This document shows positions 1 to 64,000 of a stretch of DNA of 64,000 nt, piece by piece. The first letter of the stretch is position 1. Every line of letters begins with the position of its first letter. This DNA comes from Comamonadaceae bacterium OS-1. GTDB lineage: Bacteria > Pseudomonadota > Gammaproteobacteria > Burkholderiales > Burkholderiaceae_C. A model generated the notes under the pieces. The model did no database searches. It was not told where the DNA came from and saw only the letters and a list, made by a program, of their open reading frames with translations. Location of the stretch: positions 2,046,001 through 2,110,000 of the forward strand of contig AP026969.1 in NCBI GenBank assembly GCA_027923965.1, given 5' to 3'. Both the position numbers and the translations under genes were made by a program.

Positions 1-360
1 GCCCGCGAAGGCTTCGCGCAGCTTTTGCAAACGCCAGGGCACGACTTGGCCGAAATTGATTTTCTCGGCATCGAACGGGGCGGCCAGGGCTTCGGCGGCG
101 ATCCAGCCTTTTTCGAGCAAGGGCTCAAACGCCACCAGCAGCGGGTTGCCCGCAAAAGCCGAGCTGCCCATGTAAGGCGAATCGCCAGGGCCGATAGGGC
201 CCAGCGGCAGGGTTTGCCACAGCGACTGACCGGCGGTTTGCAGCCAGTCCACAAAGTAGAACGCGTTAGGTCCAAAGTCGCCACAGCCGTGCGGGCCGGG
301 CAGGGAGGTAGGGTGCAGCAGCACGCCCGAGGTGCGTTGGTTCAACAGATCAGAAGCCAT
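1..360 (-). CDS. malQ: 4-alpha-glucanotransferase (amylomaltase), N-terminal part
   Basis: GH77 disproportionating enzyme that transfers maltodextrin segments between alpha-1,4-glucans in the cytoplasm. The first 120 codons are present, read from an ATG at 360, and the gene runs off the left edge. The start of the protein (SGVLLHPTSLPGPHGCGD, then SLWQTLPLGPIGPGDSPY) is the conserved GH77 N-terminus that begins the barrel; the catalytic residues lie outside the window. It is 177 bp downstream of the TreS-like gene on the same strand, which fits a maltodextrin/glycogen-processing role. No convincing Shine-Dalgarno is visible at this ATG, but family conservation begins within the first ten residues, so the start is likely right. 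Confidence 0.9.
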   Translation of the reverse strand, partial: MASDLLNQRTSGVLLHPTSLPGPHGCGDFGPNAFYFVDWLQTAGQSLWQTLPLGPIGPGDSPYMGSSAFAGNPLLVAFEPLLEKGWIAAEALAAPFDAEKINFGQVVPWRLQKLREAFAG

Positions 361-434
361 GTGTTCGGTTCCGGTTAGTGTGTAAAAAAACATCAGGGCT
401 CAGCTCCCGGCCAAAGCCAAAAGATACGCCTTCC

Positions 435-525
435 AGAAACACCGCAGAACTGGCTTTGCCAGGCTGCTGGTGTTGCCCCCTGCAAGGGGGTTGGCGGAAA
501 GTGCGTAGCACTGTAGCCTGGGGGT
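435..525. repeat. REP-like intergenic element with three hairpins
   Basis: This gap of 177 bp between malQ and treS carries three short inverted repeats in a row: CTGGC-TTT-GCCAG (450-462), CCCCCT-GCA-AGGGGG (476-490) and GTGC-GTA-GCAC (501-511). The compact arrangement looks like a repetitive extragenic palindrome and could end or stabilise treS mRNA. I found only this copy in the window, so repetitive status is inferred from its structure and general resemblance to Comamonadaceae intergenic DNA. Confidence 0.4.
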
Positions 526-537
526 GAGCCAATTTCT

Positions 538-2232
538 TCAGGCGGCGAACCAGCTAAAGCCTTTGGGGGCCAAAGCAAGCACGCCCTGGGCCAGGTCTTG
601 GGCACCGAAGATGCGTTTCCAACCCGCTCCGGCAATGCTGGCGGGCAGGGTCACGTTCACCGCGTCATTGGACAGGTTTTGTACCACCAGCACCTGCTGG
701 TCCTTGGTGCCGCGCACATAGGCCAGGATGCGGTCGTCCAGCGTGGTCAGCGGCTGGAAGTTACCGGCGGCCAGGGCCGGATGGGCGCGGCGCACGGCCA
801 GCATGGTGCGCACGGCATCGTGGGTGCGGGCGGGCAGGCTGGTGGCATCGGCCAGTTGCCGGTCTACGCTCTCCCAGTCTACGGCACCGCGTACCTTGTA
901 GCGCGCGTCTTTGTAGCCGGTCAGGGCCTCCTGGTCGGCCTGGAACTGGTTGTCGTTGGGCTTGGCGAATTCGTCACCATAGAAGATCACCGGCGTGCCC
1001 AGCAGGGTGAAGCTGATGCTGAAGGCCAGTTGCACCGCCGCCGCATCGCTCTTGAACAGATCGACCAGGCGCGAGGCAATGCCTTCGCCCTGGCGGAAAT
1101 CCCACTCGGGCTGGTGGCAGTAGGCGGCGTGGATGGTTTTGCGCTCTTCGGGGGTCACCATTTCCAGCGTAAGCTCGTCGTGACAGCGCAAGAAAGAGAA
1201 CCAGCCGCAGGCATCCGGAATGTAGGGCGTGAAGTCGGTCGAGAGCGTGTCAAAAATCGGCTTGGCTGAGGCTTCGGCCAGCGCCAGGTAGATGCGTGGC
1301 ATCACCGGGAAATGGTAGGCCGCCTGGCACTCATCGCTGTCGCCAAAATAGGTGACCACCTCGGCGGGCGGCTGGCAGGCCTCGGCCAGCAAAATGGTGC
1401 CGGGGCGCACGGTGTCGAGCACGGCGCGGAAGAACTTGACGATGGCGTGGGTGCCGGGCAAGTTCTCGCAGATCGTGCCTTCTTCCTTCCACAGGTAGGG
1501 AATCGCGTCGGCGCGGAAGCCGTCCACCCCCTGCGCCACCCAGAACAGCAGCACGCGGCACATGGCCAGCAGCACCTCGGGGTTGCGGTAGTTCAGGTCG
1601 GGCTGCGAGTCGAAGAAGCGGTGGAAGAAGTAGGTGTCCGGGGCCTCGGGCAGGGGGTGCCAGTTGCTGGGCATCATGCCTTTGAAGATGATGCGGGCCT
1701 CTTTGTAGCGCTCGGTGGTGTCGCTCCAGATGAAGTAGTCGCGGTAGGGGTTGTCGGGGCCTTTGCGGGCTTCCTGGAACCACATGTGCTGGTCGGAGCA
1801 GTGGTTCATGGCCACGTCGAAGATCACGCGGATGTTGCGGCGGTGGGCCTCGGCCAGGAATTCGGCAAACGTGCCCTGGGCCGCGGCATCGCTGCCGCCC
1901 ACCAGTTCGCTGCGGATCTTGGTGTAATCGCTGATGTCAAAGCCAGCGTCGCGCATAGGCGAGTCCAGGATGGGCAGCAGCCACAGGCAGGTCACGCCCA
2001 GGTCTTGCAGGTAGGCCAGGCGGTTGGTCAGGCCCTTGAAGTCCTTGTTGAACAGGTCTACGTACAGCGAATACACCACCACTTCCTTGAACCAGGTGGC
2101 GGGCGGCGGCGGAGCCGCAGACTGGGCGGCGGCCTGCAGTTCGGCGAGGAAAGTGTCCAGCTTGTCGGCGTACTGGTCTTGGTAGAGCTGCTGCCAGAGT
2201 TGGCGCATTTGGGAGGTGCGGGTGCTTGTCAT
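538..2232 (-). CDS. treS: GH13 trehalose synthase-like alpha-glucosyltransferase
   Basis: Probably interconverts maltose and trehalose (maltose alpha-D-glucosyltransferase) in the cytoplasm. The 564-residue protein has all four GH13 regions: DVAMNH at 139-144, GFRADA with nucleophile Asp242, LLAEAC with acid/base Glu284, and RCHDELTLEMVT with His351-Asp352. The HDELTLEMVT run is typical of TreS. The usual Asn before HD is Cys350 here. Length fits TreS without a fused maltokinase. The ATG at 2232 has a clear GGAG 8 nt upstream, and a palindromic operator lies just above it. Downstream is malQ. Amylosucrase or another GH13 glucosyltransferase cannot be excluded. Confidence 0.75.
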   Translation of the reverse strand: MTSTRTSQMRQLWQQLYQDQYADKLDTFLAELQAAAQSAAPPPPATWFKEVVVYSLYVDLFNKDFKGLTNRLAYLQDLGVTCLWLLPILDSPMRDAGFDISDYTKIRSELVGGSDAAAQGTFAEFLAEAHRRNIRVIFDVAMNHCSDQHMWFQEARKGPDNPYRDYFIWSDTTERYKEARIIFKGMMPSNWHPLPEAPDTYFFHRFFDSQPDLNYRNPEVLLAMCRVLLFWVAQGVDGFRADAIPYLWKEEGTICENLPGTHAIVKFFRAVLDTVRPGTILLAEACQPPAEVVTYFGDSDECQAAYHFPVMPRIYLALAEASAKPIFDTLSTDFTPYIPDACGWFSFLRCHDELTLEMVTPEERKTIHAAYCHQPEWDFRQGEGIASRLVDLFKSDAAAVQLAFSISFTLLGTPVIFYGDEFAKPNDNQFQADQEALTGYKDARYKVRGAVDWESVDRQLADATSLPARTHDAVRTMLAVRRAHPALAAGNFQPLTTLDDRILAYVRGTKDQQVLVVQNLSNDAVNVTLPASIAGAGWKRIFGAQDLAQGVLALAPKGFSWFAA

Positions 2233-2240
2233 TGTATTTC

Positions 2241-2256
2241 TCCAAAGCGCTTTGAA
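2241..2256. promoter_or_regulatory. LacI-family-type operator upstream of treS
   Basis: TCCAAAGCGCTTTGAA is a near-perfect 16-bp palindrome with a central CG, the form bound by LacI/GalR-family sugar regulators. It lies 9-24 nt upstream of the treS ATG and just downstream of a possible -10 (TACAAT on the minus strand). Sixteen bases (AAGCGCTTTGAATGCG) recur exactly upstream of glgP at 13171-13186. The regulator itself is not in the window. Confidence 0.5.
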
Positions 2257-2311
2257 TGCGCGGCGCTGCGGATTGTACGGTTGCCACCGCGGGGGGGAAT
2301 ACGGGTTGCAC

Positions 2312-3208
2312 CTAATGCCGTGTGGGTAAACGTAACAAGCCTGTGGCCAGGGCTGTGCCGCACACCACCACCAGCCCGCAGCCCAGCATCCACGGGGTCA
2401 GCGCCTCGCCCAAAAACACCGCGCCGTACAGCACGGCAAACACCGGCACCACAAAGGTCACGGTCAGCGCCTTGGCCGGGCCGATATTGGCGATCAGCCG
2501 GAAAAAGATGATGTAGGCCAGCGCGGTAGACACCGTGCCCACCACCAGCAACGCGGCCCAGGCGTGCAGGCTGGGCCAGTGCGCGGGCCACAGCCAGACG
2601 GCGGGCAGGGCCAGGCCCAGGGCCGCCCCGATCTGGCTGCCGGTGGCAATCACCAGCGGTGGCACCGTGCCCAGAAAGCGCTTGGTGTAGCTGCCGGTGA
2701 GGCCGTAGCAGGCGGCAGCCAGCAGACAGGCCAGCACCGCCCAGCCGGGCGCGATGCCGTGGCTGTCGGGTTTGAAACTGGCTTTGTCCCAGGCCAGCAG
2801 GGCCACGCCGACGAAACCAATCACCAGCCCCAGGCTGCGCGAGGCGTTGGGCCGGTCGCGCAGCCACAGCCAGGCGATCAGCGTGCCAAACAAGGGCGTG
2901 GTGGCATTCAGAATGGACGACAGTCCGGTGGTGATGGACAGCAGCGCAAACGAAAACAGGGCAAACGGAACACCCGAATTCAGCACGCCGACCAGCAGCA
3001 CCGGCTTCCAGTGCTGGCGCAGGCCGGGCATCTGCCCTTGCCAGGCCAAGACGGGCAGCAGGGCCAGCGCGGCAATCGCTACCCGCAAGGCCGCCGTGGG
3101 CACCGCGCCCATCTCCATCGAGGCAGTGCGCATGAAGATGAACGACGCGCCCCACACGGCGGCCAGCAACACAAAATCAAAAACCCAGGGCTTGGATGCT
3201 GCTTTCAA
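2312..3208 (-). CDS. DMT-superfamily (EamA) permease
   Basis: Integral membrane protein of the drug/metabolite transporter type, predicted 298 residues with about ten hydrophobic helices in two EamA halves. Visible marks are FVLLAAVWGASFIFMR in helix 1, SSILNATTPLFGTLIAWLWL at the end of the first half, and ALAYIIFFRLIANIGPAKAL in the second. Substrate unknown. I chose a TTG start at 3208: it overlaps the ogt stop codon and has GGAAGGAG 7 nt upstream, while the longer frame would run through the ogt coding region in another frame. Translation is probably coupled to ogt. Confidence 0.85.
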   Translation of the reverse strand: MKAASKPWVFDFVLLAAVWGASFIFMRTASMEMGAVPTAALRVAIAALALLPVLAWQGQMPGLRQHWKPVLLVGVLNSGVPFALFSFALLSITTGLSSILNATTPLFGTLIAWLWLRDRPNASRSLGLVIGFVGVALLAWDKASFKPDSHGIAPGWAVLACLLAAACYGLTGSYTKRFLGTVPPLVIATGSQIGAALGLALPAVWLWPAHWPSLHAWAALLVVGTVSTALAYIIFFRLIANIGPAKALTVTFVVPVFAVLYGAVFLGEALTPWMLGCGLVVVCGTALATGLLRLPTRH

Positions 3209-3702
3209 ATCAAGACTCCTTCCAGCTGCAGCAGGGCGGTCTTGCGCTCCAGCCCACCGGCATAACCGGTCAGTGAGCCGTCCATGCCCAACACCCGGTG
3301 GCAGGGCACCAGCACGCTGACAGGGTTGCGCCCCACCGCACCGGCCACGGCCCGCACCGCGCTGGGCCGGCCCAGCGATTGGCTGAGCGCCCCGTAGCTG
3401 GTGGTGGCACCTCGCGGGATCTGCAACAGCGCCCGCCACACCGCCTGCTGGAAGGGTGTGCCGCCCGCCAGGTCCAGCGGCAGGCCGAAGTGGGCTGTGC
3501 TCCCGGCAAAGTAGGCATCCATGAAGGCCGCGGTTTGCAGCAGCAGCGGGTGCTGGGGGGTCCAGCGCCAGGCCGCCATGTCAGGCTGGTGGCGCTGGCC
3601 TTCAAACCACAGGCCGCACAGGCCGTGCCCGGTGGCGGCGGCCAGCATGGGGCCGAGGGGGGACGCAAAACGGGTGTAATCGGGTGTGTTTAGGAGTTTC
3701 AT
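3205..3702 (-). CDS. ogt: Methylated-DNA--[protein]-cysteine S-methyltransferase
   Basis: Suicide repair protein that removes methyl groups from O6-methylguanine and O4-methylthymine. The 165-residue protein has the invariant PCHRV active site with acceptor Cys134, preceded by the GxxAVRAVAGAVGRNP helix-turn region and followed by LTGYAGGLERKTALLQLEG, all standard for Ogt/AdaB. It is separated from the Ada-AlkA gene by one repeat copy and overlaps the DMT permease start by 4 bp. Together they form a small alkylation-repair group on the minus strand. Confidence 0.95.
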   Translation of the reverse strand: MKLLNTPDYTRFASPLGPMLAAATGHGLCGLWFEGQRHQPDMAAWRWTPQHPLLLQTAAFMDAYFAGSTAHFGLPLDLAGGTPFQQAVWRALLQIPRGATTSYGALSQSLGRPSAVRAVAGAVGRNPVSVLVPCHRVLGMDGSLTGYAGGLERKTALLQLEGVLI

Positions 3703-3710
3703 AAGAAATA

Positions 3711-3764
3711 GGCAGTTAGTGCTTATGTATTAAGCGTGAGCAGCTATCTTTTTTGTAGTTTTCA
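3711..3764 (+). repeat. Dispersed palindromic repeat, copy 1 (overlaps ada 3' end)
   Basis: Contains GCTTATGTATTAAGC, an imperfect form of the core GCTTAT-NNN-ATAAGC, followed by GTGAGCAGCTAT and a T-run. It fills the ogt/ada junction and covers the last codons and TAA stop (3730-3732) of the ada gene, so the C-terminal residues KKIAAHA are encoded by repeat sequence. Confidence 0.75.
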
Positions 3765-5271
3765 ATTTAACGGGCAGTTCGGCCCAGGCGCGCAGCACAG
3801 CGTAGCTGCGCCAGGGCCTCCAGGCCTGGGATGCCGCCTCGGCGGCCAGGCTGGCCAGGCGCACGTTCGGGGCATCCTGCACGCCCAGGGCTTTGTGCAG
3901 GGCCACGTCGCCTGCCGGAAACGCATCCGGCCAGCGCAGGGCGCGCATGGCGATGTACTGGGCGGTCCAGTCGCCGATGCCGGGCAGGGCTTTGAGTGCT
4001 GTGATGGTGCTGTGCACCGGGGCACCGCCGTGCAGGGCGAGCTGGCCGCCGTCCACCGCGCGGGCCAGTGCCAGGATGGCGTTTTGCCGCTGCTTCACTA
4101 TGCCCAACTGGCCCAGCGCGCCGCCGGTCAGTTGCGCCAGCACGGCGGCACGGGGGAACAGCCGGGTCAGCTCGGGAAAAGGCGTGTCGATGGGGTCACC
4201 AAACGCATCCACCAGCCGCTGCGCCAGGGTGCGGGCCGCGGCCACGGTGATTTGCTGGCCCAGCACGGCGCGCACCGCCAGCTCAAAGCCGTCCAGCGTG
4301 CCGGGCACGCGCAGGCCTGCGCTGTCAGGGAAGCGGTGCTGCAGCACGTGGTGGATGGACTGGGGATCGGCATCCAGGTCCAGCCAGGCACGCACGCGGC
4401 GGATCAGCAGCGGCAGCACGCCCTGCAGGCTGTCGCTGACCCGCAGTAGCACATGGTGGCGCGCGGGCACGAACTCGGCCTGCAGCCAGCCGGTGTGGGT
4501 GGTGCTTCCGACTTTGATGGAAAAAGTGCGGCTTGCGCTCATTCCATCGGCGTGGGTGGCTATTAATTCAATAGCATTGACCTGGCGCTGGGCCAGAAAG
4601 CGCCCCATGGCGGCCACATCGAAAGGCGGGCGGTAGCCGAGCCGGATGGCCAGGCCCTGTGCGCGTTCACTGGTGGAACCGCTGCGCCGCAGTTGCGAGG
4701 GGTTCAGGCCGTAGCGCTCCACAAACACGGTGTTGAAGCGGCGTACGCTGGCAAAGCCGCTGGCCAGCGCGATCTGCGCCACCGGCAACTGGGTGTCGGC
4801 CAGCAGCTGCTTGGCGGTGAGCAGGCGGCGGGTTTGCAGGTACTGCAGTGGCGAGACGCTGAAGTGGGTCTCAAAAATGCGCCGCAGGTGCCGGTCGCTG
4901 ACCCCCAGGCGGGCCGCCAGCGCGGGCAGGGCGCTGCCATCCTCCATGCTCCAGGCTTCGGGCTCGTCGAGCATGCGGGCGGCCTGGTGGGCCAGGATGC
5001 TGGTGGCATCCTGCATGGACCAGGCCAGCGCGTGTGGTGCCAGCTCGGGGCGGCAGCGCAGGCAGGGCCGGAAACCCGCGCTCTCGGCCTGCGCCGGGTG
5101 GGCAAAGAAGCGGCAGTTCTCGCGCTTGGGGGTTTTGACGGCGCAGACCGGGCGGCAGTAGATGCCGGTGGAGGTCACGCCGGTGAAAAACCTGCCGTCA
5201 AACCGGGCATCGCGGGTCTGCAGGGCCAGGTAGCAGGCGCTGTCATCGGTGCTGATTTCGGTCGGGGTCAT
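3730..5271 (-). CDS. ada: Ada-AlkA fusion: alkylation-sensing regulator / 3-methyladenine DNA glycosylase II
   Basis: Predicted 513 residues, with three modules. Residues 1-80 form the Ada zinc domain: Cys39, Cys43, Cys70 and Cys73 match the E. coli set whose first cysteine accepts methyl from phosphotriesters. An AraC-type helix-turn-helix follows (about 105-190, QIALASGFASVRRFNTVF). The C-terminal half is AlkA: an N-terminal fold, then the helix-hairpin-helix LPGIGDWTAQYIAMRAL and catalytic Asp in PAGDVALHKAL. It lacks the AdaB methyltransferase domain, which neighbouring ogt supplies. I took the ATG at 5271, where Ada homology begins; a 39-codon upstream extension has no family similarity. 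A repeat copy lies in frame at about residues 232-250, and another supplies the stop codon. Confidence 0.92.
   Translation of the reverse strand: MTPTEISTDDSACYLALQTRDARFDGRFFTGVTSTGIYCRPVCAVKTPKRENCRFFAHPAQAESAGFRPCLRCRPELAPHALAWSMQDATSILAHQAARMLDEPEAWSMEDGSALPALAARLGVSDRHLRRIFETHFSVSPLQYLQTRRLLTAKQLLADTQLPVAQIALASGFASVRRFNTVFVERYGLNPSQLRRSGSTSERAQGLAIRLGYRPPFDVAAMGRFLAQRQVNAIELIATHADGMSASRTFSIKVGSTTHTGWLQAEFVPARHHVLLRVSDSLQGVLPLLIRRVRAWLDLDADPQSIHHVLQHRFPDSAGLRVPGTLDGFELAVRAVLGQQITVAAARTLAQRLVDAFGDPIDTPFPELTRLFPRAAVLAQLTGGALGQLGIVKQRQNAILALARAVDGGQLALHGGAPVHSTITALKALPGIGDWTAQYIAMRALRWPDAFPAGDVALHKALGVQDAPNVRLASLAAEAASQAWRPWRSYAVLRAWAELPVKLKTTKKIAAHA
4521..4577 (+). repeat. Dispersed palindromic repeat, diverged in-frame copy in ada
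   Basis: The top strand reads GCGCTCATTCCATCGGCG then GTGGCTATTAATTCAATAGC, a diverged copy of the element. Read on the minus strand it encodes NAIELIATHADGMSASRTF in the AlkA N-terminal region, where E. coli AlkA appears about ten residues shorter. The reading frame is kept. Confidence 0.5.
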
Positions 5272-5381
5272 GCCTGGATGGTACGCGAGGCCCGCAGGGA
5301 GAGTAGCCGTTTTCGGACCTGTGGACACACTGCGAACCTGGCCGTTTTTCAGGCTGCAGTGTTCTCGGGGAAAATCGAGGC

Positions 5382-6263
5382 ATGTCACATCAAATCATGG
5401 AAGTCACGGGGTCTGATTGGGAGGGCCGCCAGCCGGTGCAAGTCTTGACCGACACCCTGGAGAGCGGCGGCGTGCTGTATTTTCCGGCGCTGGCGTTTAC
5501 GCTGCTACCCGATGAACTGCCGCTGCTGCGGCCCGACGTGCGGGCCCCCAAATCGCGCAACATCAGCCAGCCCGCGCACGGTGTGGTCAAGGGGGCCGTG
5601 GGCTCCACCGGGGAAATGGCCACCCTGAGCGCCATGATGCAGCGCTTTCGCCGCCAGGCGGTGCAGCTGGTGCACGGCCTGTTTCCCCGCTACAGCGCCC
5701 ATTTGCGGCTGGAGCCCACCAGCTATCGCCCTACCGAGGTGGCCACGCGCACCCAGTCGTGGCGGGCCGACGACAAGCGCCTGCACGTGGACGCGTTCCC
5801 GTCGCGGCCCAACCGGGGCGAGCGGATTTTGCGGGTGTTCAGCAACATCAACCCGCAGCAGCAGCCCCGGGTGTGGCGCGTGGGCGAGCCGTTCGAGGCC
5901 ATGGCCCAGCAGTTTTTGCCCCTGATTCCGGGCTACCGTCCTTGGGAGGTACAGCTGTTGCGCGGCCTGGGCATCACCAAATCGCTGCGCAGCGAGTACG
6001 ACCACATGATGTTGCAACTGCACGACCACTTGAAGCGCGACATGAATTACCAGAAGAACGCGCCGCAAACGGTGGCCGAGTTTGCGGCGGGCAGCACCTG
6101 GATATGTTTCTCTGACCAGACCCTGCACGCCGTGCTGGGCGGCCAGTACATGATGGAACAGACATTCTTTATGCCGCCCCAGCACCAGTACCGGCCTGAC
6201 CAAAGCCCGTTGGGCATTTTGACCCGTTTGGCCGGGCACCCCTTGCAGGGCGCACCCCTTTAA
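5382..6263 (+). CDS. kdoO: Kdo 3-hydroxylase (Fe(II)/2-oxoglutarate dioxygenase)
   Basis: Predicted to hydroxylate the Kdo sugar of the lipopolysaccharide inner core at C-3. The 293-residue protein carries the dioxygenase facial triad as LHVDAFPSRP (His135, Asp137) and a distal His249 in FSDQTLHAVLGG; GERILRVFSNINP follows the HxD loop. Overall length and motif order fit the Burkholderiales KdoO family. It diverges from ada, and its stop overlaps the glgX stop by 4 bp. GAAAAT lies exactly 6 nt before the ATG, so the mRNA may be leaderless; a second ATG at 5397 is an alternative start. WaaA, which adds Kdo, is encoded 14 kb away. Confidence 0.85.
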   Translation: MSHQIMEVTGSDWEGRQPVQVLTDTLESGGVLYFPALAFTLLPDELPLLRPDVRAPKSRNISQPAHGVVKGAVGSTGEMATLSAMMQRFRRQAVQLVHGLFPRYSAHLRLEPTSYRPTEVATRTQSWRADDKRLHVDAFPSRPNRGERILRVFSNINPQQQPRVWRVGEPFEAMAQQFLPLIPGYRPWEVQLLRGLGITKSLRSEYDHMMLQLHDHLKRDMNYQKNAPQTVAEFAAGSTWICFSDQTLHAVLGGQYMMEQTFFMPPQHQYRPDQSPLGILTRLAGHPLQGAPL

Positions 6264-8419
6264 ATCGACAGGCCTGCGCCCTTGGCGGCCAGCAGCACCA
6301 GGCTGTTGGCGGGCAGCGGAAAGATGTCTTTGCCCTTGCCAACCCAGCCACCCAGACCAAGCGGATGGGTGCTGTCCAGTACCACCTGCCACTGGCCGGC
6401 AGGCAGCAGAAAGGGGTCGATGGTGTTGCCTGCGTTGACCAGTAGCAACAGCGGGGCCTTGGCCTTGCCGGGTTTGCCGATCAGGCAACCCAGTGCCCGG
6501 TAGTGCGGGTCGCGCCAGGCATCGCCTTCCAGGGGCACGCCGCTGCCGCGCAGCCAGGACAAATCCGGCAAGCCTTGCACGTCGGCCACGCCGCTGTACC
6601 AGTGGTTGGCAAAGGGCAGAGCCTGGCGGCGCAGGGCGATGACGCGGCGGGTGAAGGCAATGAGGCTTTCATCTGCGGCGGCCCAGTCGATCCAGGTGGT
6701 CGGGTTGTCCTGGCAATAAGGGTTGTTGTTGCCGCCCTGGGTATGGCCTAATTCGTCGCCTGCGCAGATCAGTGGTGTGCCTTGCGCTAGCAAAGTGGTA
6801 GCAAGCAGGGCGCGTTGCAGATTGCCGCGCAAGATGGTGACGCCCGGGTTGTCGCTGGGGCCTTCGGCACCGCAATTGAAGTTGAGGTTGTGGCCGTGGC
6901 CGTCGCGGTTGTCTTCCAGGTTGGCCAGGTTGTGGCGCTCGTTGTAGCTGAGCAGGTCGCGCAGGGTGAAGCCGTCGTGCGACACCACGTAGTTCACCGA
7001 CTCGGCCGGGGCGCGCTGGCGTGGCTGGTACATGTCGCTGGAGCCGCACAGGCGCTGGGCCATGTCGGCGCGGGTGTTTTCGGCCATGGGCGCACCTGCG
7101 GCGGCGGCGGTCTGGATCCAGAAACCGCGCATGCTGTCGCGGAAGTGGTCGTTCCATTCCAGCCAGCCGCGGGGGAAACCGCCGGTCTGGTAGCCGCCGG
7201 GGCCGATGTCCCAGGGCTCGGCCACCATCTTCACGCGCGAGAGCACCGGGTCTTGGGCCACGGCGGTGAAAAAGGCACTCTTGCGGTCAAAACCCGTGTC
7301 GGTGCGGCCCAGCACCGGGGCCAGATCGAATCGAAAGCCGTCCACGTGCATTTCGCCCACCCAGTAACGCAGACTGTCCAGCACCATTTGCAGCACGCGC
7401 GGCTCGCGCACGTCGACGGTGTTGCCGCAGCCGGAGTAGTTTTCGTAGAAAGCCGGGGCTTCGGGTGGCAGGCGGTAGTAGCTGGCGTTGTCCAGGCCGC
7501 GGAAACTGATGGTTGGGCCACCATCACCGGCTTCGGCCGTGTGGTTGTAGACCACGTCCAGCAGCACTTCCAGCTCGGCGGCGTGCAGGGTTTTGACCAT
7601 GGCGCGGAACTCGTCGCGGGGCGAGACACCGTCCACACCACTGGCCAGCCGCGGGTCTACGGCAAAAAATCCCAGCGTGTTGTAGCCCCAGTAGTTGCTC
7701 AGGCCCATGCCGCTCAGGCGTTCTTCGCTGAGCGAATACTGCACCGGCAACAGGCTGATGGCGGTGATGCCGAGCTGCTTCAGGTGGTTCACCGAGGCGG
7801 GGTGGGCCAAACCGGCAAAGGTGCCGCGCAGGGCGGGAGGGATGTTTTCGTTCAGCTTGGAGAAGCCTTTGACGTGGCATTCGTAGAACACCGAATCCGC
7901 CAGCGGCACGCGCGGGGCCTTGTCACCGGCCCAGTCGAACTGGTCGAAGGTGACGCGGGCTTTGAGCGCCAGGTCGGCGTTGTCACGGGTGTCCATGTGG
8001 CGCGGGTGCAGCCGGTCGCCCGCAAAATGCTCGTCGCGCCATTCAAACTGGCCCACGATGTCGCGGGCGTAGGGGTCGAGCAGTAGCTTGGATGCATCAA
8101 AACGGTGCCCCCGGTCGGGCCGCCAGGGACCGTGGGCCCGCAAACCGTACACCAGACCGGGCTGGGCCCCCGGCAGGTAGCCGTGCCACACGTCGCTGGT
8201 ATGGGCGGGCAGGCGGAACCGGGCGATCTCGTGCTGGCCGCTGGGGTCAAAGATGCACAGGTCCATGGCCTGGGCGTGGGCAGAAAACACCGCGAAATTG
8301 ATGCCGGTGCCGTCAAAGCTGGCACCCAGCGGCCAGGGCTGACCGTCTTGCATTTCGGGCAGGGCAGGGCGACCGGGAGGGGCCGCGAGAGGGGCAGAGG
8401 CAGTTATCAGGCTTTCCAT
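6260..8419 (-). CDS. glgX: Glycogen debranching enzyme (isoamylase type)
   Basis: Hydrolyses alpha-1,6 branches of phosphorylase-trimmed glycogen. The 719-residue protein has an N-terminal CBM48 region (about 25-130) and a GH13 barrel: [27 protein letters not shown] with the nucleophile Asp, [18 protein letters not shown] with the acid Glu, and [15 protein letters not shown]. This set is diagnostic for GlgX/TreX. The start overlaps the glgB stop by 13 bp, so glgB and glgX are co-transcribed and probably translationally coupled; the stop overlaps convergent kdoO. Confidence 0.95.
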
Positions 8420-10581
8420 TCAAGCATCACTGTGGCCAGGGGTGGCAGGTTGAGCACTACGGAATACGGTTTACCGTGCATGGACACGGCCTCAGCAGAA
8501 GCCGTGCCAAGTGGCGTGCCGACGTTGCTGCCGCCGTAGTGCGCCGAGTCGGTATTGAGCTTTTCGTAGTATGTACCAGCCTGCGGTACACCGAGCCGGT
8601 ATCCATTCCAGACGTTGGGGGTGAAGTTGCATACCACCACGATGAAGCTGCTGTCGTCCACGCCGCGGCGGATGAAGCTGATCACTGAGCGCTCGGTATC
8701 GTTGTGCTCGATCCACTCGAAACCAGCGGGTTCAAAGTCTTGCTGGTACAGCGCCGGGGTATTGCGGTAGAGCTGGTTCAGGTCGCGCACCAGCAGTTGC
8801 ATGCCGGCGTGGGGGGCTTGGTCCAGCAGATGCCAGTCCAGGCTTTGCTCGAAGTTCCATTCGCGGTCCTGGGCAAATTCGCAGCCCATGAACAGCAGTT
8901 TCTTGCCGGGGTGGCCAAACATATAGCCCATGAAGGCGCGCAGATTGGCAAATTGCTGCCAGCGGTCGCCGGGCATCTTGTTCAGCAGCGAGCCCTTGCC
9001 GTGCACCACTTCGTCGTGCGAGATCGGCAGCACGAAGTTTTCGGTAAACGCATATACCAAGCTGAAGCTGATTTCGCCCTGGTGGTGCTTACGGTAGATA
9101 GGATCGCGCTCCATGTAAGCCAGGGTGTCGTGCATCCAGCCCATGTTCCATTTGTAGTGGAAGCCCAGGCCCCCGGCATAGGTGGGGCGGGATACCGACG
9201 GGAAGGCGGTGGACTCTTCTGCCAGGGTGATGGACTGGGGCCGCTCGGTGCCCACTACCTCGTTCATGCGCTTCAAAAAGGCGATGGTTTCCAGGTTTTC
9301 GCGGCCACCGTGCACGTTGGGAATCCATTCCCCGGCCTTGCGGCTGTAGTCGCGGTAGAGCATGGAAGCCACCGCATCCACGCGCAGGCCGTCCACGCCA
9401 AAGCGCTCCAGCCAGTACAGGCCGTTGCCCAGCAGGAAGTTGCTGACTTCGGTGCGGCCCAGGTTGTAGATCAGGGTGTTCCAGTCGTTGTGGAAGCCTT
9501 CGCGCGGGTCGGCGTATTCGTACAGGTGCGTGCCATCAAAGTTGCCCAGGCCGTGCGCGTCGGTGGGGAAGTGGGCGGGCACCCAGTCCAGGATCATGCC
9601 CACACCTTCGGCGTGGCAACGCGCCACGAAGCGGGCAAAACCGGCGGCATCGCCAAACCGGGCGGTTGGCGCGTACATGCCCACCGGCTGGTAACCCCAG
9701 GAGCCGTCAAATGGGTGCTCGCTGATGGGCAGCAGCTCAATATGGGTAAAGCCCATGTCGCGGGCGTAGAGCAGCAGGGTGTCGCCGAGTTCGTCCCAGT
9801 CCAGCCACTGGTTGCCCTCCTTGCGCCGCCAGGAGCCCAGATGCACCTCGTAGATGCTGATGGGCGCATTCAGTGCATTGGCCTGTTTGCGGGTGGTGGA
9901 TGGCGGCACAAACGGAGGCATGTTGGCGACCACACTGGCCGTGGCCGGGCGCAATTCGGCTTGCAGGGCGTAGGGGTCGGAGCGGGCGGGCAGCACCTCG
10001 CCGCCCTGGGTACGGATCTCGTACTTGTATTTGGCCCCGACCTGCACGCCGGGCAGAAACAGTTCCCACACACCGCATTCACGGCGCAGGCGCATGGGGT
10101 GGCAGCGCCCATCCCAGAAGTTGAAGTCGCCCACCACGCTGACGCGGCTGGCATTGGGGGCCCACACGGCGAAGCGGGTGCCCGCCACGCCTTCCATCAC
10201 GGTAGGTTGTGCGCCCAGCACCTCGTAGGGCCGCAGATGCGTGCCTTCGCCCAGCAACCACACATCCATTTCGCCCAGCACGGTGGGGAAGCGGTAGGGG
10301 TCGTCGATGGTGGCGCTGTGGCCATCCGCCCATTGCACCTGCAGGCGGTAGGCTGCGCCGGGGGCCAGCGTGACTTCGCCTTCAAAGAAACCGGCTTCGT
10401 CCTGCACGGCCAACGGCCCCAGCACCATGCCCTTGGCCGACTCCACCACCACGCTATTTGCCCCGGGAAGGAAACAGCGTATCGACGTGGGGCCCGTGGC
10501 CAGCGCGTGCGGGCCAAGTACCGCAAATGGGTCTCCGTGGCGTGCGCCACAAATCATTTCAACATCATGGGCGTGCAGCAT
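8407..10581 (-). CDS. glgB: 1,4-alpha-glucan branching enzyme
   Basis: Introduces alpha-1,6 branches into glycogen. The 724-residue protein has an N-terminal CBM48-like domain pair, then the GH13 barrel with [44 protein letters not shown] (nucleophile Asp), [14 protein letters not shown] (acid Glu) and [16 protein letters not shown]. These are classical GlgB signatures and the length is typical. It lies 80 bp downstream of glgP and overlaps glgX, giving a glgP-glgB-glgX order on the minus strand. The ATG at 10581 opens with [20 protein letters not shown], a normal GlgB N-terminus. Confidence 0.96.
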
Positions 10582-10661
10582 AAGAACCGATCTAGAGTGG
10601 GTTTACATGGAGGGAATCGCGCTATTGCGGTGTTGTCTGTCACCGCAGTTTGGGCCATTTT

Positions 10662-13103
10662 TTATAGCGCGTTCGGAGCGTCTGCCGCGATATGCCAGAT
10701 TTGCTGGGCGTATTCGCGGATGGTGCGGTCGGAGGAGAACACCCCCATACCCGCCACATTGGTGATGGCCTTCGCGCACCAGGCGGACGGCTGGCGGTAC
10801 AGGTCGTCTACCTGGGATTGGGTGGCCACATAGGAGGCATAGTCGGCCAGCAGCAGGTAGTGGTCGCCACCCCACAGCAGCGAATCCACCAGGGCGCGGT
10901 AACGGCCAGGTTCGTCGGGCGAGAATTGGCCGCCCGAGATCGCGTCCAGCACGGCCTTTAGGGCCGGTGTACTGTCGTAGTAGCGCATGGGCTGGTAGCC
11001 GTGTTGCTTCAAGGCCTGCACTTCGGGAGTCTTGAGGCCAAAGATGAAGATGTTGTCGTCACCCACGTTTTGCCGGATTTCGATGTTGGCACCGTCGTCG
11101 GTACCGATGGTCAGCGCGCCGTTCAGGGCCAGCTTCATGTTGCCGGTGCCTGAGGCTTCGGTGCCTGCGGTAGAAATCTGCTCGGACAGATCGGCACCCG
11201 GCATGATGATTTCGGCTACCGACACCCCGTAGTTGGGCATGAACACCAGCTTGAGCTTGTCGCCGATGCGGGGGTCGTTGTTGATGACACTACCCACGTC
11301 GTGGATCAGCCGGATGATGGACTTGGCCGTCACATAGCTGGACGCGGCCTTGCCGGCAAAAATCACGGTGCGCGGCACCCAGTCGGCGGTCGGGTTGGCC
11401 AAAATGGCCTGGTAGCGGGTAACCACGTGTAAAACATTCAACAGCTGGCGCTTGTATTCGTGGATGCGTTTCACCTGCACGTCAAACAGGCTGTCGGGGC
11501 TGACCTTGATGCCGGTGCTCTTTTCAATCGCGTTGGCCAGACGTACCTTGTTGGCCCGCTTGACTTCCATGAAGGACTTTTGGAAGGCCGCGTCGTCTTT
11601 TTTGGCCTTGAGTTTTTGCAGTTGGTCCAGGTCCAGGCGCCAGCCCTTGCCCAGGGTGCTATCTAACAGATTCGACAAACCAGGGTTGGCCTGGGCCAAC
11701 CAGCGGCGCGGGGTCACGCCATTGGTCATGTTGGTGAAACGGTCGGGCCAGATGGCGGCGAAGTCGGCAAAAATGGTTTGCACCAGCAGCTCGGAGTGCA
11801 GGGCCGAAACACCGTTAACCTTGTGGCTACCCACGATGGACAGGTTGGCCATGCGCACGCGGCGCTCGCCCTGTTCGTCGATCAGCGACAGCCGCGCCAG
11901 GAAGGCGTTGTCGCCCGGACGGTGCCGGGCCGCCATTTCCAGAAATTCCTTGTTGATGCGGAAGATGATTTCCAGGTGGCGCGGCAGCACGTGCTGCATC
12001 AGGCCCACCGGCCAGGTTTCCAGTGCCTCGGGCATCAGGGTGTGGTTGGTGTACGAGAAGGTCTTGCAGCAGATAGCCCAGGCTTTGTCCCAGGGCATGC
12101 CGTGCTCGTCGCACAGAACCCGCACCAACTCGGCCACGCCAATGGCGGGGTGGGTGTCGTTCAAATGGATGGCGACGTGCTCGGCCAGGTTGTCCAGGGA
12201 GGGGTGTTCGCGCAGGTGGCGCACCACCAGGTCTTGCACTGACGCGGACACAAAGAAATACTCTTGCTTCAGGCGCAGTTCGCGCCCGGCAGGCGTGCTG
12301 TCGTTGGGGTACAGCACCCACGAGATGTTTTCGTACTCGTTTTTCAAGCTCGCTGCACGGGCGTAGTCACCGGTGTTGAAGGCGTTCAGGTCGATATGGG
12401 CGGGTGCCACGGCCTTCCACAGGCGCAAGGTGCTGACTTTTTCGGTGCCGTGGCCGGGCACCACCATGTCGTAGGCCTTGGCAGCCACTTCACCGGCGTT
12501 GCGCCAGATGGGGGTGCCGTCCACGTGCTCGACCCAGCCGCCAAAGCGCACGGGGTAGCTGATGTCGGCACGGGGAAACTCCCAGGGCGTGCCGTTTTCC
12601 AGCCAGGGGTCGGGGTATTCCATTTGCGCGCCGTTCTGGATGTCTTGCGCAAACATGCCGTACTCGTAGCGGATGCCGTAGCCGAAGGAGGGCAGGCCGA
12701 CGGTGGCCATGGAATCCAGAAAACAGGCGGCCAGGCGGCCCAGGCCCCCATTGCCCAACGCAGCATCGGGCTCGCGGTCGGCTACGGTTTCCAGGGTTTG
12801 GGCAAATTTTTGCAGGCCTGTGGCGGCTTGGCCACGGATGTCCAGCGCGCCCAGCGCATTGGACAGGGTGCGGCCCATCAAGAATTCCATCGACAAATAC
12901 ACCACACGGCGGGCTTTGGCGGCCTGGTCGCGGGCCTGGGTTTGCACCCAGCGTTGGGACAGTTGCTGGCGGGCCACTTGCGACACGGCCAGCATGAGAT
13001 CGTTGGGGGTGGCTTCTGCGGGGCTGACGCCGACTGTGTCGAGCAAATGCTGCTCGATGCTGGCTTGTATGGAGGTGGCGGTAGGGACAATACGCTGGGT
13101 CAC
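10662..13103 (-). CDS. glgP: Glycogen/maltodextrin phosphorylase
   Basis: Releases glucose 1-phosphate from glycogen chain ends using pyridoxal phosphate. About 813 residues. Visible are the N-terminal EFLMGRTLSNALGALDI segment, DAALGNGGLGRLAACFLDS, and the PLP region EASGTGNMKLALNGALTIGT with the cofactor lysine in NMKLALNG. I prefer the GTG start at 13103 because AAGGA sits 7 nt upstream; a GTG at 13130 would add nine residues. It is divergent from glgC, and a LacI-type operator half-matched to that of treS lies 68-83 nt above the start. Confidence 0.95.
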   Translation of the reverse strand: MTQRIVPTATSIQASIEQHLLDTVGVSPAEATPNDLMLAVSQVARQQLSQRWVQTQARDQAAKARRVVYLSMEFLMGRTLSNALGALDIRGQAATGLQKFAQTLETVADREPDAALGNGGLGRLAACFLDSMATVGLPSFGYGIRYEYGMFAQDIQNGAQMEYPDPWLENGTPWEFPRADISYPVRFGGWVEHVDGTPIWRNAGEVAAKAYDMVVPGHGTEKVSTLRLWKAVAPAHIDLNAFNTGDYARAASLKNEYENISWVLYPNDSTPAGRELRLKQEYFFVSASVQDLVVRHLREHPSLDNLAEHVAIHLNDTHPAIGVAELVRVLCDEHGMPWDKAWAICCKTFSYTNHTLMPEALETWPVGLMQHVLPRHLEIIFRINKEFLEMAARHRPGDNAFLARLSLIDEQGERRVRMANLSIVGSHKVNGVSALHSELLVQTIFADFAAIWPDRFTNMTNGVTPRRWLAQANPGLSNLLDSTLGKGWRLDLDQLQKLKAKKDDAAFQKSFMEVKRANKVRLANAIEKSTGIKVSPDSLFDVQVKRIHEYKRQLLNVLHVVTRYQAILANPTADWVPRTVIFAGKAASSYVTAKSIIRLIHDVGSVINNDPRIGDKLKLVFMPNYGVSVAEIIMPGADLSEQISTAGTEASGTGNMKLALNGALTIGTDDGANIEIRQNVGDDNIFIFGLKTPEVQALKQHGYQPMRYYDSTPALKAVLDAISGGQFSPDEPGRYRALVDSLLWGGDHYLLLADYASYVATQSQVDDLYRQPSAWCAKAITNVAGMGVFSSDRTIREYAQQIWHIAADAPNAL

Positions 13104-13170
13104 AGGGGCATCCTTTATGTGGGTTGGCACAAGCCGGAATCCGATGTTCGGATGGCTTTTTTTCTAGTCT

Positions 13171-13186
13171 AAGCGCTTTGAATGCG
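13171..13186. promoter_or_regulatory. Operator-like site in the glgP-glgC divergent promoter region
   Basis: AAGCGCTTTGAATGCG is identical to 16 bases of the site upstream of treS, in the same orientation relative to the gene it precedes. It abuts a possible glgP -10 (TAGACT on the minus strand). The rest of this 280-bp divergent region holds a direct repeat of GGTAAC around CGGCC (about 13219-13235) but no gene. Confidence 0.45.
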
Positions 13187-13383
13187 GGTACACCGCTTAT
13201 TTTGAGAATTCTCGCACGAGGTAACCGGCCGGTAACTGTTTTTTAAATCCTCGGATTAAGATGCTGGCGTTAACCAAAAACCCGGTCAACAATTAGCCCA
13301 GGAGTTGCGCCAGTTTCCCCGTTTGCCCAGAAGGCCTGCAGGGGCCGACCCGTAAATCCTAATCCCTTCTCTGGAGACAAAAA

Positions 13384-14652
13384 ATGCAGCAAAACAACTT
13401 AGCGCTCGGACTGGACCTGCCCAAACGGGCGATTGCACTGGTGCTCGCCGGTGGGCGCGGCAGCCGACTGATGAACCTGACAGACCGCCGCGCCAAACCC
13501 GCGGTGTATTTTGGCGGCAAGTTCCGCATTGTTGACTTTGCGCTGTCCAACTGTTTGAACTCCGGTATCCGCCGCATTGGTGTGATTACCCAGTACAAAT
13601 CGCATAGTTTGTTGCGCCATATGCAGCGCGGCTGGGCATTTTTGAAAAACGAGATGAACGAGTTTGTCGATCTGCTGCCCGCACAGCAGCGCAACGACAA
13701 CGAAAACTGGTACCGGGGCACGGCCGACGCGGTCTACCAGAACCACGACATTCTGGAGAGCTACGGTGCCGACTACATCGTGGTGTTGGCAGGCGACCAC
13801 ATTTACAAGATGAATTACGCCCTGATGCTGGCCGACCATGTGGCCCAGGGCCGTGAATGCACAGTGGGCTGCATCGCCGTGCCACGCTCCGAGGCCACCG
13901 CTTTCGGGGTCATGGCCATCGACGACAACCGCCTGATCACCGAATTTCTGGAAAAGCCCGCCGACCCACCGTCCATGCCCGGCAACCCTGACATGTCGCT
14001 GGCCAGCATGGGCATCTATATCTTCAACGCCGCCTTCCTGTACGCCGAGCTCGAACGCGACATGGCCGACCCCACGTCCAGCCACGACTTCGGCAAGGAC
14101 ATCATCCCCCGCGCCGTGCGCAACGGCCTGGCTACCGCCCACCCGTTCTCCATGAGCTGCGTACCGAATGCAGCCGAAGACGAACCGTATTGGCGCGATG
14201 TCGGCACGATCGATGCCTACTGGGATGCCAATATCGACCTGACCGCTACCGAGCCCAAGCTCAACCTGTACGACACCCATTGGCCGATCTGGACCTACCA
14301 GGCCCAGCTGCCACCGGCCAAGTTTGTCCACAACACCGACGACCGGCGCGGCATGGCGATCGAGTCCATGGTGTCGGGTGGCTGCATTGTGTCGGGCAGC
14401 GTGCACCGTTCGGTGTTGTTCTCCAGCGTCAGGGTGCACTCGTATTCGGATGTCAAGTGGTCGGTGCTCCTGCCCGATGTACAGATTGGCCGTGGCGCAC
14501 GCATCAACCGGGCGGTGATCGACCGCGGCTGCGTCATCCCCGATGGCATGGTGATCGGCGAAGACGCGGCGCTGGATGCCGAGCGCTTCCACCGCAGTGA
14601 AAACGGCATCACGCTGGTCACCTCGGCCATGCTGAAAAAGCTGGCGGGATGA
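13384..14652 (+). CDS. glgC: Glucose-1-phosphate adenylyltransferase
   Basis: Makes ADP-glucose, the committed donor for glycogen synthesis. The 422-residue protein begins with the nucleotide-binding loop [20 protein letters not shown] and [20 protein letters not shown], and continues with [26 protein letters not shown] and EFLEKP, then a left-handed beta-helix region (about 300-415). All are standard for bacterial GlgC. CTGGAGA lies upstream of the ATG. The stop overlaps the glgA start as ATGA, so the two are translationally coupled. It faces glgP across a shared promoter region. Confidence 0.97.
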
Positions 14653-16115
14653 AAGTCCTGCAAGTAGGGGCCGAGGTTTTTCCTCTGGTCAAAACCGGCG
14701 GTCTGGCCGACGTGCTGGGGGCCTTGCCCCAGGCCCTGGTGGCCGCCGGTGCCGATGTGCGCCTGCTGCTGCCCGGCTTTCCCGCGATCCTGGCTGGCTT
14801 GAAAAAGCCGGTCGTGGTGTGCGAGATCGGTGCGGCTTTTGGCGCGGCGCGGGTGCGCCTGCTGCGCGGCACCATTGCCGCCAGTGGCATTTCGGCCTAT
14901 GTGGTCGATGCGCCTTACTACTACCAGCGCGCGGGCAACCCGTACCTGGGTGCCGATGGTGTCGAATGGCCCGACAACGCCCAGCGCTTTGCCCTGCTGG
15001 GCTGGGTGGCGGCGCATGTGGCAGCGGGCGGGCTCGACCCCGCCTGGACCCCGGACGTGCTGCACGCCCACGACTGGCACGCCGGCATGGCCTGCGCCTA
15101 CCTGGCTTCCAACCAGGCGGCCACGGTCGCCACCGTCTACACCGTGCACAACCTGGCCTACCAGGGCCTGTTCGATGCCAAGGACTTCCATTTGCTGGGC
15201 TTGCCGGTGCGCTTCATGGACCCGACCCGGCTGGAATACCACGGCAAGTTCTCGTTCATGAAGGCCGGGCTCACCCATGCCCAGCGCGTCACCACCGTCA
15301 GCCCCAGCTACGCCGCCGAGATTGCCACCACCGAGTTTGGTTGCGGTCTGGACGGCGTGGTGCGTTCGCGCGGTGCCGACGTGTCCGGCATCCTGAACGG
15401 GGTGGACGACGCAGTCTGGGACCCAGCGGTGGACAAGGACATCACCACCCCGTACTCGGCCACCGCACTGGCGGGCAAGGCCGTGTGCAAGGCCGCCTTG
15501 CAAAAGGAACTCGGTCTGCAGGTGGATACCACACGGCCCTTGTTCACCCTGGTGAGCCGCCTGACACAGCAGAAGGGCCTGGATCTGGTGCTGGCCGCCA
15601 TTCCCGAAATGCTGGCTGCGGGTGCGCAACTGGCCGTGCAGGGCAGTGGCGATGCCGCGCTGGAAAAAGCCTTTACCGAAGCCGCCGCAGCCCACCCGGG
15701 GCAGGTGGCCGTGCGCCTGGGCTACGACGAAAAGTTTGCCCACCAGATGATTGCCGGAGCCGATGCCATGCTGGTGCCGTCCCGGTTTGAACCCTGCGGG
15801 CTGACCCAGCTCTATGCCCTGCGTTACGGCACCGTGCCGGTGGTACGGCGCGTCGGCGGGCTGATCGACACCGTAGTGGACACCAGCGAGACCAGCCTGC
15901 AGGAAGACACCGCCACCGGCTTCATGTTCGGCCCTGCCAACAAGGAGGCCCTGGCCCTGGCGGTACACCGCACCGTGCAGGCTTTTGGCCAGCCAACGGT
16001 GTGGGCGCAATTGCAGCAGCGTGGCATGGCGCAAAACTTCTCCTGGGCCGCTGCGGCCACGCAGTATCTGGCCTTGTACCAGACGCTATGTTCACCCGCC
16101 AAGGCTAAAAAATAG
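14649..16115 (+). CDS. glgA: Glycogen synthase (ADP-glucose dependent)
   Basis: GT5 enzyme that extends alpha-1,4-glucan using ADP-glucose from GlgC. The 488-residue protein has [16 protein letters not shown] near the N-terminus, [29 protein letters not shown], and the C-terminal nucleotide-sugar site [20 protein letters not shown] followed by GGLIDTV. Length and both Rossmann halves fit GlgA. It overlaps glgC by 4 bp and is followed by a hairpin with a T-run at 16184-16216. Confidence 0.97.
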
Positions 16116-16183
16116 CCAAAAAGTGCCATGCGGGAGGCTGTCGGAAAAGCACGCGGGGCGTGACTACAATTCCGCCAGTCCAT

Positions 16184-16216
16184 CCGGCCGTCCTCAGCGA
16201 GGATGGCCGGGTTTTT
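16184..16216 (+). terminator. Intrinsic terminator or leader hairpin between glgA and the mutase gene
   Basis: A 12-bp stem (16184-16195 with 16199-16210, one G-U pair) with a 3-nt AGC loop is followed by GTTTTT. It would end glgCA transcription. A TACAAT hexamer at 16165-16170 lies upstream, so a transcript starting there would carry this hairpin in its leader. Confidence 0.7.
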
Positions 16217-16239
16217 GATCTACCAACTCCCGTCACACC

Positions 16240-17637
16240 ATGCACATCGCCAGCTCCATTTTCAAAGCCTACGATATCCGCGGCATCGTCCCCACCACGG
16301 TAGACGAGGCCGTTGCCGAGGGCATCGGCAAGGCTTTTGGCACGATTGCCCTGGCAGAGGGCGAAACCACGGTGGCGGTGGGGCGCGATGGCCGTCTGAG
16401 CGGCCCCTCGCTGGTAGCGGCGCTGATCCGCGGCCTGGTGGCAGTGGGTGTTGAGGTGATCGATGTGGGCACGGTGACCACGCCCTTGCTGTACTTCGCG
16501 GCCAATACCCTGTGCCGCAGCGGCATCCAGGTCACCGGCAGCCACAACCCCAAGGACTACAACGGCTTCAAGATGGTCATGGGTGGCCGCGCCATCCATG
16601 GCGACGAAATCCAGGCCCTGCGCCGTATGATGGAAACCGAGACCTGGTTGCCCCAGGCCGGTGGATCGGTGCGCAGCGTGGATGTGCTACCCGCCTACAC
16701 CGCCCGCATCGTCTCCGACATCCAACTGGCCCGCCCGATGAAGATCGTGGTCGATTCGGGCAACGGCATTGCGGGTGCATCGGCTCCCGACATCCTGCGC
16801 GCCATCGGCTGCGAGGTGATCGAGTTGTTCAGCGAGGTGGACGGTAACTTCCCCAACCACCACCCCGACCCCAGCAAGCCCGAAAACCTGCTGGACCTGA
16901 TCGCTGCGCTGAAAACCAGTGGTGCCGAGCTGGGCCTGGCTTTTGACGGCGACGGCGACCGCCTGGGCATCGTTACCCAGGACGGAACCAACATCTACCC
17001 CGACCGCCAGATGCAGCTGTTCGCCGAAGACGTGCTGCGCCGCGTCCCTGGTGGCACGATTTTGTTTGACGTGAAATGCTCGCAGCGCCTGGCCCCGGCC
17101 ATTGCCGCTGCCGGTGGCCAGCCGCTGATGTTCAAAACCGGCCACTCGCTGATCAAGGCCAAGATGAAAGAAATCGAAGCCGCGGGCGGCCAGGCCCCGC
17201 TGGGAGGCGAAATGAGCGGCCACATTTTCTTCAAGGAACGCTGGTTCGGCTTTGACGACGGCACCTACGCGGGCTGCCGCCTGCTAGAGATCCTGAGCCA
17301 GTCGCCCGATGCCAATGTGGTGCTCAACGGCTTGCCGACCAGCTTCTCCACGCCTGAGCTGAATGTGGCCTGTGCCGAAGGGGAGCCGCCCGTGGTGGTG
17401 GCCAAGGCCCTGGCCATGGTGGACTTTGCCGCGCCCGCGGTGGTCAGCACCATCGACGGCCTGCGCGTGGACTGGCCCGATGGCTTTGGCCTGGTGCGCG
17501 CCAGCAACACCACGCCGGTGCTGGTGCTGCGTTTTGAAGGCCACACGCCTGAAGCCCTGGAGCGCATCCAGCACGACATGCTGGCCCTGCTGCGCCGCGC
17601 CAAGCCCGATGCCACCCTGGCAGCCAGCGCACACTGA
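16240..17637 (+). CDS. Phosphomannomutase/phosphoglucomutase
   Basis: Alpha-D-phosphohexomutase of the AlgC/ManB type that interconverts hexose 1- and 6-phosphates. The 465-residue protein shows YDIRGIVPTT at the start, the phosphoserine loop VTGSHNPKDYNGF (Ser101), the metal loop LAFDGDGDRLG, the sugar loop GGEMSGHIFF and the C-terminal phosphate site VRASNTTPVLVLRFE. It lies between glycogen genes, which need glucose 1-phosphate, and lipopolysaccharide genes, which need mannose or heptose precursors. The stop codon touches the start of the heptosyltransferase operon. Confidence 0.93.
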   Translation: MHIASSIFKAYDIRGIVPTTVDEAVAEGIGKAFGTIALAEGETTVAVGRDGRLSGPSLVAALIRGLVAVGVEVIDVGTVTTPLLYFAANTLCRSGIQVTGSHNPKDYNGFKMVMGGRAIHGDEIQALRRMMETETWLPQAGGSVRSVDVLPAYTARIVSDIQLARPMKIVVDSGNGIAGASAPDILRAIGCEVIELFSEVDGNFPNHHPDPSKPENLLDLIAALKTSGAELGLAFDGDGDRLGIVTQDGTNIYPDRQMQLFAEDVLRRVPGGTILFDVKCSQRLAPAIAAAGGQPLMFKTGHSLIKAKMKEIEAAGGQAPLGGEMSGHIFFKERWFGFDDGTYAGCRLLEILSQSPDANVVLNGLPTSFSTPELNVACAEGEPPVVVAKALAMVDFAAPAVVSTIDGLRVDWPDGFGLVRASNTTPVLVLRFEGHTPEALERIQHDMLALLRRAKPDATLAASAH

Positions 17638-17663
17638 TGCCTGTCTCCGGTTCTGGGCAGGGC

Positions 17664-18662
17664 ATGCGGGTGCTGATCGTCAAGCTCTCGTCTTTTGGCG
17701 ACGTGGTCCAGACCCTGCCCACCCTGCACGACATGCGCCAGGCCTTGCCTCTGGCCGTCTTCGACTGGGTGGTCGAAGAATCCTTTGCTCCCTTGCTCCA
17801 GGCCCACGTGCCGCGCCTGGGCCGTGTCATTCCGCTGGCGCAACGGCGCTGGCGCAAAAGCCCGTTCAGCGCCAGCGTGCGGGCCGAAAAATCTGTCTTC
17901 ACCCAGACCCTGCAGGCCGAGGCCTACGACGTGGTGATTGACTTCCAGGGCCTGATCAAATCGGCCTTGGTCGCCCGCCAGGCACGGCTCGCGCCCGGTG
18001 GTTGGCGCGCCACCTACGGCAATGGCAGCGAAGACTGCGGCTATGAATGGCCGGTGCGTTTCATGGTGCAGCGTCCCCAGCCCATGCCGCCGCGCATCCA
18101 CTCGCTGCAGCGTTACCGCCGCCTGGCCGCATTGGCGCTGGGCTATCCGCCGCGGGAAGACGGCATTGCCTACGACGAATTGCAGGTGGTCCCCGCACAG
18201 CCCGATGGCAGCGTGATGCTGGTCCACGGCACCACCCGGGTTGAAAACGAATGGCCACTGGCGCACTGGGTACAAATTGGCCAGCGTCTGGCAGCCCAGG
18301 GATTGCCGGTCAGCGTGCCCCAGGCGAATGCCTATGAAGAAAAGTTTGCCCGCCAGCTCTGCCAGGCGATTGGCCCGCAGGCGCGCATGCTGCCGCGCAT
18401 GGGCTTGGCCGCGCTGGCCGCGCAAATGGCGGGCTGTGTGGGCGTGGTGGGGGTGGACTCGGGCCTGAGCCATCTGGCTGTGGCTTTGAACCTGCCGCAT
18501 GTGCAGATATTCAGCCAGCCGCGCATCTGGCGCGCCGGTCCGCTGGGCAGCGCCTACCAGGTGGCCGTGGGTGGGGCAAGGGCTCCCGATGTAGACACCG
18601 TGTGGCAGGCATGGCAAGCTGTGTGGCGCGTGTTCCACAACCCCCAGGCTGTTCCTGCATGA
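17664..18662 (+). CDS. waaC: Lipopolysaccharide heptosyltransferase I
   Basis: GT9 enzyme that adds the first heptose to Kdo2-lipid A at the inner membrane. About 332 residues. The N-terminus MRVLIVKLSSFGDVVQTLP is the GT9 signature, and the donor-site segment VGVDSGLSHLAVALNLPHVQ is typical of WaaC. I placed the start at 17664, where family similarity begins; an in-frame ATG at 17637 overlaps the mutase stop codon and would add nine residues. The stop overlaps the next gene's start (ATGA), making a tight mutase-waaC-heptosyltransferase-waaA operon. Confidence 0.9.
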   Translation: MRVLIVKLSSFGDVVQTLPTLHDMRQALPLAVFDWVVEESFAPLLQAHVPRLGRVIPLAQRRWRKSPFSASVRAEKSVFTQTLQAEAYDVVIDFQGLIKSALVARQARLAPGGWRATYGNGSEDCGYEWPVRFMVQRPQPMPPRIHSLQRYRRLAALALGYPPREDGIAYDELQVVPAQPDGSVMLVHGTTRVENEWPLAHWVQIGQRLAAQGLPVSVPQANAYEEKFARQLCQAIGPQARMLPRMGLAALAAQMAGCVGVVGVDSGLSHLAVALNLPHVQIFSQPRIWRAGPLGSAYQVAVGGARAPDVDTVWQAWQAVWRVFHNPQAVPA

Positions 18663-19699
18663 ATGTTCTGATCGTCAAACTCTCTTCCCTGGGAGATGTG
18701 GTGCACGCCATGCCGGCGGCGCAAGACATCTTGCATGCGTTTCCGGGCGCACTGGTGGACTGGGTGGTGGAACCCGACTTTGCCCCCCTGGTGCGCCGCT
18801 GCGCTGGCTTGCACCGGGTGATCGAATGCGACCTGAAGCGCTGGCGCGAGACGGTGTTCACCGCCGACACCCGCAACGCCTGGCGGGCTTTTTCCTCCGA
18901 CCTGCAGTACGAGTGCTACGACGCGGTGCTGGACCTGCAGGGCATGAGCAAGTCGTCTCTGGTGGCCAAGATGGCCCGCCTGGGCTCGGACGGTCTGCGC
19001 TATACCCTGGCCAACCAGACCGAAGGCACGGTTTTTCAGGCCCCCACCCGCTGGATTGCCGATGTGGCGGTACCGGTGGAGTCGCATCTCCACGCCGTCG
19101 ACCAGGCGCGGGTCATGTGTGCCCGTTCGCTGGTCTATGCCCTGCCAGACAAAGTATCTTTTGGGCTGCTGGCGCACGCCGATAAAGCACGACGTGCTAC
19201 TAAAAGTATAGTAAATCAATTTTTTGACGTGGGCCATGTAGAAGCCACGCCCCTCGTGGCCTTTCTGCATGGCAGCAATCGCGCCGACAAAAGCTGGCCC
19301 GAAGCCCACTGGCTGGAGATGGGCCACCGCCTGAACGACCTGGGTTACACCGTAGCCTTTGCCCATGGCAACGACGACGAGCAGTGGCGCAGCGAAAGCA
19401 TTGCCAACCGGCTGAACCAGGCCGTTGTCTGGCCGCGCATGGCCCTGGGCGCGCTGACCGATGCGCTGGGCGAATGTTTGGGGGTGATCGGTGTCGACAA
19501 CGGCACCAGCCAGATCGCCACCGCGCTGGATTTGCCGCTGGTGAAGATCTACAACTTCGACACCGTCTGGCGCACCGGCCCGCAGAACCGCGACCACCAA
19601 CTCAGTGTGTTTGCCGACCCCACGCCGAGCGTCAACGCGGTGTGGAACGCCTGGATGCAAGCCTCCGCCCTGGCAGCACTGCGGGATTCTGCGCATTGA
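18659..19699 (+). CDS. GT9 heptosyltransferase, WaaC-like paralogue
   Basis: A second glycosyltransferase-9 protein (346 residues) next to waaC. It begins MNVLIVKLSSLGDVVHAMPA and keeps FLHGSNRADKSWPEAHW, both close to WaaC, but the donor-site motif reads VIGVDNGTSQIATALDLP instead of the usual DSGLSHL form. It could add heptose I, heptose II or another core sugar; which of the two genes is the true WaaC is unclear. The ATG at 18659 overlaps the waaC stop by 4 bp. A palindromic repeat lies in frame at about residues 167-187, giving roughly 13 residues more than E. coli WaaC in that stretch. Confidence 0.85.
   Translation: MNVLIVKLSSLGDVVHAMPAAQDILHAFPGALVDWVVEPDFAPLVRRCAGLHRVIECDLKRWRETVFTADTRNAWRAFSSDLQYECYDAVLDLQGMSKSSLVAKMARLGSDGLRYTLANQTEGTVFQAPTRWIADVAVPVESHLHAVDQARVMCARSLVYALPDKVSFGLLAHADKARRATKSIVNQFFDVGHVEATPLVAFLHGSNRADKSWPEAHWLEMGHRLNDLGYTVAFAHGNDDEQWRSESIANRLNQAVVWPRMALGALTDALGECLGVIGVDNGTSQIATALDLPLVKIYNFDTVWRTGPQNRDHQLSVFADPTPSVNAVWNAWMQASALAALRDSAH
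19157..19220 (+). repeat. Dispersed palindromic repeat, in-frame copy in the heptosyltransferase
   Basis: TATCTTTTGGGCTGCTGGCG, then GATAAAGCACGACGTGCTAC and TAAAAGTATAGTAAATC keep the element's order of T-run plus GGC, inverted core, GTGCTAC and ATAG tail, though the core has diverged. It encodes FGLLAHADKARRATKSIVNQ and keeps the frame. Confidence 0.5.
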
Positions 19700-20985
19700 T
19701 TCTGCGTCTGTATTCCCTGATGACGTGGCTGGCGATTCCCTTGCTGCGCCGCAAGCTGCGCCGGCGCGCGCTGGCCGAACCCGGCTACGGCGTGGCGGTA
19801 CCCGAGCGCTTTGGCCACTACAGCCAGCCACCCGGCCAGGGTTTTGTGTGGGTGCACGCCGTGTCGCTGGGCGAAACCCGGGCCGCGGCCATTTTGCTGG
19901 CCGCCTTGCGCCGCGAGATGCCGGGCATGCGCCTGCTGCTGACGCACGGCACCGCCACCGGCCGGGCCGAGGGCCAGGCGCTGCTGCAGCCGGGCGACGT
20001 GCAGGTCTGGCAGCCCTGGGACAGTGCGGGCGCGGTGCGGCGCTTTGTGCGGCACTTCCAGCCCCGCATCGGCATCCTGATGGAAACCGAAATCTGGCCC
20101 AATTTACTGGCGGCCTGCCAGGCTGCGGGTGTGCCGGTGGTGTTGGCCAACGCCCGACTTAGCGCCAAATCGCTGCGCCAGGCACAGCGGTTGTCGGCTC
20201 TGTCCCGACCCGCCTACGGTGCGCTGACCGCCGTGTGGGCGCAAACTGCTGCCGATGCCCAGCGCCTGGTCGACGCGGGCGCTCCGCCCCCGGTGGTGCT
20301 GGGCAATCTGAAGTTCGATGCCACGCCCAACCCCGAGCAACTGGCCGCGGGGCGGGCCTGGCGCAGGGCAGGGCGGCCGGTGGTGTTGCTGGCCAGCGCC
20401 CGCGAAGGCGAAGAACTCCTTTTGCTCCAGTATTTACAGTCTTTTAGGCCTCTAGCGCATATTCCATCAGCGCAAGTAGCTCCTAAATTGGGAGTGGCCG
20501 ACGTGCAGTGGCTGATCGTGCCGCGCCACCCGCAGCGCTTTGATGCGGTGGCGGCGTTGGTGGTGGAGCAAGGATTCAGTCTGTCGCGGCGCAGCCGTTG
20601 GCCCGATGGTCCTGAGCCCGCCGAAGTATGGCTGGGCGATTCGCTGGGCGAGATGGCGCGGTACTACGGCCTGGCCGATGTGGCTTTGCTGGGCGGCAGC
20701 TTCGCCGCTTTAGGCGGGCAGAACCTGATCGAGGCCGCCGCCTGCGGCTGCCCGGTGCTGATGGGCCCCTCGACCTTCAACTTTGCCGAGGCCGCCGAGT
20801 TGGCCGAGGCTGCCGGGGCGGCCTGCCGCGTGGCCGACATGCCCGCCGCCGTGGCCCAGGCCCTGGCCTGGCTCAACGCCCCCGACACCCTGGCCCGGGC
20901 CGCAGCCGCCGGGCCGCAATTCGCCAGCGCCCACCAGGGAGCCGCGCGGAAAACGGCTCTGGCAGTCAAAGAATTTTTAGAGTGA
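19696..20985 (+). CDS. waaA: Kdo transferase (3-deoxy-D-manno-octulosonic acid transferase)
   Basis: GT30 inner-membrane enzyme that attaches Kdo to the lipid A precursor. About 429 residues. After an N-terminal membrane anchor (LRLYSLMTWLAIPLLRRKL) come VWVHAVSLGETRAA, ILMETEIWPNLL, ASAREGEE, LIVPRHPQRF, LGDSLGEMARYYGLADVALL and GGQNLIEAAACGCPVLMGP, all WaaA signatures. I chose the TTG at 19696, overlapping the previous stop, because the family N-terminus starts there; an ATG at 19720 is the alternative. Between ASAREGEE and LIVPRHP there are about 13 more residues than in E. coli, exactly where a repeat copy lies. Confidence 0.92.
   Translation: MILRLYSLMTWLAIPLLRRKLRRRALAEPGYGVAVPERFGHYSQPPGQGFVWVHAVSLGETRAAAILLAALRREMPGMRLLLTHGTATGRAEGQALLQPGDVQVWQPWDSAGAVRRFVRHFQPRIGILMETEIWPNLLAACQAAGVPVVLANARLSAKSLRQAQRLSALSRPAYGALTAVWAQTAADAQRLVDAGAPPPVVLGNLKFDATPNPEQLAAGRAWRRAGRPVVLLASAREGEELLLLQYLQSFRPLAHIPSAQVAPKLGVADVQWLIVPRHPQRFDAVAALVVEQGFSLSRRSRWPDGPEPAEVWLGDSLGEMARYYGLADVALLGGSFAALGGQNLIEAAACGCPVLMGPSTFNFAEAAELAEAAGAACRVADMPAAVAQALAWLNAPDTLARAAAAGPQFASAHQGAARKTALAVKEFLE
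20435..20490 (+). repeat. Dispersed palindromic repeat, in-frame copy in waaA
   Basis: TCTTTTAGGCCTCTAGCGCA, then TATTCCATCAGCGCAAGTAG and CTCCTAAATTGGGAG form a clear copy of the element. It is translated as SFRPLAHIPSAQVAPKLG, inserted between the ASAREGEE and LIVPRHP motifs of WaaA without breaking the frame. Confidence 0.75.
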
Positions 20986-21045
20986 AAAGTGCCTTCTGTG
21001 CTTATCTGATAAGCATGAAAAGCTCACTTATTGATAGCACTCAGG
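20985..21045 (+). repeat. Dispersed palindromic repeat between waaA and trhO
   Basis: AAAAGTGCCTTCTGTGCTTA, then TCTGATAAGCATGAAAAGCT and a TTATTGATAGCAC tail. It begins at the waaA stop and extends over the last codons (SAINK) and the TGA of convergent trhO at 21024-21026. It may also serve as the bidirectional transcript end, as no other hairpin is seen here. Confidence 0.8.
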
Positions 21046-21776
21046 TCGCTGGCCGATAGGTCAGCCTCCAGCGTGCGGCGCTCGTCGAACACGAAGCAAC
21101 TGCCCTGGTAGTGCGCGCCGTCGGTCTCCTCGAAGTATTTGAGGATGCCGCCTTCGAGCTGGTAGACGTGGTCCAGCCCTTCCTCGCGCATCAGAATGGC
21201 GGCTTTTTCGCAGCGGATGCCGCCGGTGCAAAAGCTGACCACGGTCTTGCCCTGCAACTCGGCCTTGTGCTCCCGCAGCGCGTCGGGGAATTGGCTGAAC
21301 TTGTCGATGCGCCAGTCGATGGCCCCGGTGAACGTGCCGTGGTCCACCTCGAAGGCGTTGCGCGTGTCCAGGGTAACGACGGGGCGGCCTTGGTCGTCCA
21401 CGCCCTGGTCCAGCCAGCGCTTGACGGTGGCGGCATCTACCGCAGGGGCGCGGCCCGAACTGGGTTGGATGGCAGGGTGGTCCATACGGATGATTTCGTT
21501 CTTCACCTTCACCAGCATCTTTTTGAACGGCTGGGTGGCCGACCAGCTCTCTTTGGGGGCGATGTCGGCAAAGCGCGGGTCGGCGTGCAGGCGGGCGATG
21601 AAGCCGCGCACCCCGGCCTCGGGTGCAGCCAGAAACAGGTTGATGCCCTCGCCGGCCAGCAGGATGGTGCCTTTGAGCTGCAGCTCGGTGGCCCAGCCGT
21701 GCAGCAGTTCGCGCAGGGCAGGGGCATCGGGCAGGGGGACGAATTTGTAAGCGGAGATGTTAAGGATGGAGTTCAC
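21024..21776 (-). CDS. trhO: tRNA uridine(34) hydroxylase, rhodanese family
   Basis: Oxygen-dependent formation of 5-hydroxyuridine at tRNA position 34, the first step to (m)cmo5U. The 250-residue protein has the TrhO/YceA layout: an N-terminal acylphosphatase-like region with KGTILLAGEGINLFLA, then a rhodanese domain with TLDTRNAFEVDHGTF and the loop VVSFCTGGIRCEKAAILM (active Cys183, second Cys189), and a C-terminal YFEETDGAHYQGSCFVFDER. Convergent with waaA, and 13 bp downstream of the chemoreceptor gene on the same strand. Confidence 0.92.
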   Translation of the reverse strand: MNSILNISAYKFVPLPDAPALRELLHGWATELQLKGTILLAGEGINLFLAAPEAGVRGFIARLHADPRFADIAPKESWSATQPFKKMLVKVKNEIIRMDHPAIQPSSGRAPAVDAATVKRWLDQGVDDQGRPVVTLDTRNAFEVDHGTFTGAIDWRIDKFSQFPDALREHKAELQGKTVVSFCTGGIRCEKAAILMREEGLDHVYQLEGGILKYFEETDGAHYQGSCFVFDERRTLEADLSASDLSAINK

Positions 21777-21789
21777 CCTCTGATTTTAG

Positions 21790-23343
21790 TTAGCCCGGCA
21801 GTGCCGCCGCAGCACCCGCTTCCAGGCGGAAGGCGCTGACCAGGCTGGTCAGCCCCAGGGCCGAGCGCTTCAGGTTCTCGGCCGAGGCCGCGCTTTCTTC
21901 CACCAGGGCCGAGTTTTCCTGCGTCATCTGGTCCAGCCGGGCCACAGCTTCGTTGATCTGGCCTATGCCCTGGCCCTGCTCGGAGGCGGCGGCGGTGATC
22001 TCGGCAATGATGTCGCTCACGCGCTGCACCTGCTGGACGATTTCGGTCATGGTGGTGCCGGCCTCCTGCACCAGCTTGCTGCCGGATTCGACCCGACCCA
22101 CGCTGGCATCGATCAGGCCCTTGATCTCTTTGGCCGCCTCGGCGCTGCGCTGGGCCAGCAGCCGTACCTCGCTGGCCACCACCGCAAAACCGCGTCCCTG
22201 CTCACCGGCCCGGGCGGCTTCCACCGCGGCGTTCAGGGCCAGGATATTGGTCTGGAAGGCAATGCTGTTGATTACGCCAATGATGTCCACGATCTTGCGC
22301 GAGCTGTCGTCAATGCCCTGCATGGTGCTCACCACCTGGCCCACCAGTTGGCCACCGCGCGCGGCCACGGTAGCGGCCGAGGCGGCCAACTGGTTGGCCT
22401 GGCGGGCGGATTCGGTGTTTTGCGCCACCGTGGCGGTGAGCTCCTCCATGGCAGCGGCGGCTTCTTCCAGGCTGGCGGCGGTGCTCTCGGTGCGGGTGCT
22501 CAGATCCATGCCGCCGTGGGCGATTTCGGCGCTGGAATGCTTGATGTCCTGCGACGAGGTGCGGACCTCGCCCACCATGCGGCGCAGCGCCGTCTGCATG
22601 GCCGACAGGGCATCCTGCAGCGCACCAATCTCGTCCTTGCGCGTGGTTTCCAGCTTGGCCGATAGATTGCCCGCCGCCACCTCCTGGGCAATACGGGTGC
22701 AATGCGCGATGGGCTTGCGGATGCTGGCCAGCACCGGGCCCGACACCCACACCAGCCCCCCCAGCGCCACCGCCAGCACGATCCACGAGGTGCGCGACAC
22801 GTCTTCGCCGGTGGCGGTGAAGGCGGCAATCGAGCTCTCGGCCAGCTTGCTGCCCATCACCGCGGTTTCATCCACCCCCGCGCGATGCTCCAGGTACAGC
22901 GCGTGGGCCTGCACCAGTTGCGCCTTGGCCGCAGCCATATCGTTTTTGGCCAGGGCGGGCATGACCTGGTCACGCGCGGCGGCAATGAACTTCTGCGCTG
23001 CCTGGTGCTGGTGGCCAAGCAGCTGCTTTTCCAGGCCATAGGGTGGGTTTTGCGTCCAGTAGGCGACCCGGGCCTCGTACTCGCCCACCAGGCGGGCCAC
23101 CTGCTTTTGCGCTTCGGCCACCGGCATGGTGCCCTCTACCGCCTGCGACAGCACCAGCCGCAGCTCAATCAGGTACATGGGCGGCGGCAGGATGTCGGCC
23201 ACCACGTCCTTGGCCACAAAGGTCTGGTGGGCGATGGCGTTGAGGCGGTTAAAGCCCACGTAGGACTGCAGGGCAATCACCAGGGCGGCCAGGATACCCA
23301 CGGCGGCCAGGAAAAGGGTAGAACTGCGGATAGATCGGAACAT
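21790..23343 (-). CDS. Methyl-accepting chemotaxis protein
   Basis: Transmembrane chemoreceptor of 517 residues. One membrane helix is at about 9-30 ([20 protein letters not shown]), a periplasmic four-helix-type sensor spans about 31-185, a second helix follows at about 187-207, then HAMP, and a long coiled-coil signalling domain. The CheA/CheW-binding tip is [20 protein letters not shown] followed by [20 protein letters not shown]. No CheR-docking pentapeptide is seen at the C-terminus. The ligand is unknown. AGAGGTG precedes the ATG. No other che genes lie in the window. Confidence 0.95.
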
Positions 23344-23511
23344 GGTGCACCTCTCAATGGCTCAGAACTGCAGATGGCAATCTGCGAAGTGCGAGCCTGC
23401 AAGCATGCTATCAGTCGTACACAAATTGTTTCAAATATTTCTTATGAAGTACAACTAATCCCTGGACGGGCCGCTCGTCTCCTGGTCAACCCTTGCCTCG
23501 ACCCCGCCCTT

Positions 23512-23517
23512 TAAAAT
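23512..23517 (+). promoter_or_regulatory. Probable -10 hexamer of a leaderless dnaE promoter
   Basis: TAAAAT stands exactly 6 nt before the dnaE ATG at 23524, so transcription would start at or next to the start codon. No Shine-Dalgarno lies between. The same TAAAAT-N6-ATG arrangement occurs at aat and clpS. No good -35 is visible. Confidence 0.5.
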
Positions 23518-23523
23518 GCCCCG

Positions 23524-26500
23524 ATGTTTGTTCACCTCCGCCTCCATACCGAATTTTCTGTCGTTGACGGCACCAACCGCATCGACGACACCGTCAAGGT
23601 AGCCGCCAAGGACCAGCAGCCCGCGCTGGCCATCACCGACCTGAGCAACCTGTTTGGCGCACTCAAGTTCTACAAGGAAGCCCGGGGCAAGGGTGTCAAA
23701 CCCGTCATCGGGGCCGAGATTTTCCTGGAAGGGCCGGGCCTGGATGCCGCGGCCTTGTCGCGCGTCATCGTGCTGGTGCAAAACAAGCAGGGCTATCTGA
23801 ATCTGTCGGAGCTGCTGGCCCGCGGCTTTACCCAAAATATCGTCAAAAACCAGGCTGTCATTAAATTCGCCTGGCTGCGCGAACTGAACGAGGGCCTGAT
23901 CTGCCTGGCCGGTGCCCAGGCCGGGCCGGTGGGCCAGGCCCTGGTGCAGGGCGACACGGTGCGGGCCGATGCCGTGGCCCGCCAATTGGCGGAGGTGTTC
24001 CCGCAGCGCTTCTACATCGAACTGCAGCGCGCTGGCCGCCCGGACGACGAGGCCCATGTGGTGGCCGCCGTGCAACTCGCGGCCCGCCTGCAGTTGCCGG
24101 TGGTGGCCACGCACCCGGTACAGTTCACCGAAGAGTCCGACTACGAAGCGCATGAAGCCCGGGTGTGCATTTCCGACGGCGAAATCCTGGGCAACCAGCG
24201 CCGCGTGCGCCGCTTCACCCGCGAGCAGTATTTCAAATCCAGCGCGCAGATGCTGGCGCTGTTTGCCGACATTCCCTCGGCCATTGCCAACACGCTGGAG
24301 ATCGCCAAGCGCTGCAACCTGACCCTGGTGCTGGGCAAGCCGCAGTTGCCCGACTTTCCCACACCCCTGGTGGATGGCGTGCGCATGAGTCCCGAGGACT
24401 ACTTCCGCTACGCCTCGCACGAGGGCCTGAAAGAGCGCCTGCTGCACCTGTACCCGAATGAGGCCAAGCGCGAAGAGGTGCGCCCCGGCTACATCGAGCG
24501 GCTGGAGTTCGAGATCACCACCATTTTGAAGATGGGTTTCCCCGGCTACTTTTTGATCGTGGGCGACTTCATCAACTGGGCCAAAAAGAACGGCTGCCCG
24601 GTGGGGCCGGGCCGGGGGTCTGGCGCGGGCTCTTTGGTGGCCTACGCGCTGAAGATTACCGATTTGGACCCCTTGCAGTACAAGCTGCTGTTCGAGCGGT
24701 TTTTGAACCCCGAGCGCGTCTCCATGCCCGACTTCGACATCGACTTTTGCCAGGGCAACCGCGACCGGGTGATCGACTATGTGAAAGAAAAGTACGGCAA
24801 AAACGCCGTCAGCCAGATCGTCACCTTCGGTACCATGGCGGCCCGCGCGGCCATCCGCGATGTGGGCCGGGTGCTGGACCTGAGCTACAACTTCTGCGAC
24901 GGCATCAGCAAGCTGATTCCCAACAAGCCTGGCATGTCGGTCACGCTGCAGTACCCGCCCGCCACCAAAAAGGAGGGCGACAAGAACAACTACGCCATCG
25001 AGATGGAGCCGGTGCTGGCCGCCCGTATCGAGGCCGAAGAAGACGTGCGCACCCTGATCGAGATGGCGCAAAAACTCGAGGGCATGACCCGCAACGTCGG
25101 CATGCACGCCGGGGGCGTATTGATTGCGCCCGGCAAGCTGACCGACTTTTGCCCGCTGTACCAGCAGCCCGGCAGCGAATCGGCGGTGAGCCAGTTCGAC
25201 AAGGACGACGTGGAGGCCATCGGCCTGGTGAAGTTCGACTTTTTGGGCCTGGCCACGCTGACCATTCTGGAAATTGCCAAGGACTTCATCGTCGCCCGCC
25301 ACAAGGGGCAGGAGAACTTTGCGTTCGAAAACATCGCGCTGGACGATGCCAAGACCTACCGCCTGTTCTCCGAGGGCAAGACCGAGGCCGTGTTCCAGTT
25401 TGAAAGTACCGGCATGCAGCGCATGCTGAAAGACGCCAAACCCACCCGCCTGGAAGACCTGATCGCCCTGAACGCGTTGTACCGCCCCGGCCCGATGGAC
25501 CTGATCCCCAGCTTCGTCGCGCGCAAGCATGGGCGCGAGGTGGTGGAGTACCCGCACCCGCTGGTGGCCGAGATGCTCAGCGAGACCTACGGCATCATGG
25601 TCTACCAGGAGCAGGTGATGCAGACCGCGCAGATCCTGGGCGGCTACTCGCTGGGCGGTGCCGACATGCTGCGCCGTGCCATGGGTAAAAAGAAGCTGGA
25701 AGAAATGGCCGAACACCGCGCCATCTTCCGCGCCGGTGCCGCCAAGAACGACATCAATGAAGCCAAGGCCGACGAAATCTTCGACCTGATGGAGAAGTTT
25801 GCGGGCTACGGCTTCAACAAGTCGCACGCCGCCGCCTATTCGCTGCTGGCGTACCACACCGGCTGGCTCAAAGTGCATTACTGCGCCGAGTTCTTCTGCG
25901 CCAACTTGACGGTGGAAATGGACGACACCGACAAGCTCAAACTGCTGTTTGAAGATGCCGGCAAGATGGGCCTGACCTTCGAGCCGCCCAACGTCAACCT
26001 GGGCCGCCACCGGTTCGAGCCGGTTACCGACAAGATCATCCGCTACGGCCTGGGGGCCGTCAAAGGCACGGGCCAGCAGGCCATCGAAGCCATCGTGGCG
26101 GCGCGCGAGACCGGTGGGCCATTCACCAGCCTGTTCGACTTTTGCGTGCGGGTGGACAAATCCAAGCTCAACAAGCGCACCGTCGAGGCGCTGATCAAGG
26201 CCGGGGCCTTTGATGCCATCGAGATCAACCGGGCTGCGCTGATCGCCTCGGTCGACCGCGCCTTCGCCTTTGCCGCCGCCACGCTGGCCAACGCCAACCA
26301 GGGCGGCCTGTTCGACATGGACGACAGCCACGGCTCCAGCACCCAAGAGCCCGAGTTGGTCGACACCCCCATGTGGGGCATCAAGGAACGCCTGACGCTG
26401 GAGAAAACCGCGGTGGGCTTTTATCTGTCCGGCCATTTGTTCGACGAGGTGCGCAAAGAGGTGCGCCGCTTTGCCAAGCGCGACCTGGCCGACGCGGTGG

Positions 26501-27054
26501 ACAGCCGCGACACGGTGATGTTTGCCGGCATCGTCAGCGACCTGCGCGTCATCAACGGCCAGCGCGGCAAGATGGGCCTGTTCCGGCTGGACGACGGCAC
26601 CGGCATGGTCGATGCGCGGGTGAGCGACGCGCTGATGCAGGCGCACAAAAACCTGTTCAAGGACGACGAACTCATCATCGCCATGGGCCGGGTGCAAACC
26701 GACCGCTTTGGTGGCGGCGGCCTGCAGATGAACATCACCGAAGCCTGGGACCTGGCCACCGCGCGCTGCCGTTACGCCAAGTTCTTGCGCCTGCAGCTCC
26801 CACCCAACGCCACCGGCTCCGGGCTGGATATCGCGCAACTGGTGAAAGATTTCCCGCCCCAGCGTGAAATTACCGAGCAGGGCGATGTGGTCCACGGCCT
26901 GCCGGTGCGCCTGTCGGTGCAGCGCCAAACCGCCCAGGGCAGCGCCGTGGCGGTGTTGCAGCTGGGCGAACAGGCCCGGTTCTATCCGACCGATGCGGCC
27001 CTGGCCTATTGCCAGGGGCAGGCGGCAGAAGCAGTGGTGGCGTACGAGGACTGA
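23524..27054 (+). CDS. dnaE: DNA polymerase III subunit alpha
   Basis: Replicative polymerase of 1176 residues. The N-terminal PHP domain begins MFVHLRLHTEFSVVDGTNR with ALAITDLSNLFGALKFYK. The palm has GPGRGSGAGSLVAYALKITD and the catalytic PDFDIDFCQGNRDRVI aspartates. The fingers contain NVGMHAGGVLIAPG, ALYRPGPMDLIPSFV and GYGFNKSHAAAYSLLAYHTG. A tandem helix-hairpin-helix, an OB fold (about 990-1060) and a C-terminal tau-binding region complete it. Length is typical of DnaE1. A possible hairpin follows the stop. The upstream TAAAAT suggests a leaderless message. Confidence 0.97.
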   Translation: MFVHLRLHTEFSVVDGTNRIDDTVKVAAKDQQPALAITDLSNLFGALKFYKEARGKGVKPVIGAEIFLEGPGLDAAALSRVIVLVQNKQGYLNLSELLARGFTQNIVKNQAVIKFAWLRELNEGLICLAGAQAGPVGQALVQGDTVRADAVARQLAEVFPQRFYIELQRAGRPDDEAHVVAAVQLAARLQLPVVATHPVQFTEESDYEAHEARVCISDGEILGNQRRVRRFTREQYFKSSAQMLALFADIPSAIANTLEIAKRCNLTLVLGKPQLPDFPTPLVDGVRMSPEDYFRYASHEGLKERLLHLYPNEAKREEVRPGYIERLEFEITTILKMGFPGYFLIVGDFINWAKKNGCPVGPGRGSGAGSLVAYALKITDLDPLQYKLLFERFLNPERVSMPDFDIDFCQGNRDRVIDYVKEKYGKNAVSQIVTFGTMAARAAIRDVGRVLDLSYNFCDGISKLIPNKPGMSVTLQYPPATKKEGDKNNYAIEMEPVLAARIEAEEDVRTLIEMAQKLEGMTRNVGMHAGGVLIAPGKLTDFCPLYQQPGSESAVSQFDKDDVEAIGLVKFDFLGLATLTILEIAKDFIVARHKGQENFAFENIALDDAKTYRLFSEGKTEAVFQFESTGMQRMLKDAKPTRLEDLIALNALYRPGPMDLIPSFVARKHGREVVEYPHPLVAEMLSETYGIMVYQEQVMQTAQILGGYSLGGADMLRRAMGKKKLEEMAEHRAIFRAGAAKNDINEAKADEIFDLMEKFAGYGFNKSHAAAYSLLAYHTGWLKVHYCAEFFCANLTVEMDDTDKLKLLFEDAGKMGLTFEPPNVNLGRHRFEPVTDKIIRYGLGAVKGTGQQAIEAIVAARETGGPFTSLFDFCVRVDKSKLNKRTVEALIKAGAFDAIEINRAALIASVDRAFAFAAATLANANQGGLFDMDDSHGSSTQEPELVDTPMWGIKERLTLEKTAVGFYLSGHLFDEVRKEVRRFAKRDLADAVDSRDTVMFAGIVSDLRVINGQRGKMGLFRLDDGTGMVDARVSDALMQAHKNLFKDDELIIAMGRVQTDRFGGGGLQMNITEAWDLATARCRYAKFLRLQLPPNATGSGLDIAQLVKDFPPQREITEQGDVVHGLPVRLSVQRQTAQGSAVAVLQLGEQARFYPTDAALAYCQGQAAEAVVAYED

Positions 27055-27060
27055 ACCATC

Positions 27061-27099
27061 CCATCCCCGTCGTTGTGCTTGCGCAGGCCACGGGGATGG
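27061..27099 (+). terminator. Hairpin after dnaE, possible terminator without T-run
   Basis: Perfect 10-bp inverted repeat, CCATCCCCGT (27061-27070) with ACGGGGATGG (27090-27099), around a 19-nt loop, 6 bp after the dnaE stop. The sequence after it (AAAGCGG) lacks a T-run, so it may protect the 3' end or act with Rho. Confidence 0.4.
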
Positions 27100-27211
27100 A
27101 AAGCGGTGTGCTAACTGACCGGTAGCCATTGGTGCAGGCGGGGTGGGCTCAAGAGGCTCCTGTACTGCAAGGATCCAGGAAGCGATCAGGACAATGGCTT
27201 CGTAGTCTTTG

Positions 27212-27243
27212 CTACTTAACATAATATACATCGTATAAAGTAG
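27212..27243. promoter_or_regulatory. Nested dyad in an AT-rich island
   Basis: Outer arms CTACTT (27212-27217) and AAGTAG (27238-27243) enclose TATAC-ATC-GTATA (27225-27237). Two nested inverted repeats in a distinctly AT-rich patch of an otherwise GC-rich region look like a protein-binding site or a promoter island. No gene starts nearby, so the target is unknown. Confidence 0.3.
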
Positions 27244-27483
27244 AAAACTATTTGCCATCATGAAATTACAACACCAAGTGGCTAGGCCGATTCGCGCATG
27301 TCTGCCATACCTATGCCACAGCCCGATGGCCGTGGACAGGCCGTTGCACGACTGCAGATAAAGCCGCGCGACAACCACCAAAGGGTGTACGCTGAATGGC
27401 AGCATGGTCCACCGGGCAGTTGGATGCCAAAGCACCAGAACGCACTGGGCGAACCATGGAAAGCAATGGCCGTGGATGCTATT

Positions 27484-27540
27484 CAAAAAAAAATAGCTGC
27501 CTGTGCTTATGCAGAGAGCATGACGGGCACTTTTTCTATG
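27484..27540 (-). repeat. Dispersed palindromic repeat, intergenic, reverse orientation
   Basis: AAAATAGCTGCCTGTGCTTA followed by TGCAGAGAGCATGACGGGCA and CTTTTTCTAT. The core inverted repeat is partly degraded, but the order AATAGCTG, GTGCTTAT, AGCATGA, GGCAC, TTTTT is that of the element read on the minus strand. Confidence 0.65.
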
Positions 27541-27723
27541 TATTCATCCATGGCAGGCGTGGCGACTCCATCTGCAGCTTGAGACAGCCCTTGGGCTTGA
27601 CAGACCACGCCCGTCGGGACTTCCTGAGAACTCGCCTCGCCCAACGCAGCCCTGCACAGGCTTTATAGTCAGGCAAAACATCCAAACCGACACAACCAGA
27701 GACGCAATGAGCCCACATCCGCA

Positions 27724-30700
27724 ATGACGACCCAGCCTTCCCGACGCCATCCCAGCGCGTTCCATGCGTGGGTTGTGGCAGGCCTTGTTTTTGTGGTTAC
27801 AGCCTGCGCGGCGGCGCTTCTGGTGTGGAGCATGGAGCAACGCCGCGTGCAAAGCGAGCGTGCCCGTGTAGACAGCATCGTGGCAGACCGGGCCCACGCG
27901 ATCCAGAGCATGGTGGAACGGGCGCTGTCCAGCACCTATGCGCTGTCGGCCATGGTCCACCAGGCGGGGGGCCAATTCTCGAATTTTGAAGGTGTTGCCA
28001 GCGAAATGCTGCCTTTGTATCCGGGGGTGACCACTTTCGGCCTGTCGCCGGGCGGCATCGTCCGCCAGGTAGTACCACTGACCGGTAACGAGGCCAGCCT
28101 GGGCTTCAACCAACTCAAGGACCCGGTGCAGGGCAAGGAGGCCAACCGTGCCGTGGAAACCGGCAAGCTGACCTTGGCCGGTCCGCTGAACCTGGTGCAG
28201 GGCGGGCTGGGCGTCGTGGGCCGTTTGCCGGTGTATCTGCAGGATTTTCCACAGACAGATGCCAGCCCTTCGGCCGCCAATTTCTGGGGCTTTGTGTATG
28301 TGGTAATCCGGCTGCCGGAGGCGTTGGCAAGCAGCGGTGTGGCGCAGTTGACCGAGCACGGCCTGGCCTACGCGCTGTGGCGCGCGCAGCCGGACACCCA
28401 GCGGCGGCAAACCATCGCCATGTCCGGCATCCTGTCACCGGAAGATGCCGTGGACCGGGAGGTGCTGGTGCCCAACGGGCGCTGGGTACTGAGTGCTGCG
28501 CCGATCCAGGGTTGGGGCGACCCGGCCGGACTGGCGTTCAAAGTGGCGCTGGGCCTGCTGTTCAGCACCCTGCTGGGCTGGGCGGCCCACCTGTTGATGC
28601 AGCTCAAACGCCAGGAACAAAATCTGGAAGCCCAGGTGATCGAGCGCACCTACGAGATTTCCGCCACCCAAAACAAGCTGCAGGCCACGCTGGACGCGAT
28701 TCCCGACCTGATGTTCGAGCTGGGCCTGGACGGCACGGTGTACGACTGCCGCGTGCCCCCTGCCCTGGCGCTGGACATCCGGCCCGACCAGTATCTGGGG
28801 CGTAAAGCCTGCGACATACTGCCTGCGCAAGCCGCCAGCACGGTGGATGCAGCACTGCGCGAGGCACAAGGCACCGGACGCTCGGAAGGGGGCCAGGTGG
28901 CGCTTACTTTGGCCCAGAGGCTGCAATGGTTTGAAATTTCGGTAGCGCGTAAAACGCCTCTTGCCGCGCCCGTCCAGGACGAACCGCGGTTCATTGTGCT
29001 GGCCCGCAACATCACCCAGCGGGTAGAAGCCGACCAGGACCTGCGCATTGCCGCCACCGCCTTCAACGCCCAAAGCGGCATGGCGGTGACCGACGCACAT
29101 CGCCGCATTTTGCGGTGTAATTCGGCGTTCACCCAAATCACGGGGTATGCACAGGAAGATGTGCAGGGACAAAGCCTGAATATCCTCAATTCGGGCCGAC
29201 ACCCGCGGGAGTTCTACCAAGCCATGTGGGACAGCGTAGACACCAAAGGCACCTGGCGCGGTGAAGTGTGGAATCGGCGCAAGAACGGTGATATCTACCC
29301 TGATTCGCGCGGCACCACAGCCGTCAAGGATGCCCACGGCCAGATCACCCACTACGTCAACACCTTCAACGACATCACACAGCGCAAGGCCGCCGAAGAA
29401 GAAATCAACCAGTTGGCCTTTTTCGACCCGCTGACCCATTTGCCAAACCGCCGCCTGCTGGTGGACCGGTTGAGCCAGGCTTTGGCACTGGCGGTGCGCA
29501 GCCAGCACTTTGGTGCGCTGCAGTTCATCGATCTGGACAACTTCAAGGCCTTGAACGACAGTCTGGGCCATGGCATTGGCGACTTGCTGCTGCGACAGGT
29601 GGCCACGCGGCTGGCCGAATGTGTACGCGCCACCGACACCGTGGCCCGCCTGGGCGGTGACGAGTTCGTGGTACTGTTGACACAACTTAGCGCCGACCGC
29701 GACGAGGCCGCTGCCCAGGCCGAGGCGGTGGGTGAAAAGATCCGCGACGCCATCACCCGCCCCTACCGGCTTGAGGCGCATGAGCACCAGTTGTCGGCCA
29801 GCTTGGGCATCACACTCTTCCAAGGCTCCGAGTCCAGCATCGACGAGTTGCTGAAACAGGCCGACCTGGCCATGTACCAGGCCAAAGCGGCAGGCCGCAA
29901 CACCCTGAGCTTTTACGACCCTCGGATGCAGGCGGTGGTCAACACCCGGGTGGCGCTGGAAGCCGACATCCGCCGCGCACTGTTGGTGGAGCAGTTCCAG
30001 CTGTACTACCAACTGCAGGTCGATGCCCTGGGCAGGCCGGTAGGGGCCGAGGCACTGTTGCGCTGGCCCCACCCGGTGCGCGGCATGGTGCCACCCAACG
30101 AATTCATTGCGCTGGCCGAAGACACCGGCTTGATTCTGCCGCTGGGCCTCTGGGTATTGCAGCAGGCCTGTACCCAGCTCCATGCCTGGAGCCTGCAGGC
30201 CGAAACCCAGCACCTGACGCTGGCGGTGAACGTCAGTGCCCGGCAATTCCGCCAGCCCGACTTTGTGGAGTCTGTGCTGCGGGTGCTGAGCAGCACTGCA
30301 GCCCCGGCACGCCTGCTGAAGCTAGAGCTGACCGAGAGCCTGCTGGTCAATGATGTGGAGGAAACCATCGCTAAAATGCGCTCGCTCAAGGCCCGGGGCG
30401 TGGGCTTCTCGCTGGACGATTTCGGCACTGGCTACTCGTCACTGTCCTACCTCAAGCGCCTGCCTTTGGAACAGCTGAAAATCGACCAGTCCTTTGTGCG
30501 CGACCTTTTGACCGACCCCAACGATGCCGCCATCGCCCGCACCGTCATCGCACTGGGCCACAGCCTGGGGCTGGCAGTGATCGCCGAAGGCGTGGAAACC
30601 GAGGCACAACGCGGCTTTCTGGCAGCCCAGGGCTGTGATGCCTACCAGGGCTACCTGTTCAGCCGCCCACTGCCGGTGCAGGACTTCGAAGTCGGTCTAC

Positions 30701-30753
30701 AGGTGCGCTTGCTGGCCCTTTCGACGGAGTCGGCGGTATTTCCTGACATCTGA
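27724..30753 (+). CDS. CHASE-PAS-GGDEF-EAL cyclic-di-GMP sensor protein
   Basis: Membrane-bound enzyme of 1009 residues predicted to make and/or break cyclic di-GMP. An N-terminal helix (about 17-37) and a second (about 275-295) flank an extracytoplasmic CHASE domain (ERALSSTYALSAMVHQAGG). Two PAS modules follow (second with DAHRRILRCNSAFTQITGYA). The GGDEF domain has intact ARLGGDEFVVLL. The EAL domain has EALLRWPHP, LKLELTESLL, LDDFGTGYSSLSYLKRLPLE and IAEGVETEAQ, so both active sites look complete. It ends 6 bp before the TAXI-type gene, which suggests one operon. The ligand is unknown. Confidence 0.92.
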   Translation: MTTQPSRRHPSAFHAWVVAGLVFVVTACAAALLVWSMEQRRVQSERARVDSIVADRAHAIQSMVERALSSTYALSAMVHQAGGQFSNFEGVASEMLPLYPGVTTFGLSPGGIVRQVVPLTGNEASLGFNQLKDPVQGKEANRAVETGKLTLAGPLNLVQGGLGVVGRLPVYLQDFPQTDASPSAANFWGFVYVVIRLPEALASSGVAQLTEHGLAYALWRAQPDTQRRQTIAMSGILSPEDAVDREVLVPNGRWVLSAAPIQGWGDPAGLAFKVALGLLFSTLLGWAAHLLMQLKRQEQNLEAQVIERTYEISATQNKLQATLDAIPDLMFELGLDGTVYDCRVPPALALDIRPDQYLGRKACDILPAQAASTVDAALREAQGTGRSEGGQVALTLAQRLQWFEISVARKTPLAAPVQDEPRFIVLARNITQRVEADQDLRIAATAFNAQSGMAVTDAHRRILRCNSAFTQITGYAQEDVQGQSLNILNSGRHPREFYQAMWDSVDTKGTWRGEVWNRRKNGDIYPDSRGTTAVKDAHGQITHYVNTFNDITQRKAAEEEINQLAFFDPLTHLPNRRLLVDRLSQALALAVRSQHFGALQFIDLDNFKALNDSLGHGIGDLLLRQVATRLAECVRATDTVARLGGDEFVVLLTQLSADRDEAAAQAEAVGEKIRDAITRPYRLEAHEHQLSASLGITLFQGSESSIDELLKQADLAMYQAKAAGRNTLSFYDPRMQAVVNTRVALEADIRRALLVEQFQLYYQLQVDALGRPVGAEALLRWPHPVRGMVPPNEFIALAEDTGLILPLGLWVLQQACTQLHAWSLQAETQHLTLAVNVSARQFRQPDFVESVLRVLSSTAAPARLLKLELTESLLVNDVEETIAKMRSLKARGVGFSLDDFGTGYSSLSYLKRLPLEQLKIDQSFVRDLLTDPNDAAIARTVIALGHSLGLAVIAEGVETEAQRGFLAAQGCDAYQGYLFSRPLPVQDFEVGLQVRLLALSTESAVFPDI

Positions 30754-30759
30754 GTCCCC

Positions 30760-32106
30760 ATGCCTAAGACACTCAAGCTGATTCTGCTGTCCCTGCGCGA
30801 TCTCATCGTTTCCGCCGGACCGGTGGTGTTCATCGTGATCGGTGCACTGGCTGCCGCCTACTGGTACCTCGACCCGCAGCCGCCCACAACTGTGACGCTC
30901 GCCACCGGCCCGGACGGCAGCGCCTATGCCGAATTTGGCCAGCGCTACGCCAGCGCACTCAAGGCCAATGGCATAGAGGTGGTGCTCAAACCCACCGACG
31001 GTGCGGCCGACAACCTGCAAATGCTGCGCAACGGCGAGGCCGACGTGGGCTTTGTACGCGGCGGCAGCGCCGACCCGGTGGCCGATGACGAAGCGGGTTT
31101 GATGTCGTTGGGCAGCCTGTTCTACGAGCCGCTATGGCTGTTTTACCGCAGCGACGCGGCCCGCAAGATCGACCCCGCCACCGCCACGCTGACCGCCCTG
31201 CCCCAGTTGAAAACGCTGCGCATCAACATCGACAAGCAGGGCAGCGGCGTGCCCGATATCGTGGAAAAGATGTTCAAGGCCAACCACATCGAGGCCCGCA
31301 CCCTGCGGCTGTCCAACCTGGAGCCCGCACCCGCCGTGCAGGCGCTGCTGGCGGGTAAATTGGACGTGGTGGTGCTGGCCTCGGCCCCCCAGTCGCCGCT
31401 GGTGCAGCGCCTGCTGCGCGCCCGCGACATCCAGCTGATGGACTTTGGCCAGAGCGATGCCTACGCCCGGCGTTTTGCCTTTTTGTCGGCCGTGACGCTG
31501 CCGCGCGGCGTGGTCGATCTGGCCGCCGACATGCCGCCGCATGACGTGTCCATGCTGGCCGCCACCACCTCGCTGATCTCCAGTGACCAGACCCACCCAG
31601 CCCTGCGCCAGCTGTTCGCCCAGAGCGCGCAAACCGTGCACAGCGGCGCGGGCTGGTTCAACCGGGCCCGCGATTTCCCCAACACCCGCACCAGCGAACT
31701 GCCGGTCAGCCCCGAGGGTGACCGCGCCATCAACGGCACGCCGCCGTTCTGGCAGCGCTACCTGCCCTTCTGGGCCAGCAACCTGATCGAGCGCATGTGG
31801 TTGGTGTTGGGTGGCTTGCTGGTGCTGATGCTGCCGCTGAGCAAGATCGTGCCGCCGCTGTACCAGTTTCGCGTGCGCAGCCGGGTGTTCCGCTGGTACG
31901 CCCGGCTGCGCGAGATCGAAACCAAGGTCGATGCGCGCACCGGCGAACGTGATGCCCTGTTGGATGAACTGGATGAACTCTACCGCGTGACCCACCGCAT
32001 CACCGTACCCCTGTCGTACACCGACGAGCTCTACGCCTTGCGCAACAACATCGAAGCGGTACGCAGGCGGCTGCTGGCGAGCTGGCCGAAGGAGTCAGCA
32101 CCCTAA
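30760..32106 (+). CDS. TAXI-family TRAP-type solute-binding protein, membrane anchored
   Basis: The 448-residue protein resembles TAXI receptors: after an N-terminal membrane helix (about 17-38) come VTLATGPDGSAYAEFGQRYA, LQMLRNGEADVGFVRGGSAD and LVIS-type binding-protein folds up to about residue 330. A second membrane helix (about 345-365) and a coiled-coil cytoplasmic tail (LREIETKVDARTGERDALL) follow, so it is anchored at both ends. No TRAP permease gene is adjacent. Its coupling to a cyclic-di-GMP enzyme suggests a sensing partner more than a transporter, which is inference. A terminator follows. Confidence 0.8.
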   Translation: MPKTLKLILLSLRDLIVSAGPVVFIVIGALAAAYWYLDPQPPTTVTLATGPDGSAYAEFGQRYASALKANGIEVVLKPTDGAADNLQMLRNGEADVGFVRGGSADPVADDEAGLMSLGSLFYEPLWLFYRSDAARKIDPATATLTALPQLKTLRINIDKQGSGVPDIVEKMFKANHIEARTLRLSNLEPAPAVQALLAGKLDVVVLASAPQSPLVQRLLRARDIQLMDFGQSDAYARRFAFLSAVTLPRGVVDLAADMPPHDVSMLAATTSLISSDQTHPALRQLFAQSAQTVHSGAGWFNRARDFPNTRTSELPVSPEGDRAINGTPPFWQRYLPFWASNLIERMWLVLGGLLVLMLPLSKIVPPLYQFRVRSRVFRWYARLREIETKVDARTGERDALLDELDELYRVTHRITVPLSYTDELYALRNNIEAVRRRLLASWPKESAP

Positions 32107-32110
32107 AAGA

Positions 32111-32139
32111 AAAACGGCCCGTGGATACGGGCCGTTTTT
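32111..32139. terminator. Bidirectional intrinsic terminator, TAXI gene / ettA
   Basis: Perfect 12-bp stem AAAACGGCCCGT (32111-32122) with ACGGGCCGTTTT (32127-32138) and a GGAT loop, flanked by A-run and T-run. It lies between convergent stop codons and can serve both strands. Confidence 0.9.
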
Positions 32140-32141
32140 GA

Positions 32142-33803
32142 TTACTTCAGCGCCTTGTAGCGCATGCGTTTGGGCTTGGCACCCTCTTCGCCCAGGCGCT
32201 TCTTCTTGTCGGCTTCGTACTCTTGGTAGTTGCCGTCGAAGAAGGTCCACTGGCTGTCGCCTTCTGCCGCCAGGATGTGGGTGGCGATACGGTCCAGGAA
32301 CCAGCGGTCATGGCTGATGACCAGCATGGTGCCTGCGAATTCCAGCAGTGCGTCTTCCAGAGCGCGCAGGGTTTCCACGTCCAGATCGTTGGACGGCTCA
32401 TCCAGCATCAGCACGTTGCCGCCCGCGATCAGGGTCTTGGCCAGGTGCAAACGGCCCCGCTCACCACCGGAGAGCATGCCCACCTTTTTCTGCTGGTCGG
32501 CACCGTTGAAGTTGAAGCGGCCACAGTAGGCGCGGCTTGCCATCTGGAACTTGCCCACGTTCAAAATGTCGAGGCCGCCCGACACGTCTTCCCAGACGGT
32601 CTTTTCGTTCGACAAGTCGTCGCGGTGCTGGTCCACAAAGGCCATTTTGACGGTGGAGCCGATCTTCACTTCACCCGAATCGGCCTTTTCCTTGCCTGCG
32701 ATCAGCTTGAACAGCGTGGATTTACCGGCACCGTTGGGGCCGATGATGCCGACGATGGCACCGGCAGGAATCTTGAAGCTCAGGTTGTCGATCAGCACGC
32801 GGTCGCCAAAGGACTTGGTGACGTTGACGAATTCGATCACTTCATGGCCCAGGCGGTCGGCCACGGGGATGAAGATTTCGTTGGTTTCGTTGCGCTTTTG
32901 GTATTCGAAGTCGCTCAGTTCTTCAAAGCGGGCCAGACGGGCCTTGCTCTTGGCCTGGCGGGCCTTGGGGTTCTGGCGCGACCATTCCAATTCTTTCTTC
33001 AGGGCCTTGGCACGGGCTTCTTCGCCCTTTTGCTCGGCTTCCAGGCGTGCGCCCTTTTGGGTCAGCCAGTCGGAGTAATTGCCCTTGTACGGAATGCCGG
33101 AGCCCCGGTCCAGTTCCAGAATCCATTCGGCGGCGTTGTCCAGGAAGTAGCGGTCATGGGTGATGGCCACCACGGTGCCGGAATAGCGCTGCAGGAACTG
33201 CTCCAGCCAGTCCACCGATTCGGCGTCCAAGTGGTTGGTTGGCTCATCCAACAGCAACATGTCAGGCTTGCTCAGCAGCAGGCGGCACAGCGCCACGCGG
33301 CGCTTTTCACCGCCGGACAGCACACCCACCACGGCATCCCACGGTGGCAGGCGCAGCGCGTCGGCGGCGATTTCCAGTTGGTGCTCGGAGTCGGTGCCTG
33401 CGGTGGCGATGATGGCTTCCAGCTCGGCCTGCTCGGCAGCCAGTGCATCAAAGTCGGCATCTTCTTCACCGTAGGCGGTGTAGACCTCTTCCAGGCGTGC
33501 CTTGGCAGAGAACACCTTGCCCATGGCGGCTTCGACGCTTTCGCGCACCGTCTGGGTAGGGTCCAACTGGGGTTCCTGGGGCAGGTAGCCGATGTTCAGG
33601 CCCGCCATGGGCTGGGCTTCGCCTTCAATGTCCTTGTCCAGCCCGGCCATGATCTTGAGCAGGGTGGACTTGCCCGAGCCGTTGGTACCCAGCACGCCGA
33701 TCTTGGCGCCGGGAAAAAAGCTGAGCGAAATGTCTTTGAGAATGTGGCGCTTGGGCGGCACGATCTTGCCGACGCGGTTCATGGTAAATACGTACTGGGC
33801 CAT
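32142..33803 (-). CDS. ettA: Energy-dependent translational throttle protein EttA (ABC-F ATPase)
   Basis: Ribosome E-site ATPase that gates the first elongation step by ADP/ATP ratio. The 553-residue protein has two ABC cassettes: GTNGSGKSTLLKIMAG, LSGGEKRRVALCRLLL and LLLDEPTNHLDAESVDWLEQ in the first; GPNGAGKSTLFKLIAG, LSGGERGRLHLAKTLIAG and LMLDEPSNDLDVETLRALED in the second, with the basic inter-domain linker QNPKARQAKSKARLARFEEL. It begins MAQYVFTMNRVGKIVPPKR, the standard EttA N-terminus, so longer upstream extensions of the frame are discarded. Divergent from the helicase gene. Confidence 0.95.
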   Translation of the reverse strand: MAQYVFTMNRVGKIVPPKRHILKDISLSFFPGAKIGVLGTNGSGKSTLLKIMAGLDKDIEGEAQPMAGLNIGYLPQEPQLDPTQTVRESVEAAMGKVFSAKARLEEVYTAYGEEDADFDALAAEQAELEAIIATAGTDSEHQLEIAADALRLPPWDAVVGVLSGGEKRRVALCRLLLSKPDMLLLDEPTNHLDAESVDWLEQFLQRYSGTVVAITHDRYFLDNAAEWILELDRGSGIPYKGNYSDWLTQKGARLEAEQKGEEARAKALKKELEWSRQNPKARQAKSKARLARFEELSDFEYQKRNETNEIFIPVADRLGHEVIEFVNVTKSFGDRVLIDNLSFKIPAGAIVGIIGPNGAGKSTLFKLIAGKEKADSGEVKIGSTVKMAFVDQHRDDLSNEKTVWEDVSGGLDILNVGKFQMASRAYCGRFNFNGADQQKKVGMLSGGERGRLHLAKTLIAGGNVLMLDEPSNDLDVETLRALEDALLEFAGTMLVISHDRWFLDRIATHILAAEGDSQWTFFDGNYQEYEADKKKRLGEEGAKPKRMRYKALK

Positions 33804-34060
33804 CGTTTTGAGGGTGAAGTTGCTGACGAAAAATCTGCCGAAACAAGTCGGGCGAACGCCGATTATCCCAGCATGCGACAATCCACAGGTTGCGGCATTC
33901 CAATTGGCTGCAACGCCAGCACTTCGCTGGGGGCCAAAACCAAGCCAAACACGCTTGTTTTGCGTCCATTTTTTTAAAAATGTCTGCCTTTGATTGGTGC
34001 CCCAGTTCACAACCAGGGCGAAAAGGCCAGCTTCCAAGCGCCCAGGACGGGCGCACAAAA

Positions 34061-35923
34061 ATGAACTTTGAAGAACTGAATCTGGCCCCGGCCATTCTGA
34101 AGGCCGTGCAAGAGCAAGGCTATACCGAGCCCACCCCCATCCAGGCACAGGCCATTCCGGTCGTCCTGGCCGGGCACGATCTGCTCGGCGGTGCGCAAAC
34201 CGGCACCGGCAAAACGGCAGCGTTCACCCTGCCCCTGCTGCAGCGCCTGACCGAGAGCGCTCCGGCAACCAACAAATTTGGTGGCAAGGGCATCCGTGCC
34301 CTGGTGCTCACCCCCACCCGCGAACTCGCCGCCCAGGTGGAAGAGTCGGTGCAAACCTACGGTAAATACCTGGAACTGAGCTCCACCGTGATCTTTGGTG
34401 GCGTGGGTATGAACCCGCAAATCACCAAGGTCAAAAAAGGCGTGGACATTCTGGTGGCCACCCCGGGCCGTCTGCTCGACCTGATGCAACAAGGCGTGCT
34501 GGACCTGGGCCAGGTGCAAATCCTGGTGCTGGACGAAGCCGACCGCATGCTCGACATGGGCTTCATCCATGACGTGAAAAAAGTGCTGGCCGCCGTGCCC
34601 AAAGACAAGCAAAGCCTGCTGTTCTCGGCCACCTTCAGCGATGAAATCCGTGACCTCGCCGCCACGCTGCTGAAGAACCCGCAAAGCGTGCAGGTCACGC
34701 CGCGCAACACCACCGTGCAGCGCATCACCCAGGTGATCCACCCGGTCGGCCGCGGCAAGAAAAAGGCCTTGCTGGCCCACATCATCCAGGAACACAACTG
34801 GAGCCAGGTGCTGGTGTTCACCCGTACCAAGTTCGGTGCCAACAACGTGGCCGAATTCCTGGAAAAGAACGGTATCACCGCGATGGCACTGCATGGCAAC
34901 AAGAGCCAGTCGGCCCGTACCCAGGCCCTGCAAGGCTTCAAAAGCGGCGATGTGCGCGCCCTGGTGGCCACCGATATCGCGGCCCGCGGTATCGACATCG
35001 ACGACCTGCCGCACGTGGTCAACTACGAAATCCCGAACGTCTGCGAAGACTATGTGCACCGCATTGGCCGTACCGGTCGCGCCGGTGCCGAAGGCGCTGC
35101 CGTCAACCTGGTGTGCCTGGACGAAGAAGGCTTCATGCAGGACATCGAACGCTTCACCAAGCAAGAAATTGCCGTGCAAGTGATCGAAGGCTTCATGCCC
35201 GAACCCAATGAGCGTGCAGAACCCATCGCCATGGGTCGCCAGACGATCTGGGGCGGTGCCGGCAAGCCGCCGAGCCGCGACGTGATGCAGGCCGCTGCCA
35301 AAGCTGCCCGCACTGAAATGCTGCAGCGCGTGCGCGACAGCAAGGGTGCCAACGGCGACGGCGCTGGCCGTGGCAACGGTGGCGGTCATGGTGGCGGAAA
35401 CGGCGGCCCCCGCAGCAATGCCCCCCGCAGTGGTCCACGGCCCCCGCAAGGCGACGGCATGGCTCCCCGCCCCCAAGGCGCTCGTCCACCCCAGGGTGGT
35501 CGTGGTGGCCGTCCTGGCGGCCCTGGCGGTGCACGCGCCGGTGGCGGCGGCTACGGCGGTGGCAATGCAGGCGGTGGTTACGGTGGCGGCAACAGCTACG
35601 GTGGTGGCGGTAACGGAAACGGCGGCGGCTACGGCGGCGGTGCCCAGCCGGACCACACCCGTTCCGCATCCATGGGCGGCCAGGGCCCTGCGCCCCGCCC
35701 GGCCCAAGGCGGCCAGCCTGACCCGATGCGCACCAGCGTAGACAGCATGCTCGACCGTGGTCGCCGTGGCGGCTTCGGCGGCGGCAACCGCAATGGTGGC
35801 GGTGGTGGCGGCTACGGTGGTGGCAATGGCGGTGGGAACGGTGGCGGCGGCTTCGGCGGTGGCCGCAGCGGTGGTGGCGGATCGCGCGGCCCCGGCGGCC
35901 CACGCGGTTCGTTCGGCCGCTGA
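34061..35923 (+). CDS. rhlE: DEAD-box RNA helicase, RhlE type, with long Gly/Arg-rich tail
   Basis: ATP-dependent RNA unwinding enzyme of 620 residues. The Q motif ([11 protein letters not shown]), [69 protein letters not shown] and [10 protein letters not shown] are all present in residues 1-380. Residues about 425-620 are low-complexity glycine with arginine, asparagine and tyrosine (GGGYGGG repeats), an RGG-like RNA-binding tail that may promote condensates. Family similarity begins at the ATG at 34061. A repeat copy begins right after the stop. Confidence 0.93.
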
Positions 35924-35925
35924 TT

Positions 35926-35981
35926 TAAGCTTTTTAGGCCGCCTGCGCTTATTCCATAAGCGTGAGCAGCTATTAAATCAG
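35926..35981 (+). repeat. Dispersed palindromic repeat, near-consensus intergenic copy
   Basis: AAGCTTTTTAGGCCGCCTGC, then GCTTATTCCATAAGC and GTGAGCAGCTATTAAATCA. The core inverted repeat is perfect here, so this copy is the best reference for the element. It follows the helicase stop codon directly. Confidence 0.85.
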
Positions 35982-36003
35982 GAGTAAGTCAATCTCCTTA
36001 CCA

Positions 36004-36033
36004 GGCGCATGGCATTCGGCATGCGCCTTTTTT
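36004..36033 (+). terminator. Intrinsic terminator after the helicase gene
   Basis: GGCGCATG (36004-36011) pairs with CATGCGCC (36020-36027) around an 8-nt loop, followed by six T. It lies 56 bp before the gloA start and would separate the two genes. Confidence 0.8.
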
Positions 36034-36088
36034 GTGGGCGTTTATTTTTACAATCAATGCCCTCCCCCACCCACTTCAAAAAAACACC

Positions 36089-36496
36089 ATGCGACTTCTC
36101 CACACCATGCTGCGCGTTGGCAACCTGCAGCGCTCCATCGACTTCTACACCCAGGTTCTGGGCATGCAACTGCTGCGCATGTCGGAAAACGCCGAGTACA
36201 AATACACCCTGGCCTTCGTCGGCTACGGCAGTAACCCCGACCATGCCGAGTTGGAGCTGACCTACAACCACGGCGTGGACAGCTATGAGCTCGGCACCGC
36301 CTACGGCCACATCGCCCTGGCCGTGCCCGATGCCTATGCTGCCTGCGAGAAGATCAAGGTCGCCGGTGGCCAGGTCACGCGCGAAGCCGGTCCGGTCAAG
36401 GGCGGCACCACGGTGATTGCTTTTGTGACCGACCCCGACGGCTACAAGATCGAGCTGATCCAGCGCGCGGAACACGCAGGCGGCTCCGGCATTTAA
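36089..36496 (+). CDS. gloA: Lactoylglutathione lyase (glyoxalase I)
   Basis: Detoxifies methylglyoxal as its glutathione hemithioacetal. The 135-residue protein matches the E. coli enzyme in numbering: metal ligands His5, Glu56, His74 and Glu122 are all present, with [30 protein letters not shown] and [19 protein letters not shown]. The start at 36089 gives the canonical [16 protein letters not shown]; an in-frame upstream extension is not family-like. A TACAAT hexamer at 36049-36054 is a possible -10. Confidence 0.97.
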
Positions 36497-36588
36497 AGCG
36501 TCCCCTATTTGGAGGACGAAGCACCCGCCCCGCGTCTTGACACCGCCCAAGCGCCGGGCGGAACATGGTTTCTTTTTGAGGAGACACC

Positions 36589-37479
36589 ATGGCCACCAAA
36601 AAAGCAACTGCTATCGCCGCCAAAACCAAGGCCTTGTCGCTGCACATGGGGCTGAACGCCGTCAGTGGCGCGGCCTATTCGGGCTGGACCGGACCCCTGG
36701 CGGCCTGCGAGTTTGATGCCAATGACATGGCCGCGATTGCCAAGGCGCAAGGCATGCAGCCCACCGTGCTGCTCACCAAACAGGCCACCCGTGCCAAGTT
36801 TCTAAGCGCCCTGCGCAGTGCCGCCAAATCACTGGTGGCGGGCGATCTGTTCTTTCTGACCTATTCGGGCCACGGTGGACAGGTGACCGACATCGACAAC
36901 GACGAACCCGACGGCAAAGACGAAACCTGGTGCCTGTTTGACGGCCAGATTCTGGACGACGAGCTGTACTTTGAGTACAGCAAGTTTGCCGCTGGGGTAC
37001 GCATCCTGGTGTTGTCGGACAGCTGCCACAGCGGCTCGGTGGTCAAGGCCTTGCCCAATGAACCCGGCTCGCGGGCCATGCCCCTGGGGGTGGCCATGCG
37101 CGTCTACCGCGACCACCAGGCGTTCTACGACAAGCTGCAGGTCGACGTGGCCAAGGCCGCGGGCGGCCAGGTTGCCGACCCCGACACGGCGTTGACCCAG
37201 GTATCGGTCAGCAACCGCCTGACCGCTGTGGTCAGCCAGTTCAAACCGTCATTGGTGCTGGTGTCGGGCTGCCAGGACAACCAGACCTCGATGGATGGCG
37301 ACCACAACGGCGCGTTCACCGAACAGGTGCTCAAGGTGTGGGCCAACGGCAGCTTCAAAGGCACCTACCGCCAGTTCCACGCCAAGGTGCGCGCAGGGTT
37401 GCCGCCCAGTCAGTCGCCCAACCTGTTCACGCTGGGCAAGGCGGGCAAGTTTTTGCAGCAAAAGCCTTTTACGGTCTGA
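36589..37479 (+). CDS. Caspase-fold cysteine protease (prokaryotic metacaspase/orthocaspase)
   Basis: Peptidase C14-type protein of 296 residues with an apparently complete catalytic dyad: His95 in [16 protein letters not shown] and Cys146 in [22 protein letters not shown] near the start and [18 protein letters not shown] near the end fit the caspase fold. There is no signal peptide or transmembrane helix, and no extra effector or recognition domain, so it is likely cytoplasmic. GAGGAGA precedes the ATG. It lies alone between gloA and a terminator; no obvious partner, substrate or toxin gene is adjacent. Biological role unknown. Confidence 0.85.
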
Positions 37480-37480
37480 A

Positions 37481-37508
37481 AAAAAAGCGCCTGAAAAGGC
37501 GCTTTTTT
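37481..37508. terminator. Bidirectional terminator, caspase gene / eda
   Basis: AAAAAAGCGCC (37481-37491) pairs with GGCGCTTTTTT (37498-37508) around TGAAAA. Perfect 11-bp stem with A and T runs, between convergent genes. Confidence 0.9.
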
Positions 37509-37523
37509 GTAGGCACGCGGGGA

Positions 37524-38170
37524 TCAGGCCTTCTTCTTCAAGGCCGCCGTGTCCAGGCACAGCTGGGTAATCCGCCCCCAGTCGCCTGCAATCATGGCAT
37601 CGGTGGGCACGATCCACGAGCCGCCCACGCACACCACATTGGGCAGCGCCAAAAATTCAGGCGCGTTTTGCAGCGTCACACCGCCGGTGGGGCAGAACTT
37701 CACGTCAAAGAACGGGCCGCTCCAGGCCTTCAGCATGGCCGGACCACCGGCTTGCATGGCGGGGAAGAACTTGAGTTCGGTGAAGCCGTCTTCCTGGGCC
37801 ATCATGATTTCGCTACCGGTGGCCACGCCGGGCAACAGCGCCAGACCTGCATCGCGGCAGGCCATGCCCACGGTGCGGGTGTAGCCGGGGCTCACGCCAA
37901 ACAGGGCACCGGCCTTGGCGGCGGCTTGCGCGTCGGCGGCGCTGCGGATGGTGCCAGCGCCGATGACGGCATCGGGCACTTCCTTGGCGATGCGCTCAAT
38001 GCATTCCAGCGCCTGCGGGGTGCGCAGCGTGACTTCCAGCATGCGGATGCCGCCAGCGACCAGCGCCCGCGCCAAGGGCACGGCGTGGGCCACGTCGTTG
38101 AGCACGATGACCGGGATGACCGGTGCGTCTTGCATGACTTGCAGGGCCGTCCAACGGCCGGTGTGGTTGC

Positions 38171-38180
<10 letters not shown>
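37524..38180 (-). CDS. eda: KDPG aldolase (2-dehydro-3-deoxy-phosphogluconate aldolase)
   Basis: Splits KDPG to pyruvate and glyceraldehyde 3-phosphate, the last step of the Entner-Doudoroff pathway. The 218-residue protein has [15 protein letters not shown] (catalytic Glu49), AVIGAGTI, the Schiff-base lysine in [13 protein letters not shown] (Lys137) and [18 protein letters not shown]. The start overlaps the edd stop by 10 bp, so the pair is translationally coupled. Confidence 0.96.
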
Positions 38181-39988
<1,808 letters not shown>

Positions 39989-40368
39989 GGTCTTTTGGTA
40001 ACAAAATTACAACCTGAATAGTACTCCCGAACCGCACGCCTGGGCAGCTTAGGAGTTACCAGTAGGGTACGAAAGAGAACTACAAAATGAATAGCTGCTC
40101 ACGCTTATGAGATAAGCACAAGAGCCCATTTTTATAGATAAGGCCGCCAGCACCTACCTACGGCTTGAAACCGAACGCTGGCAGTCCAGAAGTACAGCAG
40201 AGCGGTTGCACCTACACCCAGCAGTCCACAGTCTCCCAGCCATCAGGCGCTTACCAGTTGCCAGTGGAGTACGGCCGTGTTGTTTGCTGCACCAGGTCGG
40301 CGGGCTATGGGCCGCTGGATCAATGGCCGCGCCACCAGTCGGGCTTTGTTCGGCGGCACAATCGAAGC
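39989..40368. other. Divergent noncoding region, edd / pdxH
   Basis: No gene is supported here. It contains one reverse-orientation palindromic repeat copy (40081-40140) roughly in the middle and ends with CACAAT exactly 6 nt before the pdxH ATG. The left 90 bp should hold the edd promoter, but I see no clear hexamers. The open frame upstream of pdxH has no recognisable similarity. Confidence 0.6.
40081..40140 (-). repeat. Dispersed palindromic repeat, reverse orientation, edd-pdxH gap
   Basis: AATAGCTGCTCACGCTTATG, then AGATAAGCACAAGAGCCCAT and TTTTATAGAT. The core GCTTAT-GAG-ATAAGC is a perfect inverted repeat. Both flanking genes point away from it, so it is not acting as a terminator here. 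Confidence 0.85.
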
Positions 40369-41019
40369 ATGAGCCTATCCAACACCGCACTTGCCGACCT
40401 GCGCAAAAGTTACGAACGCGCCGAACTCAACGAAGAAGCCTCGCACAGCGATCCGCTGCAGCAATTTGGCCAATGGCTGAACGAGGCGATCTCTGCCCAG
40501 GTGCCCGAACCCAACGCCATGACCCTGGCTACCGTGGGCCACGATCTGCGCCCGTCCACCCGCATCGTGCTGGTCAAAGGCTATGACGCGCGCGGCATCG
40601 TCTGGTACACCAACTATGACAGCCGCAAAGGCCAGGAGCTGGCGGGCAACCCGTTTGCGGCCCTGCAGTTCCACTGGGTGGAGCTGGAACGCGTGGTGCG
40701 CATCGAGGGCCGTGTCACCAAGGTCAGTGACGAAGAAAGCGATGCCTACTTCCACAGCCGCCCGCTGGATTCGCGCATAGGGGCCTGGGCCTCGCCGCAG
40801 TCGCAGGTGATCTCCGGCCGGGGCGTCCTGGTGGCTAACGCAGCCAAGTTTGGTGCCAAGTTCCTGCTCAACCCGCCGCGCCCGCCCCACTGGGGCGGCT
40901 ACCGGCTGGAGCCCGACAATTGGCAATTCTGGCAAGGCCGCAAAAGCCGCCTGCACGACCGGCTTCGCTATACCTTAGATAGCAGCTTATGCTGGCTGCG
41001 TGAGCGCCTGGCCCCTTAA
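40369..41019 (+). CDS. pdxH: Pyridoxine/pyridoxamine 5'-phosphate oxidase
   Basis: FMN enzyme that makes pyridoxal 5'-phosphate, the cofactor that GlgP also needs. The 216-residue protein has [75 protein letters not shown] and [20 protein letters not shown], then RLHDR and the terminal RLAP. The ATG at 40369 fits the family N-terminus; CACAAT precedes it by 6 nt, so the message may be leaderless. Aat starts 19 bp after the stop. Confidence 0.96.
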
Positions 41020-41026
41020 AAGCACC

Positions 41027-41032
41027 TAAAAT
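41027..41032 (+). promoter_or_regulatory. Probable -10 hexamer of a leaderless aat promoter
   Basis: TAAAAT in the 19-bp pdxH-aat gap, 6 nt before the aat ATG at 41039, with no Shine-Dalgarno. The spacing equals that at dnaE and clpS and would let aat-bpt be transcribed independently of pdxH. Confidence 0.5.
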
Positions 41033-41038
41033 CGCAGC

Positions 41039-41815
41039 ATGTCTTCGTCCCGGCCCCTGTCGCCCAAGCCCGTACCGTGGCTTTTGCCTGGAGAGGCGTT
41101 TCCGCCGGTCAGCCAGGCCTGGGGACCCGCAGACCCGGCCCCGGGCCTGTTGGCCGCAGGCGGTGCGCTGGATGTGGACAGCCTGTTGCAAGCCTACCGA
41201 CACGGCATTTTTCCATGGTTCAGCACCGGCCAGCCGATTCTGTGGTGGAGCACCGACCCGCGCATGGTGCTCAAAATGGATGCCTTCCGGCTGCACCGGT
41301 CTTTGCGCAAAACCATAGCTGGCTTTGTAAGCGGGACAAGCACAGAGGTCCGATTTGATACAAGTTTTTCCGAGGTGATCCGGGCCTGCTCGGGCAGCCC
41401 ACGGCCCGGCCAGTCGGGTACCTGGATCGTGGCCGACATGGTGCGGGCCTACGAAGCGCTGCACCAGGCCGGTTACGCGCACAGCGTGGAAACCTGGATC
41501 GACGGGCAACTGGTGGGTGGGCTGTACTGCGTGGCGATTGGCAATGCCGTGTTTGGCGAATCGATGTTCACCCGGGTGCCCGATGCGTCGAAGATCGCGC
41601 TGGCGGCCCTGGTGTGTTTTTGCCGCGTCCACGGCATCCCCCTGGTGGATTGCCAGCAAAATACAGCCCATCTGGCATCGCTGGGTGCGCGCGAAATTCC
41701 CCGCTCGGCCTTTTGCGCGGAGGTGGCGGTGAATGCCAACCTGCCAGGCCCGGACTGGCAATTTGCCCCCCTTTACTGGACCGCTCTGCAACCCCAACCG
41801 CTGGCTACCCCGTGA
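41039..41815 (+). CDS. aat: Leucyl/phenylalanyl-tRNA--protein transferase
   Basis: Adds Leu or Phe to proteins with N-terminal Arg or Lys, creating primary N-degrons for ClpS. The 258-residue protein has [83 protein letters not shown] and [14 protein letters not shown], all Aat signatures. The stop overlaps the GTG start of bpt. An insertion-like stretch ([16 protein letters not shown]) around residues 93-108 may derive from a decayed repeat copy. Confidence 0.96.
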
Positions 41816-42546
41816 CACACCTCACTGACCTGCCCCTGCAAACCCTGCAGTTTTACGCCACAGCACCCTACCCTTGCAGCTACCTGCCCGAGCGGCAGGC
41901 GCGCTCCCAGGTAGCCACGCCCAGCCACCTGATCCAAACCGACACCTATTCCGAACTGGTGCGCGGCGGTTTCCGGCGCAGCGGCCTGTTTACCTACCGC
42001 CCCTACTGCGACGGCTGCCAGGCTTGCATGCCTTTGCGGGTACTGGTGACCGCCTTCAAGCCCGACCGCAGCCAGCGGCGCGCCAAAACACAGCACCGCA
42101 GCCTGCAGGCCCGTGTGCTGCACCTGGGTTTCATGCCCGAGCACTACCAGCTGTATCTGCGCTACCAGAACGGTCGCCACGCAGGCGGCGGCATGGACCA
42201 GGACAGCGTAGACCAGTACACCCAGTTTCTGCTGCAAAGCCGGGTCGATTCGCGCCTGGCGGAGTTTCGCGAAACCCTGGAAGACGGCACGCCCGGTGCG
42301 CTCAAGATGGTGTCGATTCTGGATGTGCTGGACGACGGATTGTCTGCCGTCTACACCTTTTACGAGCCCGATGAGCGTGCCAGCTATGGCACTTACAACG
42401 TGCTTTGGCAGATCGAGCAGGCGCAGCAACTTGGTTTGCCTTACGTGTACCTGGGCTACTGGATCGCCCAGAGCCCCAAGATGCTGTACAAGGCCCGCTT
42501 CCTGCCCCACGAGGTGCTGCGTGAGGGGTTTTGGACCTTGCCCTGA
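41812..42546 (+). CDS. bpt: Aspartate/glutamate leucyltransferase
   Basis: Transfers Leu to proteins with N-terminal Asp or Glu. The 244-residue protein shows the Ate/Bpt N-terminus ([20 protein letters not shown]), [20 protein letters not shown] with the conserved Cys pair, [11 protein letters not shown], and the C-terminal acyltransferase fold ([42 protein letters not shown]). The start is a GTG at 41812 overlapping the aat TGA, so the two N-degron transferases are translationally coupled. Confidence 0.95.
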
Positions 42547-42554
42547 GCCTGGCT

Positions 42555-42609
42555 ATTTCACATCATGCAATCTGGCATTTCACAAGGTAAAATGCAGTAC
42601 ATCTTGTGA
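42555..42609. promoter_or_regulatory. Inverted and direct repeats at the IclR-gene promoter
   Basis: TCACAAG (42580-42586) pairs with CTTGTGA (42603-42609) around GTAAAATG, which contains the probable -10 TAAAAT. ATTTCACA is also repeated directly at 42555 and 42577. The dyad brackets the promoter of the IclR-type gene, so autoregulation is likely. Confidence 0.45.
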
Positions 42610-42618
42610 GAACTGCCC

Positions 42619-43410
42619 ATGAAAGCGACCGACCCCAGTATTCCTGCCACACCGACTGTCCAGGTAATCGAGCGCATGTTCGCCCTGATCGACGTGCTGG
42701 CCTCGCGCGAAGAAGCCATGTCGCTGAAAGAAATCAGCGAAAAAACCGGCCTGCACCCCTCCACCACCCACCGCATCCTGAACGATCTGGCCACTGGCCG
42801 CTTCGTGGACCGGCCCGAACCGGGCAGCTACCGGCTGGGCATGCGCTTGTTGGAGCTGGGTAACCTGGTCAAAGGCCGCCTGAGCGTGCGCGATGCCGCC
42901 CTGATCCCCATGCGCGAGCTGCACCGCCTGACGCAGCAGCCGGTGAACCTGAGCCTGCGCCAGGGCGATGAAATTGTGTATGTGGAACGCGCCTTCAGCG
43001 AGCGCTCGGGCATGCAGGTGGTGCGGGCCATTGGTGGCCGCGCGCCCTTGCACCTCACGTCGGTGGGTAAGTTGTTTCTGGCGATTGACGACCCCCAGCG
43101 CGTGCGGGCCTATGCCACGCGCACCGGCCTGAGCGGCCAAACCAAGAACAGCCTGACCGATCTAGGCCAGCTGGAGCGCGAACTGGCGCGGGTGCGCCAA
43201 TACGGCATCGCCCGGGACAATGAAGAACTGGAACTGGGGGTGCGTTGTATGGCCGTAGGTGTGTACGACGACCAAAACCGGCTGGTGGCCGGGCTGTCCA
43301 TTTCCGCCCCGGCAGACCGGCTGGACGAAAACTGGCTGCCCAAGCTGCAGACTACAGCCAATGCCATTTCGTCTGCCCTCGGCTACAAGATGGCCCCAGG
43401 CAGCCGATAA
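42619..43410 (+). CDS. IclR-family transcriptional regulator
   Basis: DNA-binding regulator of 263 residues. The winged helix at about 14-75 contains VIERMFALIDVLASREEAM and LKEISEKTGLHPSTTHRILN. The C-terminal effector domain follows with LTQQPVNLSLRQGDEIVYVE, RAPLHLTSVGKLFLAI and YGIARDNEELELGVRCMAVG. The effector is unknown. The neighbours (bpt upstream, pbpG convergent) do not suggest a catabolic target, so it may act elsewhere. A dyad sits over its own promoter. Confidence 0.9.
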   Translation: MKATDPSIPATPTVQVIERMFALIDVLASREEAMSLKEISEKTGLHPSTTHRILNDLATGRFVDRPEPGSYRLGMRLLELGNLVKGRLSVRDAALIPMRELHRLTQQPVNLSLRQGDEIVYVERAFSERSGMQVVRAIGGRAPLHLTSVGKLFLAIDDPQRVRAYATRTGLSGQTKNSLTDLGQLERELARVRQYGIARDNEELELGVRCMAVGVYDDQNRLVAGLSISAPADRLDENWLPKLQTTANAISSALGYKMAPGSR

Positions 43411-43429
43411 CTGTCGGGGATTTGGAGGA

Positions 43430-44503
43430 TCAGCCCGCGATCTTGACTGCGGTGCGGGCGGTCATGACGTGGTTGGCTTCCACCCAGTGGCGCACGCGCT
43501 CGGCATCGGCGATGCGGCTGAGCTTGCCGGCAGAGTCCAGGAACACCATGATCAGCTTGCGGCCCGCCACCTTGGCCTGCAGCACCAGGCACTGGCCTGC
43601 TTCGTTGATAAAGCCGGTTTTTTGCAGTCCGATATCCCAGTCGGGGTTTTTCACCAGGCGGTTGGTATTGTTGAACTGCATCATGCGGCTGCCGATTTCG
43701 ACCTGGTAGCCCTGCGAGGTGGTGAGCTCACGCAAGGTGGGTTCGTTGTAGGCGGCATTCACCAGGGTGGCCAGATCGCGCGCGCTGGACTGGTTGTCGC
43801 TGGACAAGCCGGTGGGCTCGACATAGCGCGTATCTTTCATGCCCAGGCCCTTGGCCTTGGCGTTCATCATGGCTACAAAGGTCGGCAGGCCGCCGGGGTA
43901 GGTGCGGCCCAGGGCGTGGGCAGCACGGTTTTCGCTGGACATCAACGCCAGGTGCAGCAACTCGCCCCGGCTCAGGGTGGAGCCCACAGTCAAGCGCGAA
44001 CGGCTGCGTTTTTCGGTGTCCACGTCGTCCTGGGTGATGGTGATTTCTTCGTCCATCGGCAGGTGGGCTTCGTTAATTACCACGCCGGTCATCAGCTTGG
44101 TGATCGACGCAATCGGCAATACCGCCTGGTCGTTTTTGCTGAACAGTACTTCGCGGGTGTCCTGGTCGATCACCAGGGCTACGCTGGACTTGAGCGCCAG
44201 CGCATCGGGTGCGCCGTGCAAACCGGCCAATTCACCAAACGAGGGCTGGGCCGGGATGATGGCGGCCACGGGGCGCGCGACACGCGATTTGGCGGCAATT
44301 TTCGTCTTGGATGCACGGGAAGTAATCCGCACCGCTTTCGCACTGCTGCGCTTGGAGGCCGCACTGCTGCTGGAGGTTTTCTGGATCTCGACCTTCTTGC
44401 GCTGCGCGGCATGCGCAGGTGCCGCCATCAGGGTAACGGAGCAAGTAAAAATAGCAACAATTTGTAGCAGGCGGTTCAAAGCAGGACTTTCAGAGGAGGA
44501 CAT
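43430..44503 (-). CDS. pbpG: D-alanyl-D-alanine endopeptidase (penicillin-binding protein 7 type)
   Basis: Periplasmic serine peptidase of the S11 family that cuts D-Ala-mDAP crosslinks. From the ATG at 44503 the protein has 357 residues with a signal peptide (LLQIVAIFTCSVTLMAAPAH, cleavage near AHA-AQ). A Ser/Lys/Ala-rich linker of about 50 residues follows, then the SxxK motif in PIASITKLMTG (Ser133, Lys136), SSENRAAHALGRTYPGG and LQKTGFINEAGQC. The chosen start has GGAG 8 nt upstream; an ATG at 44521 has none. Confidence 0.9.
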   Translation of the reverse strand: MSSSESPALNRLLQIVAIFTCSVTLMAAPAHAAQRKKVEIQKTSSSSAASKRSSAKAVRITSRASKTKIAAKSRVARPVAAIIPAQPSFGELAGLHGAPDALALKSSVALVIDQDTREVLFSKNDQAVLPIASITKLMTGVVINEAHLPMDEEITITQDDVDTEKRSRSRLTVGSTLSRGELLHLALMSSENRAAHALGRTYPGGLPTFVAMMNAKAKGLGMKDTRYVEPTGLSSDNQSSARDLATLVNAAYNEPTLRELTTSQGYQVEIGSRMMQFNNTNRLVKNPDWDIGLQKTGFINEAGQCLVLQAKVAGRKLIMVFLDSAGKLSRIADAERVRHWVEANHVMTARTAVKIAG

Positions 44504-44827
44504 GGAATGATCTCCGGACATAAAGGTGTGTGACCAAGTGTATCTAAATCGAAAACTTCACACAAGATCAAAGACTTAGATACGCTTTTTAAAGTGCTAT
44601 TATTTTAGAGCCGATTCTGCGCTGAAAATGCGGGCGATGCAGCGATTCCGCGCCAATCCCTGAGCCTTTACATCCGGGCAAGCTGCCAGGATGCTTGCAG
44701 ACCGTCCTGGTCGCGCACGGTTCTTGCTTGTGTTTGGCTTATTTGCCGGGCGGCACAGGCCGACCCCGTAGAATCTACAACGCGGCTTACGTTCGTAAGT
44801 CCATGCCAAAACAATCCAGGGAAACCC
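44504..44827. other. Divergent noncoding region, pbpG / ParA-like gene
   Basis: No gene is supported. A long inverted repeat, GTATCTAA (44540-44547) with TTAGATAC (44576-44583), extendable to 10 of 11 bases, lies near the pbpG side in an AT-rich stretch. TAGAAT at 44769-44774 could be the -10 of the ParA-like gene, whose ATG is preceded by CCAGGGAAA. Confidence 0.5.
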
Positions 44828-45520
44828 ATGAGTTCAATCAATTTCATTGGCGGTGAAAAGGGCGGCGTAGGCAAGTCCGTGACCGCCCGCGTACTGGCAC
44901 AGTACTTTTTGGACACCGGCAAGGCCTTTACCGGCTTTGACACCGACCGTTCGCACAACTCCTTCACCCGCTTCTACCCCGACTTCGCGTCGCCCGTGGT
45001 GGTGGACAGCTTTGAAGGGCTGGACAAGATCGCCGAGGCGTTCGAAGCTAACCCCGAGCAAAACGTCATCGTGGACCTGGCGGCCCAAACCGCCGCTCCG
45101 CTGGCACGCTGGATCCACGACTCCGACCTGTTCGAAGTGCTGGGCGACCTGCATGTGGCGGTGAATTTCTGGCACGTCATCGACGAAGGCAAGGATTCCG
45201 TCAATCTGCTGGCCGACCTGATGGCCAGTGTGGGCAACACGCCCAACTACATCATCGTGCTCAACCATGGCCGGGGTTCAGACTTCTCTCTGATGCAGTC
45301 CTCGGCCCCCATGCAGCAGGCCCTGGCCTACGGCGCGCGGGTGATCGAACTGCCGCAGCTGCAGGATGCCGCCATGCGCAAGATCGACCGCCAAAGCGCC
45401 AGCTTCTGGAGCGCCGTGCACGAGCGCAGCGAGACTGATGGCCTGGGCATGCTGGAGCGCCAGCGCGTCAAGACCTGGCTGCGCAAGGCTTATGCAGGTT
45501 TTGACACCCTGCCGCTCTAG
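44828..45520 (+). CDS. Orphan ParA/MinD-like P-loop ATPase
   Basis: The 230-residue protein has a deviant Walker A, GGEKGGVGKSVTARVLAQYF (residues 8-27), an FDTDRSHNSFTRFYPD switch-like segment, VIVDLAAQTAAPLARWI for Walker B and a late VLNHGRGSDFSL motif. This places it in the ParA/MinD/CbiA group. No ParB-like partner, conjugation gene or flagellar gene is adjacent, so it is unlikely to be a plasmid partition system. Cargo positioning or a nucleotide-switch role is possible. A strong terminator follows. Confidence 0.75.
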   Translation: MSSINFIGGEKGGVGKSVTARVLAQYFLDTGKAFTGFDTDRSHNSFTRFYPDFASPVVVDSFEGLDKIAEAFEANPEQNVIVDLAAQTAAPLARWIHDSDLFEVLGDLHVAVNFWHVIDEGKDSVNLLADLMASVGNTPNYIIVLNHGRGSDFSLMQSSAPMQQALAYGARVIELPQLQDAAMRKIDRQSASFWSAVHERSETDGLGMLERQRVKTWLRKAYAGFDTLPL

Positions 45521-45540
45521 CCTGCTCATTAGTTTGCTAT

Positions 45541-45580
45541 AAAAAAAGGGGCAGTACCGGTGTGGTACTGCCCCTTTTTT
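45541..45580. terminator. Bidirectional terminator, ParA-like gene / clpA
   Basis: GGGGCAGTACC (45548-45558) pairs perfectly with GGTACTGCCCC (45564-45574) around a 5-nt loop, flanked by seven A and six T. It separates convergent genes. Confidence 0.92.
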
Positions 45581-45600
45581 GTGGGGAGGCAGGAGCGGAA

Positions 45601-47940
<2,340 letters not shown>

Positions 47941-48047
47941 GTGAATTCCTTTTTTGCCTGACTCATTTCGACACCTAACAACTCTTTGTGACTCTCTTGT
48001 TACGCACTCTACATGGGTTGCGCTTTGGCTTATTCAAGCCTGCACAT

Positions 48048-48407
48048 TCAACCCACTGGTTCGCTCACGCATTGCAGGGGATGGCCGTTCTGTTTGGCGG
48101 CTTCCAGCACCTGGTCCACCTTGGTGGCGGCCACGTCTTTGGAATACACACCGCACACGGCTTTGCCGTCCAGATGGATCTTGAGCATGATCTGGGTGGC
48201 GGTTTCGCGGTCCTTGCTGAAAAACTCCTGGATCACCACCACCACGAATTCCATCGGGGTGTAGTCGTCATTGAGCATCAGCACCTGGTGCATTTGCGGG
48301 GGCTTGATCTTTTCAGTGCGCCGCTCCAGCACGACCGAACCGCCGTCATCCGGTGGGGATATCGGGGTTACGGGCTGCGGTGGCTTTTTGGGGGTTTTGG
48401 TGGCCAT
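48048..48407 (-). CDS. clpS: ClpS adaptor (N-recognin)
   Basis: Delivers proteins with N-terminal Leu, Phe, Tyr or Trp to ClpAP. The 119-residue protein has a disordered, Lys/Pro-rich N-terminus (about 1-35) and the ClpS core: [20 protein letters not shown] with the Asn-Asp-Asp pocket, then [20 protein letters not shown] and the ending [11 protein letters not shown]. The ATG is 6 nt after a TAAAAT hexamer on the minus strand and has no Shine-Dalgarno. Confidence 0.96.
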
Positions 48408-48413
48408 GAGGCC

Positions 48414-48419
48414 ATTTTA
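48414..48419 (-). promoter_or_regulatory. Probable -10 hexamer of a leaderless clpS promoter
   Basis: On the minus strand this reads TAAAAT, preceded by AT and followed by six bases (GGCCTC) and the clpS ATG. It matches the dnaE and aat arrangement exactly in hexamer and spacing. Confidence 0.5.
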
Positions 48420-48462
48420 TAGAGCAGTTTGTCCCCCTGCCCGGGCCCGTGCATTCCAACGC

Positions 48463-50352
48463 TTACGCCAGTGTTGCGCTGACGGCTTCCCGGATAAATA
48501 AACCCGCGCCATGCACCTTGGCATCGTGTTTGGCCAAGGCGGCGGCATTGGCCACTTCCTCCGCATGCCCGTACTGGCCCCGCCGGATGCGCACCGCGCC
48601 AATCGACAGCGTGGTGAACGGGAAAAACCGCGGCACGCCTTGCCGGTCTTCGGCATGGATGCCGCCTTCGAGTCGCGCAGGCGCATCGAACAAGGCCAGG
48701 GCCCGCTCGGCAAACTCCTGCACGATGGCCTCGCAGCGCTGCACCCAGTCGCTGCTTTGGAACAGAAAGATAAAGTCGTCGCCGCCCACATGGCCGACAA
48801 AGTCCCGCTTGGCATCGCAATGGGCCAGGGCCAACTTGGCTACCAGGCGGATCATTTCATCGCCCCGCCAGTAGCCGTAATGGTCGTTGAACGGCTTGAA
48901 ATGGTTCAGGTCGGCATAGCAGGCCACAAAATCGGCCCCGGCATCCATCAGGCGCTCGATGTGCTGGCTGATGGGAATATTGCCCGGCAAAAAGGTCAGT
49001 GGATTGGCGTGGCGGGCGGCTTCCAGCCGCACCTCGGTCACCGAGCGCACCAGCTGGTCGCCGGTACCCAGGCCGATGTAGCGCCCGTTTTCGGTCACGA
49101 TGAAGCCCTCGGTCAGGTAACGCTGGTCTTGCGAGGTCAGGATGCCCACCAGCTCGTCGACGTTATGGTCCCGTTCCACCAGCCGGGGCGCATGGTTGGC
49201 GTTGGCCAGGCAGGGCTTGCGACCATGCACTTCGCGGTAATACGGGGTTGCGTAATGGGTCATGAACTGGTGCCGGTTCACCAGGGCCAATGGGCGGCCG
49301 TTGTCCACGATGGCAATCGCGTGCAAGTCCTCGTGCTGCAAAAACAAGGCCGATAGCTGGTCGTTGGTGGTGTGCAAGTCGGCACAAGGGGCTTGCTGCA
49401 CTGCCAGGCCGCGCAACACCCCCGAGCGCGACACCCGCCCCGATGCGGGAAATATCGACACCATGGTGTCGTTCAACACCTCCATGGCGGCTGCATGCAC
49501 TTTGACCCGGGGAAGCGGCTCGGGCCGGCCCAGCAGATAGCCCTGCCCGTAGGCCAGATCCAGATCGCGCAGCACCCGCAGGTCGTCCGGCGTCTCGATG
49601 CCTTCGGCTACCAGCTGGGTGCCAAAAATAGTGGCAATCTGTTTGAGCGCCTGCAGGGTTTGCAGGTTGTCGGCGTGGTGGGCGATGTCTTTGGTGAAGT
49701 ATTTGTCGATCTTGACGATCTCGGGCTTCACCTGGGACCACAGCCGCAGGCTGGAGCGGCCATCGCCAAAGTCGTCCAGCGCCAGCGACAAGCCCGCGGC
49801 ACGCACCTCGCGGGCCACCTCGGTCAACTGGTCCATATTGTTCACACGCTCGTGCTCGGTCAGCTCCAGCACCAGCATGCGCGGCAAGACCCCTAAGCTA
49901 CGCACCCATTGCACCAGCGTGGCGCAACCCTGGCACTGCACCACGTCCACCAGGGCATCGGCGCTGATGTTGACAAACAGCCGTCCGGGCTCCTGCAGAC
50001 GGCCCCAGCCTTCCAGCGCCACGCCCACGCAGTGCAACTCAAATTCAAACACCAGCCGCTCGCTGCGGGCGGCGCTGAACAAGGCATCTGCCCCAAACAA
50101 TGCCGTGCCCTCGACACCGCGGATCAGGGCTTCGTGCGCGTAGATGCCGCCATTGCGCAAGTCCACGATGGGCTGGAACACCGACTTCAGCGCGCTTTTG
50201 CGCATCAAGTCGGCCAGTGGCCCCACCCCGTGGCGCACCTTGCCCGGAAAGTAGTCGCGCGCCAGGCTCGGCATATCCACAGCGAAAGAATCCACGGCAT
50301 CACTCCATCTGAACGGCAAAGCCTGGACCCTAAGGCAAGCCGATGACAGCAT
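48463..50352 (-). CDS. EAL-CBS-GGDEF cyclic-di-GMP signalling protein
   Basis: Soluble protein of up to 629 residues with the order EAL (about 55-290; HEALIRG, LELTEHERVNN, LDDFGDGRSSLR, AEGIETPDDL), a CBS-like pair (about 310-450) and GGDEF (about 455-620). The GGDEF signature is GGDDF and LDDFGDGRSS differs from the usual LDDFGTGYSS, so either activity may be reduced. Unlike the CHASE protein in this window there is no membrane helix. The start is uncertain: an ATG at 50274 (MPSLARDYF) may be used. It diverges from the histone-like gene. Confidence 0.85.
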   Translation of the reverse strand: MLSSACLRVQALPFRWSDAVDSFAVDMPSLARDYFPGKVRHGVGPLADLMRKSALKSVFQPIVDLRNGGIYAHEALIRGVEGTALFGADALFSAARSERLVFEFELHCVGVALEGWGRLQEPGRLFVNISADALVDVVQCQGCATLVQWVRSLGVLPRMLVLELTEHERVNNMDQLTEVAREVRAAGLSLALDDFGDGRSSLRLWSQVKPEIVKIDKYFTKDIAHHADNLQTLQALKQIATIFGTQLVAEGIETPDDLRVLRDLDLAYGQGYLLGRPEPLPRVKVHAAAMEVLNDTMVSIFPASGRVSRSGVLRGLAVQQAPCADLHTTNDQLSALFLQHEDLHAIAIVDNGRPLALVNRHQFMTHYATPYYREVHGRKPCLANANHAPRLVERDHNVDELVGILTSQDQRYLTEGFIVTENGRYIGLGTGDQLVRSVTEVRLEAARHANPLTFLPGNIPISQHIERLMDAGADFVACYADLNHFKPFNDHYGYWRGDEMIRLVAKLALAHCDAKRDFVGHVGGDDFIFLFQSSDWVQRCEAIVQEFAERALALFDAPARLEGGIHAEDRQGVPRFFPFTTLSIGAVRIRRGQYGHAEEVANAAALAKHDAKVHGAGLFIREAVSATLA

Positions 50353-50395
50353 GGTGAAAACGCGATAGATGCAAGTTATGGGCTTTGAAAACCCA

Positions 50396-50420
50396 TATAA
50401 AACCGTATAAACTATATAAA
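50396..50420 (+). promoter_or_regulatory. Three phased TATAAA repeats upstream of the histone-like gene
   Basis: TATAAA occurs at 50396, 50406 and 50415, spaced 10 and 9 bp, in an AT-rich patch 23-47 nt before the ATG. One can be the -10; the helical phasing suggests overlapping promoters or a binding site for an AT-preferring nucleoid protein. Confidence 0.45.
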
Positions 50421-50442
50421 TCGTTTAATTGGAGTTTTATAC

Positions 50443-50916
50443 ATGACCACTGCCGCCAAAGTTACTACCGCACCGACCCCCGCCACACCTGTTGCTGCCC
50501 CCGCGCCTGCGGTGGTGGTCAGCAAGCCTGTTGCACCGAAAAAAGTTGCGGTGCGCGCCAAGGCGGTGAAGCTTGCCAAGCCCGTGGAAGCCAAACCCAA
50601 GCCACCCGTGGCCAAAGCCAAAGCGGTGCCTGCGGCCAAGCCAGCCAAGGTCAAAAAGCCCAAGCTGGTGCGCGACAGCTTCACCATCCCCAAGGCCGAA
50701 TACACCGTGCTGGACGACCTGAAGCTGCGCGCCATCGCCTTGGCCCAGCCCGCCAAGAAGAGCGAGCTGCTGCGCGCAGGCATCAAGGCCCTGGCCGCCC
50801 TGTCCGACGCGGCTCTGCTGGTCGCCCTGCAGGCCGTGCCTACGATCAAGACCGGTCGCCCAGCAACAGAAGCTGCCGCCAAGCCCACGGCCAAAAAGGC
50901 AGTAAAGAAAGCCTAA
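50443..50916 (+). CDS. Histone H1-like Ala/Lys/Pro-rich nucleoid protein
   Basis: The 157-residue protein has two parts. Residues 1-73 are Ala, Lys, Pro and Val with no predicted fold (AVRAKAVKLAKPVEAKPKPP), like bacterial H1 tails. Residues 74-140 look folded: KLVRDSFTIPKAEYTVLDDL and AKKSELLRAGIKALAALSD resemble a short strand plus two helices, then IKTGRPA and another basic tail. DNA binding is likely; a ribbon-helix-helix-type dimer is a guess. GGAG lies 8 nt before the ATG. The stop overlaps convergent sixA by 3 bp. Confidence 0.75.
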   Translation: MTTAAKVTTAPTPATPVAAPAPAVVVSKPVAPKKVAVRAKAVKLAKPVEAKPKPPVAKAKAVPAAKPAKVKKPKLVRDSFTIPKAEYTVLDDLKLRAIALAQPAKKSELLRAGIKALAALSDAALLVALQAVPTIKTGRPATEAAAKPTAKKAVKKA

Positions 50917-51374
50917 AGCAGCTCCGGGGCCTGCACGGAGACCAGCACCGTCTGCCCCACGCCATCGCGCTCGCGGTGGCGCAACCACCACACAGCGCCT
51001 TTGCGTACCGAGAACTCGGGCTCGGCCATCCCCAACAATTGGGCAATCGCTTCCCCCAGTACCGGCTGGTGCCCCACCAGCAGCACGTGCGCCTTGCTGT
51101 CGGGCCACTGGGCGGCGGCCAGCAACTGGGCCGGGGTGCAGCCGGGGGCCAGCTCGGGGCGCAGCTTGAATTTGCGCCCCAGGGCTTGCACGGTTTGTTC
51201 GGTACGCCGCGCCGGGCTGGCCAGCACCCGGGTGCTGTCCGGCAGGTGCCGGTCCAGCCATTGGGCCATGCGTTGGGCCTGTTTGGTACCGCGCGGAGTC
51301 AGGCTGCGGTCCAGGTCAGCCAGGATGTCACTGCCCTCCTCGGCCTCGGCGTGGCGCCACAGAATCAAGTCCAT
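50913..51374 (-). CDS. sixA: Phosphohistidine phosphatase SixA
   Basis: Histidine-phosphatase-superfamily protein of 153 residues with the RHG-type motif at the N-terminus (LILWRHAEAEEGSD, nucleophile His8), TRVLASPARRTEQTV and LLVGHQPVLGEAIAQLLG with the second catalytic histidine. SixA dephosphorylates phosphohistidines such as those in PTS and phosphorelay proteins. Its start is 1 nt after the ppk1 stop, so the two genes are co-transcribed; the link may concern phosphate or polyphosphate signalling. Confidence 0.9.
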   Translation of the reverse strand: MDLILWRHAEAEEGSDILADLDRSLTPRGTKQAQRMAQWLDRHLPDSTRVLASPARRTEQTVQALGRKFKLRPELAPGCTPAQLLAAAQWPDSKAHVLLVGHQPVLGEAIAQLLGMAEPEFSVRKGAVWWLRHRERDGVGQTVLVSVQAPELL

Positions 51375-51375
51375 A

Positions 51376-53466
51376 TCAGCCCTCGTGCCCGCGGCGGCGC
51401 TGGCTGTAGCGGTTCATCAGCGCGGCCTGAGCGCTGTGGCCGTCGGTTTGGGTCCGGGTGTAGAGGCCATCCGCGCCCAGGTCCCAGGCATCGCGCCCGT
51501 CCAGCAGATAGGGCACCAGGCATTCGTCGATGACGCGCTGGCGCAGCACCGGGTCGGTGACCGGCCAGGCCAGCTCGATGCGGCGCAGCATATTGCGGTT
51601 CATCCAGTCGGCACTCGACAGATACAGCTCTTCCTGCTCGCCGCTGCCAAAGTAGAAGATGCGGGAATGCTCCAGAAACCGCCCCACCACCGAGCGGACC
51701 CGGATGTTGTCGGTCCAGCCCGGCACCTGCGCGGGCAGCATGCAGGCCCCCCGCACCACCAGGTCGATGCGCACGCCCTGCTGCCCTGCGCGCACCAGGG
51801 CTTCGATCAGGCCCTCGTCGGTCAGGGCGTTCATCTTGGCCACGATACGCCCCGGCACGCCCTGCGCGGCGGCCTTGCCCACCGCGGTGATCTTGGCAAT
51901 CATCTTGCGGTGCAGATGGAACGGTGCCAGCAACAGGCTGCGCAGGCGCGGCAGTTTGCTTTGCCCGGCAATGTGCAGAAACACCTGGTCCATGTCGGCG
52001 GTCAGCGCCGCGTCGGCGGTCAGGTAGCTGATGTCGGTGTAGAGCCGGGCGGTGCGCGGGTTGTAGTTGCCGGTGGATAAATGGCCGTAGCGGCGCAGCT
52101 GCCTGCCTTCGCGGCGGGTTACCAGCAGCATCTTGGCGTGGGTTTTAAGGCCCACCACGCCGTACACCACCTGCGCACCGATGGATTCCAGCATCTCTGC
52201 CCAGTTGATGTTGGCCTCTTCGTCGAAACGGGCTTTCAGCTCCACCACCACCGTGACCTCTTTGCCCCGGCGCACCGCTTCGCGCAGCAGGGCCATGAGT
52301 TCGGAGTCGGCACCGGTGCGGTAGATGGTTTGCTTGATCGCCAGCACGGCGGGGTCGTGCACCGCCTCGCGCAAGAAGGCCAGCACCGCGTCGAAGCTCT
52401 CGAACGGCTGGTGCACCAGTACATCACCCTGCTTGAGACGTTCAAAAAACGACTGGCCCTGCGTCAACTGCTTGGGCCAGCTGGCGTGGAAGCTCGGAAA
52501 TAACAAGGCCGGGCGGTCTACCAGATCGATCAGCTGGGTCAACCGCGCCAGGTTCACCGGTCCGTGCACCCGGTACAGCGCCTGCTCGGGCAGGTCAAAC
52601 TGTTTCAGCAAAAATTTGGACAAATGCTCTGAGCAGTCGGCAGACACCTCCAAGCGGACCGCCTGGCCGAAGTGGCGCACCTCCAGCCCCTGGCGCAAGG
52701 CGGTGCGCAGGTTGCGCACGTCGTCTTCGTCCACCGCCAGATCAGAGTGGCGCGTGACCCGAAACTGCGAAAACTGCCCTACCTGGCGGCCCGCAAACAT
52801 CTCTTGCAAATGGGCGCGCACCACGCTGGACAGCGACACGAACAGCATGCGATCGCCCGACACGGCATCGGGCAGGCGGATGAAGCGCGGCAGCACCCGG
52901 GGCACCTTGACGATGGTGATGTCGTTCTCGCGGCCAAAAGCATCTTGGCCACTCAGGCGGACGATGAAGTTCAGCGACTTGTTGGCCACCTGGGGAAACG
53001 GGTGCGACGGGTCCAGCCCCACCGGCACCAGCAGGGGCCGCACCTCGCGTTCAAAGTAGCTTTTCACCCAGCGCCGCTGCACTGCGTTGCGCTCACCGTG
53101 CGAAATGATCTGAAAGCCCTGCTCGGCAAACGCGGGCTGCAACTGGTCGTTGTACAGCGCGTACTGGCGGGCCACCAGCGCGTGGGCCGCCGTGGCCAGC
53201 GCCTTGAAGGAATCGACGGTGTAGACGCCGCGGTAGTCGTTGGTGTGGGCGGCGATCAGGTGCGGGGCGCCGCGCACTTCGAAGAATTCGTCCAGATTGG
53301 CAGAAACGATGCACAAATAGCGCAGCCGCTCCAGCAGCGGAACGTCTTCGCGGATCGCCCAGTCCAGTACGCGTTCATTGAAGGCCAGGATGCTATGGTC
53401 GCGGTCCAGCAGCGCGACGGCGGAATGGGAAGCAGGGGAAGCTTGTGGAATATCAGGGTGGGGCAT
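51376..53466 (-). CDS. ppk1: Polyphosphate kinase 1
   Basis: Reversible synthesis of polyphosphate from ATP (696 residues). The N-domain begins with FNERVLDWAIREDVPLLERL and SANLDEFFEVR. The catalytic C-domains contain LKTHAKMLLVTRREG with the autophosphorylated histidine, YGHLSTGNYNPRTARLYTDI, and VGRFLEHSRIFYFGSGEQEE with the second histidine, then SSADWMNRNMLRRIELAWPV. Full-length and followed at once by sixA. Confidence 0.96.
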   Translation of the reverse strand: MPHPDIPQASPASHSAVALLDRDHSILAFNERVLDWAIREDVPLLERLRYLCIVSANLDEFFEVRGAPHLIAAHTNDYRGVYTVDSFKALATAAHALVARQYALYNDQLQPAFAEQGFQIISHGERNAVQRRWVKSYFEREVRPLLVPVGLDPSHPFPQVANKSLNFIVRLSGQDAFGRENDITIVKVPRVLPRFIRLPDAVSGDRMLFVSLSSVVRAHLQEMFAGRQVGQFSQFRVTRHSDLAVDEDDVRNLRTALRQGLEVRHFGQAVRLEVSADCSEHLSKFLLKQFDLPEQALYRVHGPVNLARLTQLIDLVDRPALLFPSFHASWPKQLTQGQSFFERLKQGDVLVHQPFESFDAVLAFLREAVHDPAVLAIKQTIYRTGADSELMALLREAVRRGKEVTVVVELKARFDEEANINWAEMLESIGAQVVYGVVGLKTHAKMLLVTRREGRQLRRYGHLSTGNYNPRTARLYTDISYLTADAALTADMDQVFLHIAGQSKLPRLRSLLLAPFHLHRKMIAKITAVGKAAAQGVPGRIVAKMNALTDEGLIEALVRAGQQGVRIDLVVRGACMLPAQVPGWTDNIRVRSVVGRFLEHSRIFYFGSGEQEELYLSSADWMNRNMLRRIELAWPVTDPVLRQRVIDECLVPYLLDGRDAWDLGADGLYTRTQTDGHSAQAALMNRYSQRRRGHEG

Positions 53467-53565
53467 CAGGTGGGTACAGGCAAACGGGCGCGAAGGGTAA
53501 CAGCCAGTGTGCGTTGTTTTGATGTCAAATTGGTGACAGCCACGTGACGGTATGCAGACAGCAAA

Positions 53566-53600
53566 AAGGGGCCTAAAAATATATAATTTTTAGGCCCCTT
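53566..53600. terminator. Strong hairpin fused to a palindromic repeat copy
   Basis: Perfect 15-bp inverted repeat (53566-53580 with 53586-53600) around ATATA. On the minus strand the stem is followed by TTTTTGC, so it can terminate the PilZ-protein gene. The right arm runs directly into the repeat copy at 53588-53642, whose TTTTTAGGCC head it shares. Confidence 0.8.
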
Positions 53601-53642
53601 GTGCTTATCCAGTGAGCGTAAGCAGCTATTTATTCAATAGCA
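53588..53642 (+). repeat. Dispersed palindromic repeat between ppk1 and the PilZ gene
   Basis: TTTTTAGGCCCCTTGTGCTT, then ATCCAGTGAGCGTAAGCAGC and TATTTATTCAATAGCAC. It lies downstream of the PilZ gene and upstream of ppk1. Confidence 0.8.
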
Positions 53643-53649
53643 CAACATG

Positions 53650-54336
53650 TCAGGTGCGGTGGATCAGCAAGGTTTCGTAGACAAAGTTTTGCAGGATCAC
53701 CTGGTCGGCCGCGTCGATGTCGTGGAAGTTGATGCCGTGCGAGTACACCGTGTGGAAGGTGGCACCGTCGGCAGTGCTGCCCGCCGACTGCTGCACGCTG
53801 CGGATCGAAGCAGTGGTGTTGATGGTGACATCCCGGTCCGAAGTCTGGTCCCGCAGGGAGAATTCGATGTCGATCAGGTCGCCCGATGTGCCCAGAGGCC
53901 GGGCGGTGGACACCAGCGCACCACTCAAGCTGATGTCTGACAGCGTAGCCATCTTGAAATTCTTGGGATCGATACTGCTTTTGATCTTGACCGGCAGGTT
54001 GGCCTTGACCCGCACCGCCTTGCGCAAACCCACTTTCTGGATCGCACCCGGAAACGACAGCAGCAGGAAAGCACGGGGCGCTGTGACCACCGACTCGATC
54101 TTGCTGCTGAAGGTGAATACCGACACGCCGGAGAACACCCGAATGATGACGCTTTCGCCCTCGGCCATGGCGGTGCTTTCCTGCGGGATCTTCAGCAGCA
54201 GGTAATCGCCGGGCACAAATCCGATCAGGGTGGTGTAGTGCACGGTGGGGTTGGCCGACTGGCTGGACATGATCTGCAGGCGTACACCCACCTGCAGGTT
54301 CATATCTTCAAACTCGATACTGGATTTTTTGGTCAT
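53650..54336 (-). CDS. PilZ-domain protein, YcgR-like (cyclic-di-GMP receptor)
   Basis: 228 residues in two beta-rich halves. Residues about 10-100 resemble the YcgR N-terminal domain (GVRLQIMSSQ, GFVPGDYLLLKIP). The PilZ domain (about 103-220) has the binding motifs RKAVR (105-109) and DISLSG (134-139), both complete. YcgR-type proteins act as flagellar brakes; no flagellar gene is nearby, so motility control is inferred from the family. It lies next to the cyclase-FHA gene on the same strand, with a 99-bp gap. Confidence 0.88.
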   Translation of the reverse strand: MTKKSSIEFEDMNLQVGVRLQIMSSQSANPTVHYTTLIGFVPGDYLLLKIPQESTAMAEGESVIIRVFSGVSVFTFSSKIESVVTAPRAFLLLSFPGAIQKVGLRKAVRVKANLPVKIKSSIDPKNFKMATLSDISLSGALVSTARPLGTSGDLIDIEFSLRDQTSDRDVTINTTASIRSVQQSAGSTADGATFHTVYSHGINFHDIDAADQVILQNFVYETLLIHRT

Positions 54337-54435
54337 GGCAATGGAGATGCGGGTTTATTTGTTGGTTGCTCGAAACAAACTTGGTTTCTAGCGCTGTATG
54401 CAAATTTTAGCCCCCGTGGCCCACCCTGGGGCAAG

Positions 54436-55377
54436 CTAGGCCGCGGCGCCGTAAAACGAAGGGGCCTGCAGAGAAAAACTGAAGTGCACCGTCGGGGCGC
54501 TGATGTCGTTGAACGGCATGCCCAGCGCGATTTCCCCGGTGCCGTGCAGTTGGCAGTCGTCACGGCGTAGGGGTACGTCGGTGTCGCTGCCGGTGAACCG
54601 CACCCAGGTACCAAAGCTGCTCAGGTCGGTGATGAAAAACGCGCCATTGCGCCAGTCGATGCGGGCATGCAAGCGCGATACACGGGGGTCGTTGATGAAA
54701 AACTCGGCCTGGTCGGTACGCCCCAGGTGCACGGGCATCTGCTTCGACGAGAAGCTGCGGTTGACGTCCAGGTAGGCCAGGTGGATCTGCCCTCCGTTTG
54801 GCACAGCCGGTCGTTCGATGTCGGCCAGGCTGGCCTGCATGGTGACAAATTCGGTGCGGGCATCTTCCTGCCACTCGATTTTGTACAGCGGCACCGCCTC
54901 CTGGCGGCCCCGCAAGTTCACCGGCCCCAGACTCAGAACGCGCAGGCCCAGGGTGTCGTCCAGTTGGGCCACCACCGTTTCGGTCGCCCAGATCTGGTTG
55001 CCACCGGACAAATCGCTCAGGCGCGAGGCCACATTCACCGCGTCACCAAAGCAGTCGCCGTCGACCTCCACCACCTCGCCGCGGGCTATGCCGGCCTTGA
55101 TTTCCATGCGAATGGCATCCGGCCACTTTTGCAGACGCTGCTGGTGGCCGCGCTGGATGGCGATCACCGCGTTGGCGGCATTGCCGGCGTCGGCGAACAC
55201 CGCCAGCACGCCATCGCCCAGCTTTTTCACCACGCGGCCCTGGTGGGCCTCGCAGACCTCGCCGATCCATTGGGTGATGCGGGTCACCGCCCGCGTGGCT
55301 TTTTCATTGCCCAAGGCCACGTAGAAGGCAGTGCTCCCGGTGAGATCGGCAAATACAACGGTGGCCAGTTCGCCCAT
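54436..55377 (-). CDS. Class III nucleotidyl cyclase with C-terminal FHA domain
   Basis: Predicted adenylate or guanylate cyclase of 313 residues. The catalytic domain (about 1-170) has both metal aspartates, Asp11 in VVFADLTGSTAFYVAL and Asp55 in KKLGDGVLAVF, plus DCFGDAVNVASRLSDLSGG. An FHA domain (about 205-295) follows with HLGRTDQAEF, SRLHARIDWR and TDLSSFGTWV, which would bind phosphothreonine peptides and may link the cyclase to a Ser/Thr kinase. There is no membrane helix. Substrate preference was not determined. Confidence 0.88.
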   Translation of the reverse strand: MGELATVVFADLTGSTAFYVALGNEKATRAVTRITQWIGEVCEAHQGRVVKKLGDGVLAVFADAGNAANAVIAIQRGHQQRLQKWPDAIRMEIKAGIARGEVVEVDGDCFGDAVNVASRLSDLSGGNQIWATETVVAQLDDTLGLRVLSLGPVNLRGRQEAVPLYKIEWQEDARTEFVTMQASLADIERPAVPNGGQIHLAYLDVNRSFSSKQMPVHLGRTDQAEFFINDPRVSRLHARIDWRNGAFFITDLSSFGTWVRFTGSDTDVPLRRDDCQLHGTGEIALGMPFNDISAPTVHFSFSLQAPSFYGAAA

Positions 55378-55701
55378 GCTGGAGACTTTGTGAATGGTCA
55401 GAAAAGTGATGAACGCAGTTTAGTACAGCAGATAAACGGCTATCGGATTGCGTACGCTTCGTGAAACAAATTATGAAAAGGAAACGCGCAGTTACTGCAA
55501 CCATCCAACGGCAGGAACTGGCGGCGGTCCCCAAATGGTTCGCTGGCCGCGCATTCAGCCCCACGTCTTACACCCAGTTACCAAAACGGCGCATTTGCAC
55601 GGCTTTGGGCATTAGCCTGTGCTACTGTAGTGTGTAATTTGTCACAAATTTCTTATTTAATACATTTTTCTTCATCGACCGGCACCTCCCTGCACCTTCT
55701 T
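55378..55701. other. Divergent noncoding region with a palindrome
   Basis: Between the cyclase gene and a small plus-strand gene. It contains a perfect 15-bp palindrome, AATTTGT-C-ACAAATT (55636-55650), in an AT-rich patch about 50 nt upstream of the small gene's ATG, positioned as an operator. TACTGT at 55623-55628 could be a -10. No gene is supported here. Confidence 0.5.
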
Positions 55702-56043
55702 ATGGCTTGGGACTCTACCTCCATCAAAAACAGCCTCTACAGCATCCTGGGTATGGATTCCGCTCGGGCGGATGCCGGACGTGCACAGCAACTGGAGCAG
55801 GTGCGTGCGGCCATGCTGGAATGTCTGGGCGATGTAGGAGGCTTTGACGGCCCGATCCTGCGGCAGCGGGTGGCGTACGCCAAAGACGTGCAAACCCTGT
55901 GGTTTCTGCGGGCGGACCTGATGGGCGTGCTGGCCAGCCGCGACGGCGAAGGTACCGCCCGGGCCCAGATGGACCAAATTGCTCCGCTGTTCCAGGGCCT
56001 GCTGCCCAAGGGCTTGGTCTCGCGCTCCAGCAGATTGCGTTGA
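55702..56043 (+). CDS. Hypothetical protein, 113 residues
   Basis: I do not recognise the family. The protein is soluble and mostly helical, with an amphipathic stretch around QQLEQVRAAMLECLGDV and KDVQTLWFLRADLMGVLASR, then a basic C-terminus (LVSRSSRLR). The ATG at 55702 is preferred; an in-frame upstream extension covers the promoter palindrome. No strong Shine-Dalgarno is visible. It converges on ldcA with a 3-bp gap. Codon use matches the neighbours. Confidence 0.6.
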   Translation: MAWDSTSIKNSLYSILGMDSARADAGRAQQLEQVRAAMLECLGDVGGFDGPILRQRVAYAKDVQTLWFLRADLMGVLASRDGEGTARAQMDQIAPLFQGLLPKGLVSRSSRLR

Positions 56044-56046
56044 CTT

Positions 56047-58190
<2,144 letters not shown>

Positions 58191-58193
<3 letters not shown>

Positions 58194-58397
58194 AGGTTTT
58201 TCTTCGGGAACATCGCGGGGCGTTTGCAGTGCGGCATCCAGCGCTTGTTTGACTTTTTGCTGCACCTGCTGGGCTGATGCAGGGCCTTGCGGCGTGGCCA
58301 CGGTGGGCGCAACTTGCTGCACTATTTGCTTCTTGGCCAGCAGGCTGATGAGCATCACCACGACGAGCAAACCCACCACACTGAAGACGGCGCGCAT
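58191..58397 (-). CDS. Small single-span membrane protein
   Basis: 68 residues from the ATG at 58397, chosen for AGGA 6 nt upstream. One N-terminal membrane helix (AVFSVVGLLVVVMLISLLAK) is followed by a Gln/Ala-rich segment (ASAQQVQQKVKQALDAAL) and an acidic/proline end. It resembles small inner-membrane proteins with a periplasmic or cytoplasmic helical tail; I do not recognise the family. The stop codon is supplied by a repeat copy. It is 66 bp upstream of tadA and may be co-transcribed with it. Confidence 0.6.
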
Positions 58398-58570
58398 CAC
58401 ATTTCCTGGTGCCAAACAAGCCTGGATTTTACGGTCTGCCCGGCCCATTTCGGGCTGTCGCTAGGGATGGCTACAGACCAATGGGGGGCATCGGCCAGGG
58501 CCTGCGCACAAAACGCGTCGTCCTCGACCAAGGCAACCTGGATGGTGGAAGGCAGCGCGGTGTCGGCCAT
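58397..58570 (-). pseudogene. Possible remnant of a response-regulator receiver domain
   Basis: A 57-codon frame begins MADTALPSTIQVALVEDDAF, which resembles the first strand and acidic pocket of a receiver domain (VALVEDD), then CAQALADAPHW like helix 1. After that similarity stops and the frame ends in a TGA overlapping the ATG of the small membrane gene. No phospho-acceptor Asp or output domain follows. It may be a decayed gene start or a short real peptide; the match is brief and could be chance. Confidence 0.3.
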
Positions 58571-58721
58571 GGTGGCCCATTGTCTGCGCGCATGCCGCAG
58601 TCTGTGGGCGTGTCACTACAAATAGCGACAAGCTTTCAGACCATGGGAGCAAGGCACTTTGTCACACATTGAAAGAAGCTTATCTGGGCTTACATCCATG
58701 GCTGGCAGAGAATGGTGCCTC

Positions 58722-59279
58722 ATGAAGACACCAATCTGCCGCTGCACCTGGGCCGACAGCAGTCCGCTGATGGCCACCTACCACGACGAAGAATGGGGCG
58801 TGCCCGAGCGCGACAGCCGCAAACTGTGGGAGAAGCTGGTGCTCGACAGCTTCCAGGCCGGGCTGTCCTGGGCCATCATCCTGCGCAAGCGCGAGGGCTT
58901 TCGCGCCGCCTTTGCCCAGTTCGACCCCGAGGCGGTGGCCCGCTTCACCCCCGCCGATGTAGACCGGCTGATGCAAGACCCCGACATCGTGCGCTCTCGC
59001 GCCAAGATCGAGGCCACCATCGGCAACGCCCAGGCCTACCTGGCCATGCAGGCCGAGGGCGTGGACTTTTCCACCTGGCTGTGGGGCATGGTGGGCAGCG
59101 CGCCCATCAAGGGCAACGGCGCGGTGCTGACCCAGTCGCCGCTCTCAGCCGACATCTCCAAGGCCCTCAAAAAACGTGGCTTCAAGTTTGTCGGCGCGGT
59201 AACCATCTACGCCTGGATGCAGGCCGTGGGCATGGTGGACGACCACAGCGAACGCTGCTTCCGCTACCAGCCGGGTTGA
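58722..59279 (+). CDS. tag: DNA-3-methyladenine glycosylase I
   Basis: Excises 3-methyladenine from DNA. The 185-residue protein starts MKTPICRCTWADSSPLMATY with the zinc-binding Cys, and has YHDEEWGVPERDSRKLWEKL, LDSFQAGLSWAIILRKREGF, the KRGFKFVGAVTIYAWMQAVG segment and the terminal DDHSERCFR with His and Cys ligands. Third alkylation-repair gene in the window after ogt and ada-alkA, but unlinked to them. The DUF72 gene follows after 3 bp. Confidence 0.95.
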   Translation: MKTPICRCTWADSSPLMATYHDEEWGVPERDSRKLWEKLVLDSFQAGLSWAIILRKREGFRAAFAQFDPEAVARFTPADVDRLMQDPDIVRSRAKIEATIGNAQAYLAMQAEGVDFSTWLWGMVGSAPIKGNGAVLTQSPLSADISKALKKRGFKFVGAVTIYAWMQAVGMVDDHSERCFRYQPG

Positions 59280-59282
59280 TGC

Positions 59283-60344
59283 ATGGCCCACCAACCCCCG
59301 CTCTTTGCCGAGTCGGCTTCATCCACCGCGCCCGTCCGTCCGCAGCCGCCCGACCCGGCCTGGGCCGCGCTGGCCGAGACCCTGCCACGCCACCTGCGGA
59401 TAGGCACCTCTTCATGGACCTATCCCGGCTGGGCCGGCTTGCTGTGGGATGGCGACTACCCTGATGCAACGCTGTCCAAACACGGCCTGGCTGCCTACGC
59501 CCAGCACCCGCTCTTTCGCACCTTGAGCGTGGACCGCAACTTCTACCGCGCCCTCAGCGCCAGCCAGTACGCGGCCTATGCAGCCCAGGTACCCGACGAC
59601 TTTCGCTTCGTGGTGAAAGCGCCAAGCCTGGTCACCGACGCCCTGGTGCGCGCCGACAACGGCCGTGGCCAACAGACCAACGCCGCTTTCCTGGATGCCG
59701 AGCTGGCCGTGCAGGATTTCGTGTTGCCTGCGCTGCAAGGCCTGGGCCACAAGGTCGGTGCGCTGGTGTTCCAGCTCAGCCCGCTGCCACCGCAGTGGTT
59801 GGGCCGGATGCCGGACGTGCTGGCGCGGCTAGGCCGGATGCCGGACGTGCTGGCGCGGCTAGGCCGGATGCTGGCCGCCCTGCCCACTCTAAAGCCCACC
59901 GCACCGGACGGCGTGGTTGCCGTGGAAGTGCGCGACCCGGCCTTCCTCACGCCCGATTTCGTCTCCGTGCTGCGCAGCGCCGGTGCCACCTATTGCCTCG
60001 GCCTGCACCCCAAGCTGCCGCCCATTGGCGAACAACTCGGCATGCTGCGCGCCCTCTGGCCCGGCCCACTGGTCTGCCGCTGGAACCTGAACCGCCTGCA
60101 TGGAGCCTACGGCTACGAAGATGCACGTGACCTGTACGCCCCGTTCAATGCCATCGTCGACCCCGACCCAGACACCCGGTTCGCCCTGGCCAAAGCCGTG
60201 GCGGGCACCATTGGCCGGGGACAGAACGCTTTCGTCACCATCAGCAACAAGGCCGAAGGCTCGGCACCGCTCACCGTGTGGGCACTGGCGCAAGATGTGC
60301 TGGCTGCGATGTCGCTACGGATGGGGACGGACCGGACCCCGTAA
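59283..60344 (+). CDS. DUF72 (YecE-like) family protein
   Basis: 353 residues with the DUF72 TIM-barrel marks IGTSSWTYPGWAGLLW, LSVDRNFYRALSASQYAAYA, FRFVVKAPSLVTDALVR and CRWNLNRLHGAYGYEDARDL. The family's biochemical role is not established. It lies 3 bp after tag, so co-transcription is likely. A perfect 30-bp tandem duplication encodes LGRMPDVLAR twice at about residues 173-192, lengthening one helix or loop. Confidence 0.88.
   Translation: MAHQPPLFAESASSTAPVRPQPPDPAWAALAETLPRHLRIGTSSWTYPGWAGLLWDGDYPDATLSKHGLAAYAQHPLFRTLSVDRNFYRALSASQYAAYAAQVPDDFRFVVKAPSLVTDALVRADNGRGQQTNAAFLDAELAVQDFVLPALQGLGHKVGALVFQLSPLPPQWLGRMPDVLARLGRMPDVLARLGRMLAALPTLKPTAPDGVVAVEVRDPAFLTPDFVSVLRSAGATYCLGLHPKLPPIGEQLGMLRALWPGPLVCRWNLNRLHGAYGYEDARDLYAPFNAIVDPDPDTRFALAKAVAGTIGRGQNAFVTISNKAEGSAPLTVWALAQDVLAAMSLRMGTDRTP
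59802..59870 (+). repeat. 30-bp tandem duplication inside the DUF72 gene
   Basis: Two identical 30-bp units (59802-59831 and 59832-59861) plus 9 bp of a third. Each encodes GRMPDVLARL. Perfect identity points to recent replication slippage; the frame is preserved. Confidence 0.92.
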
Positions 60345-60540
60345 ATCACCAGAAAGGGCCGGAGCCCAGCGTGCATAGCGCCGCGCTGCATCCGCCGGAG
60401 CCACACCGCCATCACCCCGGGCTTTGAAGCCCTGATGCCGCAGCACGTCAACAAATCCTCGCCCCTGCTGCCCCTGCTTCCCCTGCTTCCGCAGCTGGAA
60501 CCCCGACTGCAGCCGATGGCCGTAGCTTGAGGTTTATGTA

Positions 60541-60600
60541 TCAAATCGGCTTTTTGTGCTTATTCCATGAGCGTAAGAAGCTATATTTTATATAGCACTA
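60541..60600 (+). repeat. Dispersed palindromic repeat after the LysR gene
   Basis: TCAAATCGGCTTTTTGTGCT, then TATTCCATGAGCGTAAGAAG and CTATATTTTATATAGCAC. The last bases supply the TAG stop (60598-60600) of the LysR gene. The remaining 60345-60540 stretch holds only a short hairpin, GGGCTT-TG-AAGCCC (60419-60432), and no gene. Confidence 0.8.
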
Positions 60601-61509
60601 AGTCGGCGGCCAGGACGCGACCATGAAATCCACAAACGCCCGTACCCGCGCCGCCAACTGGTGGCGCTGCGGGTAGACGGCGTAGATGTCGGCATCGGGC
60701 GTGCTGTACTGGGGCAGCACCTGCACCAGGCGGCCATCCTGCAGGTAGCGGGCGATATCCCACTCGGCGCGCATCAGGATGCCGTGGCCGTCCAGCGCCC
60801 AGTTGACGGCGATCTCGCCGTCGTTGGTGGCCAGGTTGCCGCGGGTCTTGACGGCCTCGGTGTGGACCGTGCGCCCCCGGCCACTGGACAGCCGCCACAA
60901 ACCATAGGCTTCTTCACCCTGGCGGATGCCAATGCAGTTGTGCCGCGTCAGGTCGTTGGGCACCTTGGGGCTGCCGTGCTGCGCCAGGTAGGCCGGTGCG
61001 GCGCACAGCAGCCGCCGGTTCGGAGCGATGTGCCGGGCAATCACCCGCGTATCCGGCGGCGCGCCAAAGCGGATGCAGACATCGAAGGCATCTTCGGTCA
61101 GCGGCGGCGGATTCACCGACAGCTGCAACTGCACCTCCACCCCGGGGTACTGCCGTGCAAAGCGCGAAATGCGCGGTGCCACCTGGCTGCGCCCAAAACC
61201 CAGCGTGGCGTTGACGCGCAGCAGCCCCTGCGGAATCGCCTTGGACGCACCGACCAGCGCCTGCATGCCGTCGATCTCGCCCAGGATGCGCCGCGCATGG
61301 GCCAGATAGACCTCGCCCTCGGGTGTCAGCCCCATGCGCCGCGTGGTGCGGATGACCAGCGGCACCCCCACGCGCGACTCCATCAGCGCCAGGTGCTTGC
61401 TCACGGCGGGGGTGCTGATGCCCAGCTCGCGGGCCGCCGCGCTCAGGCTCCCCGCGCTGGCCAGGGTAGAAAAAAAGCCCAGATCGGCGGGTTGGATAGC
61501 GTTGCCCAT
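60598..61509 (-). CDS. LysR-family regulator, DmlR-like
   Basis: 303-residue regulator with an N-terminal winged helix (FFSTLASAGSLSAAARELGI, STPAVSKHLALMESRVG) and a substrate-binding domain (LLRVNATLGFGRSQVAPRIS, DVCIRFGAPPDTRVIARHIA). It is divergent from the tartrate/D-malate dehydrogenase gene with a 111-bp gap, the usual LysR arrangement, so it most likely activates that gene and perhaps dctA in response to the substrate. TCAC-N7-GTGA at 61545-61559 is a possible binding site. Confidence 0.9.
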   Translation of the reverse strand: MGNAIQPADLGFFSTLASAGSLSAAARELGISTPAVSKHLALMESRVGVPLVIRTTRRMGLTPEGEVYLAHARRILGEIDGMQALVGASKAIPQGLLRVNATLGFGRSQVAPRISRFARQYPGVEVQLQLSVNPPPLTEDAFDVCIRFGAPPDTRVIARHIAPNRRLLCAAPAYLAQHGSPKVPNDLTRHNCIGIRQGEEAYGLWRLSSGRGRTVHTEAVKTRGNLATNDGEIAVNWALDGHGILMRAEWDIARYLQDGRLVQVLPQYSTPDADIYAVYPQRHQLAARVRAFVDFMVASWPPT

Positions 61510-61620
61510 GGCGCTTGATTGTTGAATTCAGGTTAACGGTGGTTTCACTTTGAGGGTGAGCATAAAGCACCTTGGCTTTTTACAGTAACGCCACCTTCCA
61601 CTCCTAAACGAGACAACGCC

Positions 61621-62709
61621 ATGAAAACCTACACCATCGCCACCATCCCCGGAGACGGCATCGGCAAAGAAGTCGTGCCCGCAGGCCAGCAGGTGCTGCA
61701 GGCGCTGGCCGCCGCCAGCCGCACGTTCCAGTTCCAGTTTGAAAACTTTGACTGGGGCGGCGACTACTACCGCCAGCACGGCGTGATGATGCCCGCCGAC
61801 GGCCTGGAGCCGCTGCGCCGCAAGGACGCGATCCTGTTCGGCTCGGCAGGCGACCCGGACATCCCCGACCACATCACCCTGTGGGGCCTGCGCCTGAAAA
61901 TCTGCCAGGGCTTCGACCAGTACGCCAACGTGCGGCCCACCCGCATCCTGCCCGGCATCGACGGCCCGCTCAAGCGCTGCGGCCCCGAGGACCTGAACTG
62001 GGTCATCGTGCGCGAAAACTCCGAGGGCGAATACTCCGGCGTGGGCGGTCGGGTGCACCAGGGCCACCCGATCGAGGCCGCCACCGACGTGACCATGATG
62101 ACCCGCGTGGGCGTGGAGCGGGTGATGCGCTTTGCCTTTCGGCTGGCCCAGTCCCGCCCCCGCAAGCTGCTGACGGTGGTGACCAAGAGCAATGCCCAGC
62201 GCCACGCCATGGTGATGTGGGACGAGATTGCCGTGCAAATCGCCCGGGAATTCCCCGATGTGCGCTGGGACAAAGAAATTGTGGATGCCGCCACCGCCCG
62301 CATGGTGAACCGCCCGGCCACGCTGGACACCATCGTCGCCACCAACCTGCACGCCGACATCCTGAGCGACCTGGCCGCCGCGCTGGCGGGCAGCCTGGGC
62401 ATTGCGCCCACCGCCAACATCGACCCCGAGCGCCGCTACCCCAGCATGTTCGAGCCCATCCACGGCTCGGCCTTCGACATCATGGGCAAGGGCCTGGCCA
62501 ATCCGGTGGGCACCTTCTGGAGCTGCGTGATGCTGCTGGAACACCTGGGTGAGGCCGCCGCCGCCGCACAGCTGATGCAGGCCATCGAGCAGGTCACCGC
62601 CAACCCGGCCCTGCACACCGGCGACCTGGGCGGCAAGGCCACCACCGCCCAGGTGACCCAGGCGGTATGTGATCTGCTGGCGGTACCCGCCCTGCGCCGA
62701 GCGGCCTGA
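61621..62709 (+). CDS. Tartrate / D-malate dehydrogenase (decarboxylating)
   Basis: NAD-dependent beta-decarboxylating dehydrogenase of the isocitrate/isopropylmalate family (362 residues). It has [78 protein letters not shown] and [16 protein letters not shown], a pattern of the TtuC/DmlA subgroup. The choice between L-tartrate and D-malate cannot be made by eye. Neighbours support C4-dicarboxylate catabolism: a DmlR-like regulator upstream and DctA downstream. Confidence 0.88.
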
Positions 62710-62721
62710 ACACCGACCCAA

Positions 62722-62745
62722 CCCCTGCCCATTCGCAGGGGGCTT
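62722..62745 (+). terminator. Weak hairpin between the dehydrogenase gene and dctA
   Basis: CCCCTGC (62722-62728) pairs with GCAGGGG (62735-62741), followed by GCTTTCC. The T-run is poor, so it may be only partial and allow readthrough into dctA. Confidence 0.45.
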
Positions 62746-62828
62746 TCCATACCGCACCCCGACTTATTAAACAGCCAGCAAGTGCTGTCGGGAGCTGCCG
62801 TGCCCACTTACCTTACTGGAGACATGCC

Positions 62829-64000
62829 ATGCGTCGATTTTTCGGAAAACTTTACGTCCAGGTGCTGATCGGCGTGTTCGCCGGTATCGCCCTGGGCCAC
62901 TTTGCGCCCCCCCTCGCCAGCGACTTCAAGCCGCTGGGCGACATCTTCATCAAGCTGATCAAGATGGTGTTTGCCCCGATCATCTTCGCCACCGTGGTGC
63001 TGGGTATCGCCCGCATGGAGAACATGAAGGAGCTGGGCCGCGTCGGCATCCGGGCGCTGGTCTACTTCGAGGTGCTGTCCACCTTTGCGCTGGCGCTGGG
63101 CCTGGTGGTGGTGAACCTGGTGGAGCCCGGCAAGGGCATGAACATCGATGCCAGCCAGCTCGACACCAAGGCGATTGCCAGCTACACCGCCAGCGCCGCC
63201 AAGCCCGAGGGTTTTGTCGACTTCATGCTGCACCTGGTGCCCACCAGCATCGTCGACGCGCTGGCCAAGAACGACATTCTGCAGATACTGGTGTTCGCCA
63301 CGCTGTTCGGCATCGCGCTGTCGCACATCGGCCCGCGCGCCAAGCCGGTGGTGGACTTTCTGGATGCATTCACGCACGGCATCTTCTCCATCGTCGGCAT
63401 GGTCATGCGGCTGGCCCCGCTGGCGGCCTTTGGCGCCATGGCCTTTACCGTTGGCAAGTACGGCCTGGGTTCGGTGGTATCGCTTGGCAAACTGATGGGC
63501 ACGATGTACGCCACCTGCGTGCTGTTTGTGGTGGTGGTACTGGGCGGCATCGCCCGGCTCTCGGGCTTCAGCCTGTGGAAATTTCTGAAGTACATCAAGG
63601 ACGAGCTGTTTACCGTGCTGGGCACTAGCTCGTCCGAGTCCGTGGTGCCACAGCTCATGCACAAGCTGGAGCATGCCGGTGTCTCCAAGCCCGTGGTCGG
63701 CCTGGTCGTGCCTGCGGGCCTGACCTTCAACCCCGACGGCCAGTGCATCTACTACACCATGGCGGCCATCTTCATCGCCCAGGCCACCAACACGCCGCTG
63801 ACGCTGATGGACCAGCTGGTGGTGCTGGGCGTGCTGCTGCTGACCTCCAAGGGGTCGGCCGGTGTCACCGGTTCGGGCTTCATCACCCTGGCGGCGACGC
63901 TGGCATCGATGGGCAAGATTCCGGTCGCGGGCATGGTGTTGCTGCTGGGGGTGGACCGCTTCATGTCCGAAGCCCGTGCCATCACCAACACCATCGGCAA
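62829..64000 (+). CDS. dctA: C4-dicarboxylate:cation symporter DctA, C-terminus cut by window
   Basis: Inner-membrane uptake carrier for succinate, malate and related acids. The first 390 residues are present; the gene continues past the right edge. Visible are [40 protein letters not shown], the serine-rich hairpin [29 protein letters not shown] and [20 protein letters not shown], as in DctA/GltP. GGAGA lies 7 nt before the ATG at 62829. The placement suggests it imports the substrate of the upstream dehydrogenase. Confidence 0.94.

Follow-up and report, generated by a model that had tools for sequence, protein, structure and literature searches.

A dispersed palindromic motif family in Comamonadaceae resembles an active recognition signal more than a remnant of mobile DNA

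A partly palindromic sequence that recurs in both orientations across 64 kb of the genome of a Rhodoferax-like bacterium (G000), with some copies inside genes, raises the question of whether it is a mobile element that enters genes or a signal maintained as DNA where it stands. An earlier note on this stretch (64,000 nucleotides, here the window) favored the former and likened it to the Rickettsia palindromic elements, which are insertions whose palindrome is read through in frame inside genes. Comparison with two congeners, G152 (∼90% identity to G000) and G037, using genes called with a home-made gene caller, indicates that the motif family looks like a living recognition signal and not like leftover jumping DNA.

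The dozen dispersed copies listed in the note are all recovered (12 of 12 coordinates, 22 to 51 bits) by a profile HMM that was built from own-genome copies and iterated on the same genome, so that its hits are non-independent. A separate model, R1, comprises 36 of 42 high-scoring copies, six being omitted by choice. The profile has no match in reversed sequence in any of four sets, core matches with up to two mismatches number nine in the window while 100 shuffles average 0.46, and the core with up to one mismatch occurs 355 times in the whole genome versus once for the pattern read backwards. The family thus exceeds chance, and the profile reports 174 copies in 824 kb of the 5.12-Mb genome, which probably carries ∼1,000 by extrapolation. 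The alignable unit of ∼59 bp has, in order, a left end that is AT-rich and contains GGCCTCT, an inverted core with arms that vary between species, AGCAGCTAT, an AT-rich stretch, and ATAGC, and over-represented 10-mers reveal the cores of both the G000 and the G037 dialects model-free. Copies are also found beyond the genus, in related genera (e.g., in G008). Even spacing of the copies finds no firm support, with a coefficient of variation of 0.81 in 384 kb of G000 (3.4% of random placements are as even) and 0.99 in G152, and segments missing from G152 hold four copies in 23.3 kb, about the average density.

The family has no match in Rfam at gathering score in the window and no description in open-licence titles and abstracts among the matches listed; the note's impression that no equivalent has been described holds within that scope. 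No Comamonadaceae genus name turned up in PMC3733652 or PMC6006769. The BRE repeats (PMC3110155) are similar in being Comamonadaceae repeats sometimes located inside genes, but as described in a section that prints no sequence, they are ∼75 to 91 bp long, 69% GC in Bordetella, often tandem, and present in at most 29 copies in the table, and identity with the motif family is rejected on length, GC, and arrangement.

Four copies of the window lie inside genes, all in open reading frames as the note had stated: one on the plus strand at 4520-4577 (41.1 bits) within an Ada/AlkA gene that is itself on the minus strand (Pfam), with the same site in G152 and the same site with another core in G037; a weak one within a heptosyltransferase gene at 19157-19215 (plus, 22.1 bits; Pfam); one within the WaaA/KdtA gene at 20444-20495 (plus, 38.9 bits); and one within a minus-strand peptidase S66 gene at 56518-56579 (plus, 47.5 bits; Pfam). 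All other copies are intergenic or run into the 3' end of a gene. The copy at 3701-3758 (plus, 40.1 bits) overlaps the 3' end of the Ada/AlkA gene and has orthologous stretches in G152 and G037, that at 20980-21041 (plus, 35.7 bits; compared with G152 and G037) occupies a convergent spacer and overlaps both gene ends, and that at 60538-60599 (plus, 50.6 bits), where a LysR-type gene has its 3' end, likewise occupies a convergent spacer, but neither G152 nor G037 yielded an orthologous stretch for it. Two copies lie right behind stop codons, at 35932-35987 (plus, 51.4 bits) after a DEAD-box helicase gene and at 53590-53643 (plus, 48.0 bits) after a minus-strand gene, both compared with G152 and G037. 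Those on the minus strand are at 27487-27537 (28.6 bits), in a spacer between two plus-strand genes; 40079-40135 (47.5 bits), intergenic with the same site in G152; 58132-58185 (39.2 bits), intergenic and compared with G152 and G037; and 40965-41007, a weak 13th copy (20.8 bits) new relative to the note, at the 3' end of a PNPOx gene, with similar sequence in G152, G037, and G153. A terminator-like site at 36003-36028 is separate from the copy at 35932-35987.

If the copies were mobile inserts, orthologous loci should include empty sites, a comparison that the note itself had proposed. Of the G000 copies, 161 had full flanks, and 75 of the 82 sites located in G152 have a same-sized orthologous stretch of 60 to 80 bp; in reverse, 76 of 82 located sites (of 104 G152 copies) are filled in G000. 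G037 copies have a 60- to 80-bp stretch in G000 at 31 of 32 located sites (of 97), with one of the 31 being unrelated sequence, and detection-based counts for the G000/G152 comparison give a copy at 58 of 63 located sites and at 62 of 64. Most locatable sites therefore stay fixed between congeners, and no clean empty site was found among those located in G000, G152, and G037. Recent transposition, considered as a source of the copies, is not seen within the genus, where the located sites include no clean filled/empty pair. Plasmids and phages give no blastn match, a weak absence, since the query was a single copy from a single dialect (E 0.01); one viral contig has one exact pattern match.

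The in-gene copies bear on the same question. The motif is present at 11 of the 30 TruB loci examined in the bacterial family. The interval is 36 aa in all 11 and also in 17 of the 19 loci that lack the motif. Relative to solved homologues the length gain is about 0 in GcvP and PriA, +2 in DppD, +4 in TruB, +7 in ThiL, and +8 in Tmk, and of the four genes gaining no more than 4 aa, three have weaker copies (26 to 28 bits). A full gain of 18 to 23 aa is seen in none of TruB, GcvP, PriA, DppD, ThiL, Tmk, and S66, which represent 7 of 22 in-gene copies; a PDB search with the CCA-adding enzyme gave no match at 1e-20. The partial gains are possibly insertion remnants, and shorter insertions in loops are likewise possible. 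In WaaA and S66, copies in variable loops accompany longer proteins, and 14 of 80 WaaA loci have a model match in roughly the position of the window copy; 29 aligned heptosyltransferase homologues (tblastn) vary in length at the copy, and a pattern search for this gene matched only the window. WaaA and heptosyltransferase are too variable in length to judge insertion, and the proposal that all in-gene copies arose in place is weakened by the longer WaaA and S66 proteins and the varying heptosyltransferase.

The idea of an element entering genes, whether still mobile (a MITE or an insert like the Rickettsia palindromic elements) or by now an inert relic, draws on the two orientations, the open frames kept in genes, the longer loops in WaaA and S66, and one copy absent in each direction between G000 and G152. 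In both of these cases, however, the boundaries of the absent stretch differ from those of the element, TruB length is unchanged within the family, and the conservation described below contradicts an inert relic. The Rickettsia elements share the in-frame palindrome inside genes but differ in that the in-gene copies tested here have no whole-unit insertion. With most located orthologous sites filled and no whole-unit insertion at the in-gene copies tested, the mobile-insert reading that the note had preferred fails in the genus, and we regard it as highly unlikely.

What is conserved at these sites is a set of nine strong columns. Between G000 and G152 these differ at 6 of 538 positions between genes and 1 of 135 inside genes, versus 545 of 2,900 and 107 of 735 in the other non-core columns, and at third codon positions at 0 of 40 versus 82 of 282. 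Because the strong columns are near-invariant both in genes and between them, the DNA itself appears to be maintained, in genes too. They are less fixed between dialects (44 of 273 in 31 pairs). Three cores are distinguished, one shared by G000 and G152, one by G037 and G153, and one in G008 of another genus, a pattern in which dialects appear to follow lineage. G037 has the same positions as G000 but a different core: in 21 ungapped pairs the mismatch is 0.496 in the core, 0.165 in the other element columns tested, and 0.111 in flanks, so that the core differs in parallel at many sites between the two congeners. In these pairs, column −5 is A in G037 at 16 sites, and 12 of them are T in G000; column +5 is T at 20 sites, of which nine have A and seven have G.

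The copies are unevenly placed relative to genes, with 23 of 152 fully inside them. G000 spacers of 55 to 199 bp are occupied in 31 of 41 cases when convergent, in 34 of 135 when tandem, and in 1 of 47 when divergent. The median distance from the stop to the core is 39 bp in tandem spacers; that copies hug stop codons suggests a 3'-end role. An RNA hairpin at mRNA 3' ends, acting as a terminator or stabilizer, would fit this placement, together with fold z scores of −0.73 to −3.90 for 8 of the 13 window copies and a small excess of arm pairing, 0.527 of variable pairs being paired in G000 versus 0.508 in column shuffles (the observed value is reached by 8, 14, and 4 of 300 shuffles in G000, G152, and G037). 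Yet constraint is alike inside genes and in both orientations, covariation is small, divergent spacers of at least 200 bp are occupied in 15 of 35 cases, and none of nine cores in window positions 20001-60000 has a terminator-like stem and T run, the terminator-like site noted above lying just downstream of one copy. An RNA hairpin under structural selection is rejected as the paired fraction is near that of shuffled columns, small excess notwithstanding, and an RNA role of this kind is improbable as the explanation of the family. The same pairing values, which leave the dyad core mostly sequence-specified, are compatible with sites bound by a chromosomal protein that is abundant and sequence-specific (a nucleoid or domain organizer), each site under selection, as are the mostly fixed positions and the like constraint in and between genes; but ∼1,000 individually selected sites, including one in mid-truB, are a heavy demand and the strong gene 3'-end preference is unpredicted, making such a protein an unlikely, if somewhat less strained, account.

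A more serious contender links a REP-like family to a Y1 (RAYT) transposase that is domesticated and present in single copy; in this scenario the hairpin would be nicked in single strands and, after old seeding, nick repair from other copies would homogenize the family and shift the core in concert. The motif is palindromic, 3' of genes, and of high copy number, as REPs are, and G000 has one Y1 transposase match; PF01797 has a single match in each of six genus genomes at least 95% complete and none in two of 71 to 73%, and the match in the motif-poor congener G147 is weak (23.5 bits). When motif-rich genomes are defined as having at least 24 copies among at most 46 scored candidates per genome, counts that rank rich versus poor only, the transposase is present in 29 of 30 motif-rich genomes versus 60 of 90 others (P = 0.0006, kinship uncorrected). 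Of 25 loci read, the transposase gene was recognized in 21 (five of them from congeners), and in 10 of these a model match sits right at its stop, against an estimated expectation of ∼24% for any gene 3' end (P = 0.016). Near-identical 27-nt cores also exceed column shuffles in G000 (94 pairs with at least 24 matches versus a mean of 8.8), which fits gene conversion, although varying copy quality could give the same.

Against this, the transposase unit is bounded by ends of its own, of the GGGGTCAGA type, with the motif copy on its 3' side, motif-rich G085 has no Y1 transposase match, 60 of the 90 genomes outside the motif-rich set carry the gene, and clean empty sites between species are absent. 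The GTAG tag carried by many REPs (PMC2817692) is absent from the own-genome profile and from the four-species consensus; in the G037 dialect GTAG is found inside TAGTAGCTAT, 3' of the core. The motif also differs from REPs in being longer, in occurring inside genes under DNA-level constraint, and in keeping mostly fixed positions between species. We know of no described in-place conversion by a RAYT, which counts against this scenario, and we consider it possible but doubtful. The note's suggestion of a REP-associated transposase is thus borne out as a statistical and positional link to Y1, and not as movement, of which none was seen.

The best explanation of the ∼1,000-site family is, tentatively and by analogy, an uptake-signal-like system of the Comamonadaceae, proposed because USS (Pasteurellaceae) and DUS (Neisseriaceae) behave like the motif family: they are of high copy number, lie in and between genes, have dialects and AT-rich flanks, and show in-place substitution in coding sequence, here apparent at least in TruB. 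USS and DUS are also frequent between convergent genes. Two studies describe species dialects of DUS (Frye 2013, PMC3630211) and the same gap test as used here, by which USSs were argued not to be insertions (Redfield 2006, PMC1626085). A putative reader would recognize the motif as DNA and favor better copies in every context; its preference may drift between lineages, with sites following via point changes in place, and biased DNA uptake plus recombination would maintain the motif, as proposed for USS and DUS. The motif here differs in its 59-bp length, inverted core, mostly intergenic location, and bacterial family. Several observations speak against an uptake system: USS and DUS have short cores, in contrast to this 59-bp motif and its inverted center; few copies (the 23 of 152) are fully in genes; copies lie near stops; the strong columns are less fixed between dialects; the parallel core difference comes from 21 pairs; the Y1 association favors the REP-like rival; and longer proteins at loop copies make some insertion at origin possible. 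The competence gene comEC is matched in all 30 motif-rich genomes (in three pieces in G003) and in 117 of 120 genomes overall, and its presence is therefore uninformative.

To our knowledge, genome-wide uptake signals are carried by only two bacterial families. We give about an even chance to the broader proposal that this is a third independent uptake-type system, with a long dyad motif spread and kept by molecular drive at ∼1,000 mostly fixed sites, some within conserved genes, and dialects acting as a genetic barrier, or its variant in which a domesticated Y1 transposase drives nick-and-repair conversion in place; the latter, if true, would be a new role for RAYTs. With ∼1,000 sites, conserved positions at most of those located, a core difference between close species, and a candidate transposase and competence gene, the uptake and RAYT ideas can be tested head to head, and a DNA-level signal would, alongside protein function, shape stretches of some proteins in this bacterial family.

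The dispersed palindromic family described in the earlier note is real, its units being partly palindromic and ~59 bp long, and a 66-position profile made from own-genome copies matches all 12 of the copies listed in the window (positions 2,046,001 to 2,110,000 of a single-contig genome), together with one additional weak copy. The core, GCTTAT-NNN-ATAAGC with at most one mismatch, is present 355 times in the 5.12-Mb OS-1 genome versus once for the backward pattern, and the profile has no matches in the reversed sequence of four control sets. It recognizes 174 copies in 824 kb of OS-1, or one every 4.7 kb; at this density the whole genome would have ~1,100. A viral-collection contig (L354, IMG/VR) has one exact match to the OS-1 pattern.

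With gene positions from a home-made gene caller, 120 of the 152 copies in 704 kb fall between genes, 23 lie wholly and 4 partly within genes, and 5 are at stretch ends. Among spacers of 55 to 199 bp, 31/41 convergent, 34/135 tandem, and 1/47 divergent ones are occupied, as are 15/35 divergent spacers of at least 200 bp; in tandem spacers, the core lies at a median of 39 bp past the upstream stop. At window positions 53566 to 53600, the left arm of the copy at 53590 pairs with upstream sequence in a terminator-like hairpin of 15 pairs, and the pairing sequence is also present in the congeners G152 and G037. A separate terminator-like site (36003 to 36028) lies directly downstream of the copy at 35932, and that copy therefore need not be the terminator.

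The in-gene copies, 19 of 23 of which are in two of the six frames, had been taken for in-frame insertions, but a full-unit gain is not seen in TruB, GcvP, PriA, DppD, ThiL, Tmk, or S66; WaaA is too variable in length for such a comparison. Net changes relative to solved homologues, read by eye, are about 0 in GcvP and PriA, +2 in DppD, +4 in TruB, +7 in ThiL, and +8 in Tmk. Among the 30 TruB loci from the family, 11 have a detected motif; the interval around it measures 36 amino acids (aa) in each of these, as it does in 17 of the 19 loci lacking the motif, so its presence alters no length within the family. In other families of the order the interval is 32 aa in 24/29 loci, and a 4-aa gain precedes the motif. 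S66 proteins with a match (four loci) differ by 0 to +2 aa from the window protein, and 19/26 without one are 3 to 15 aa shorter. The WaaA interval is 50 to 59 aa in 14 loci with a match; of 65 measured loci without, 39 have 34 to 44 aa and 26 have 50 to 83 aa. Shorter insertions in loops are possible. Among the matches listed, the closest named match of the window WaaA is from Rhodoferax ferrireducens (61%), very near records being perhaps absent.

Within the genus, the motif mostly stays at the same sites. G152 (~90% nucleotide identity) is for the most part collinear with a 384-kb region that surrounds and includes the window, and counting located copies alone, with unlocated copies scored neither way, an orthologous 60- to 80-bp stretch is present for 75 of 82 located OS-1 copies (161 with full flanks) and, reciprocally, 76 of 82 located G152 copies (of 104). 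By detection rather than length, a partner copy is recognized for 58/63 located OS-1 and 62/64 located G152 copies. For G037, 32 of 97 copies are located in OS-1, and 31 have the 60- to 80-bp stretch, one being plainly unrelated sequence. Sites are thus mostly filled, which does not bear out the suggested mobility; one copy is missing in each direction between OS-1 and G152, in neither case with a missing stretch that coincides with the element, and the other exceptions involve a changed length or a more extensive difference. At two orthologous loci (one OS-1, one G037), the counterpart genome has other sequence where the motif would be; both replacements contain CCCCTGCAAGGGGG and GCCTGGGGGTG and may belong to a second repeat of 3' ends. 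The OS-1 region at about 1969900 to 1974800 aligns to the corresponding G152 region at many different offsets and is therefore internally repetitive.

The core differs among species. A G037 profile finds 99 copies in 475 kb of G037, a density equal to that of OS-1, and the OS-1 profile only 47 in the same sequence; the G037 core is near TAGCGCATAT-nnn-ACCTGCGCTAG and that of OS-1 is GYGCTTAT-nnn-ATAAGC, both visible, model-free, in overrepresented 10-mers. Congener G153 scores better with the G037 profile, and a third core, near TAGCGCTTGTCCAGCAAGCGCT, is that of G008, from a different genus. The congener G147 is motif-poor (7 in 200 kb), and its own overrepresented 10-mers around CTGAGCTTGTCGAAG (L130 to L139) are perhaps another repeat family. 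In 21 ungapped orthologous G037/OS-1 pairs, mismatches are 49.6% in the core, 16.5% in other tested element columns, and 11.1% in flanks, and the cores differ in parallel at the same places: OS-1 has T at column -5 at 12 of 16 sites with A in G037, and at column +5 has A at 9 and G at 7 of 20 sites with T in G037. At window position 4520, OS-1 and G152 differ in the core loop, one having TCC and the other GGA, as if the hairpin loop had been flipped.

In OS-1 and G152, with partners located by flanks and not by motif, the nine strong columns (at least 1.8 bits in the OS-1 profile) differ at 6/538 positions between genes and 1/135 inside them, the core at 159/660 and 35/165, and the remaining columns at 545/2900 and 107/735. 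At third codon positions the nine columns differ at 0/40 and the rest of the element at 82/282. The strong columns are near-invariant in both contexts, and the constraint is therefore on nucleotide sequence; neither protein function nor an inert relic accounts for it. Across dialects (31 G037/OS-1 pairs), 44/273 strong, 187/341 core, and 380/1487 remaining positions differ. The data show a DNA motif that is dispersed in the genome, kept up by active maintenance, and split into species dialects.

A four-species sequence model matches 51 of 120 genomes of the GTDB family, 30 richly (at least 24 matches), with ranking from the best 46 scored candidates per genome and counts being at-least values. 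Maintenance by a Y1 (RAYT-type) transposase is the second reading, held with low confidence and ranked below uptake. The search proposed in the earlier note found the gene in 29/30 motif-rich and 60/90 other genomes; of 25 loci read, the gene was recognized in 21, and in 10 of these the model matches right at the transposase stop codon. The significance of these associations is optimistic because the genomes are related. Among the loci read (L029, L250 to L253, L334 to L353), the 21 with the gene recognized have a GTCCC stretch after the stop, mostly then AATCTGACCC, and several have GGGGTCAGA upstream.

ComEC is present in 117/120 genomes; in one motif-rich, single-contig genome (G003) its match is in three adjoining pieces (C1, 1836740 to 1837544), a broken gene or a sequencing error. 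The closest known system in behavior is that of the uptake signals of Pasteurellaceae (USS) and Neisseriaceae (DUS), a likeness that does not imply membership. Tentatively, the motif may be maintained by biased uptake and recombination, which would keep it as has been proposed for USS and DUS.
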